Shown here one piece after another: positions 1-36,454 of a stretch of 36,454 bases of DNA. Both the position numbers and the translations under genes were made by a program. The DNA lies in the NCBI RefSeq assembly GCF_001879695.1, contig NZ_MNBL01000178.1, positions 1 through 36,454 on the forward strand, in the 5' to 3' direction. Within the stretch, counting starts at the first letter, position 1, and each line of letters starts with the position of its first letter. The notes under the pieces are model-generated. The model saw only the letters and a program-made list of their open reading frames with translations, was not told the DNA's origin and searched no databases. Source of the DNA: Nioella sediminis. GTDB taxonomy: Bacteria > Pseudomonadota > Alphaproteobacteria > Rhodobacterales > Rhodobacteraceae.

Positions 1-12
1 GGACCAGTCAGA

Positions 13-635
13 TCAGGCCACCCACTGTGCGGGCCTGCGTTGATGAATCGCTTGTTCCAATGCATCGAGGACAAATCCGGCAGTGGCCGTGCGACTGACA
101 CGCCACCCAATGATGCGGCGGACAAAGACATCAATGACGAAGGCCACATACACAAACCCCTGCAAGGTTGCGACATAGGTAAAATTGCTGACCCAAAGCA
201 CATTCGGCGCAGGCGCATGGAATTGGCGGTTTACCTTGTCCAATGGACACGGCAGCGCCTTATCCGGGATCGTTGTCTTTGGTTTCTTGCCGCGCACAAC
301 GCCTTCGATCCTAATATCCTTCATCAAGCGGGCAACGGTGCAGCGCGCAATATCAAAGCCTCCTCTGCGCATTTGGTGCCAGACCTTCCGCACGCCATAC
401 ACGCTGAGGTTTTCCTCGAAGACACGCTCAATCTCGGGCTTCAGTGCCTCATCACGCCTGGCGCGATCAGAAAGGCGGGACGGATCAGCGCGCTTGGACA
501 AGTGATCATAGAACGTTGCAGGGGCAATCGGCAAAACCCCCTCTCGGGACATAGCTACGCAATGCCCTGCCGGGCAGCGGGACAGATTGGCTCGACCCCA
601 TGATCAGCGCGGTGATCTTCTATGAACTGGATCAT
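13..635 (-). pseudogene. IS3-family transposase OrfB remnant (rve integrase fold), disrupted
   Basis: The readable part (13-552, 179 residues) has the HTH_21-like segment followed by the start of the rve/DDE integrase core (WVSNFTYVATLQGFVYVAFVIDVF). The family has Asp in the position that is Asn here (WVSN instead of WVSD), so the first catalytic acid of the DDE triad is lost. Upstream, a frame starting at 635 and overlapping the OrfA stop by ATGA carries the expected OrfB beginning ([18 protein letters not shown]) but hits a stop before joining the main frame, implying a frameshift near 555-580. Near base 20 the frame is shifted again: the next frame reads Gly-Gly-Leu-Ile, like the conserved GGL(I/V)HHSD motif, whereas the main frame stops at 13-15. 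A second and third catalytic residue are not present in the window. Confidence 0.85.
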
Positions 636-958
636 CGTTTGAATGGGCGGTCGTGCTCCGCCTGGGCAAAATATGCGGATGCTTTTCTAAGGATCTCATT
701 GGCCTGCTTCAGTTCGCGCACCTCCCGCTCAAGCGCCTTCATCTTCTCAGCCTGTTCGGTGGTGATGCCTCCGCGCTGGCCAGCATCAACTTCGACCTTC
801 TTGACCCATTAATTCAGCGTTTGCGGCGCGCAACCGATCTTCGAGGAAATCGACACAATCGCCACCCAACGGCTCTCATGATGCCCGGCGCCATCCAATA
901 CCATCCGCACGGCGCGTTCGCGCACTTCTGATGAATACTTGTTCGTTGTCTTTGTCAT
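632..958 (-). pseudogene. IS3-family transposase OrfA remnant with nonsense codon
   Basis: Reading leftwards from the ATG at 958, the frame gives a typical IS3 OrfA: an N-terminal helix-turn-helix ([16 protein letters not shown]), then a leucine-rich C-terminal helix ([20 protein letters not shown]) ending at the stop 632-634, about 108 codons. The frame is broken by a TAA at 809-811, where relatives read a Glu between Leu-Asn and Trp-Val. No intact product of this length can be made. It belongs to the same element as the OrfB remnant, which overlaps its stop by ATGA at 632-635. Confidence 0.8.
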
Positions 959-1011
959 GATGCTCCATCCTACTCATGAGTTGGAGCCTCCGGCAAACCC
1001 GGCGCGGTTCA

Positions 1012-1589
1012 ATCCGGCAGTGTGTCGCCTGTTCATCGTCGACGGTGCCAAGGCGCTGACGAAGGCCATCCGCCGCACCTTCGGGGCGGATACCCCGATC
1101 CAGCGCGGCCAGGTCCATAAGGCGCGCAACATCACCGAGCGGCTAGATCCCAAGATTTACGCCGCAGTGCGCCGCGCCCTTCGGCAGGCATGGGAACTGA
1201 ACGATGCCGACAAGGCCGAACGGCTTCTGCGCAATCTGGCGCGCCGGATGGAATTGGAGGCCCCCGGGGTCTCGAAGAGCATCCTTGAGGGCTTGGATGA
1301 AATCCTCACTGTGATCCGTCTCGGGCTGCCACTCGAACTGCGCCGCTCGCTCGCCAGTACCAACATCATCGAGTCGATGAACGCCGTGATCTGGCAGGTC
1401 TGCCGGAACGTGAAGCGGTGGCGTGACGCGAAGATGGCGCTGCGCTGGACTGCATCCGGCATGCTCGAGGCCGCCAAAGGCTTCCGACGTCTCAAGGCTC
1501 ACAATCAGCTGCCCGTTCTCAAGGCCGCGCTTCTCAAGCACCGCGACCCGGGTGCCGCCGGCGTTGACCAAACCGCAAAGGCCGCCTAA
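1012..1589 (+). pseudogene. IS256-family (Mutator-type) transposase, 3' fragment
   Basis: The frame encodes about 190 residues of the C-terminal half of an IS256-family DDE transposase: CRLFIVDGAKALTKAIRRTF contains the second catalytic Asp, and STNIIESMN contains the final catalytic Glu. The N-terminal half with the first Asp is missing because the IS3-family element is joined to the gene at about 1011. An open frame extends upstream to 939, but those codons belong to the IS3 end and not to this family. In the usual RCxVHK(A)RN motif the Cys is replaced by Gly (RGQVHKARN), a further sign of decay. The gene ends at the TAA 1587-1589. Confidence 0.85.
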
Positions 1590-1881
1590 CCATAATCCCA
1601 GCGACGCTGCACAGACCCGATTTCAACATTCATCGGGACATCCCCGGGACGCCTTTTCTGAAAGCTTATTGCGGTTCATCTTCCCGATACCGCGCTGCAC
1701 CCTCTACCCTAAGTAACCTCTTCTTGCCCAAAACGAGCTGGCTTCGCGCTGGACTCGCATTTGCTTCAAGCCGTCGAAACCCGCCAGGCGGCCAGGAACG
1801 AATTCAGTGAAAGCTCGTTGCCGAAACCGCGTCGATGACCTGGTCGCAGGCAGACGCCGCTCGATAATACAGTTCCTTAGC
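1590..1881. other. Gene-free stretch after the IS256 remnant
   Basis: No convincing gene is seen here. The first ~70 bases probably contain the terminal part of the IS256-family element (a GATTTCAACA-type stretch near 1619 followed by GGGACATCCCC), and the rest is the sequence beyond the 3' end of the matB remnant. Open frames in it are antisense or out-of-frame shadows without recognisable domains. The exact IS256 terminus and any target duplication could not be fixed by eye. Confidence 0.4.
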
Positions 1882-2454
1882 TCACGCGGGCACGAACAGG
1901 TCCTTGTAGGTATCTCGCAGAATGTTCTTTTGCACCTTGCCCATCGTGTTGCGCGGCAACTCGTCGACCACCACCAGCTTGCGGGGATGCTTGAAGCGGG
2001 CCAGCGAGGTTCCGGCAGCCACGGCGATTGCGCCGAGATCCGGTGTTTGGCCCGGGGCCGGGACAATAACGCCAACCACGGTTTCCCCGAAATCGGGATG
2101 CGGCACGCCCACCACGGCGCTTTCCAGTACACCGGGCTGTTCATCCAGCATCAGTTCGATTTCCTTGGGATAGATGTTATAGCCGCCCGAAATGATCAGA
2201 TCCTTGTTGCGGCCGACGATGTGGACGTAGCCATCCTCGTCAATCTTGCCGAGATCGCCTGTGATGAAGAACCCGTCAGCGCGCAGCTCCGCGGCGGTTT
2301 TCTCGGGCATTTGCCAGTAGCCCTTGAACACATTAGGCCCGCGCACTTCGACCTGGCCAACCTCGCCATCGGGCAGGGTTTCGCCCGTGGAGGGATCGGT
2401 GATCTTCAGCTCCACCCCCGGCAGCGGGAAACCCACGGTTCCCGCGCGGCGGTC
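1882..2454 (-). pseudogene. matB: Malonyl-CoA synthetase (MatB-like), C-terminal fragment
   Basis: The frame encodes the last ~190 residues of an ANL-superfamily acyl-CoA ligase that looks like MatB, which makes malonyl-CoA from malonate, CoA and ATP. Visible are GFPLPGVELKITDP, the hinge region with the ATP-ribose Asp (GFFITGDLGKIDEDGYVHIVGR), the A8 motif (DLIISGGYNIYPKEIE) and the catalytic-Lys motif (LPRNTMGKVQKNILRDTY). Homology can be followed to about 2454 (DRRAGTV before the GTG at 2436) and then stops abruptly. The ~310 N-terminal residues, including the P-loop, are absent, so it is non-functional. It abuts a truncated GntR regulator facing the other way. Confidence 0.85.
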
Positions 2455-2744
2455 TCTATTACCGTGAAAACGAGAGATTCCATGCGATTCTCTACCGCCA
2501 GTCCGGCAACCGATTCCTAGAACAGGAATGCCTACGCCTGCATCGGCGCCTGCAACCCTTCCGACGCTTGCAACTGCGCCTTCGCGGTCGGATGCGGCAG
2601 TCGATGGGTAAACATGAGGCCATCGTGAAAGCGCTGGAAGCCGGCGACAGCAACCGCGCCTCTGCCGAGATCCGCGGTCACGTGGCGGTTCAGGTCGAAA
2701 AGTTCTACCACCTCATTGCCAACCTGAAACCGGCCGCGGAATAG
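2455..2744 (+). pseudogene. GntR-family regulator, C-terminal FCD-domain fragment
   Basis: In the frame starting at 2457 (no start codon) about 95 codons read as the end of an FCD effector-binding domain of FadR-subfamily GntR regulators: ENERFHAILYRQSGN, a LQPFRRLQLRLRGRM segment, and KHEAIVKALEAGDSNRASAEIR, ending at TAG 2742-2744. The winged-helix DNA-binding half and the first part of the FCD domain are missing. GntR regulators commonly sit beside malonate-utilisation genes, which fits the neighbouring matB fragment; both lost their 5' ends at the same point, about 2455. Confidence 0.75.
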
Positions 2745-2759
2745 CCTCTGGCAGGCGGT

Positions 2760-4262
2760 TCAGCCCATCAGGTCTGGACTCAGCGTTGCGGGAAGATCCT
2801 GATAGCACACTGGGCGTAGCCAGCGGCGGATCGACAGGGTTCCAACCGAGGTGTGGCCAAAATTCGTTGAGGCCGGGTACGGGCCGCCGTGGACCATGCT
2901 ATCGCAAACCTCGACACCGGTTGGAAACCCATTGAACAGGATCCTCCCGGCCTTGCGTTCCAGTATGGGCAACAGGGCGCGGGCCGTCTCTGTATCGGCG
3001 TCATCCATATGCAGGGTGCAGGTCAATTGCCCTTCCAACCCCGCAGCGATCTGTTTCATCTGCCCCGCTCCGTCCACCTCGACGATCAGGCCGAGCGGTC
3101 CGAAAACCTCGTGTTGCAGGTTGGGATTGTCCAGAAACGCCGCACCGGTCGTGCGGTAGAGGCAGGGGGCGGCCTCTCGGCTCTGGCGGGAGGAGACCAG
3201 AAGCCCCTGCACATGGTCCCCCTGCCCCATCCGGTCGCAGCCGTCGTGATAGGCCTGTGCGATCCCGTCTGTCAGCATCACTTGCGCCATTGTCGCAGAA
3301 AGTGCTTTCGTCGCCGCGTCAGTGAACGCGGTTGCATCCGGCCCCGCTGGCAGGACCGCAACGCCTGGATTGGTGCAGAACTGCCCCGCCCCCATGGTCA
3401 GCGACGCGGCCCAACCTTCCGCGAGCGCGGCTGACTTGGCGGAAAGGGCCCCGGGCAAGATGAATATCGGGTTGACGCTGCCCAGTTCTCCGAAAAACGG
3501 AATCGGATCGGGGCGTGCGGCACATAGATCGAACAGCGCCCTGCCTCCGGCGAGCGAGCCGGTGAAGCCGACCGCGCGGATCAGGGGATGGGTGACCAGC
3601 GCTGTCCCCACATCGCGACGGCCGCCCTGGATCAGGGAGAAGACGCCCGATGGCATGCCACAGGCCAAAGTCGCGGCCTCGATGGCGCGGGCCACGATCT
3701 CGCTGGTGCCGGGATGGGCGCTGTGGCCCTTCACGACAACGGGGCAACCCGCCGCCAGGGCGCTGGCGGTGTCGCCACCAGCAACAGAAAACGCCAACGG
3801 GAAATTCGACGCGCCGAAAACAGCCACGGGGCCGATCGGGCGCTGGATCATTCGCAGGTCTGGTCGGGGAAGCGGCTGGCGGTCAGGCAGGGCCGGATCG
3901 TGACGGCGGTCGAGATAGTCGCCCTTCAGGATATGGTCTGCGAACAGGCGCAGCTGGCCGGTGGTGCGGCCGCGTTCGCCTTGCAGGCGCGCTTCTGGCA
4001 GGCCGGTTTCGCGGCTGCCGGTTTCGGTGATTTCCTCGGCGCTGGCCTCGATCTCATCGGCGATGGCGTTGAGAAATTCGGCGCGCGCATCGGCGCTGGT
4101 GTGCGCATAGGTCTCGAACGCGGCCTCGGCAGCGCTGCAGGCGATCTCGACCAGATCAGGCGTGCCGACGCTGAACTCCTGCGCCGAACCACGCACCGGG
4201 GCGGACAGGAATGTCTTGTCGCTGCCGGTCCATTGCCCGGCGATGTAATGCTTGCCGATCAT
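2760..4262 (-). CDS. Alpha-ketoglutarate semialdehyde dehydrogenase (2,5-dioxovalerate dehydrogenase)
   Basis: This 500-residue protein belongs to the aldehyde dehydrogenase superfamily and resembles the NAD(P)-dependent enzymes that oxidise alpha-ketoglutarate semialdehyde to 2-oxoglutarate in hydroxyproline and acid-sugar (Weimberg-type) catabolism. Visible are the Asn of FGASNFPLAFS (N153), the FTGS loop (233-236), the general-base Glu in ELGSVNP (E259) and the nucleophilic Cys in GQFCTNPG (C296). The FGASNFPLAFS and ELGSVNP versions are typical of this branch and differ from ordinary ALDHs. Its start overlaps the stop of the enolase-superfamily gene by ATGA (4259-4262), and it is the last gene of the eight-gene operon, consistent with a terminal oxidation step. 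Confidence 0.85.
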   Translation of the reverse strand: MIGKHYIAGQWTGSDKTFLSAPVRGSAQEFSVGTPDLVEIACSAAEAAFETYAHTSADARAEFLNAIADEIEASAEEITETGSRETGLPEARLQGERGRTTGQLRLFADHILKGDYLDRRHDPALPDRQPLPRPDLRMIQRPIGPVAVFGASNFPLAFSVAGGDTASALAAGCPVVVKGHSAHPGTSEIVARAIEAATLACGMPSGVFSLIQGGRRDVGTALVTHPLIRAVGFTGSLAGGRALFDLCAARPDPIPFFGELGSVNPIFILPGALSAKSAALAEGWAASLTMGAGQFCTNPGVAVLPAGPDATAFTDAATKALSATMAQVMLTDGIAQAYHDGCDRMGQGDHVQGLLVSSRQSREAAPCLYRTTGAAFLDNPNLQHEVFGPLGLIVEVDGAGQMKQIAAGLEGQLTCTLHMDDADTETARALLPILERKAGRILFNGFPTGVEVCDSMVHGGPYPASTNFGHTSVGTLSIRRWLRPVCYQDLPATLSPDLMG

Positions 4263-5479
4263 GCGCCTGACCCGCCCGTCTCACGTGCCCAATAGCTGTC
4301 GGGCGGCGGGCCGAAGTCGATCAGCGCACAGGAATAAACGGCAGTTTCATCAAATGGATAGCGCGCTTCCATCTCGGGCGTCAGCGTCAGACCCAATCCC
4401 GGCGCTGAGGGGCGCAACAGCTGCCCTTCCACGATCCGGCCCTGATCCCCGATCATCTCGGTCCCGAGCGGGAAATCCAGCATCGGGTATTCGACCAGCT
4501 TGCCGCCCGCCGCGAAGGCTGCGTGATAGCTCGCCATGATCGCGGCCGCCCCCCCCCAGGCGTGGACAACGACATCGGTGCCCTTTGCCCTGGCGACCTC
4601 GAACACATCCATCACCGCCGAAATCCCGCCCATGACCGAAGCATCGGGCTGCACGAAATCATAGACTTCGTTGTTGATCCGTTCGATCATCTCTTTTGGC
4701 GTGGTGATGATCTCGCCCCCGCAGACGGGTACATCGATCCGCCCGCGCAGGGCCTTGAACCCATCTGGGGCATCCGGGCCAATGGCCTCTTCCACAAATA
4801 TCATCCGGTAATCGGTCAATGCGTGGACGGCCTCGACATAGGCAACTACGTCATCCACCTCCTGCGGGGGATCGGCGAGGTTCTGGCACATATCGACGCC
4901 CACCTCGATGCCGCGCTTGCCCGCCTCTTCCAGCACCCAGGCCGTACGCAGGATATCGGTCTTGATCGCGCGCATTTTGTAGCGGGTGATGCCGAAGCTT
5001 TCGAGCAGGTCCAACTCGCGCAGGAACTGATGCTTCGCGTCGCAACACCCGCCCGAGCCATAGATCGGGATCATGTCCGCCTTGGCCCCGCCAAGAAGGT
5101 CGTAGACCGGCACCCCGAGGCTTTTGCCCTTGGCGTCCTGCAACGCTATCTCGAAGGCGGCGATCACGTGGCGCGCCGCGCCTTGCAGGGACCAGTAATC
5201 GCATAAGGACCGCAGGTCGCGCACCCGGCCCGCAATGTCGAACCCGTCCTTGCCCATCACCTGCGGGCGGCACAGGTCAACGATGGACTCGAACACTTTG
5301 GGCGCGAAGACGGCCAAATAGCCTTCGCCCAATCCGGTCACGCCGTTGTCCAGTGTGACCTCGACCATGCCGATAGTGCGCTTGGGACCGTTGGGAAAGC
5401 ATTCCTTGATCTCAGGATCGTCGGCATCGGCATAGGAAGAGCTGAGAAGAACGCAGCGGATATTGGTGATATTGGGCAT
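4259..5479 (-). CDS. Mandelate racemase-type enolase-superfamily enzyme, probable acid-sugar dehydratase
   Basis: This 406-residue protein has the enolase-superfamily arrangement: an N-terminal capping domain (about 1-130) and a barrel with metal ligands D196 (VGVDMCQN), E230 or E231 (IFVEEA) and E256 (CGGE), plus the D279 (QPDASVMGG) and H306 (VVVHAWGG) dyad that marks the mandelate racemase subgroup. The second-strand motif reads K168-Met-R170 (YKMR) instead of the common KxK. Members of this subgroup mostly dehydrate aldonic or aldaric acids to 2-keto-3-deoxy acids, which fits the neighbouring DHDPS-family lyase and semialdehyde dehydrogenase. Substrate is not predictable by eye; a racemase role cannot be excluded. 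ATGA overlaps couple it to both neighbours. Confidence 0.8.
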   Translation of the reverse strand: MPNITNIRCVLLSSSYADADDPEIKECFPNGPKRTIGMVEVTLDNGVTGLGEGYLAVFAPKVFESIVDLCRPQVMGKDGFDIAGRVRDLRSLCDYWSLQGAARHVIAAFEIALQDAKGKSLGVPVYDLLGGAKADMIPIYGSGGCCDAKHQFLRELDLLESFGITRYKMRAIKTDILRTAWVLEEAGKRGIEVGVDMCQNLADPPQEVDDVVAYVEAVHALTDYRMIFVEEAIGPDAPDGFKALRGRIDVPVCGGEIITTPKEMIERINNEVYDFVQPDASVMGGISAVMDVFEVARAKGTDVVVHAWGGAAAIMASYHAAFAAGGKLVEYPMLDFPLGTEMIGDQGRIVEGQLLRPSAPGLGLTLTPEMEARYPFDETAVYSCALIDFGPPPDSYWARETGGSGA

Positions 5480-6384
5480 CAGTAACCTCGGGTCATGTCG
5501 ACGACGCCCTGCAGCGGCTGACCCGCACGGTAGCGGGCGAGATTAGCCAGGAAGGTGTCGATTTTGCGGTCCAGCTCGTCGGCGGTGCCGCCGCCGCTGT
5601 GCTGGGTCAGAAGGATATTGGGACAGGTCCAGAACCGGTGATCGGGCGGCAGTGGTTCGTCCCGGGTCACGTCCAGAACGGCTCCGGCCAGGCGGCCATC
5701 GGCCAGTGCGTCGGCAAGCGCGTCCTCGTCGATCAGCGAGCCGCGCCCGAGGTTGGCAAGGACTGCATGGCGCGGCAGCAGGGCCAGACGCTCCGCCGAC
5801 AGCAGCCCGCGGGTGGCGGGGGTGTCGGGGACCGTCGCCACTAGAATATCCGCTGTCGGCAACAAGGCGTCGAGATCGGCGGTGGTGGCGGAACTGTCCA
5901 GCGCGGTGATTTCGCATCCGAAGGGGGCCAGCAATTCTGCCAGCCGCCGGTTGATCGCGCCATTCCCCAGCATCACCACCCGCGCACCTTTCAGCAAGCG
6001 CAGACGCGTGCGGATCGGGTCGCCCTCCCATGTCCTGCTCGCTTGCAGCCGGGCCAGACGGTCCACCCCGCGGGCGAGCGCCAGAAGCCCCGCAAGTGCG
6101 GTTTCCGCGACCGGATCGGCGAAGAAGCCCGCCAGATTGGTCAGGGTCAGGCGCTGGCCGAGCAAGGTCCAGTCGAGATCCGCGTATTCGCCGAAGCCAA
6201 CGGATTCCAGCTGCACCCACTTCAGAGTCCCGGCCTCGGCCAAGGCCTCGGGCGGCGGATTGCCGAAAGCGATTTCGCACCCATCAAGATCGCCGGTTTC
6301 TTCCAGTTCGGCCTCCCCAATGCCCGCGCGCAGCCGCGCGATCTGGGCACCGTTCAGATCGAGACAAAGCGCAATGCGCGTCAT
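5479..6384 (-). CDS. D-2-hydroxyacid dehydrogenase (NAD-binding)
   Basis: The product (301 residues) belongs to the D-isomer-specific 2-hydroxyacid dehydrogenase family, which interconverts 2-hydroxy and 2-oxo acids with NAD(P)H. Visible are the Rossmann motif LGNGAIN (139-145, with Asn where the third Gly usually is), the catalytic Arg in GRGSLID (R214), the Glu of DEPLP (E243) and the His of QHSGGG (H262). The frame is open upstream to 6543, but the ATG at 6384 overlaps the preceding ALDH stop by ATGA and begins the typical first strand (MTRIALCLD), so this start is chosen. Its stop overlaps the next start by ATGA at 5479. It could process a hydroxy acid that enters or leaves the operon's pathway. 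Confidence 0.85.
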   Translation of the reverse strand: MTRIALCLDLNGAQIARLRAGIGEAELEETGDLDGCEIAFGNPPPEALAEAGTLKWVQLESVGFGEYADLDWTLLGQRLTLTNLAGFFADPVAETALAGLLALARGVDRLARLQASRTWEGDPIRTRLRLLKGARVVMLGNGAINRRLAELLAPFGCEITALDSSATTADLDALLPTADILVATVPDTPATRGLLSAERLALLPRHAVLANLGRGSLIDEDALADALADGRLAGAVLDVTRDEPLPPDHRFWTCPNILLTQHSGGGTADELDRKIDTFLANLARYRAGQPLQGVVDMTRGY

Positions 6385-7877
6385 GAAGGCGTCCCCTGGC
6401 AGATCCAGATGGTCTTGGTTTGCAGATACTGTTCCATTGCCTCGACGCCATTGTCCCGCGCCAGCGAACCGGACCGTTTGTAGCCGCCGAAGGGCGTCTT
6501 GATATCTCCCTCGGAAAAACCGTTCACGGACACCGTGCCGCAAGGCAGACGCCGCGCCATGTGCAGCGCGCGATCGATGTCGCGGGTGAAGACGGTGGCG
6601 TGCAGGCCATAGTCGCTGTCGGCGGCCAGTTGCAGTGCCTCGTCCATCGTCTTCACCGGCAGGATCCCCAGAACCGGGCCGAAGATCTCCTCCCGAGCGA
6701 TGGCCATGTCCGGGGTCAGCCCGGCGAAGACGGTGGGCTCCACGAAGAACCCCGCGCCCTTGCGCGCACCGCCGGTGGTCATGCGCGCGCCCTCGGCCAC
6801 GCCCTTGTCGATATAGCCAGTCACGCGCGCCATGTGTTCGGCTGTCACCATCGCACCGATATCGGTGTCGGGGTCCAGCGGATCGCCCACCTTGTAGGCG
6901 GCAGCACGCTTGGTGACCTTTTCCAGATAAGCCTCGGCCACGCGGGCATCGACGATCTGGCGCATGTTGGCCGAGCAGTTCTGCCCGCCGTTCCAGAAGG
7001 CGGAATTCACCGCGTGGTTGATCAGGTCATCGCTGAGGTCGGCATCATCCAGCACGATAAAGGGGCTCTTGCCACCCATCTCCAGCCCGATGACCTTGAG
7101 GTTGCTTTCCCCCGCGTAGCGCAGGAAATAGCCGCCCACCTCGGTCGAGCCGGTGAAGGAGACGATGTCGATATCACCATGCCGTCCGATGGCCTGCCCC
7201 GTCGTTTCACCCATGCCGGGCAGGACGCTCAGCACTCCGTCGGGCACCCCGGCCTCCTGTGCCAGCGCGGCCAGTCGCAGGATGCTGAGCGGCGTCTGTT
7301 CGGCCGGTTTCACGAGGCAGGAACAGCCCGCCGCCAGCGCCGGAGCCAGTTTCCACGCCGCCATGAGTAGCGGGAAATTCCACGGAAGCACCAGCCCGAC
7401 GACACCTGCGGGTTCCTTGACAATGAGCGCCAGCGCATCCTCGCCCGTGGGGGCCACCTTGCCGAAACTCTTGTCGGCAAGTTCGCCATACCACTGGAAG
7501 AAATTGGCGACCTCGGTGCCGATCTCGTGCAGGCAGTCGGTGATGGTCTTGCCGCTGTCGAGGCTTTCGAGAACCGCAAGGTCCGCGGCGTTCGCACGGA
7601 TCAGCGCCGAAAGTTTCAGCAGAACCGCCTTGCGGTCTTCCGGCGCGGCGCGGGACCAGACCCCATCATTGAACCGCGCGCGGGCGGCGGCAACTGCCCT
7701 GTCCACATCCTCGGCCGTGCAATGGGCCACGGCGCACAGGGTCTCGCCCGTGGCAGGGTTAACGCTTTCGAACGTGCCGCCGTCCGACGACGCCGTGAAA
7801 GACCCATTGATGAAGGCGAGGGTCTCAATGGCCAGTCCGGATGCGCGGCTATGGGCCTGATCTTTCGTCAGTGACAT
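6381..7877 (-). CDS. NAD(P)-dependent aldehyde dehydrogenase, PuuC/betaine-aldehyde type
   Basis: The 498-residue product is a full-length classical aldehyde dehydrogenase. Key residues are N167 (LPWNFPLL), K190 (VKPAEQTP), the FTGSTEVG loop (241-248), the general base E266 (LEMGGKSP) and nucleophile C301 (GGQNCSA). It is closest in feel to gamma-glutamyl-gamma-aminobutyraldehyde/betaine aldehyde dehydrogenases, but the aldehyde is not predictable. The start at 7877 has a GGAG sequence eight bases upstream; a longer open frame to 8327 overlaps the permease and is rejected. It lies 23 bases after the ABC permease gene and overlaps the hydroxyacid dehydrogenase start by ATGA. It is one of two ALDHs in the operon, the other being the ketoglutarate-semialdehyde type. 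Confidence 0.9.
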   Translation of the reverse strand: MSLTKDQAHSRASGLAIETLAFINGSFTASSDGGTFESVNPATGETLCAVAHCTAEDVDRAVAAARARFNDGVWSRAAPEDRKAVLLKLSALIRANAADLAVLESLDSGKTITDCLHEIGTEVANFFQWYGELADKSFGKVAPTGEDALALIVKEPAGVVGLVLPWNFPLLMAAWKLAPALAAGCSCLVKPAEQTPLSILRLAALAQEAGVPDGVLSVLPGMGETTGQAIGRHGDIDIVSFTGSTEVGGYFLRYAGESNLKVIGLEMGGKSPFIVLDDADLSDDLINHAVNSAFWNGGQNCSANMRQIVDARVAEAYLEKVTKRAAAYKVGDPLDPDTDIGAMVTAEHMARVTGYIDKGVAEGARMTTGGARKGAGFFVEPTVFAGLTPDMAIAREEIFGPVLGILPVKTMDEALQLAADSDYGLHATVFTRDIDRALHMARRLPCGTVSVNGFSEGDIKTPFGGYKRSGSLARDNGVEAMEQYLQTKTIWICQGTPS

Positions 7878-7900
7878 GGGAAAGCTCCGTTTCAGATAGG

Positions 7901-8701
7901 TCAGTTGCGGCGGACAGAGATATGCCAGGGGATGAGCAGCCGTTCCGCCAGTGTCACCAGTCCGAACAGGCACAAGCCCAGTAACGTCAGGAAGAAGATG
8001 CCGGCGAAGGCCAGGTCTGGGCGCATGTTGCCGGTGACGATCTGGATGTAGAAGCCAAGCCCCTCGTCCGATCCGATGAATTCGGCAATCGCCGCGCCGA
8101 CGGTGGCGTTGATGGCCGCATATTTGAAACCCACGAAACACTGGGGAAGCGCGGCGGGAAGACGAACCTTGAAGAAGGTCCGCCAGATGCCTGCCCCGGT
8201 CGAGCGCGAGAACAGCGTCAGTTCCTCGGACAGCGAATTGAAGGCCAGGATCGCGTTCAGAACGATGGGAAAGAAGCATACCAGAAAGACGATGATCACC
8301 TTGGGCAGCAGCCCGAATCCGAGCCACGAGATGAAGAGCGGCGCGAAGGCGATCTTCGGTACCATCTCGATGCAGACGATGAACGGGTAGATCGTGCGCT
8401 TGAGGATCGTGGAAAACGCGATCGCAAGACCAAGGGGCAGCGCCAGGACGACCGCCAGGACATAGCCGATGATGACCTCGGTTCCCGTGACCAGCGTGTA
8501 GTCCAGAAGCCGGGGCAGATCAGCTGCGCCGTTCTCGATGATCAGCGACGGCGGGGTGAGGATGTAGAGCGGGATGTCGAACCACAGCACCGAGTATTCC
8601 CAGAACAGGAAGAACCCGATGAAGAAGGCGACGAACATCCATGAATTCATCAACCGCAGCTTCAGGCCTGCGAAGGTTGGTTTTTTGTCAAATGACGCCA
8701 T
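7901..8701 (-). CDS. ABC transporter permease, SsuC/TauC/ThiX-like
   Basis: This is an inner-membrane permease of the BPD_transp_1 family with about six hydrophobic segments, starting with WMFVAFFIGFFLFWEYSVLW and including the coupling-loop region (EELTLFSRSTGAGIWRTFFKVRLPAALP) that contacts the ATPase. Sulfonate, taurine, nitrate and pyrimidine-precursor importers have such permeases. The ATG at 8701 is chosen because the protein then starts MASFDKKP; an in-frame ATG at 8734 would extend deeper into the ATPase gene. Even so it overlaps the ATPase 3' end by 14 bases, suggesting coupled translation. The imported compound is unknown. Confidence 0.85.
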   Translation of the reverse strand: MASFDKKPTFAGLKLRLMNSWMFVAFFIGFFLFWEYSVLWFDIPLYILTPPSLIIENGAADLPRLLDYTLVTGTEVIIGYVLAVVLALPLGLAIAFSTILKRTIYPFIVCIEMVPKIAFAPLFISWLGFGLLPKVIIVFLVCFFPIVLNAILAFNSLSEELTLFSRSTGAGIWRTFFKVRLPAALPQCFVGFKYAAINATVGAAIAEFIGSDEGLGFYIQIVTGNMRPDLAFAGIFFLTLLGLCLFGLVTLAERLLIPWHISVRRN

Positions 8702-9455
8702 AGCCTCTGAAGATCTCCTGGGTTTCATGAACATATGCGGAAAACTCGGGCGAGCGTTTCACCTCGTAGTCGCGCGGGTAAGGCAGGTCGATGTCGATAA
8801 CGCGCTCGATCCGGCCCGGCCGCGGCGTGATCACCGCTACCTTGCTGGAGAGCTGGATCGCCTCCTCGATGGAATGGGTGACGAACAAGACCGTGGGGCG
8901 CTGCTCCATCCACAAAGATTGAAGGTCGCTGCGGATGCGTTCGCGCGTCATCGCGTCGAGCTTGCCGAGCGGTTCATCGAGCAGCATCGTATTGGGCGCG
9001 TGGATCATCGCCTGGCAAAACGCGGCGCGTTGCTGCATTCCACCCGAAAGCTCATAGGGGTGGCGGTCCGCAAAATCCTCCAGGTGAACCGAGGCCAGAA
9101 TCGCGTCGATCTCGGCCCGTTTCGAGGCCACGGAGATCCCGCGCATTTCCAGTTGTAGCTCGATATTCCCGCGCACGGTGCGCCAGGGAACCAGCGTGTT
9201 ATCCTGGAACATGATGCCAATATCGGTCTGCGGACCGTTCACGGTCCTGTCCCCGATCTGTACGGTGCCCTCTGTCACGTCCAAGAGCCCCGCGGTCATG
9301 AGCATCAGGGTGGACTTTCCGCAACCCGACGGTCCAAGCAGCGAGACGAATTCCCCGTCTTCCACCACCATATCGACCGGACCGAAGGCATGGACGGCAT
9401 CAGGGCCGCGTCCAAAGACCTTCTTCACGCCCGAGAATTTGATCTGGTTGCTCAT
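8688..9455 (-). CDS. ABC transporter ATP-binding protein, SsuB/TauB-like
   Basis: The 255-residue product has all ATPase motifs: Walker A GPSGCGKST (41-49), Q-loop Gln in MFQDN (about 84), signature LSGGMQQR (136-143), Walker B MLLDEP (157-162) and the switch His in VTHSIEEA. The phrase TLVPWRTV after the Q-loop is typical of the nitrate/sulfonate/taurine importer group. It energises the SsuC-like permease that follows. The start at 9455 has a GGAAGAG ribosome-binding site; the upstream open frame to 9569 lacks homology and is rejected. It lies 55 bases after the binding-protein gene. Confidence 0.9.
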   Translation of the reverse strand: MSNQIKFSGVKKVFGRGPDAVHAFGPVDMVVEDGEFVSLLGPSGCGKSTLMLMTAGLLDVTEGTVQIGDRTVNGPQTDIGIMFQDNTLVPWRTVRGNIELQLEMRGISVASKRAEIDAILASVHLEDFADRHPYELSGGMQQRAAFCQAMIHAPNTMLLDEPLGKLDAMTRERIRSDLQSLWMEQRPTVLFVTHSIEEAIQLSSKVAVITPRPGRIERVIDIDLPYPRDYEVKRSPEFSAYVHETQEIFRGYGVI

Positions 9456-9510
9456 GAACTCTTCCTTTGAATACCAGGGGCCAGCGGTGGCCCCCGGCCA
9501 GTTTTGATTG

Positions 9511-10512
9511 TCAGTCGATGAACTGGTTGGTGTAGAAGCTCGCCGCTTCCGCCTCGGGATCGAGGTCATTGTATTCCTGCATCAGGCTGACCATGCTTTC
9601 CCAGTCGGACGGCACGTTGAGGCCAAGCTGGCGTTCGGTGTTGGCGCCGGAATACAGAATACCAAGCGTCACATCGAGAACCGAGCGCGCCTGCATCATG
9701 CCCTGTTCCTCGGCCATGGTGCCACCGACAATGTCGGCAATGGCAGCAACCGCCGTGTCGGGGTCAGCCTCGGTCTGGGTGTAAGCCTCGATCGTGGCAT
9801 CGACAAAGCGGTCGACAAGATCGGGGTTGCTTTCGACAAGGTCACGCCGCGTCGAGATGCAGTAACCAACCTGGTCCACCCCGTAGTCGGAATAGGGGAA
9901 CAGCACCGGGTCGTCGCCACCATTGGCCCGGATCTCGGCCGGTTTGTCATCGAGACCGCCCAGCATGGCGACCGCGCCGCCCGATCCTTGCAGGTAGCTC
10001 GACACAAGGGCGCCGTCGGGCACATTGGTCAGGGTGACGTCATCCTCGGTCAGACCGGCATTGGACAGCACGATCGGGAAGAAGGTGTTCACACCTGCAT
10101 TAGCCGTGGTCAGGATGACGTGGCCACGCAGGTCCTCGATCGACTCGATCCCGGCGTCGGGACGCACAATGACCGCCTCAGAGCCCGTCGCGTCGATCAC
10201 GGCGACCGACACGATATCGGCCCCCTGGCTGGCCAGCGTGATCAGCGCCCCGCAGGACCCGTAGGCAAAATCACTGTCGCCATTCGCCACCAGTCGATGC
10301 GCGGAACTGGAGCCGTTGCCCGAGCGGATGTCGAGATCGATCCCGTAATCATCATAGATGCCAGCCACATACCCATGCGCGAACCCGGCATGAGAGCCGT
10401 AATACATCCAGTTCAGGCGCAGCCGGACGTCATCCTGCGCGGCGGCAACGCTCGTCATCAACAGGCTGGCGCCGAGGGCCAGTCCCGTGGTTTTCACGAT
10501 TGTCTTCATCAT
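9511..10512 (-). CDS. ABC transporter periplasmic substrate-binding protein, NMT1/SsuA-like
   Basis: The 333-residue product starts with a signal peptide (MMKTIVKTTGLALGASLLM, then an AAAQ cleavage site near residue 25) and continues as an NMT1/THI5-like solute-binding protein (RLRLNWMYYGSHAGFAHGYVAGIYDDYGIDLDI). Relatives bind sulfonates, taurine, riboflavin or thiamine precursors, or aromatic acids. The start at 10512 leaves seven bases to a GGGAG ribosome-binding site; ATGs at 10518 and 10509 are alternatives. It precedes its ATPase and permease genes. This transporter class is unusual for a sugar-acid operon, where TRAP or sugar-type ABC systems are more common, so the ligand may not be a simple aldonate. 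Confidence 0.88.
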   Translation of the reverse strand: MMKTIVKTTGLALGASLLMTSVAAAQDDVRLRLNWMYYGSHAGFAHGYVAGIYDDYGIDLDIRSGNGSSSAHRLVANGDSDFAYGSCGALITLASQGADIVSVAVIDATGSEAVIVRPDAGIESIEDLRGHVILTTANAGVNTFFPIVLSNAGLTEDDVTLTNVPDGALVSSYLQGSGGAVAMLGGLDDKPAEIRANGGDDPVLFPYSDYGVDQVGYCISTRRDLVESNPDLVDRFVDATIEAYTQTEADPDTAVAAIADIVGGTMAEEQGMMQARSVLDVTLGILYSGANTERQLGLNVPSDWESMVSLMQEYNDLDPEAEAASFYTNQFID

Positions 10513-10569
10513 CTTCATACTCCCTTTGGATCTGTTCTTGATGGTGTTCGTGGTGGTCTGCACGTCGCC

Positions 10570-11529
10570 TCAGGAAAGGCCGATCAGCCTTGGCACGCCT
10601 ATTTTGCTCATCATGGCGTGGGTTTGTTCTTTGTGGGTCTGGCGAATGTCGCGGGTGGGCGGGCGGCACCGGCTGGAGGGCAGTCCGATCAGTTCCATGC
10701 ACAGCTTGTCGAGATAACCGTCACCGCTGGTATAGGTCTGTTCGATCTCTACCCAGAGCTTGTAGAAGGGCATGCCCTCCTCGACCAGCATCCGGGCGAT
10801 CTCGGGGTAGTTCCCCGCCCGCACCTCGTCGATCAGCTTGATCCCCCATTCGGGCCAGAAGTTGCAGTGATGCACCTCGAAGGCCGTTGCGCCGAGGGCG
10901 GGCATCGCGCTCATCCCGAACAGCAGGTTGTTGTCGATGATCGTGAAGCGGTCCGAGAAATGGGAACAGACATCTTCGAATTCCATCGCATCGGTGCGCG
11001 GTGCGGCCCATTTCAGACCGACGAGATTTGGAATCTCCGCCAGCCGCTCGATCATCGGAAAGCTCAGGTTCTGACTGGTCCAGAACGTGTTGTAGAGGAT
11101 GATCCCTACATCCGGCGCGGCCTCTGCGGCGGCTCGGACATAGTCTTCGAAATCCGCCTCTGTATGGGCGAAATAGAACGGGCAGGATACCTGGATGAAA
11201 TCGGTTCCGATCTGGCTTGCGGCCTTGGCCAGCCGGACCAGCTCCAGCGTGCTCGTGGTTTGCGCGCCCATGGCGATCGGTACCGCGCCGTTGGCCTCGT
11301 CCACAACGACCTCGGCCACGAACAGCCGCTCCTCAAACGTCATCGTCGAAAAATCCCCGGCGGCTCCACCGGCCAGCAGTGTCGCATAGTCAGCATTCAG
11401 CCCTGAATCGATCAGGAACCGCACATAACGCCGCAGCGCGCTTTCGTTCACCGCCATGTCCGGCGTGTCGTCGAACGGCGTCGGAATGGTGACATAGCAG
11501 CCCTGCAGTTTTTTCTTCTTGTCGTCCAC
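10570..11529 (-). CDS. DHDPS/NAL-family class I lyase or dehydratase
   Basis: The product (319 residues from the GTG at 11529) is a TIM-barrel protein of the dihydrodipicolinate synthase/N-acetylneuraminate lyase family. It has the Schiff-base Lys in VGLKWA (K173), the catalytic Tyr in LYNTFW (Y146) and a GGAAGDF version of the GTTGE loop. Family members that remove water (and sometimes CO2) from 2-keto-3-deoxy acids yield alpha-ketoglutarate semialdehyde, the substrate of the dehydrogenase at the other end of this operon, so such a role is the leading guess. Aldolase or hydroxyproline-pathway deaminase roles are alternatives. The GTG start has GGGAG nine bases upstream; the ATG at 11601 lacks a ribosome-binding site. 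It is the promoter-proximal gene. Confidence 0.8.
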   Translation of the reverse strand: MDDKKKKLQGCYVTIPTPFDDTPDMAVNESALRRYVRFLIDSGLNADYATLLAGGAAGDFSTMTFEERLFVAEVVVDEANGAVPIAMGAQTTSTLELVRLAKAASQIGTDFIQVSCPFYFAHTEADFEDYVRAAAEAAPDVGIILYNTFWTSQNLSFPMIERLAEIPNLVGLKWAAPRTDAMEFEDVCSHFSDRFTIIDNNLLFGMSAMPALGATAFEVHHCNFWPEWGIKLIDEVRAGNYPEIARMLVEEGMPFYKLWVEIEQTYTSGDGYLDKLCMELIGLPSSRCRPPTRDIRQTHKEQTHAMMSKIGVPRLIGLS

Positions 11530-11567
11530 GATTGGCAGCTCCCGTTCGGCAGGCCGCAAGTGTCCGC

Positions 11568-11587
11568 GCGGTGCGAATATGCACCGC
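11568..11587. promoter_or_regulatory. Perfect 7-6-7 inverted repeat upstream of the DHDPS-family gene
   Basis: The arms GCGGTGC and GCACCGC are perfect inverted copies around the six-base spacer GAATAT. The centre lies about 49 bases before the GTG start at 11529. It could be a regulator site or a hairpin in the leader of the catabolic operon. No run of T follows on either strand, so it does not look like a terminator. Confidence 0.5.
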
Positions 11588-11696
11588 TGACGGAGGTCCA
11601 TCAGCCATGAAAATCAAGTTTCACCAGCCGTGCCACGAACCGCTTCGGGCCGCTGATAGAGAAACTGTAAGGACGAAAAACCGCAAGTGAGTTGAT

Positions 11697-11716
11697 TATT
11701 ATTGCCGCGAATAATA
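11697..11716. promoter_or_regulatory. Perfect 7-6-7 AT-rich inverted repeat in the divergent promoter region
   Basis: The arms TATTATT and AATAATA flank the spacer GCCGCG, the same 7-6-7 geometry as the repeat at 11568-11587 but with unrelated arms. It lies 47 bases before the regulator start at 11763 in the AT-rich part of the divergent region, a natural place for autoregulation or for control of the catabolic operon. Which protein binds is not shown by the sequence. Confidence 0.5.
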
Positions 11717-11762
11717 CGATTTTTGCCAAATGCTCACGAATTATTAGAAAGGCACCCTACGC

Positions 11763-12821
11763 GTGCCCGATTCCAGAACCCGCTTTGCCTTCGTACTCCA
11801 ACCCGAGTTTCCGCTGACCGCACTCATCCTTGCCTGCGACTCGCTTCGGATTGCGAACCAGAATTCCGGACGTGATCTTTTTGAGTGGCAGGTCCTGTCT
11901 GAAGACGGTGCCGATGTTCATGCATCCAACGGCATGTGGTTTTCCGCTGACGGGGATCTGGCGCAGGATGCCCCGGTTGATGTCTGCCTTCTGTTCCAGG
12001 GCAATCTGCCAACGCAGAACCTGTCCCGCAGGCTGCTTGGCTACCTTCGCACAGTTGCCCGTTTCGGGGCGGTCGTGGGGGGTGTCGATACCGGCGCATA
12101 TGCGCTGGCTCAGGCCGGGCTTGTGGCGACGGAAACCACGCCCGAGGTCGTATTGCACTGGGAAGCGGTACCCACGTTTCTGGAATGGTTTCCCGAGGCA
12201 AGGCCGCTCAACGGCATCTATGTCAGCACCGGCAATCGGGTACATTGCGCCGGGGGCATCGCCACACTTGACCTGATGCTCGACCTTATCGAACGGTTCG
12301 CAGGCGAGGCGATGGCAAGCGAGGTTGCCAATGCGATGGTACACACGCGCCGCGCGCCCGAGACCCAACAAAGGCTGGATCAGCCGTTGGACAGTCAGGA
12401 AGGCAGCCTTGTATCGCGCCTGACCAGAATAATGGAACAGAACCTCGACTTCCCGCTGTCGCTGGACGAGCTGGCAGAGGGGCTAAACACGCCCAAGCGC
12501 ACCCTTGCCCGCGCCAGCGAAACCGCTTTCGGGATCTCGCCCATGCGGCTCTACCTGCGGATCCGTCTGCAAGCTGCGCGCAACTACCTGTTCTACGAAG
12601 ACCTCTCGATCAAGGAGATCGCAACCGCCTGCGGGTTTTCGGCCCCTGCTGCCTTCACCCGCAGCTTCAAGATCCAGTTCGGGGTAAGCCCCTCGGCCTT
12701 TCGTGCCGAAGTGCGCAAACGTCAAAGGCTGACCGAACACCCGGAGATCCATCGCATCATCGGCCGCAGCGACCGGCGCGACAATGCCGTATCCGGCACC
12801 GATAGCCTTGCGGGTCCATGA
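11763..12821 (+). CDS. AraC-family regulator with DJ-1/PfpI-like N-terminal domain (GlxA/CdhR type)
   Basis: The 352-residue product has an N-terminal class I glutamine-amidotransferase-like sensor domain (about 8-190) and a C-terminal AraC DNA-binding domain with two helix-turn-helix units (LSLDELAEGLNTPKRTLARA and IKEIATACGFSAPAAFTRSF, about 225-320). At the nucleophile elbow the sequence is GGVDTGAYAL, with Asp-Thr in place of Cys, so the sensor domain probably binds rather than hydrolyses. Relatives activate catabolic operons for quaternary amines and amino-acid derivatives in response to the substrate. It starts at a GTG and is divergent from the 2760-11529 operon, which it probably regulates. 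A basic tail of about 35 residues follows the HTH domain. Confidence 0.88.
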   Translation: MPDSRTRFAFVLQPEFPLTALILACDSLRIANQNSGRDLFEWQVLSEDGADVHASNGMWFSADGDLAQDAPVDVCLLFQGNLPTQNLSRRLLGYLRTVARFGAVVGGVDTGAYALAQAGLVATETTPEVVLHWEAVPTFLEWFPEARPLNGIYVSTGNRVHCAGGIATLDLMLDLIERFAGEAMASEVANAMVHTRRAPETQQRLDQPLDSQEGSLVSRLTRIMEQNLDFPLSLDELAEGLNTPKRTLARASETAFGISPMRLYLRIRLQAARNYLFYEDLSIKEIATACGFSAPAAFTRSFKIQFGVSPSAFRAEVRKRQRLTEHPEIHRIIGRSDRRDNAVSGTDSLAGP

Positions 12822-13263
12822 TACGAGCGTTCGAAGCGGAAAACTTCTTTTTCTAATTGGCGGCTCAGGCGCTCTGCCGGAACAGCGCCGGGCGAAACGC
12901 AGAAAGGGCGTCGGACTCTTGCGCTGGATGCGGTCGTGTTAAGGGCTTTTGTGTTCGGTGCATTTGGCCGATGGCCCTGATGAAGTCCGCGCGATGGGTC
13001 ACAACAAGACTTTTGAGCTATCGTACCCTGATAGCACCTCATGTGTTCTGCCCACGGAAAACGCCAGCCAGTAAATGCGGACTCAATGGGAAGCAGATTT
13101 TCGGCATTCCGAAAAAGCGGCAACCGGAGGCAGAGCAGCACGGAGAAACGGATGATCTTCAGGCCGCTTTGCAACCCTTTGACCGGACTGGATTTACTCA
13201 TCGCCATACGCTTCAAGCTCGCCCTGCCCCGCGCATCCTGAATCTCTCTGATAAGAGTTTCAA
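12822..13263. other. Gene-free 440-base stretch between two operons
   Basis: No gene could be recognised on either strand. Open frames across it (for example one antisense to the end of the regulator gene) are low-complexity shadows without a domain. The sequence between about 12950 and 13080 is unlike the flanking coding DNA and could be an old insertion remnant, but no transposase motif or terminal repeat is visible. It separates the convergent AraC-type gene and the end of the Rieske operon. Confidence 0.4.
12833..12852 (+). terminator. Weak candidate terminator after the AraC-type regulator
   Basis: A GAAG/CTTC stem with a seven-base loop is followed directly by five T residues, 11 bases after the stop at 12819-12821. 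The stem is only four pairs, so this is a weak call based on position and the T tract. Confidence 0.25.
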
Positions 13264-13989
13264 TCAACTGATCTGGCCTGCGAGGCTGGTTCCTCCACAG
13301 ACGAAGAGCACCTGCCCGGTGACGAAACTCGACCTGTCATCCAGAAAGAAGAGGGCCGCGTTCGCAATATCCTCTGCGGTGCCGATCCGACGCACGGGGA
13401 TGCCGCCCGCGATTTTCTGCTGCTGCTCTCCATCCTTGGGCACGATGGCCCAGAAATTCTCGGTCAGCACAGGGCCGGGGGCGATTACGTTGACGGTGAT
13501 GCCCTTCGGGGCGAGCTCCAGCGCCCAGGTGCGTGCCAGCCCGTTGATCCCCGCCTTGGTCGCGGAATAGGCGGACCGGGTGGGCATGCCCTGCAAGGAC
13601 CGCGAACTGACGAAAACAACCCGCCCGCTGCCGCGCTCAACCATACCGGGCAGCGCCGCCTGGGTCAGGGCCATGGGTGCGGCAAGATGCAGTTGCGCAA
13701 GCTTCAGTACATCGGCAGGGTCGGCATCTTCCAACAGATTGGGCAGGATGAGGCCCGCATTATGGACGATAGCGTCGATCTGGTGGGTGGCGCAGATCCG
13801 GGCGGCCACCTCCGCCGTTTCCGCCGCATCGGTCAGGTCGGCGGTGTAGCCGAACAGGTCATCATGCCTGTCATCGGGCATCTCCAGCCCAAGCGACACG
13901 ACCGCCTCTCCCTTGGCCAGCAACGCCCGCCCGATAGCCGCGCCAATGCCGGAATTGCCGCCGGTGATCAGTGTCGTGCGCTTGCTCAT
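13264..13989 (-). CDS. Short-chain dehydrogenase/reductase (SDR)
   Basis: The 241-residue product is a complete classical SDR: cofactor motif TGGNSGIG (9-16), NAG (77-79), and the catalytic Ser129, Tyr141 and Lys145 (VSSRSLQ and YSATK). It oxidises or reduces an alcohol/ketone with NAD(P)(H); substrate unknown. It is the last gene of the Rieske operon and its start overlaps the cyclase stop by ATGA (13986-13989), which decides the start over an in-frame ATG at 14112. Unlike the SDR half of the DUF35 fusion two genes upstream, its active site is intact, so it may supply the real dehydrogenase step of the pathway. Confidence 0.9.
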   Translation of the reverse strand: MSKRTTLITGGNSGIGAAIGRALLAKGEAVVSLGLEMPDDRHDDLFGYTADLTDAAETAEVAARICATHQIDAIVHNAGLILPNLLEDADPADVLKLAQLHLAAPMALTQAALPGMVERGSGRVVFVSSRSLQGMPTRSAYSATKAGINGLARTWALELAPKGITVNVIAPGPVLTENFWAIVPKDGEQQQKIAGGIPVRRIGTAEDIANAALFFLDDRSSFVTGQVLFVCGGTSLAGQIS

Positions 13990-14777
13990 GCCGGTGCCCT
14001 TTCTACAAGTGCGATGACCCGAAGCGGGCTGCCCGAACCGCCCTCGATCTTCAGCGGACAGGCGACGATCATCGCGCCGAATGTGGGCAGCTTGTCGAGG
14101 TTCGTCAGGCATTGCAGCCCGTATCGCCCGTTGCCATGCAGGATCGAATGCGCGGGAAGCGGCGGGTTGAAGTGAAAGGCTTGGCCCGCATCGGTGCCCA
14201 CGGTTTCCACCGCCAGACCGACGCAGTCCCGCTCATGCACCAGAAACTCCATCGCGCTGCCATCGGGGCCGGGCGAATGAGTGCCATCCTCTTTCAGGTT
14301 CAGATATTCAGGCGTGCCGACGCGCTTGTACCAGTCGGTGCGCAGCGCGATCCAATGGCGCTTCGGGATTTCTCCGTGCTGTGCCTCCCAGTCTTCAAGG
14401 AAGGCGCGGGTCAGCACGAAATCCGCATCCGCTGCGGCCTCCTTCGATATGTCGATCACCACGACGGGGGCCACGAAATCCTGCGTGGGAACCGCATCGA
14501 CGGTGTTGGAGGGCAAGTCTTTCCCCGTCACCCAATGCGCAGGGGCGTCGAAATGGGTGCCGGTATGTTCATTCATCGAGATGTTGTTCCAGTACCAGGC
14601 CGGGCCATTGTCGTCGTAGCGAGACACCTTCTCCATCCGGAACGGGGCGCATTGGCCGAACTCGGCGGGCAGCACAATGACCGGGAAATCGGGGCTGAGC
14701 GTGTTGGTCAGGTCGATACATTCCACGGTGCGGTCGGCCAGCGCCTCGGCCAGCAAGGTCAGGGGTGAGCGGGTCAT
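13986..14777 (-). CDS. Cyclase-family metal hydrolase (kynurenine formamidase/isatin hydrolase superfamily)
   Basis: The 263-residue protein has the family's metal-binding signature HTGTHFDAPAHW at 71-82, giving H71, H75, D77 and H81. Family members hydrolyse cyclic or acyl amides and lactones with Mn or Zn: bacterial kynurenine formamidase opens N-formylkynurenine, and isatin hydrolase opens isatin to isatinate. The YWNNISMNEHTGTH context, with aromatic and Asn residues before the motif, would suit an aromatic lactam. In this operon a retro-aldolase-like protein lies two genes upstream and an aryl-oxoacid oxidoreductase (iorAB) elsewhere in the window, so isatin or a related lactam is an attractive but unproven substrate. 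Both its ends overlap neighbours by ATGA. Confidence 0.85.
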   Translation of the reverse strand: MTRSPLTLLAEALADRTVECIDLTNTLSPDFPVIVLPAEFGQCAPFRMEKVSRYDDNGPAWYWNNISMNEHTGTHFDAPAHWVTGKDLPSNTVDAVPTQDFVAPVVVIDISKEAAADADFVLTRAFLEDWEAQHGEIPKRHWIALRTDWYKRVGTPEYLNLKEDGTHSPGPDGSAMEFLVHERDCVGLAVETVGTDAGQAFHFNPPLPAHSILHGNGRYGLQCLTNLDKLPTFGAMIVACPLKIEGGSGSPLRVIALVERAPA

Positions 14778-16012
14778 CGGTTTTCCTCCCTCATGGTCAG
14801 AAGCGGGTTGGCCTGCCAGCGGGCAAAGAGATCCTTCGCGACATCCCCGGCGCAGGTGAATTCCTGTCCCTCGGTCAGGGCGTGTACGACCGCGCGGGCC
14901 AGTTGCCCCGGCACGACTTTCGGTTGCGGCAGGTCCTGGTGCCAGTCGTCATCGACAGGCCCGGTCAGGACCGACAGCACACGAATGCCGGTCTGCTGCA
15001 TCTCGCCACGCAGGCCGGAAAGAAGCGACAGTCGCGCGGCGGCGCTGGCGGCGGCACCGGCATAGCCGAATTGTCCGCTGAGGCCCGATACCGGTAAGAT
15101 GTCCAGAAATGCCGCGGCTGAATTCACACCGTCATCGGAACGCGCGCTCATGGCCGGGGCGAAGCCCTGTGCCAGCCGCACCAGCCCGAGAACGCCCAGA
15201 TCGAAACCGGCTTGCAGGTCGGAAAGCTTGGCCCCGAAGGCCACGCCGCCCGGGCGCACGAAGCAGGCGGTGTTGATCACGATATCGACCCGCCCGCCAA
15301 GTTGCGCGGCAAGCTCCTGCACGCTGCCGCTGTCGGTCATGTTCAGGGAAACCGGCTCGATGCCCTCCTGTGCCTCAATCTCCGCCTTGCCGGGATAGCG
15401 CATCAGCGGGTCAGCATCGCCAAGAAACACAGTCTGCGCCCCGGCCTTGAGAAGCGCACGCGCAATCGCCTGCCCGATGGCGGACCGCCCGTCCGTGACC
15501 AGAATCCGCCGGTGTTTCGGATGGGCCGTGAAACAGCGTAGCTGGGGATCGTCCTGCATGTTCGGGGTCTCCTCCTTCGGCATGGCGAACAGGGCGGGGT
15601 TGCCGCCCCGATCCAGCCGGAGTGTCATTCGAACCCGGTCGCCCTGATGCACATCGCCATGAAGATGCACGATGGCGACCGGTCCCGCGTCCAGGCGAAC
15701 GGTTCCGATCCGCCAGGGCATGTGGTTGCGAAAGAAATTGTCGGTGGAGTGGCGGATCGTGGTGACGGCCTCAACGCGTGCGCCGCTGTCCTGATCAACC
15801 CAGGTCAGCGTTCCCCAGCATGTCGGGCAACGGTCACGCGGCGGGTAGGTGACGGACCGGCACCGGTCACAGCTTTGCAGAACGAAACGCCCCTGCGCGG
15901 CATATGTCGCCATCTCGGTCGCAGCGCGGCTGCGCAGACCGGGGGGCACATGGCCGAGCGTACTGCGCCCTAGCGGGTCCTTGCGTTTGGGGGTGGGAAG
16001 CGGCTCGGTCAT
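14774..16012 (-). CDS. DUF35 zinc-ribbon/OB-fold protein fused to a degenerate SDR domain
   Basis: This 412-residue product joins two families. Residues ~30-145 form a DUF35 protein: a rubredoxin-like zinc ribbon (C48, C51, C62, C65 in SCDRCRSVTYPPRDRCPTC) followed by an OB fold. DUF35 proteins are obligate partners of thiolase-fold enzymes, as with ChsH2 and Ltp2 in sterol side-chain cleavage. Residues ~168-385 look like an SDR Rossmann fold, but the cofactor motif reads VTDGRSAIG, NAG is replaced by NTA, and the YxxxK motif is Y317-A-G-A-A321, losing the catalytic Lys. The SDR half is therefore probably structural or binding only. The ATG at 16012 overlaps the thiolase-like gene's stop by ATGA; a longer frame to 16132 is rejected. 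Confidence 0.8.
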   Translation of the reverse strand: MTEPLPTPKRKDPLGRSTLGHVPPGLRSRAATEMATYAAQGRFVLQSCDRCRSVTYPPRDRCPTCWGTLTWVDQDSGARVEAVTTIRHSTDNFFRNHMPWRIGTVRLDAGPVAIVHLHGDVHQGDRVRMTLRLDRGGNPALFAMPKEETPNMQDDPQLRCFTAHPKHRRILVTDGRSAIGQAIARALLKAGAQTVFLGDADPLMRYPGKAEIEAQEGIEPVSLNMTDSGSVQELAAQLGGRVDIVINTACFVRPGGVAFGAKLSDLQAGFDLGVLGLVRLAQGFAPAMSARSDDGVNSAAAFLDILPVSGLSGQFGYAGAAASAAARLSLLSGLRGEMQQTGIRVLSVLTGPVDDDWHQDLPQPKVVPGQLARAVVHALTEGQEFTCAGDVAKDLFARWQANPLLTMREENR

Positions 16013-17184
16013 CTCAGGGCCTGCCTTTCCAGCACCACAGCCCCGGTGCAGACGCCACGGTCGTAGTTCACAAGCCCGAAGCCCGAGACCAGCGCACGCT
16101 CGGCCCCCTGCACCCGATCGCCAAGGGGGCATCGCAGGATCTGCCGCAATCCCTCGGTCAGGTTCTGAAACCCACCCGCAGCACCTGCCTGCCCGGCAGA
16201 AAGCTGCCCGCCATTGGTGTTGAGCGGCAGGGAGCCCGAGATTGTGAATTCATTCGCGGCGATGAAGTCGGACAGGTCCGGTTTTTCGCAGAACCCGAGA
16301 TCGGCAAGCTGCATGGCCACGATCACCGGGTAATCGTCATAGACCTGCACGCAATGCATGTCCTCAGGCCGGCAGCCCGCGCGCTGCCAAAGTGCCTCGC
16401 GATCGCGTTCCCACCCACCGCGAAATTGCACACTGTCCTCGGCAAACGCGTTGTGACGCTCGATGGTGGCGAGGATGCGCGCCGATGAAAGCCCCAGCTC
16501 TTCAGCCTTCTTGGGGGTCGTGACCAGAAACGCCTCTGCCCCCGCGCAGGGCATCACGCAATCGAACAGATGCACCGGGTCCGAGATGGGCCGGGCGCTC
16601 ATGTATTGGTCCAGCGACAGCGGCTTGTTCATCAGCGCCAGCGGGTTGGACAGGGCATTCTTCCGCTGCGCCACGCAGAGCTTGCCGAAGGCCTCCCGCG
16701 TGACACCGAACTGGCGCATGAAATTGTCGGTGATCAGCGCAAAGGTCGCGTTCGGGCCGCCGAACCCGTAGGGATAGGTTGCGTCCTGGGAAAACCGTGA
16801 AAACCCGGCCAGCGTCTGGCGATAGCTGTCGATCTGGTTGGTATCGGCCGCCACGCAGGCCACCACCTCGGCGTCACCGCACTGCACGGCCCGCGCCGCG
16901 CGCCTGAGCGCCATGACCCCGCTGGCACCGCCTGTCGGGATATGGTCCATCCAGCGCGGGCTGAGGCCCAGATGCTGGACCATGCCCACGACCGTATCGG
17001 GCGCGGCAGAGAAGCTGGCAAAGCAGAAGCCGTCGATGTCGGCAGGTCCAAGGCCCGTCGTTTGCGCCAAGGATTGCAGGGCTGCACCCGCCCACCAATG
17101 GGCGGATTCGGGCGAGAACCTGACATAGGGCACAGTCGTCGGCGCACAGATCGCAACGCCCTCATATGGGGATTGCAGCCCCAT
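16009..17184 (-). CDS. Thiolase-fold protein without nucleophilic Cys, probable retro-aldolase (Ltp2/SCP-x type)
   Basis: The 391-residue protein belongs to the SCP-x/lipid-transfer thiolase-like group. At the place of the thiolase nucleophile the sequence is PTGGASG with Gly86 instead of Cys, and the usual NTHGG motif is NTNGG (N324), so thiolysis is unlikely. The VYDDYPVIVAMQLADLGFCEK segment (from 281) matches the VYD motif of Ltp2-type proteins, which cleave tertiary beta-hydroxyacyl-CoA esters by a retro-aldol reaction with a DUF35 partner; the next gene is a DUF35 fusion. The likely role is C-C cleavage releasing acetyl- or acyl-CoA and a ketone. ATGA overlaps join it to the ligase upstream and to the partner downstream. 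Confidence 0.8.
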   Translation of the reverse strand: MGLQSPYEGVAICAPTTVPYVRFSPESAHWWAGAALQSLAQTTGLGPADIDGFCFASFSAAPDTVVGMVQHLGLSPRWMDHIPTGGASGVMALRRAARAVQCGDAEVVACVAADTNQIDSYRQTLAGFSRFSQDATYPYGFGGPNATFALITDNFMRQFGVTREAFGKLCVAQRKNALSNPLALMNKPLSLDQYMSARPISDPVHLFDCVMPCAGAEAFLVTTPKKAEELGLSSARILATIERHNAFAEDSVQFRGGWERDREALWQRAGCRPEDMHCVQVYDDYPVIVAMQLADLGFCEKPDLSDFIAANEFTISGSLPLNTNGGQLSAGQAGAAGGFQNLTEGLRQILRCPLGDRVQGAERALVSGFGLVNYDRGVCTGAVVLERQALR

Positions 17185-18791
17185 CAGCGCTGCCGTTTCT
17201 TCAGGTGGCGGGTGTCGATGAAACCGCCCTGCGTGATGGTCTCTTCCAAGAGCCCTTTCAGCTTTCCACGCAGGATTTTCTGGGTGGCCGTCAGGGGCAG
17301 GTCTTCCACGAAGGCGATCCAGCCCGGCACCTTGTAATAGGCCATCTGGTCCAGCGCCCAGGTGGCAATCTCATGCGCTTTCTCCGGGCTGCTGCCGCCG
17401 CTTTCGAGGATCAGGAAGACCGCAACCTCATCACCGCGCAGCTCGTCGGGATGGGCAGCCGCTGCCGAGATGCGGATGTCTTCATGCCGATTAAGGATGC
17501 TTTCAACCTCTACGGCGGCGATGTTTTCGCCCGACCGGCGGATGACGTTCTTCTTGCGGTCAACGAAGTGAAGCGATCCGTCTTCGTCCTGAAGGACAAC
17601 ATCACCGGTGTTCAGCCACCCACCTTTCCACAGCTCAGCGGTGGCTTCCGAGTTCTTCAGGTATCCGGCACAAAACCCGTAGCGCGGGTTGGGGCCAGCC
17701 CGACGAACCAGCAGCTCTCCGGGTATTCCGGTAGCGGCATCCTGCCCGGCATCGTCCACGACCCGAACCTCAACATCGGTACAGGGCCGCCCGAAGCAGG
17801 AGGTGCCCACCTTGCGCGGCTCCTCATGGGCGCTGATAACGCCGCCGCTGCCGGTCTCGGTACAGGCCCATGCCTCGATCAGGGGGAAGCCGTAACGGGC
17901 TTCGAACTCGGCATGAAGCTTCGGGTCGACCCCGGCGCCAAAGCCGAAGCGCACATTATGGTCGCGATCGGCTGGCGATGGCTCCGCCCCCATCAGCATG
18001 GGCGGCATGACCCCGAGGTAATGCACGACCGTCGCCCGAGACTTGCGCACCGAGTCCCACCAGCTGCGCGGATGGAACCGGTCGAGCAGCGTCAGACAGC
18101 CGCCGGTGGTGATCATCGCCATGACAGAGACCGCCATGGCGTTCATGTGGAAAAGCGGCAGGGGGGTCAGCATACGTTCCGCATCGCGGCGCAGGCTGAT
18201 ATGGCCACCGGTTTCGGCGTACCAGTCGCCCGAATGCAGGAAGTATTCATTGGTCAGGATGCAGCCCTTTGGCCGTCCTGTCGTTCCCGACGTGTAAAGC
18301 AGCGCGCATTCGGTCCCGGCCCCCAGCTCTTCGGCAGCCGCTGCCGGGACGGGGGCCTTGGGAATGAAGTCATCGGGCGTGATAACCCGCGCAGGCGACC
18401 CCGCATTGGTCACCGCATCCGACATTTCCGCCACCCGGTCCGGCAGGACGATGGCCAGCACCATTTCCGAATGCTCTGCCAGGTATTCCAGTTCCGCCAG
18501 CCGCAGATCGGGATTGATCGGGACAACCGATGCGCCAAGGCTGTTCAGGGCGAGCCAGATCTCGATGAACACGGGCCGGTTTTGCAGCAGCAACCCCACC
18601 CGGTGCCCATGACCGACCCTGGCAGCAGCAAAACGATCCTCCCAGTCGGCAACACGCCGCGCCATCTCGGCATATGAAATGTCGCCTGCGGGAATGCCAT
18701 AGATCGCTGCGGTTTCTTCCAGCACATGCAGGAAGGGCGCGTCCCCGCGTCGGTTCGCGGTTTCTGCGAAGCGGCCACATACGGTGCTCAT
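17184..18791 (-). CDS. AMP-forming acyl-CoA ligase (ANL superfamily, CaiC-like)
   Basis: The 535-residue protein is a full ANL-superfamily ligase that activates a carboxylic acid to its CoA thioester through an acyl-adenylate. It shows the P-loop YTSGTTGRPKG (166-176), the EAWACTETG motif, the ribose-binding Asp in GGWLNTGDV, the hinge DRKKNVIRRSGENIA and the C-terminal Lys region (ATQKILRGKLK). It resembles carnitine/crotonobetaine and aryl-acid ligases but the acid cannot be read from sequence. It lies 13 bases after the Rieske beta-subunit gene and overlaps the retro-aldolase-like gene by ATGA, so it probably activates the oxygenation product for cleavage. Confidence 0.88.
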   Translation of the reverse strand: MSTVCGRFAETANRRGDAPFLHVLEETAAIYGIPAGDISYAEMARRVADWEDRFAAARVGHGHRVGLLLQNRPVFIEIWLALNSLGASVVPINPDLRLAELEYLAEHSEMVLAIVLPDRVAEMSDAVTNAGSPARVITPDDFIPKAPVPAAAAEELGAGTECALLYTSGTTGRPKGCILTNEYFLHSGDWYAETGGHISLRRDAERMLTPLPLFHMNAMAVSVMAMITTGGCLTLLDRFHPRSWWDSVRKSRATVVHYLGVMPPMLMGAEPSPADRDHNVRFGFGAGVDPKLHAEFEARYGFPLIEAWACTETGSGGVISAHEEPRKVGTSCFGRPCTDVEVRVVDDAGQDAATGIPGELLVRRAGPNPRYGFCAGYLKNSEATAELWKGGWLNTGDVVLQDEDGSLHFVDRKKNVIRRSGENIAAVEVESILNRHEDIRISAAAAHPDELRGDEVAVFLILESGGSSPEKAHEIATWALDQMAYYKVPGWIAFVEDLPLTATQKILRGKLKGLLEETITQGGFIDTRHLKKRQR

Positions 18792-18804
18792 TCTGACAGG
18801 CCCC

Positions 18805-19278
18805 TCAAATGAACAGCTGAAGATTGCCGAAGGGCGCGTCGAAATTGATCAGGTCAACACGCTTGAGCATGATCTTCAGTGCACCTTCGACCTCCACCAG
18901 TTCATGACTGACCCAACCCGAATAGCGCTCCAGATTATCGCCACGAGTTTCGGTGTAGATGAAGGAGGTGCGCAGCCTGTAGATGCCATCCTCCTGCCCA
19001 AGCGACAGGACGCGGGGACGCTGCATCAGGTGATGACAGCGGCTTTTCGGTTTCTGGCTGAAGGTGCGTTCACCCGATAGCCGTTCCACCCGGACCGTCA
19101 GCAAAAGCTGGTCTTCATACATGAGCGAGGGTTGCAAAACTGGGTCTTGCTGCTGCCATTCCAGCGGCATCCAGTAGAGCCCGTCCTGATGGAACAGCGC
19201 CAGCCAGTCCTCCCACCGCATCTCGTCCAGCGTGGCGGCCTCTTCATAGACGAAATCTATCAGCTGCTCGGGGCTCAT
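18805..19278 (-). CDS. Rieske aromatic-ring-hydroxylating oxygenase, beta subunit
   Basis: The 157-residue product is a small NTF2-fold beta subunit of a ring-hydroxylating oxygenase (FVYEEAATLDEMRWEDWLALFHQDGLYWMPL, then a conserved C-terminal SGWVSHELVEVEGALKIMLKRVDLIN). It supports the alpha3beta3 assembly and has no cofactor of its own. The ATG at 19278 overlaps the alpha-subunit stop by ATGA and begins the family's usual N-terminus (MSPEQLIDFVYEEA); the in-frame start at 19329 lies inside the alpha gene and is rejected. Confidence 0.9.
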   Translation of the reverse strand: MSPEQLIDFVYEEAATLDEMRWEDWLALFHQDGLYWMPLEWQQQDPVLQPSLMYEDQLLLTVRVERLSGERTFSQKPKSRCHHLMQRPRVLSLGQEDGIYRLRTSFIYTETRGDNLERYSGWVSHELVEVEGALKIMLKRVDLINFDAPFGNLQLFI

Positions 19279-20615
19279 GCGCTGGCCTCCACTTTCTGAT
19301 CCATCCCCTGAACCATGAATTTCCGCCATGCATAGAAGGTGTTGCGCATCTGCCGTTCCGAGGTGCCGTTAACGACTTCGGTCACATCCTCAGGCTCCCC
19401 CTCCTCGTAAAGCCTGCGCAGGTTGATCCACTCATTGGCGTCTGACAGCAGGCCCTCCTGCGCGCGTTCGTACATTTCCAGATCGTCATGCCCGACGATG
19501 GAGGTGGGCGCATTGATGAAGCGGTTATACATCAGCGCGCGTTCGTAGATCTTGTCCGGTGCCCCCACCAGCCGGAAGGCCCAGCTTTCCACCAGGGTCT
19601 TGTCGACAGCTATCGGAATGAAGTTGCGCAGGATGCCGACCGGCCCCTTCACCATCACATTGGGGAAGTAGAGCGTGTTGTGCCGGATATCGCCGAGGAT
19701 TTCGCGGGCGCGGGTTTCGCCGTAAGCCTCGACCATCATGTCGAGATAGCCTTCGACATCGTCATAATCCTGATGGATCGACCCCGACACGCCGGAATGC
19801 CCGTGGCCATTGGGCCAGACCCGGATGCCTGCGCCTTCGTAGAATTCATAGGGGCTCATGAAGGGCGCATAAAGCTGCACGGCCATCGGAGTTTCCGTGA
19901 AGCGGTGCTTTTCGCGTTCCCACACGCTGACGGCCGTGCCCGCGCTGCTTTCATGGGCCACCATCGGGTGGCAGGTGTCGGTCTGGTTGTCGACCAGCAT
20001 CTTCCAGTTGCAGGTATGCATATAGCGGATCGGCGCAGCGATGATCTCGACCTCGCCCTGTGGTGAGCGATCCACCATGTTGTCGATCGTCGAAAGGGAG
20101 TCTCCGAAATACTCCTCGAAGCTCAGCCCGGTGTCCGACAGGCGGGCAAAGATGAAGCCCCGGTAGATCTGCACGTTCTCGACCCGGGGCAGCCCCTTCG
20201 ACGCCTTGTCAGCTTCGAACCCGGTGCCTTCGTAGCCCTTCTTCAAAGGGATCGCTAAAAGCGATCCATCGGTCTTGAAGCTCCAGGCATGGTAGGGACA
20301 GCGGAAGAACTTGCCGGTGTTGCCGCAGGGCTCGGACGCGATCTTGACGCCCTTGTGGGGGCAGCGGTTGTGCAGCACGTGGATGGTGCCGTTCTTATGC
20401 CGCGACACCAGAATGGGCTGATGGCCGATCTTGCAGGTGATGTAGTCGCCGGGGTTCTTCAGCTGGCTCTCATGCCCGACATAGACCCAGGAATTCGGAA
20501 AAAGCTGCTCCATCTCCAGATCGAAGATTTCGCGGTCGACATAGACGTCGCGATGTACGGCATGCCCCTGAACCAGGTTTTCAACGGCTCTCGGGTTTCC
20601 ACGGTATCGTTCCAT
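19275..20615 (-). CDS. Rieske aromatic-ring-hydroxylating oxygenase, alpha subunit
   Basis: The 446-residue product is the catalytic subunit. The Rieske [2Fe-2S] ligands are C85 and H87 (NRCPHKG) and C106 and H109 (RCPYHAW). The mononuclear iron site is visible as D213, H216 and H221 in DNQTDTCHPMVAH, the Asp bridging electron transfer between subunits. Substrate classes of Rieske oxygenases include benzoates, salicylates, phthalates and indole-acetic acid; the sequence alone does not choose. The ATG at 20615 has AAAGGAGA upstream; the earlier open frame to 20717 overlaps the reductase gene and is rejected. The reductase gene ends 22 bases upstream and the beta gene overlaps the stop. Confidence 0.93.
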   Translation of the reverse strand: MERYRGNPRAVENLVQGHAVHRDVYVDREIFDLEMEQLFPNSWVYVGHESQLKNPGDYITCKIGHQPILVSRHKNGTIHVLHNRCPHKGVKIASEPCGNTGKFFRCPYHAWSFKTDGSLLAIPLKKGYEGTGFEADKASKGLPRVENVQIYRGFIFARLSDTGLSFEEYFGDSLSTIDNMVDRSPQGEVEIIAAPIRYMHTCNWKMLVDNQTDTCHPMVAHESSAGTAVSVWEREKHRFTETPMAVQLYAPFMSPYEFYEGAGIRVWPNGHGHSGVSGSIHQDYDDVEGYLDMMVEAYGETRAREILGDIRHNTLYFPNVMVKGPVGILRNFIPIAVDKTLVESWAFRLVGAPDKIYERALMYNRFINAPTSIVGHDDLEMYERAQEGLLSDANEWINLRRLYEEGEPEDVTEVVNGTSERQMRNTFYAWRKFMVQGMDQKVEASA

Positions 20616-20637
20616 GCTGGTCTCCTTTGGCTGTTGG

Positions 20638-21582
20638 TTAAAGGTCGAGGACGAGTTTGGGGGTTTTGGACCGCGACACGCAGATCTGCATGACGGTATT
20701 CGAGGCTTTCTCGGCATCGGTCAGGATGACATCGCGGTGGTCTGGAATGCCGTCGATCACATCGCACTGGCAAATCCCGCAATCCCCGCGTTGGCAGTCG
20801 TAAAGCGGGTCGAGCCCGGCCTCTTCCAGCGCCTCGATAATGCTTTTATCGGCGGGCACGTGGATGATCTGGCCGGTATCGCTGATCTCGACGTCGAAGG
20901 CGGTGTTCTCGCTCTCGTCTGCATCGGTGGTGAACAGCTCGTAATGAATGCGAGCGTCATCCCATCCCAGGGCTGAGGCGCGGGTTTTCACGGCCTCTGT
21001 CATGCCAGCGGGCCCGCAAAAATAGACGTGAGACCCGGCAGGCGCGTCTTCAAGAATGGCCCTGATATTCATGGCACTGGGCTGGTCGTCATAGTGCAGA
21101 TGCAGGGCATCCTTGCAGATGGCAGTCATCTCGGGAACGAAAGCCAGCGCGCCCTCTGTTCGGCCCGCAAAATGCACTTCGAAGGACCGTCCCGACGCAG
21201 CCAGATCGGCGGCCATGGACAGGATCGGGGTGATCCCGATGCCGCCGGCGATCAGCACCGCATGTTCGGCGTGATCACCAAGCGCGAACTGGTTGGCGGG
21301 CGGCGAGATCTTGATCGTGTCGCCAGGTTTCAGCGCATGCATGAATTTGGAGCCGCCGGTGCTTTTCTGTTCCAGAAGCACGCCCAGTGCCACCTGATCG
21401 GGGGCCAGATCGGGCAGGCGCAGCAGCGAATAGGCGCGGCTGCCGCCACCGGTCAGCTGCACCCGAAGATGCGCCCCGGCCTGCCAATCGCCAAAACCAT
21501 CGCCCTGCGGTTTCAACAGAATCCGTTTGATAACAGGCGTTTCGGACGAAACAGCGGCAACTTCAGCGTGAACAATCGACAT
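20638..21582 (-). CDS. Oxygenase reductase, phthalate-dioxygenase-reductase type (FMN, NAD, C-terminal 2Fe-2S)
   Basis: The 314-residue protein has a flavin domain (RAYSLLRLP, ~49-57), an NAD-binding domain (GGIGITPI 113-120 and YFCGPAG 187-193) and a C-terminal plant-type ferredoxin domain with cluster ligands C263, C268, C271 and C301. This order is that of phthalate dioxygenase reductase and VanB. It passes electrons from NADH to the Rieske alpha subunit encoded next. The ATG at 21582 is chosen because an AGGGA sequence lies five bases upstream; ATGs at 21588 and 21648 are poorer. It is the first gene of the operon, 39 bases downstream of a -10 element overlapped by a palindrome. Confidence 0.92.
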   Translation of the reverse strand: MSIVHAEVAAVSSETPVIKRILLKPQGDGFGDWQAGAHLRVQLTGGGSRAYSLLRLPDLAPDQVALGVLLEQKSTGGSKFMHALKPGDTIKISPPANQFALGDHAEHAVLIAGGIGITPILSMAADLAASGRSFEVHFAGRTEGALAFVPEMTAICKDALHLHYDDQPSAMNIRAILEDAPAGSHVYFCGPAGMTEAVKTRASALGWDDARIHYELFTTDADESENTAFDVEISDTGQIIHVPADKSIIEALEEAGLDPLYDCQRGDCGICQCDVIDGIPDHRDVILTDAEKASNTVMQICVSRSKTPKLVLDL

Positions 21583-21859
21583 TGGCATCCCTGTAGAATC
21601 AAATCCCATGCGTTTGCATAATTTTATATATAAAATGTATGATGTCAATCAAGACGGGAAACGCCGGGCACGTGAGGTCGCAACCAGCTGTGCCAACTTG
21701 TTGCACCAGGATGCTCCAATCAGCACAGCGGATGGGAGCCACCGCTCTGCCCGGTCCCGTGTGCTAACATTCGGCAACGGAGTTCTATGAGCCGGGGCAG
21801 ACAGATCGAACCTTGATCACCAGCGCGAAGTTTGTGTTGCAGCGACTGAGACAGAATTG
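21583..21859. other. Intergenic region between sulfatase and Rieske operon
   Basis: Apart from the promoter/operator at 21617-21648 no gene is seen. The stretch 21660-21850 has no recognisable open frame or domain, and no strong hairpin followed by T residues marks the end of the sulfatase transcript. Confidence 0.4.
21621..21648 (-). promoter_or_regulatory. Promoter of the Rieske operon with palindromic operator over the -10 element
   Basis: On the minus strand TTGACA (21643-21648), a 16-base spacer and TAAAAT (21621-21626) form a sigma-70-like promoter about 40 bases before the reductase start at 21582. A perfect 16-base palindrome ATTTTATATATAAAAT occupies 21621-21636, with further symmetric CATA and TATG flanks offset by one base (21617-21641). 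A protein on this palindrome would cover the -10 element, the classic arrangement for repression. The sequence ATATAAAATTAT is shared with the region upstream of iorA. Confidence 0.6.
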
Positions 21860-23521
21860 TCAGTCCTTGGACTGCGACAGGATCCTCGCGATCTTGCGCT
21901 GTTCGGCCTCAACCTCTTCCTCGTCCCAATAGCCGATGACGACCCCCGCCACGAGATCCGGGTCGCTTTCCCTCAGCACCGGATCCATAGCCCTGTAGGC
22001 CTCATCGCTTTTGGTGATGCGCAGGCGGGTGTCGCGGTGCCACTTATCCAGCGCAGACCGGAGCCGCCTACGCACGTCTTCCTGCGCCACGTCCTCTCCC
22101 AGATCAATCAACTCATCGGGATCGGTCTGCAGATCAAATAGCATTGGCCGCATGCCCTGCACCTCGATCATCTTGAACCGGCCGTCAAAGACCATGGTCG
22201 CGCGGCAGTCCTGCACATCGCGCCCCAGTTTCAGCCGGGCGGGCAGATTGGAATAGTCGAGCTCTGAGAAGACATGGGTTCGCGTCCAGTCCGCATCGCT
22301 GTCGCGCAGCAACGGCATCAGGGACCGTCCTTCAAGGATATGCATGGCAGGGGTGCCGCCGGTATACTCCACGAAGGTTGGCGCCAGGTCGATCATCTCG
22401 ACCAAAGCATCCGAAACACTACCGCGCGTTGCATCCGCCTCACTTGAAGGATCGACGACGATCAGGGGCACCTTCGCCGCCTGCTGGTAGAACATGTACT
22501 TCTCGCCCATCCAGTGATCGCCCAGATAGTCCCCGTGATCCGAGGTGAACACGATCATGGTGTTTTCCGTCAGCCCGCGTTCGTCCATGAAGGCAAAGAG
22601 CTGACCGAGCTGGTCGTCGATCTGCTTGATCAGCCCCATATAGGCCGGGATCACCTTTTCACGCACCTCGTCGCGGGAGAAATTCCTTGAATAGACCTCT
22701 TCTGTGATCGCCTTGAACAGGGGATGGGCGTTTTCCAGCTCTTGAGAGCTTCGCACGGCAGGCTTCACATCCTCGGGGCCGTACATGTCATGGTAGGGCG
22801 CCGGGACGATATAGGGCCAGTGGGGCTTGATATAGGACAGGTGCGCGCACCACGGTCGCCCATCCGCTTCTGCGGCCTCCATGAAGGCCATGGCGCGGCG
22901 GGTCATATAGGCGGTCTCTGAATGCTCTTCAGGAATGCGCGCAGGCTTGTCCGCATGGGTCAGCAGCCAGCCGCTCTGGTTGGTTCCGTCCGCCCCTTCA
23001 GCCGAGTTCGCCCAGAACTCCCACGGGTTTTCCGCCTGAAACCCGGCATGTCGCAGATAGGCGTTATAGGCGGGTTCTTTCTTGCGATAGCCCGTTGGGT
23101 GAACCCCGTCATCGCGGTCGAACGCCTCAAACCCACCTTCGGCAACGCGTGCCCCGATCTCGGATGCCGGATCAATCCCGAGCCGCTTCATTCCCTCCAG
23201 ATCGGGCCGCATATGGGTTTTGCCGATCAGGACGCAGCGGGTTCCGGTTTCGCTCAGGTGATCGCCAAGCGTCGGCTCCCCTACCCTGAGCGGAACGGCA
23301 TTTTGCGTTGACCCGTGAGAGCGCATATAGCGCCCGGTATAGGCCGACATCCGGGACGGGCCGCACACGGTCGCCTGCACATAGGCATTGTTGAATCGCA
23401 CGCCGCGTTCGGCGAGGCGGTCGATATTGGGTGTGTGCAGGCGGTCATGACCATAACAGCTGAGGTAATCAAACCTCAGCTGGTCGCACATGATCCAGAG
23501 AATGTTTCGTTGTTTCGTCAT
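21860..23521 (-). CDS. Formylglycine-dependent sulfatase-family hydrolase
   Basis: The 553-residue protein belongs to the alkaline-phosphatase-like sulfatase family. It has the maturation motif CGPSRMSAYTGR with C53 as the residue converted to formylglycine, the N-terminal metal-site Asp in MCDQLR (D13, with Gln next as in choline sulfatase and phosphonate monoester hydrolases) and the second metal site TSDHGDYLGDH. No signal peptide is visible, so it is probably cytoplasmic. It may remove sulfate from a sulfate ester, or hydrolyse a phosphoester or phosphonate. It follows tctC by 57 bases in the same direction, suggesting that a sulfated or similarly esterified compound is taken up or handled by this locus. 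Confidence 0.85.
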   Translation of the reverse strand: MTKQRNILWIMCDQLRFDYLSCYGHDRLHTPNIDRLAERGVRFNNAYVQATVCGPSRMSAYTGRYMRSHGSTQNAVPLRVGEPTLGDHLSETGTRCVLIGKTHMRPDLEGMKRLGIDPASEIGARVAEGGFEAFDRDDGVHPTGYRKKEPAYNAYLRHAGFQAENPWEFWANSAEGADGTNQSGWLLTHADKPARIPEEHSETAYMTRRAMAFMEAAEADGRPWCAHLSYIKPHWPYIVPAPYHDMYGPEDVKPAVRSSQELENAHPLFKAITEEVYSRNFSRDEVREKVIPAYMGLIKQIDDQLGQLFAFMDERGLTENTMIVFTSDHGDYLGDHWMGEKYMFYQQAAKVPLIVVDPSSEADATRGSVSDALVEMIDLAPTFVEYTGGTPAMHILEGRSLMPLLRDSDADWTRTHVFSELDYSNLPARLKLGRDVQDCRATMVFDGRFKMIEVQGMRPMLFDLQTDPDELIDLGEDVAQEDVRRRLRSALDKWHRDTRLRITKSDEAYRAMDPVLRESDPDLVAGVVIGYWDEEEVEAEQRKIARILSQSKD

Positions 23522-23578
23522 TGGTCCGGCTCATGGCAAAGAAAGTGCCACCGGGCAGAACACCCGGTGGCAAGGATC

Positions 23579-24520
23579 TTAGTTGCCCTCGACCAGCGCG
23601 TCGATAACGGCAAGCGTCTGGATGTCGCTTTGGATCTGGGCCGCGGCCTCCTCGGCTGGCATCCAGTAGATGAGCGCCCCGGTGTTTTCCGCCAGTTCCA
23701 GTGCCGCGTCAGAACTCATCGCGCTGATGGCCACGGCCTCGATCATGTCGCGGATCTCGGCCGGGGTATCGCGGTGAACGAACAACCCGTTCCAGGTCGA
23801 CAGGTCAAGTTCCGGCGCCAGTTCGCCCATGGTCGGTACATCCGGCATGATCGAGATCCGGTCATTCGTCGCCGTGGCAAGAATGTTCAGATCGTCGATG
23901 CACGGGAAAATCAGCTGTGCCGTGGTCGAGATGACATCCGCGTCGCCAGATGCAAGCGTATTGCAGTCCAGCGCATCGAAGCCGGCTTCGGAGGAGAATT
24001 CGAACCCAAGGTGCCGTGACATCGCAATCATATGGCGACGCGGAATGCTGCGCTCCCCGAAATGCCCGAAGAGAACGTCGTTATCCTGTGCGTATTCCGC
24101 CAGCTCTTCCATGGTGGAATAGGGCGCGTTGGCACTGGCTGCGACGACAAACGGGTAGGTCAGGAAGATCCCGATCGGTTCAAACGGATCGGGGGTGAGA
24201 TCGGGGATGCCGATGGTCGGCCCGACAACGGGAACACCGATCACGAAAGAGCCGATCGTGTAGCCGTCAGCCGGGGCGTTGGCCACCGAGATCGCGCCGG
24301 GAAAGGGCCCGCCGCCGCCGCCGGGGCGGTTGATGACTGCCGCGGGAACGCCATAGGTGGCCTGGAATTCGTCAGCGATGATCCGCGTCAGCAGGTCTTC
24401 CAGATCGCCGGGCGGGAACGGAACGACAAACTCGACGGGCCGTTCGGGGTAATCCGCGATTGCTACGGTTCCCAGCATGCTCGTTCCGAGCGCAAGTGCT
24501 GTCAGTAGTTTTTTCATCAT
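23579..24520 (-). CDS. tctC: Tripartite tricarboxylate transporter substrate-binding protein (Bug/TctC type)
   Basis: The 313-residue product starts with a signal peptide (MMKKLLTALALGTSMLGTVAIA, cleavage before DYPERP) and has the Bug-family pattern: YPERPVEFVVPFPPGD near the N-terminus, INRPGGGGGPFPGAISVANAPADGYTIG, and an ADVISTTAQ segment. Such proteins bind carboxylates in the periplasm and pass them to a TctAB membrane complex, here encoded just upstream. The ATG at 24520 has AGAGGA upstream; the adjacent ATG at 24517 is an equal alternative. A 134-base AT-rich gap separates it from tctA and holds a copy of the shared motif, so it may have its own promoter. Confidence 0.88.
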   Translation of the reverse strand: MMKKLLTALALGTSMLGTVAIADYPERPVEFVVPFPPGDLEDLLTRIIADEFQATYGVPAAVINRPGGGGGPFPGAISVANAPADGYTIGSFVIGVPVVGPTIGIPDLTPDPFEPIGIFLTYPFVVAASANAPYSTMEELAEYAQDNDVLFGHFGERSIPRRHMIAMSRHLGFEFSSEAGFDALDCNTLASGDADVISTTAQLIFPCIDDLNILATATNDRISIMPDVPTMGELAPELDLSTWNGLFVHRDTPAEIRDMIEAVAISAMSSDAALELAENTGALIYWMPAEEAAAQIQSDIQTLAVIDALVEGN

Positions 24521-24601
24521 GGTTTCCTCTCTGCCGGTGGTGTGGCGTGCAGGTTTTGCGAGCTTTGCCATCCACTTTCTGTTCGTAGGACAGGCATAGC
24601 A

Positions 24602-24621
24602 TATTTTATTTTATATGTAAA
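24602..24621 (-). promoter_or_regulatory. AT-rich regulatory motif upstream of tctC
   Basis: On the minus strand the sequence TTTACATATAAAAT (24608-24621) is identical, over 14 bases, to the sequence at 33659-33672 upstream of iorA. It lies about 90 bases before the tctC start in the tctA-tctC gap. A TTTACA, 17 bases, TATGCC pairing could be a weak promoter. The match and the high GC of the surrounding DNA support a common regulator. Confidence 0.5.
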
Positions 24622-24654
24622 TCGTTTCATTTGCATACATACTCATCTTTGCAC

Positions 24655-26199
24655 TCAGAACCCTTCGGGAGCGACCGGCGCCTCCCCTTCCCGGCCCTTC
24701 AGCTCGCCGTCTGCCGCGCGCTGTACCCGCTGCCTGTGTTCCAGCAGGACGGCCCGGTAATGGTTGCCCACCACGAACAGGATCAGCAGGATCAGCACGA
24801 CCGAGATTGGCCGGTTGAACCAGTCCAGCGGCTCATTGATCCGGGCAATCGCACTGCGCAGCTTCACTTCCATGATCGCGCCAAGAACGACCCCAAGGAC
24901 GATCGGAACAATTGGCAGGTTCAGCCGCTTGAGGATCAACCCGAAGACACCGAACCCGGCGGCCAATGCGCAGTCCACAGCAGAATTGCGCAGGGAATAG
25001 ACCCCCACGAAGCTGAGAACGAGGATCATCATGCCCAGGAACCGCGTCGGGATCTGCGTGATCTTCAGCAGCAGGTTGGTCGATGACAGCAGGAAGACAA
25101 TCACGATCACGTTCAGCAGCAGCATCGCCATGTAAAGCGCCATGACGAAGTCCATCTCGTTCTGGAAGAGCTGTGGCCCCGGAATGACGTTGTGCACGTA
25201 GAACACCGACAGCATCATAGCCGTTAGGGCCTCCCCCGGAACACCAAGGGCCAGAAGCGGGATCATGGCCGCTGCAGGAACCGCGTTGTTGGCGCATTCC
25301 GATGCCACAAGCCCCTCGGGCGAGCCGTCACCGAAGGTTTCGGGAGTTTTGGAGGTTTTCTGGGCGTAAGTGTAGCTCAGGAACTGCGCGGTAAATTCAC
25401 CCACGCCGGGAATGGTCCCCATCATTACCCCGAGACTGGAGGCAACACCCGCAACGCGCTTCAGCCCCAGAAGCTCGACAAAGCCCCCCCACAGGCTGCC
25501 CTCAACTCGGGCGGATTCCGGCTTGCGTTCCTTGTCCAGCAGCAACAGCAGCGCCTGGGAAATCGCAAACAGGCCAAGCACGATCACGATCAGGTTGATC
25601 CCGCTGGTCAGCCAGCCTTGCCCGAAAGTGAAACGATGCGTGTACCTGGCCGGTTCCAGCCCGATCGTGCTCAGGAATATCCCCAGAAACGCCATCATGC
25701 CCGCCGCCATGATCTGACCGCGATGCGCGAGGATCACCAGGATTATACCCAGAAGGGCCGCCAGAAAGATCTCGCGGCTGCCGAAATTCGGCGCAACCCA
25801 TGCCAGCACCGGCGCAAAGAGGATCAGACAGATGATCGCGAAGACACCGCCGAAGAAACTGGCGGAATAGGCAAGGGACAGTGCCCGATGCGCCTGCCCC
25901 CGCTTGGTCATGGGGTAGCCGTCATATGTGGTCAGCGCATTGACCGGCGTGCCCGGTGTATTGAGCAGGATCGCAGGGATCGAACCGCCATACATCGCGC
26001 TGCCGTAAATCCCCAGAAGGACGGTCAGCCCGACAATCGGTTCAAACGCGAAGGTTGCGGGAAGAAGGATCGCAATGGCCACAGCGGCCCCCACACCGGG
26101 GATCGCACCGATGATCACGCCCCCGACCGATCCGATCAGCAGGGCCACAAGCACCTGCCAGGACATCAGGATTTGAATTCCACCTAGAATAGCTTCCAT
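24655..26199 (-). CDS. tctA: Tripartite tricarboxylate transporter large membrane protein
   Basis: The 514-residue integral membrane protein has about a dozen hydrophobic segments and the duplicated family motifs GAIPGVGAAVAIAILLP (near 33) and GTIPGVGEFTAQF (about 262), plus the GGSIPAILLNTPGTP loop. TctA forms the transport channel of the carboxylate symporter with TctB and TctC. It starts 11 bases after the tctB stop and no other gene lies between. The transported acid is not indicated by sequence; neighbours suggest an aromatic acid. Confidence 0.9.
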   Translation of the reverse strand: MEAILGGIQILMSWQVLVALLIGSVGGVIIGAIPGVGAAVAIAILLPATFAFEPIVGLTVLLGIYGSAMYGGSIPAILLNTPGTPVNALTTYDGYPMTKRGQAHRALSLAYSASFFGGVFAIICLILFAPVLAWVAPNFGSREIFLAALLGIILVILAHRGQIMAAGMMAFLGIFLSTIGLEPARYTHRFTFGQGWLTSGINLIVIVLGLFAISQALLLLLDKERKPESARVEGSLWGGFVELLGLKRVAGVASSLGVMMGTIPGVGEFTAQFLSYTYAQKTSKTPETFGDGSPEGLVASECANNAVPAAAMIPLLALGVPGEALTAMMLSVFYVHNVIPGPQLFQNEMDFVMALYMAMLLLNVIVIVFLLSSTNLLLKITQIPTRFLGMMILVLSFVGVYSLRNSAVDCALAAGFGVFGLILKRLNLPIVPIVLGVVLGAIMEVKLRSAIARINEPLDWFNRPISVVLILLILFVVGNHYRAVLLEHRQRVQRAADGELKGREGEAPVAPEGF

Positions 26200-26210
26200 C
26201 GTTCAGGCCC

Positions 26211-26750
26211 TCACAGATAAACCATGGCAAATGTACGAATGCTGTCGGGCAGGTACTGATAGAATTGCCCGGGCGGGATTCTCACCTGCAGCCCGGTGCG
26301 GAACACCAGCACAACCGAAAGTCCGAACAGCACCGACATGATGATCGCCGTCCGGCTTCGATAGCCAAGCCGGACCGTCAGGAAGAGTGAGAAGAGGATG
26401 GTCGACAGCAGGTAGCCGACAATCGGAACGCTCCAGACATAGATCAGGAAATAGACCGCGTATTCGGCCGAGCGCAGCCAGAAGATGCCTTCCTTAAGGC
26501 GCCCGGGAATGCGCGGCGACACCATGGATCCGATCAGGTGGAGACCTGCGAAGAAGCTCATCCCGATCACGGCCACGGTGGGCCAGAACGCGGGTTGTGC
26601 GACGGTCGCGGTGTTGTCCAGCCACTGCGCTTGACTGCGCAGGTTGGCCAGCAGAAAAAGGCAGAACCCGAGGAAAAGAACCGCGAAGACCAGATCGCCG
26701 GGCCTGCGGTCTCTTTTAAAGAGTTCCTGAAAAGTCTTTAGTCTCGTCAT
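26211..26750 (-). CDS. tctB: Tripartite tricarboxylate transporter small membrane protein
   Basis: The 179-residue protein has four hydrophobic segments (for example DLVFAVLFLGFCLFLLANL and YAVYFLIYVWSVPIVGYLL) arranged as in TctB, the small subunit of TTT transporters. Sequence conservation in this family is low, so the call rests on size, topology, the FWPTV motif and the position directly before tctA. A GGGAGGAGAAGG ribosome-binding region precedes its ATG. It starts 37 bases after the maleate isomerase gene, so transport and catabolic genes are probably cotranscribed. Confidence 0.85.
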   Translation of the reverse strand: MTRLKTFQELFKRDRRPGDLVFAVLFLGFCLFLLANLRSQAQWLDNTATVAQPAFWPTVAVIGMSFFAGLHLIGSMVSPRIPGRLKEGIFWLRSAEYAVYFLIYVWSVPIVGYLLSTILFSLFLTVRLGYRSRTAIIMSVLFGLSVVLVFRTGLQVRIPPGQFYQYLPDSIRTFAMVYL

Positions 26751-26787
26751 GGTCCTTCTCCTCCCTTTTGGAGTTCCATGGGTCCGA

Positions 26788-27564
26788 TCAGGCGTAAGCT
26801 CCTGAAAGTAACTGACCGCAATTCTTGACTTCGGCTCTCAGCCCCAGTGATTTCAGCATCTGGTGGGTCGTTGCGACGGAGGCGGACAGCACGGGGATGC
26901 CGCATTCGTCTTCGACCTTCTGAATGGCTGCGAGAGATGGCATCTGCACACAGGCTGACAGAACCAATGCGTCGATGTTCTTGCGATTCACACGTTTGTA
27001 GATGTCCAGCAGGTTCAGCGGATCCTGTGCCGCAACCTCCAGATTGTCGGGGATTTCGAGCGCGATGCTATCCGACACCTCTACGCCCTCGGCCTCGATA
27101 TACTCGGCCACCATATTGGTCAGCGGCCGCATATAGGGGGTGATGATCGAGATCCGTTTTGCGCCCATCAGGTGGAGCCCGTCCACAAGCGCCCCGGCAG
27201 AGGAGACCACAGGCGCAGGGTGGCCATTGTCCACGGTCACCTGATGCAACCGCGCCTGGCTTTCGCGGTGATAGCCCTTGCCCATCGACATGATCGCGAC
27301 AAGACAGGCATAGCCCATCACATCGACGGCCCCGTCGGACAGTTCAAGCGCACAGCGGTCGCTGTCGCAATCCATCGCCTTCAGCTCTTCCGCCGTGACC
27401 TTCTTCATCCGCATCCGGCTGGAGTGGAACGAAAACCGTTCGGGGAACTGAAACTCCCGCGCGCGCAGCATGGCGGGAATTTCGCGTTCCATGGTCAGGT
27501 TCGATGACGGAACGATCTGTCCGATCCGAATGGTCTTGTGCATGTTGTCCAGAGAAACGCTCAT
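26788..27564 (-). CDS. Maleate cis-trans isomerase (Asp/Glu racemase superfamily)
   Basis: The 258-residue protein matches maleate isomerases, which turn maleate into fumarate with two active-site cysteines. These are C87 (GYACLVAIMSMG) and C205 (LSACVQMPSL); the N-terminal GQIVPSSNLTMEREIP and HSSRMRMKKVT segments are also characteristic. Arylmalonate decarboxylase and hydantoin racemase are relatives, but the two-Cys pattern and the HSSRMRM segment favour maleate. Its start directly follows the FAH-family hydrolase stop with one base between (27565), and the bicupin dioxygenase lies further upstream, together forming a gentisate-type lower pathway. Starts at 27564 and 27543 are both possible. 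Confidence 0.85.
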   Translation of the reverse strand: MSVSLDNMHKTIRIGQIVPSSNLTMEREIPAMLRAREFQFPERFSFHSSRMRMKKVTAEELKAMDCDSDRCALELSDGAVDVMGYACLVAIMSMGKGYHRESQARLHQVTVDNGHPAPVVSSAGALVDGLHLMGAKRISIITPYMRPLTNMVAEYIEAEGVEVSDSIALEIPDNLEVAAQDPLNLLDIYKRVNRKNIDALVLSACVQMPSLAAIQKVEDECGIPVLSASVATTHQMLKSLGLRAEVKNCGQLLSGAYA

Positions 27565-27565
27565 C

Positions 27566-28483
27566 TCAGCCCCCGATCTTCACAACCGGGTTGCGCAGAA
27601 CCCCGATGCCCTCGACGCCGCATTCGATGACGTCGCCGGGCCACATCCATTCCTGCGGATCGCGGCCCGCGCCGACGCCCGCAGGGGTGCCGGTGGCGAT
27701 GATGTCGCCCGGTTCCAGCGTGATGCCCGAGGAGATGTCGGCAATCAGGGTCGGAATATCGAAGAGCAAATGCCTGGTGTTTGACCGCTGCTTTTCCTCG
27801 CCGTTCTTGGTCAGCCACAGGTCCAGATTGTGAGGGTCTTCCACCTCATCCGCGGTCACAATGGCCGGGCCGAACGGGCAGAACGTGTCCTGACCTTTCG
27901 AGAAAATCCACTGCCCCGCACGGCGGTTGTCGCGGGCCGAGATGTCGTTGATCACTGAGTAACCAAAGACATGGCTCATCGCGCCCTCCTTGGCGATGCG
28001 GGTGGCGCGCTTGCCGATGATGACCGCCAGTTCGACCTCCCAGTCGAGTTGCTGGGTCATTTCGGCGTTGTGCTGGATGCCCTCGCCCGTGGCGATCACG
28101 CTGGTGGGCGGTTTGGAAAACACCACAGGCTCCTTCGGCAGGTCCTTGGACGTATCCAGCGACTTTGCGGATTCCGCCACATGTTCCACGTAGTTCAGCC
28201 CGATGCCGAAGATGTTCTTGCGCGGGCGTGGAATGGGGGCGAGTAGCCGCACATTCTCCTGCGGCACGGCCAAACCGGCCGGACGCGCGTCGGCGGTGGC
28301 GGCAAGCGCGCGCCGGACCGCCTGAAGCGCATCCGGGCCAAGGTCGATCAGCTCCAGCATCGTTGCGGGCAGCGCCTCTCCCACGGCATCGCCAAGCAGT
28401 TCCACGTCCACGATCTGGCCGTTTTCCACGACGCCAAGTCGGCCTTCACCGGCCGCACCGTCCCGATAGGTTACAAGTCTCAT
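27566..28483 (-). CDS. Fumarylacetoacetate-hydrolase-family enzyme, probable maleylpyruvate/fumarylpyruvate hydrolase
   Basis: The 305-residue protein has the FAH-family C-terminal domain with metal ligands E149, E151 (DWEVELAVIIGK) and D180 (INDISARD), preceded by NIFGIGLNYVEHV and a short N-terminal domain. Such enzymes hydrolyse the C-C bond of acylpyruvates or decarboxylate/isomerise related diacids. Beside a gentisate-dioxygenase-like gene and a maleate isomerase, hydrolysis of maleylpyruvate to maleate and pyruvate is the best fit, since no maleylpyruvate isomerase is visible. A role on fumarylpyruvate is possible if that isomerase is encoded elsewhere. It starts 17 bases after the dioxygenase stop. 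Confidence 0.85.
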   Translation of the reverse strand: MRLVTYRDGAAGEGRLGVVENGQIVDVELLGDAVGEALPATMLELIDLGPDALQAVRRALAATADARPAGLAVPQENVRLLAPIPRPRKNIFGIGLNYVEHVAESAKSLDTSKDLPKEPVVFSKPPTSVIATGEGIQHNAEMTQQLDWEVELAVIIGKRATRIAKEGAMSHVFGYSVINDISARDNRRAGQWIFSKGQDTFCPFGPAIVTADEVEDPHNLDLWLTKNGEEKQRSNTRHLLFDIPTLIADISSGITLEPGDIIATGTPAGVGAGRDPQEWMWPGDVIECGVEGIGVLRNPVVKIGG

Positions 28484-28500
28484 TTATCCGTTCCTTGTTT

Positions 28501-29625
28501 TCAGTCTGCGACGATCTGATGGCCGTCATTGTCCACGAGCGCCTGTTCGGCCCAGAAGCCGAGCTTCTCCATCACCGGGAAGTCGTTGAACGAGAACAGG
28601 CAGGCATCGTCGCGCTCCTGGGTGTTGCAGTGCTCGTGCCAGGTCCAGGGCGGGACGCAGAAGATGTCATGCTCAGACCAGTCGAAGCGCTTGCCGCCGA
28701 TGACCGAATAGCCCTGCCCCTTGGCCACGTGGTAGATCACGTTGCCCGTATGGCGATGCGCCTTGGTATGCTGGGACGGGCGCAGCATCTGCATGCTGGC
28801 CCCCATGGTCAGCATCGGGTGGCCGCCGGTCTGAGGGTTGGTGTAGCGCAAGATCAGCCCGTCATAGGGCGAGCCATCGCTGACCTTCGCGTAGCGCAGC
28901 AGCGCCTCGTAGGTCGGTTCCCAGGAATATTTCAGCAGCGGCGAATAGGGCTTGTCCCACGTGTCTGTTTGCGGCAGCAGGCCGGGTCCGCCATAGGTTG
29001 CGGGGCTGCCATTCCACGGCAGGTCCGTGGTCTGGTAGTCATCCGCGTGAACCTCGTAGAAATTCGCCTCCAGGCAATTGGTCAGCGGAATATCCAGACC
29101 GTCCTGCCAGATGCAGGTGGTGCCGTCCTCGCGGATACCGTGTTCATGCCAGGTGCCATTCGGGGTCAGCACGAAATCGTTCGCACCAAGTTCCACCTTG
29201 TGACCATCGACGATGGTATAGGCGCCCGACCCTTCCATGATGAACCGCAGCGCCGAGGCCGCGTGCCGATGCGCCGGGGCCCGTTCGCCCGCTTTCATGG
29301 TCTGGATGCCGGAAAAGAGCCAGCCACAGGCGGCGCTGACATCCTTGCGCTGAGGATTGCGCAGATAGACGACCCGCCGTCCCGCATCCTCTGGCCGGAC
29401 CAGATCAATGGCGCGCAACACCTGCTGGCGCAGATCGGCCCATTTCCAGTGGACGGGGGCCGATTTCGGCGTCGGCTCCCACGGTTCGATGTCGTTGGCG
29501 ACGGTCCAGAGCGCCCCGGTCTCGATCCGCGCCAGGTCTTCGTAATAGGCCTCAAGCTCGGGCGTGTCGCGCACGCGGGCACGGCCAAGGATGTCGTCTT
29601 CGGGCCTGATTTCGGTCTGTGCCAT
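28501..29625 (-). CDS. Gentisate 1,2-dioxygenase-like bicupin ring-cleavage dioxygenase
   Basis: The 374-residue protein has two cupin domains in the gentisate dioxygenase arrangement. The first carries H119, H121 (APAHRHAASALRF) and H160, H162 (PNGTWHEHG); the second keeps H290, H292 and H330, H332 (PPWTWHEH). Gentisate 1,2-dioxygenase opens gentisate to maleylpyruvate with Fe(II); close relatives cleave salicylate, 1-hydroxy-2-naphthoate or substituted salicylates, so the substrate could differ. The hydrolase and maleate isomerase genes follow directly. The start at 29625 has GGAGG upstream; the open frame to 29817 overlaps the nitrilase and is rejected. Confidence 0.85.
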   Translation of the reverse strand: MAQTEIRPEDDILGRARVRDTPELEAYYEDLARIETGALWTVANDIEPWEPTPKSAPVHWKWADLRQQVLRAIDLVRPEDAGRRVVYLRNPQRKDVSAACGWLFSGIQTMKAGERAPAHRHAASALRFIMEGSGAYTIVDGHKVELGANDFVLTPNGTWHEHGIREDGTTCIWQDGLDIPLTNCLEANFYEVHADDYQTTDLPWNGSPATYGGPGLLPQTDTWDKPYSPLLKYSWEPTYEALLRYAKVSDGSPYDGLILRYTNPQTGGHPMLTMGASMQMLRPSQHTKAHRHTGNVIYHVAKGQGYSVIGGKRFDWSEHDIFCVPPWTWHEHCNTQERDDACLFSFNDFPVMEKLGFWAEQALVDNDGHQIVAD

Positions 29626-29642
29626 AGGTAGCCTCCTTCGGA

Positions 29643-30677
29643 TTATTCGGTGTCCGGGGCGGTGATTTCTGCCGCCTCGTCGGATTGCTGGGGAACGGTG
29701 GCGGTCTGCCCCGAGAGCGTGACCGGGGCCTGGGGCCGCTGGTTCACCGCCAGATTGAAGATGTCGAACCGGTTGTAGTGGCCGGTGATGTCGTGCATCT
29801 GCTTGGGCTGGATGCATTTCCCGAGGTCGATCTCGGCATAGACGATGCCCTCGTCGTCGATCAGGCCCGGTACCACCTCGCGCCCGTCGGGGCCGATGAC
29901 CCCGGAATAGGCGCTGGATTTGCGTTGCAGCAGCTCGCGCGCATCGGGGCGGATGTCTTCCATCGCCGCGATGATCTCTTCCGACACGGTTGAAGTGGCG
30001 GTCACCGTAAAGACCTTGCCCTCAAAACTGTGCGACATGCTGCGCAGCTTGATGGCTTCGGCCATGTCGTAATCCTTGGGGGCGACGGGCAGCGAGATAT
30101 AGCTGGCCGTGTGCACCAGTTCACCCTGTGCAAGCAGGCTGAACCGGGCCAGCGTGTTGGTATTCTCGCCACAGGCCAGACCGCCGAGCGGCCCGATTGT
30201 GGTGTCATAGACCCTAAGGCTCGATCCGTCCCCGCCCGCCCAGGTCAGTTTTTCGGCCCAGGTCGGCACCAGCTTTCGGTGCTTGCCGATCACCGAACCA
30301 TCCGGCCCGATAAAGAGCAGCGTGTTGTAAAGCGCGCCCAGGGATACCGGGCTACGTTCATTGAACCCGATCACCACATGGCAGCCATTGGCCTTGGCAG
30401 CGTCGCGGATTACGCCGATTTCCGGCCCATCCGCAAAGACCGATGCACGCACCAGTCTCTCAAACCATGCCCCGCCGGTGACCGGGTCGGTGATCCAGTT
30501 CCAATAGGGGTAACCGGGAATGAACACCTCGGGGAAGACGACAAGCGACGCCCCGTTCGCGGCCGCCTCAGCAATCAGTCCGGCGGCTTTCTCGGCGGTT
30601 CTCAGCGCGTCCAGAAAGACCGGGCTTGCCTGCACAGCGGCGGCGGTGAATTTCAGAAAGTCCTTGCCAGGCAACAT
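29643..30677 (-). CDS. Nitrilase (C-N hydrolase family)
   Basis: The 344-residue protein has the catalytic triad E50 (VVFPEVFIPGYPYW), K135 (GKHRKLVPT) and C169 (GGLACGENTNTLARF), with the CGENxN motif of true nitrilases, which convert a nitrile to a carboxylic acid and ammonia without a free amide. The aromatic or arylaceto-nitrile specificity cannot be read from sequence. The acidic Thr/Pro-rich tail after about residue 310 is normal in nitrilases. It starts only 2 bases after the aminotransferase stop and is followed by the dioxygenase with a 17-base gap, so it is in the aromatic operon. It could feed an arylacetic acid, for example from indole-3-acetonitrile. Confidence 0.9.
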   Translation of the reverse strand: MLPGKDFLKFTAAAVQASPVFLDALRTAEKAAGLIAEAAANGASLVVFPEVFIPGYPYWNWITDPVTGGAWFERLVRASVFADGPEIGVIRDAAKANGCHVVIGFNERSPVSLGALYNTLLFIGPDGSVIGKHRKLVPTWAEKLTWAGGDGSSLRVYDTTIGPLGGLACGENTNTLARFSLLAQGELVHTASYISLPVAPKDYDMAEAIKLRSMSHSFEGKVFTVTATSTVSEEIIAAMEDIRPDARELLQRKSSAYSGVIGPDGREVVPGLIDDEGIVYAEIDLGKCIQPKQMHDITGHYNRFDIFNLAVNQRPQAPVTLSGQTATVPQQSDEAAEITAPDTE

Positions 30678-30679
30678 CG

Positions 30680-32068
30680 CTATTTCTCCTGTTCGTACCG
30701 GCGCAATGCCTTGATCAGCCCATCGACGATCTTGTCGGTTTCAGCTTCAGAGAGTGTCAGGGGCGGCGAGATGATGACGACCGGCCCGGCGGGGCGCACG
30801 ATCACGCCCTCGTCACGCGCGAAGGTCGCCACTATTTCCCCCTGCCCTTTTCCGGGGTCGATGGGTTCACGCGTGTGCTTGTCGGCCACCAGATCAAGCC
30901 CGACCATCAGCCCCTTGCCGCGCACTTCACCCACAAGCGAGGACCAGTTCGGCACGTCGCTCAGCCCATCCAGCAACCGCTTGCCCATCCGGGCGGCATT
31001 GCCGGGCAGGTCTTCGTCCTCGACGATTTTCAGCGTGGCATTGGCGGCGGCGCAGCCCAGCGCGTGGCCGGTGGCCGTGTAGCCGTGCATGATGAAGCCC
31101 ATCGGATCGATGCCCTTCTGCCAGGCTGCATAGATCCGCTTGTTGATCACCGTCGCGCCCAGCGGGATGTAGCCCGCCGTGATGCCCTTGGCGAAACACA
31201 TGATGTCGGGTTTCACGCCCCAACCGCGTGCACCGAACATCGCGCCGGTGCGCCCGAACCCGGTCACCACCTCGTCCGAGATGAGGAGGATGCGGTGCGC
31301 GTCGAGTAGTGTTCGCAGGCGGGGCCAGAAGCTTGCGGGAGGAACAATAACGCCCCCGGCCCCCTGCACCGGCTCGGCAATGAAGGCTGCGATCGTATGC
31401 GCGCCCTGATGCCGGATCAGCCGGTCGATTTGTGTGATGATTGCCTCGGTCAGTTCTTCCGGGTCTTCGGAATAGGGGTTTCGATAGGTCCAGGGGCTGT
31501 CCACCTGATAGCAACCGGGCAACAGCGGTCCATAGGCGGAGCGATAAAGGCTGGACCCGTTGACCGAGGTGCCCCCGAACTGAATGCCGTGATAGCCCTG
31601 CTTGAGCGAGATGAAGCCGGTTCGCTCCGGCTCTCCCTCCAGCTTCCAGTATTGGCGGCTGAGCTTGAGCGCGGTTTCAACCGCGTCTGACCCGTTGGCA
31701 GAGAACAGGACCTTGCTCATGTCCTCCTCTGCCGTCATCTCGATGATCTTGGCAGACAGCTCGATGGAGGGGGGCGTCGCGGTTCCTGCGAAGCTGGAAT
31801 AGTAGCTGATCTCCTCCATCTGGGCAGAAATCGCCGCTTTCACCTCGGGCCGGTTATGTCCGACGTTGACGTTCCACAGCCCGCCGACACCATCGACATA
31901 GGTGTTTCCGTCGATATCGGTGACGTAAGACCCCTCTCCCTTCACGATGATCCGCGGCGGGCGCTGTTCGATGATCAGGGGATGCACCATCGGGTGAAGC
32001 TGGTGACGCCCGTTGTGTTCGCGCAGGAAATTGTCATTGCGGTTCGGGTTCTCGTGTTTCGTGCTCAT
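30680..32068 (-). CDS. PLP-dependent class III aminotransferase (omega-transaminase type)
   Basis: The 462-residue protein is a class III aminotransferase with the PLP Lys in CFAKGITAGYIPLGA (K294), the cofactor Asp in ISDEVVTGFGRTG (D265) and the SANGSDAVETALKL phosphate-binding segment. Members move the amino group of omega-amino acids or amines to pyruvate or another 2-oxo acid, forming an aldehyde or ketone. It follows an aldehyde dehydrogenase gene, so an amine-to-aldehyde-to-acid conversion is likely. The ATG at 32068 with GAGG upstream is chosen; the GTG at 32077 would overlap the ALDH stop by four bases and is an alternative. Confidence 0.88.
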   Translation of the reverse strand: MSTKHENPNRNDNFLREHNGRHQLHPMVHPLIIEQRPPRIIVKGEGSYVTDIDGNTYVDGVGGLWNVNVGHNRPEVKAAISAQMEEISYYSSFAGTATPPSIELSAKIIEMTAEEDMSKVLFSANGSDAVETALKLSRQYWKLEGEPERTGFISLKQGYHGIQFGGTSVNGSSLYRSAYGPLLPGCYQVDSPWTYRNPYSEDPEELTEAIITQIDRLIRHQGAHTIAAFIAEPVQGAGGVIVPPASFWPRLRTLLDAHRILLISDEVVTGFGRTGAMFGARGWGVKPDIMCFAKGITAGYIPLGATVINKRIYAAWQKGIDPMGFIMHGYTATGHALGCAAANATLKIVEDEDLPGNAARMGKRLLDGLSDVPNWSSLVGEVRGKGLMVGLDLVADKHTREPIDPGKGQGEIVATFARDEGVIVRPAGPVVIISPPLTLSEAETDKIVDGLIKALRRYEQEK

Positions 32069-32073
32069 CGCCC

Positions 32074-33588
32074 TCACCTCACCGCAACGCAGACGGACTT
32101 CGTTTCGAGATACGCATCCAGCGCAGCACGACCGTGCTCGCGGCCAATGCCGGATTGCTTGTACCCGCCGAACGGCATGTTCGCGTCGGGCAGGTTGTGG
32201 GCATTCACCCAGACCGTGCCCGCCTGGATCTGCGGCACGTAGCGGTGCATCGTGTTCAGGTTCGTCGTCCAGATCGACGCGCCAAGCCCGTAGCGGGTGT
32301 CATTGGCCATGCGGATTGCGTCGTCGGGATCATCGAAGGGCGTGATCGTGAAGACCGGACCGAAAACCTCGTCCTGCATGATCTTCATGTCCTGCCGGAC
32401 ATCGGTGAAGATCTGCGGCGTCACGAAAAACCCGTCGCCCTGATAGGCATCGTTTCCCAGCAACGGGGTTGCGCCCTGGTCCAGACCGCTGGCGACACAG
32501 GCGTTCACATGGGCCTGATGCTTGGCCGAGACCATGGGGTTGATGGCATTCGCCGGGTCAAGCCCCGGTCCGATGGCCATACCGCCCACGGTCCGCGCCA
32601 TGACCTCGCAAACCTGATCGTAGATCCCCCTTTGGGCATAGATCCGGGTCCCCGCACAGCAGGTCTGGCCAGAGTTGAACAGCACCCCGACACCGGCAGC
32701 CATGGCCAGCTGATCGAGGTCCATATCGTCGAACATGATCATCGGCGCCTTGCCACCCAGTTCCAGCGTGACCCGCTTCATGTCCTGCATGGCTTGAATA
32801 CCGATGATCTTGCCCACCTCGGTCGAACCGGTGAAGGTCAGCTTGTTCACGCCGGGATGCGCGGTCAGCGCCGCGCCCGCCTCGGCCCCGGTGCCGGTCA
32901 CGACATTGACGACGCCCGGCGGCAACCCCGCCTCAAGACACAGCTCGCCCAGCCGCAACGACGTGAGCGGCGTTTCCTCGGCGGGTTTCAGAACCACCGT
33001 GTTGCCGCAGGCCAGCGCCGGGGCAATCTTCCAGATCGCCATGTTCAGCGGGAAGTTCCACGGCGTGATCGCGCCAACGACGCCCACCGGCTCCTTGCGC
33101 GTATAGGCCTGGTATTTTGCGCCGGGCGGCACCGCGATGGATACGTCGATGGTGGAGCCTTCGATCTTGGTGGCCCATCCCGCCATGTACCGCAGGTAGT
33201 TGGAGGAATTGCCCACCTCGACCAACCGCGACAGCATCACCGATTTGCCGTTGTTCAGTGTTTCCAGCTGCGCCAGTTCCTCGCCATTGGCCTCGATCAG
33301 GTCCGCCAGCCGCAGCATGACGCGCTGACGTTCCACCGGGCGCATCCGGCCCCAGTCCCCGTTCAGCGCTTCACGAGCGCGCTGAACGGCCAGGTCGATC
33401 TCATGGGCACCACCGCGCGGCACTTCAGCGAGTTTCTTGCCGGTCGCCGGGTTGAAAGCATTGAGTGTCCGGCCATCCGCGGCCCCCGTCCGCTCAGCCC
33501 CCAAAAGCATCTTCGGCGGCGAATCGAGGTAGTCTGAGACCGCCGGGAGAATCTCCGAGACCAGACTATCGGGTCGGGCTACGTGCAT
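32074..33588 (-). CDS. Aldehyde dehydrogenase, phenylacetaldehyde dehydrogenase-like
   Basis: The 504-residue protein is a full NAD(P)-dependent ALDH with N178 (TPWNFPLNMA), FTGSTEVGK (252-260), E276 (LELGGKAP) and C310 (NSGQTCCAG). The pattern LNNGKSVMLSR and the extended N-terminus resemble phenylacetaldehyde and other arylacetaldehyde dehydrogenases. It could oxidise the aldehyde formed by the aminotransferase encoded next, giving an arylacetic acid. It is the first gene of the long minus-strand operon and is divergent from iorA. The start at 33588 lies nine bases after an AGG sequence; a TTG at 33597 is less likely. Confidence 0.88.
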   Translation of the reverse strand: MHVARPDSLVSEILPAVSDYLDSPPKMLLGAERTGAADGRTLNAFNPATGKKLAEVPRGGAHEIDLAVQRAREALNGDWGRMRPVERQRVMLRLADLIEANGEELAQLETLNNGKSVMLSRLVEVGNSSNYLRYMAGWATKIEGSTIDVSIAVPPGAKYQAYTRKEPVGVVGAITPWNFPLNMAIWKIAPALACGNTVVLKPAEETPLTSLRLGELCLEAGLPPGVVNVVTGTGAEAGAALTAHPGVNKLTFTGSTEVGKIIGIQAMQDMKRVTLELGGKAPMIMFDDMDLDQLAMAAGVGVLFNSGQTCCAGTRIYAQRGIYDQVCEVMARTVGGMAIGPGLDPANAINPMVSAKHQAHVNACVASGLDQGATPLLGNDAYQGDGFFVTPQIFTDVRQDMKIMQDEVFGPVFTITPFDDPDDAIRMANDTRYGLGASIWTTNLNTMHRYVPQIQAGTVWVNAHNLPDANMPFGGYKQSGIGREHGRAALDAYLETKSVCVAVR

Positions 33589-33658
33589 GTTTTTCAACCT
33601 TTTTTTACTTCTCTTCCGCGTCAGGCAACAATCGCCATCGCGAAACGTCTTGACTTAC

Positions 33659-33693
33659 TTTACATATAAAATTATCCATTTCCATATAATTTT
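33659..33693. promoter_or_regulatory. Tandem AT-rich motif pair in the ALDH/iorA divergent promoter region
   Basis: The sequence TTTACATATAAAATT (33659-33673) is followed exactly 20 bases later by TTTCCATATAATTTT (33679-33693), two near-identical direct repeats on the same face of the helix. The first copy is identical over 14 bases to the site upstream of tctC and shares ATATAAAATTAT with the palindrome in the Rieske promoter. The pair lies 13-47 bases before the iorA start and could serve both directions. A TTGACT (33650-33655), 17 bases, TATCCA pairing is a possible iorA promoter, with a weak -10. Confidence 0.55.
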
Positions 33694-33705
33694 TGGGAGA
33701 CACAA

Positions 33706-35880
33706 ATGGCCGAACGCTCATTTGCCAAGGAAGTGGAACATCTGAAGCTGGGGGACGGAGACGTCTTTCGCGGCGAGGGAATTCTCGCGATCACCAAGGC
33801 GCTTCTGCAGTCGGGCATATCCTATGTGGGCGGCTATCAGGGCTCGCCGATCTCGCATCTGATGGACGTGCTGGCCGATGCGAATGACATTCTCGATGAT
33901 CTTGGCGTGAACTTCCAAAGCTCCGCGAACGAAGCGACAGCAGGCGCGATGCTGTCAGCCTCGGTCATGTATCCCCTTCGCGGGGCGGTGGCCTGGAAAT
34001 CGACGGTAGGGACCAATGTCGCGTCCGACGCGCTGGCCAATCTCGCCTCGGGCGGGGTCAAGGGCGGCGCCATGGTCATCGTGGGTGAGGATTACGGCGA
34101 AGGCTCCTCCATCATGCAGGAACGCACCCACGCGTTCGCGATGAAATCCCAGATGTGGCTGCTCGATCCCCGGCCTGATCAGGAATGCATGGTCAATCTG
34201 ATTGAAAAGGGGTTTGAGCTTTCTGAGGCTTCGAACACACCCGTTATGCTACAGGTTCGGGTCCGGTCCTGTCATATGACCGGACAGTTTGTTTGCAAGG
34301 ACAACAAGCGGCCCGAGTTCACCCTTCAGGACGCCCTGAACAGCCCCAAGCGCGACCTTGACCGGATCGTTCTGCCCCCTGCGGCCTATGCCCATGAGGT
34401 CGAGAAGATCGAACACCGCCTGCCGGCGGCGATCGACTTCGTGAAACAGGCCGGGCTGAACGAACATTTCGGCCCGACGGGTGCGGACAAGACCGGAAAG
34501 ACCGGGCTGATCGTGCAGGGCGGCATGTATAACAGCACCATCCGGGCGCTGCAGTTCCTGGGCCTTAGCGATGCCTATGGCGAGACAAAGCTGCCGATCT
34601 ACGTGATGAATGTCTGCTATCCGACCATCACCAGCGAGATCGAGGCGTTTTGCGAGGGGCTGGACGCGGTGCTGGTCGTCGAAGAAGGGCAGCCAGAGTT
34701 CATTGAGCAATCCATCACCACGACCGTTGCGCGACTGCAAAGACAAACGCGCGTGCATGGCAAGAAATACCTGCCCATGGCGGGCGACTACACGGTCGCG
34801 GCGCTGACCAAGGGCATCGGTCAGTTTCTGGAGGATCACGAGGCGCAGCTTCTGGGCAATCGGGCACCTACGCCAGACCCCGTCCCGATCCTGCGCGATC
34901 CGAAGGTTGCGGCCTTGACAGAGGTTATTCCCCCTCGCCCGCCGGGCCTGTGCACAGGTTGCCCTGAACGCCCGATCTTCGCAGCCATGAAACTGGCCTT
35001 CGAAGAGTTGGGGGAACATCACGTTTCTGCCGATATCGGCTGTCACCTGTTCTCGATCCTGCCCCCCTTCAATATCGGCGCGACGACGATGGGCTACGGG
35101 CTTGGCGCTGCGTCCTCGGCCGCGTTCAACGTCAAGGGTGCCAAGCGGTCGATCTCGATCATGGGCGATGGTGGGTTCTGGCACAACGGGCTGACCAGCG
35201 GCATCGGTCATGCGGTCTTCAACAAGCATGACGGGGTCTTCCTGATCGTCGACAACTACTACTCCTCGGCCACTGGCGGGCAGGACATCCTGTCGTCCCG
35301 TGCAGTGAACAAGCGGCGGGTGACCAACAATTCGATTGTCGATGCGGTTCGGGGCGTGGGGGCCAAATGGGTCCGGCAGATCGACCGCACCTATGACGTG
35401 AACCGGATGCGCGACGTTCTGAAAGAGGCGCTGACCACCGATGCGGAAGGCCCCAAGATCATCGTCGCTTCGTCCGAATGCATGCTGAACAAGCAACGCC
35501 GGGTGAAGCCGCAAGTGGCAAAGGCGATGAAAGACGGCAAGCGGACGGTCAAGGAACGCTTCGGCGTCGATGAGGATGTCTGCACTGGCGATCACGCTTG
35601 CATCCGTCTGTCCGGCTGTCCCTCGCTGTCTGTCAAAGAACTAGACGACCCCCTGCGCGACGACCCGGTCGCCGCGATCGACAGCACCTGCGTGGCCTGC
35701 GGCAATTGCGGAGAAGTGGCGGATGCCGCCGTGCTGTGCCCGTCCTTCTACCGAGCCGAGGTCATCCACAATCCTGGCCCCTGGGATCGCTTCAAGGCCG
35801 GGCTGTCAACGCCCGTGATCAGGTTTCTTCAGAACCGCCGGGCGCGTCGGGCTGTTGATTTCGGGGGAATGGGCCAATGA
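33706..35880 (+). CDS. iorA: Indolepyruvate ferredoxin oxidoreductase, alpha subunit (IorA-like)
   Basis: The 724-residue protein is an IorA-type 2-oxoacid:ferredoxin oxidoreductase subunit: an N-terminal pyrimidine-binding domain (GEGILAITKALLQSG...GGYQGSPISHLMD), a TPP domain with GDG at 487-489 followed by DNYYSSATGGQD, and a C-terminal ferredoxin-like region with Cys clusters at about 626-639 and 662-677 (CVACGNC). Family members decarboxylate arylpyruvates to aryl-acyl-CoA with reduced ferredoxin. In this neighbourhood an aryl-glyoxylate such as isatinate is an alternative substrate. It is divergent from the ALDH gene, starts after GGGAGA, and overlaps iorB by ATGA (35877-35880). Confidence 0.9.
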   Translation: MAERSFAKEVEHLKLGDGDVFRGEGILAITKALLQSGISYVGGYQGSPISHLMDVLADANDILDDLGVNFQSSANEATAGAMLSASVMYPLRGAVAWKSTVGTNVASDALANLASGGVKGGAMVIVGEDYGEGSSIMQERTHAFAMKSQMWLLDPRPDQECMVNLIEKGFELSEASNTPVMLQVRVRSCHMTGQFVCKDNKRPEFTLQDALNSPKRDLDRIVLPPAAYAHEVEKIEHRLPAAIDFVKQAGLNEHFGPTGADKTGKTGLIVQGGMYNSTIRALQFLGLSDAYGETKLPIYVMNVCYPTITSEIEAFCEGLDAVLVVEEGQPEFIEQSITTTVARLQRQTRVHGKKYLPMAGDYTVAALTKGIGQFLEDHEAQLLGNRAPTPDPVPILRDPKVAALTEVIPPRPPGLCTGCPERPIFAAMKLAFEELGEHHVSADIGCHLFSILPPFNIGATTMGYGLGAASSAAFNVKGAKRSISIMGDGGFWHNGLTSGIGHAVFNKHDGVFLIVDNYYSSATGGQDILSSRAVNKRRVTNNSIVDAVRGVGAKWVRQIDRTYDVNRMRDVLKEALTTDAEGPKIIVASSECMLNKQRRVKPQVAKAMKDGKRTVKERFGVDEDVCTGDHACIRLSGCPSLSVKELDDPLRDDPVAAIDSTCVACGNCGEVADAAVLCPSFYRAEVIHNPGPWDRFKAGLSTPVIRFLQNRRARRAVDFGGMGQ

Positions 35881-36454
35881 AAGACGACACAGTGAAACTG
35901 CCCCTTGCGGCAGAGGCCGATGCGACCGAACGCCCGCTATCCATTGCCATCGTGGCCATGGGCGGACAGGGCGGCGGAGTGCTGACCGGCTGGATCGTCG
36001 ATCTGGCTGAGCGGCAGGGCTGGATTGCGCAATCCACCTCCGTCCCCGGCGTAGCGCAGCGCACCGGGGCCACGATCTACTATGTCGAGATGATGAAGCC
36101 CGGCGAAGACGGGCGCAAACCGGTGCTGGCACAGATGCCGACGCCGGGCGATGTGGATGTGGTCATTGCTGCCGAATACATGGAGGCCGGACGCTCGATC
36201 CTGCGCGGGATCGTCACGCCCGAACGCACGACCCTCATCGCCTCCAACCACCGCGCCCTGTCGACCATCGAGAAGATGGCGCCGGGCGAAGGCATCGCAG
36301 ACAGCGGCGCGGTGTCAGAGGCCATCGGCGTTGTCGCAAAGCGGCAGATCGTGTTCGACATGAACCGGCTGGCGGTCGAAAACGGGTCGGTGATTTCCTC
36401 GGCGCTGTTCGGAAGTCTAGCAGCCTCTCGCGCGCTGCCGTTTTCCGTGGAGGA
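35877..36454 (+). CDS. iorB: Indolepyruvate oxidoreductase, beta/gamma subunit (IorB-like), cut by window end
   Basis: The first 192 codons are visible: after a ~21-residue leader comes AIVAMGGQGGGVLTGWIVDLAE, the glycine-rich N-terminal motif of the 2-oxoacid oxidoreductase gamma domain, then STSVPGVAQRTGATIYYVEM and a conserved segment AAEYMEAGRSILRG. It is the partner of IorA and binds CoA. Its ATG overlaps the iorA stop by ATGA, so the two are cotranscribed and translationally coupled. The frame stays open to the edge. Bacterial IorB proteins of this type are often longer than the archaeal ones, so more domains may follow outside. Confidence 0.88.
   Translation, partial: MKDDTVKLPLAAEADATERPLSIAIVAMGGQGGGVLTGWIVDLAERQGWIAQSTSVPGVAQRTGATIYYVEMMKPGEDGRKPVLAQMPTPGDVDVVIAAEYMEAGRSILRGIVTPERTTLIASNHRALSTIEKMAPGEGIADSGAVSEAIGVVAKRQIVFDMNRLAVENGSVISSALFGSLAASRALPFSVE

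What the first reader, a model, noticed from the sequence alone, without database searches (positions are those of the whole stretch)
13264..36454. Candidate indole-3-acetate/oxindole catabolic locus built from a Rieske operon plus iorAB
The families line up with one chemical route. A Rieske oxygenase (19275-21582) could oxygenate indole-3-acetate to dioxindole-3-acetate; the ligase (17184-18791) would make its CoA ester, a tertiary beta-hydroxyacyl-CoA; the Cys-less thiolase-fold protein with its DUF35 partner is of the type that splits such esters by retro-aldol, here to isatin plus acetyl-CoA; the cyclase-family hydrolase matches the isatin hydrolase superfamily and would give isatinate; isatinate is an aryl-glyoxylate, a plausible IorAB substrate yielding anthraniloyl-CoA. 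Nitrilase, aminotransferase and aldehyde dehydrogenase could supply the acid from nitrile, amine or aldehyde. A dioxindole-isatin route to anthranilate is known in Bradyrhizobium and Rieske-based IAA loci in Variovorax. The substrate is inference; no gene here degrades anthraniloyl-CoA.
Basis: partly seen in the sequence, partly recalled or inferred. Interest (0 to 1): 0.85.

Follow-up and report, generated by a model that had tools for sequence, protein, structure and literature searches.

The report
Auxin-degradation locus with ring-cleavage module
A marine bacterium carries a version of the known gene cluster that breaks down the plant hormone auxin, joined to genes that look able to open the remaining aromatic ring, a step for which a 2018 review says the gene was not yet known.

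Summary
Window 13264-21582 (-) is a colinear iadCDEFGHIJ operon of the indole-3-acetate (IAA) degradation type described in Variovorax; the divergent iorA/iorB are its iadA/iadB markers. The Rieske subunit keeps 13 of 14 named IadD cofactor and pocket residues.

Two things go further. IadG has the catalytic Tyr of DUF35-dependent retro-aldolases; IadH keeps the DUF35 zinc domain, while its dehydrogenase half lacks the catalytic motif in 37 of 37 sequences and is absent in 5 of 5 Alcaligenaceae loci read. A preprint calls them ketothiolase and alcohol dehydrogenase. And the genes between iorA and iadC include a ring-cleavage module: two-iron 'gentisate' dioxygenase, FAA-fold hydrolase, maleate isomerase. 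That dioxygenase clade lies within 10 kb of iadD in 51 of 80 iad loci; six Alcaligenaceae loci add a thioesterase and a salicylyl/anthraniloyl-CoA 5-hydroxylase family protein. One palindrome precedes three window operons.

These are candidate genes for the anthranilate-to-gentisate branch proposed in 1968 and 1983. The ring-cleavage substrate is inferred, not shown.

The parts
35877..36454 (+). iorB/iadB, start only; runs off the contig end
   Evidence: TIGR03334 match 35940-36446, below cut-off; ATGA overlap with iorA at 35877; full gene in Ruegeria pomeroyi DSS-3, PRK08312 over cut-off there
33706..35880 (+). iorA/iadA, 2-oxoacid:ferredoxin oxidoreductase alpha (TPP plus Fe-S cysteines)
   Evidence: TIGR03336 280 bits, below its cut-off of 651; C-terminal cysteines 626, 632, 638, 662, 665, 668, 678 conserved in all 53 aligned sequences; 91% identical to DSS-3
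33659..33670 (.). palindromic site TTTATATGTAAA between iorA and the aldehyde dehydrogenase
   Evidence: one of three places in the window, 0.01 matches expected; also upstream of iorA in 23 of 51 related loci
32074..33597 (-). aldehyde dehydrogenase, phenylacetaldehyde dehydrogenase-like
   Evidence: NF045735 694 bits, cut-off 850
30680..32077 (-). class III aminotransferase
   Evidence: NF005683 720 bits, over cut-off 575
29643..30677 (-). nitrilase (CGEN, Cys169)
   Evidence: best PDB matches are nitrilases, 190-212 bits; named amidases and formamidases at most 26 bits; motif
28501..29625 (-). two-iron bicupin 'gentisate 1,2-dioxygenase' (type A); ORF opens at 29817, start placed at codon 65
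   Evidence: 3bu7 838 bits; both His triads present
27566..28483 (-). FAA-fold hydrolase, candidate maleyl(amyl)pyruvate hydrolase
   Evidence: PF01557 241 bits; maleylpyruvate hydrolase 6jvv 131 bits, not its best match (8sky, 210 bits)
26788..27564 (-). maleate cis-trans isomerase
   Evidence: 4fq7 326 bits; cysteines of the YACLV and SACVQMPS motifs kept
26211..26750 (-). tripartite tricarboxylate transporter TctB
   Evidence: PF07331
24655..26199 (-). tripartite tricarboxylate transporter TctA
   Evidence: PF01970 439 bits
24610..24621 (.). palindromic site TTTATATGTAAA upstream of tctC
23579..24571 (-). TctC solute-binding protein
   Evidence: PF03401
21860..23521 (-). sulfatase-family hydrolase
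   Evidence: PF00884 161 bits; beside the same Tct genes in DSS-3
21623..21634 (.). palindromic site TTTATATATAAA upstream of iadC
   Evidence: sequence
20638..21582 (-). iadC reductase (ORF opens at 21648; start inferred from the 945-nt DSS-3 gene)
   Evidence: Fer2 and NAD_binding_1; 78% to DSS-3
19275..20615 (-). iadD Rieske oxygenase alpha (ORF opens at 20717; start placed at Met35)
   Evidence: 53% identical to PDB 9o71; 13 of 14 named residues kept
18805..19329 (-). iadE oxygenase beta
   Evidence: PF00866
17184..18791 (-). iadF AMP-forming acyl-CoA ligase
   Evidence: PF00501 197 bits
16009..17184 (-). iadG thiolase-fold protein, proposed retro-aldolase, YDDY motif 282-285
14774..16132 (-). 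iadH, DUF35 zinc domain fused to a degenerate SDR
   Evidence: zf-ChsH2 and OB_ChsH2_C; C88/C91/C102/C105, no YxxxK
13986..14777 (-). iadI, isatin hydrolase family
   Evidence: 5nnb isatin hydrolase A 363 bits
13264..14112 (-). iadJ SDR dehydrogenase with YSATK
   Evidence: PF13561 155 bits; motif

Best explanation
The locus is an iad-type indole-3-acetate catabolic island. By homology to the published operon: IadCDE oxygenates IAA, and IadJ, IadF and IadI take the published steps. Inferred from residues and domains: IadG, held by the DUF35 domain of IadH, splits dioxindole-3-acetyl-CoA by retro-aldol into isatin and acetyl-CoA, and IadI hydrolyses isatin to isatinate. Inferred from linkage: IorAB converts isatinate with CoA into anthraniloyl-CoA; a PRK08255-family 5-hydroxylase (in this genome on another contig, C40) and a thioesterase make 5-hydroxyanthranilate; the two-iron dioxygenase opens the ring of 5-hydroxyanthranilate (or of gentisate after deamination); the FAA hydrolase releases pyruvate; and the maleate isomerase yields fumarate. 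The nitrilase, aminotransferase and aldehyde dehydrogenase probably feed in the acid from nitrile, amine or aldehyde. One palindromic operator, probably of a MarR-type repressor, would switch the iad operon, tctC-sulfatase and the divergent iorA / ring-cleavage promoter together. My confidence in the iad core is about 0.93, in the retro-aldolase 0.85 and in the ring-cleavage extension 0.6.
For: Core: gene order C-D-E-F-G-H-I-J as in PMC12633357; IadD residues 13 of 14; iorA/iorB are exclusive markers of iad-like loci (PMC9613470). Retro-aldolase: best sequence and fold match is the Sal-Shy(DUF35) aldolase, with Ltp2-ChsH2 next by fold; Y282 aligns with Ltp2 Tyr294 and YDDY is invariant in 44 rows, 43 distinct; zinc cysteines kept in 36-37 of 37 rows. 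Extension: 51 of 80 iad loci have the dioxygenase within about 10 kb of iadD; all 6 Alcaligenaceae loci that show it have IorB-like, MarR, thioesterase, PRK08255-family hydroxylase, dioxygenase, FAA hydrolase, nitrilase, iadI and iadC-J in that order on one strand; the hydroxylase lies beside iadGHI in 2 of 5 loci read (four Bradyrhizobium, one proteobacterial MAG); stretch L166 pairs an isatin-hydrolase relative, iorA, iorB and dioxygenase without a Rieske match. Shared palindrome upstream of three window operons.
Against: No activity was measured. The hydroxylase is not in the window and is about 330 kb from the module in DSS-3. Genome-wide, canonical gentisate dioxygenase is about as strongly associated with iad as type A (12 of 16 versus 22 of 182; type A 8 of 16 versus 6 of 182), so only the physical linkage is specific. 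38 of the 51 linked loci are Bradyrhizobium-type and not independent. The homologue 3bu7 is named a gentisate dioxygenase, and I found no test of it on 5-hydroxyanthranilate; a related monocupin, 5-nitrosalicylate dioxygenase, is reported inactive on it (PMC10306065). 29 of 80 iad loci show no dioxygenase in the stretch held, though some stretches are short. In Alcaligenaceae the IorB and thioesterase are distant (36-38% and 30-33%). Maleate isomerase is in 6 of 80. The preprint obtained anthranilate from iadC-K2 without iadAB, so IorAB is not essential for that.
Confidence: 0.62

Rival explanations
1. Anthraniloyl-CoA made by the locus is dearomatised by a 2-aminobenzoyl-CoA monooxygenase/reductase (ABM) cluster and beta-oxidation; the dioxygenase only clears 5-hydroxyanthranilate formed as a side product.
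For: The same protein family (PRK08255) sits in the window genome with an SDR, a MarR-like protein and an enoyl-CoA hydratase on contig C40. Four iad loci have a 44-45% hydroxylase relative and no dioxygenase in the stretch (L094, L097, L099, L106). The ABM route is established in Azoarcus (PMC4539516, passage).
Against: In 6 of 6 Alcaligenaceae loci hydroxylase, dioxygenase and FAA hydrolase are adjacent, and maleate isomerase accompanies the dioxygenase in several alphaproteobacterial forms, which suggests a main route.
Confidence: 0.25
2. In marine bacteria the locus degrades 5-hydroxyindoles: serotonin or its sulfate -> 5-hydroxyindole-3-acetate -> 5-hydroxyanthranilate, with sulfatase, aminotransferase and aldehyde dehydrogenase upstream and no separate hydroxylase needed.
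For: Aminotransferase and aldehyde dehydrogenase precede the dioxygenase and a sulfatase follows the transporter, here and in DSS-3. The one changed IadD pocket residue (L211 to Gln) is polar.
Against: Bradyrhizobium and Alcaligenaceae loci carry the dioxygenase without any of these three genes at 55% identity or more (% for sulfatase), and Alcaligenaceae with a hydroxylase. The sulfatase is in 1 of 80 named loci. The same Gln is invariant in 12 of 12 family IadD sequences.
Confidence: 0.1
3. The dioxygenase module is an unrelated gentisate pathway that merely sits beside iad.
For: Its homologue 3bu7 is named gentisate dioxygenase; several type-A dioxygenases have no iad genes in the stretch read (L158-L163).
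Against: Recurrent linkage in several gene arrangements; no dioxygenase match under 50% identity in any of the 80 named loci; a shared palindrome.
Confidence: 0.12
4. The Rieske operon is a salicylate, benzoate or phthalate oxygenase.
For: NCBIfam matches to benzoate and anthranilate dioxygenases (198 and 176 bits).
Against: Those are far below their cut-offs (781 and 672) and below the IadD match (545-551 bits); residues fit IadD.
Confidence: 0.02

Closest known systems
[quoted passage not shown]
   Same: iadC-J in the same order, IorAB markers, IadD residues, MarR genes downstream of iorB in DSS-3
   Different: The accounts read end at anthranilate; here a ring-cleavage module lies between iorA and iadC and shares a putative operator. 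'Gentisate' or 'gentis' does not occur in the main text of the four iad papers searched; figures and supplements were not seen, so the gene may be drawn there
Sal-Shy and Ltp2-ChsH2 steroid side-chain retro-aldolases
   Same: Thiolase fold, catalytic Tyr in a YDxx motif, DUF35 zinc partner, partner fused to another domain
   Different: YDDY instead of YDHF or YDCY; the partner carries a degenerate SDR instead of a MaoC hydratase, or the DUF35 domain alone
Gentisate 1,2-dioxygenase GDOsp of Ruegeria (Silicibacter) pomeroyi (3bu7)
   Same: 838 bits; two metal sites per subunit
   Different: Its likely gene (SPO_RS20405, 91% to the window) lies in such an iad island on the DSS-3 megaplasmid, a context I did not see noted in the passages read
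Salicylyl-CoA 5-hydroxylase / 2-aminobenzoyl-CoA monooxygenase-reductase family (PRK08255)
   Same: Homologue in the window genome 1296 bits, cut-off 1078
   Different: On another contig here; beside iad genes in Alcaligenaceae and in two of the Bradyrhizobium loci read
Anthranilate-to-gentisate pathway of Nocardia opaca (1968) and Alcaligenes In3 (1983)
   Same: Same proposed chemistry; Alcaligenes genomes hold a candidate set
   Different: Known to me only through reviews, as biochemical proposals; the 2018 review PMC6221969 says the gene was not revealed

Membership tests
iad-type IAA degradation locus | iadCDEFGHIJ present and colinear | tested here: met
iad-type IAA degradation locus | iorA/iorB (iadA/iadB), exclusive markers of iad-like loci | tested here: met
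   iorA complete, iorB start only
iad-type IAA degradation locus | IAA-binding pocket and cofactor ligands of IadD | tested here: met
   13 of 14 residues named in PMC10374108 identical; L211 is Gln
iad-type IAA degradation locus | MarR regulator IadR | tested here: inconclusive
   none found among the window proteins scanned; the contig ends in iorB; two MarR genes follow iorB and a thioesterase in DSS-3
iad-type IAA degradation locus | IAA-degrading activity | not testable with these tools
   needs culture or enzyme assay
DUF35-dependent thiolase-fold retro-aldolase (Ltp2, Sal) | catalytic base Tyr in YDxx motif | tested here: met
   Y282, all 44 rows; motif roles from PMC12329534 passages
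DUF35-dependent thiolase-fold retro-aldolase (Ltp2, Sal) | DUF35 zinc partner encoded alongside | tested here: met
DUF35-dependent thiolase-fold retro-aldolase (Ltp2, Sal) | no nucleophilic thiolase Cys | tested here: met
   no Cys in IadG residues 55-101, the stretch aligned with the Gly-rich loop of Sal; by sequence alignment only
DUF35-dependent thiolase-fold retro-aldolase (Ltp2, Sal) | third motif residue His (Ltp2) or Cys (Sal) | tested here: not met
   Asp284, invariant; so I claim it works like them, as a third variant
Canonical gentisate 1,2-dioxygenase | C-terminal His triad lost | tested here: not met
   both triads in 60 of 65 type-A sequences, the other 5 with a gap at the last position; 0 of 21 canonical sequences keep the second triad
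Canonical gentisate 1,2-dioxygenase | gentisate turnover | not testable with these tools
   838 bits to 3bu7, named gentisate dioxygenase
Maleate cis-trans isomerase | pair of catalytic cysteines (role recalled) | tested here: met
   both aligned with 4fq7; in 4fq5 the second is Ala
Isatin hydrolase | closest solved relatives are isatin hydrolases | tested here: met
   four best PDB matches, 269-363 bits
PRK08255 salicylyl-CoA 5-hydroxylase family | score over curated cut-off | tested here: met
   window-genome protein on contig C40, 1296 versus 1078; not inside the window
Alcohol dehydrogenase (preprint label of IadH) | SDR YxxxK and glycine-rich motif | tested here: not met
   0 of 37 rows have Lys at the YxxxK place (3 have a YxxxK elsewhere in that half); 0 of 37 match the glycine motif searched

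The most novel reading that the evidence does not exclude
The iad-linked two-iron bicupin is a 5-hydroxyanthranilate 1,2-dioxygenase rather than a gentisate dioxygenase. It would form a maleamyl-type ring-fission product. With IorAB, a PRK08255 anthraniloyl-CoA 5-hydroxylase and a thioesterase it would be the genetic basis of the anthranilate 'gentisate branch' and of complete mineralisation of auxin, while IadG/IadH would found a third (YDDY) class of DUF35-dependent retro-aldolases.
Probability: 0.3. Interest if true: 0.78.

Novelty: new variant of a known kind. Interest (0 to 1): 0.6.

Why it matters
The iad papers I read in part follow auxin to anthranilate and, in those passages, give iadA/iadB no step. 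This locus and its relatives suggest what happens next and name the genes: a candidate set for the anthranilate-to-gentisate branch proposed for Nocardia (1968) and Alcaligenes (1983), which a 2018 review lists as lacking a known gene. It also revises the likely roles of IadG and IadH. A close relative lies on the megaplasmid of Ruegeria pomeroyi DSS-3, for which transposon-mutant work exists (PMC10041152, passages), so the question can be tested with gene removals there.

Tried and rejected
Rejected: the Rieske operon as a salicylate, benzoate or phthalate oxygenase. Rejected: the nitrilase as the maleamate amidase I first proposed for 5-hydroxyanthranilate cleavage; its PDB matches are true nitrilases (up to 212 bits), then cyanide hydratases, with a beta-ureidopropionase-type entry at 53 and named amidases or formamidases at most 26 bits, so the amide step stays unassigned. 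Rejected as evidence: genome-level co-occurrence, because canonical dioxygenases are about as associated with iad as type A (the 198 genomes include the window's own, and the search scored at most 8 candidates a genome). Downgraded: a serotonin or 5-hydroxyindole pathway (10%). Literature searches on 5-hydroxyindoleacetate and serotonin clusters showed no relevant title in their listings. Searches on gentisate together with IAA, anthranilate or isatin led to the Alcaligenes and Nocardia proposals but to no gene assignment in what I read. A nitrilase blr3397 of Bradyrhizobium japonicum hydrolyses arylaliphatic nitriles (passages); that it is the iad-locus nitrilase is a guess I could not check.

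Not done: no model of IadH or of the IadG-IadH complex; no metagenome or viral scan; no Variovorax record was among the 80 loci returned, so presence of the dioxygenase there is untested. The 80 loci are the best 80 of 478 relatives. The motif scan allowed one mismatch and found the site upstream of iadC in only 5 of 79 loci (23 of 51 upstream of iorA, 15 elsewhere in 1.71 Mb), so the shared operator is strong in the window and weaker elsewhere; its MarR assignment is inference.
Full report
What is there. The window is the whole of contig C88 (36,454 bases) of a 3.96-Mb genome. From 33597 down to 13264 the main genes run on the minus strand, most gaps under 90 bases: aldehyde dehydrogenase, class III aminotransferase, nitrilase, gentisate-type dioxygenase, FAA hydrolase, maleate isomerase, TctB, TctA, TctC, sulfatase, then (after about 280 bases) iadC to iadJ. 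iorA and the start of iorB run the other way from the region next to the aldehyde dehydrogenase.

The core is the known iad operon. The 2025 preprint PMC12633357 (passages and discussion) describes iadC reductase, iadD/E Rieske subunits, iadF acyl-CoA synthase, iadG annotated as an acetyltransferase (ketothiolase), iadH annotated alcohol dehydrogenase, iadI annotated kynurenine formamidase, and iadJ. The window has matching classes in the same order. IadD scores 545-551 bits against the two IadD-like PDB sequences and at most 144 against any other. Of 14 iron-sulfur, iron and pocket residues named in PMC10374108 (section 8), 13 are identical and one, L211, is Gln; all 14 letters match PDB 9o71 after an offset of 16, which fixes the numbering. 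PMC9613470 (passages) calls iorB/iadB and iotA/iadA exclusive markers of iad-like loci.

Retro-aldolase rather than thiolase. IadG's best solved match is the aldolase Sal (9myr, 167 bits), and by fold of an AlphaFold2 model (pLDDT 82.6) Sal-Shy(DUF35) ranks first and Ltp2-ChsH2(DUF35) next, ahead of thiolases. In the sequence alignment Y282 of its YDDY motif falls on Tyr294 of Ltp2, the catalytic base; Sal has YDCY and a Gly in place of the nucleophilic Cys of thiolases (PMC12329534, passages). IadG has no Cys between residues 55 and 101. YDDY is invariant in 44 rows, 43 of them distinct. IadH keeps the four zinc cysteines in 36-37 of 37 rows (36 distinct), but its SDR half has no Lys at the catalytic YxxxK place in 37 of 37 and no match to the glycine-rich motif searched; 3 of 37 have a YxxxK elsewhere. 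In 5 of 5 Alcaligenaceae loci read (L103, L105, L107, L110, L113) the gene encodes the DUF35 domain alone. Shy, the partner of Sal, is likewise an enzyme-DUF35 fusion whose DUF35 part binds the aldolase (PMC11321319, abstract). I infer that IadG-IadH is a retro-aldolase complex that gives isatin and acetyl-CoA, a third variant with Asp in the motif. The preprint's C8H7NO2 intermediate, two hydrogens richer than isatin, would then need a reductase other than the IadH SDR half; I did not resolve this.

A ring-cleavage module. The dioxygenase is 838 bits to GDOsp of Ruegeria pomeroyi (3bu7), cited as a bicupin with two ferrous centres (PMC10306065, passage). Among 86 distinct sequences from fetched loci there is a clean gap: 64 besides the window protein are at least 60% identical to it and 21 at most 38%. 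Of the 65, 60 keep both His triads and 5 have a gap at the last position; none of the 21 keeps the second triad. The 65 form one clade in a maximum-likelihood tree (100/99). The Asp/Glu-racemase-like protein is a maleate isomerase by 326 bits with both cysteines.

Linkage. Of 80 named iad loci (the best 80 of 478 relatives), 51 have the two-iron dioxygenase (55% identity or more, some cut by the end of the stretch) within about 10 kb of iadD: 38 Bradyrhizobium-type (one of them labelled Frankia) and 13 others, in several arrangements. None of the 80 shows a dioxygenase match under 50% identity at E 1e-10. FAA hydrolase was seen in 22, nitrilase in 38, maleate isomerase in 6 of 80; many stretches end early. 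In 6 of 6 Alcaligenaceae loci that show the dioxygenase the order on one strand is IorB-like (36-38%), MarR, thioesterase (30-33%), PRK08255-family hydroxylase, dioxygenase, FAA hydrolase, nitrilase, iadI, iadC to iadJ. The hydroxylase scores over its cut-off of 1078 in Alcaligenes (1310), Bradyrhizobium (1345), a locus without iad (L164, 1253) and the window genome (1296); a more distant one beside iad in L094 does not (1010). It was found in 13 of 16 records searched at E 1e-100. In Bradyrhizobium, iadG, iadH and iadI lie outside the 10-kb stretch: 8 of 8 genomes searched (seven Bradyrhizobium and the MAG behind L087) have IadG and IadI. L166 joins an isatin-hydrolase relative (43%), iorA, iorB, a RidA protein, the dioxygenase and a flavin reductase without an iadD or iadE match, which points to isatinate as the IorAB substrate. 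IorA keeps its C-terminal Fe-S cysteines in all 53 sequences aligned, so it looks like a true ferredoxin oxidoreductase.

Against this. Among 198 genomes of the family, the window's own included, 16 have iad. Type-A dioxygenase is in 8 of 16 and in 6 of 182 others; canonical dioxygenase is in 12 of 16 and in 22 of 182. Co-occurrence alone is therefore not specific. Several type-A dioxygenases sit away from iad.

Common control. TTTATATRTAAA with up to one mismatch occurs at three places in the window, 0.01 matches expected: upstream of iadC, upstream of tctC, and between iorA and the aldehyde dehydrogenase. In 83 related loci it is upstream of iorA in 23 of 51 and of iadC in 5 of 79, with 15 sites elsewhere in 1.71 Mb. 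This suggests shared regulation of the ring-cleavage operon with iad; the regulator is inferred.

Mechanism and open literature question. [quoted passage not shown] PMC8383072 (passages) cites the same work for IAA; PMC4539516 (passages) cites 5-hydroxyanthranilate in Nocardia. The Alcaligenes loci now supply candidates for most steps. If the dioxygenase acts on 5-hydroxyanthranilate, cleavage next to the amino-bearing carbon should give an amide (inference from gentisate chemistry), and an amidase would be needed that I could not assign; if deamination to gentisate comes first, the deaminase is unassigned.

Verdict. Core: known. Extension, retro-aldolase variant and shared operator: not found in print by the searches made here, in a library that lacks most subscription papers and without figures or supplements.

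Noticed in passing
L156 (family genome G092), about 4700-14200: A second locus with a different Rieske pair (32-35% to IadD/IadE), an 80% IadI, a 72% IadF, FAA hydrolase, two-iron dioxygenase, thioesterase and MarR: perhaps a sister pathway for another indolic acid.
   Followed up: partly
L060, L076, L083: Marine MAG iad loci show no nitrilase or maleate isomerase match but have a glutamine-amidotransferase-like gene and a thioesterase beside the dioxygenase; the amidotransferase-like protein could be an amide hydrolase.
   Followed up: no
L121 (Sulfitobacter THAF37 plasmid), 9448-11129: A second thiolase-fold protein (56% to IadG) with its own OB-fold partner, plus TRAP transporter and ligase, next to iad: a paralogous aldolase pair.
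   Followed up: no
L120/L123 (Ruegeria pomeroyi DSS-3 megaplasmid): The iad operon and the dioxygenase module are separated by an IS5-type transposase, a CHAT-domain gene and an AAA ATPase, and face each other, unlike in the window.
   Followed up: partly
window 2760-11601: An unrelated-looking group: two aldehyde dehydrogenases, an enolase-superfamily protein, 2-hydroxyacid dehydrogenase, an NMT1/THI5-like ABC transporter and a DapA-family protein, perhaps sugar-acid catabolism; an integrase-core (transposase) fragment at 13-552.
   Followed up: no
L052: A record labelled Frankia sp. RB7 carries an iad locus whose dioxygenase falls inside the Bradyrhizobium clade: mislabelled or contaminated record, or transfer.
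   Followed up: no
Ruegeria pomeroyi SPOA0111 (iorA): A transposon-mutant study lists iorA with a small negative fitness value (-0.12) in one multi-bacterial treatment, under auxin signalling (PMC10041152, passages).
   Followed up: no
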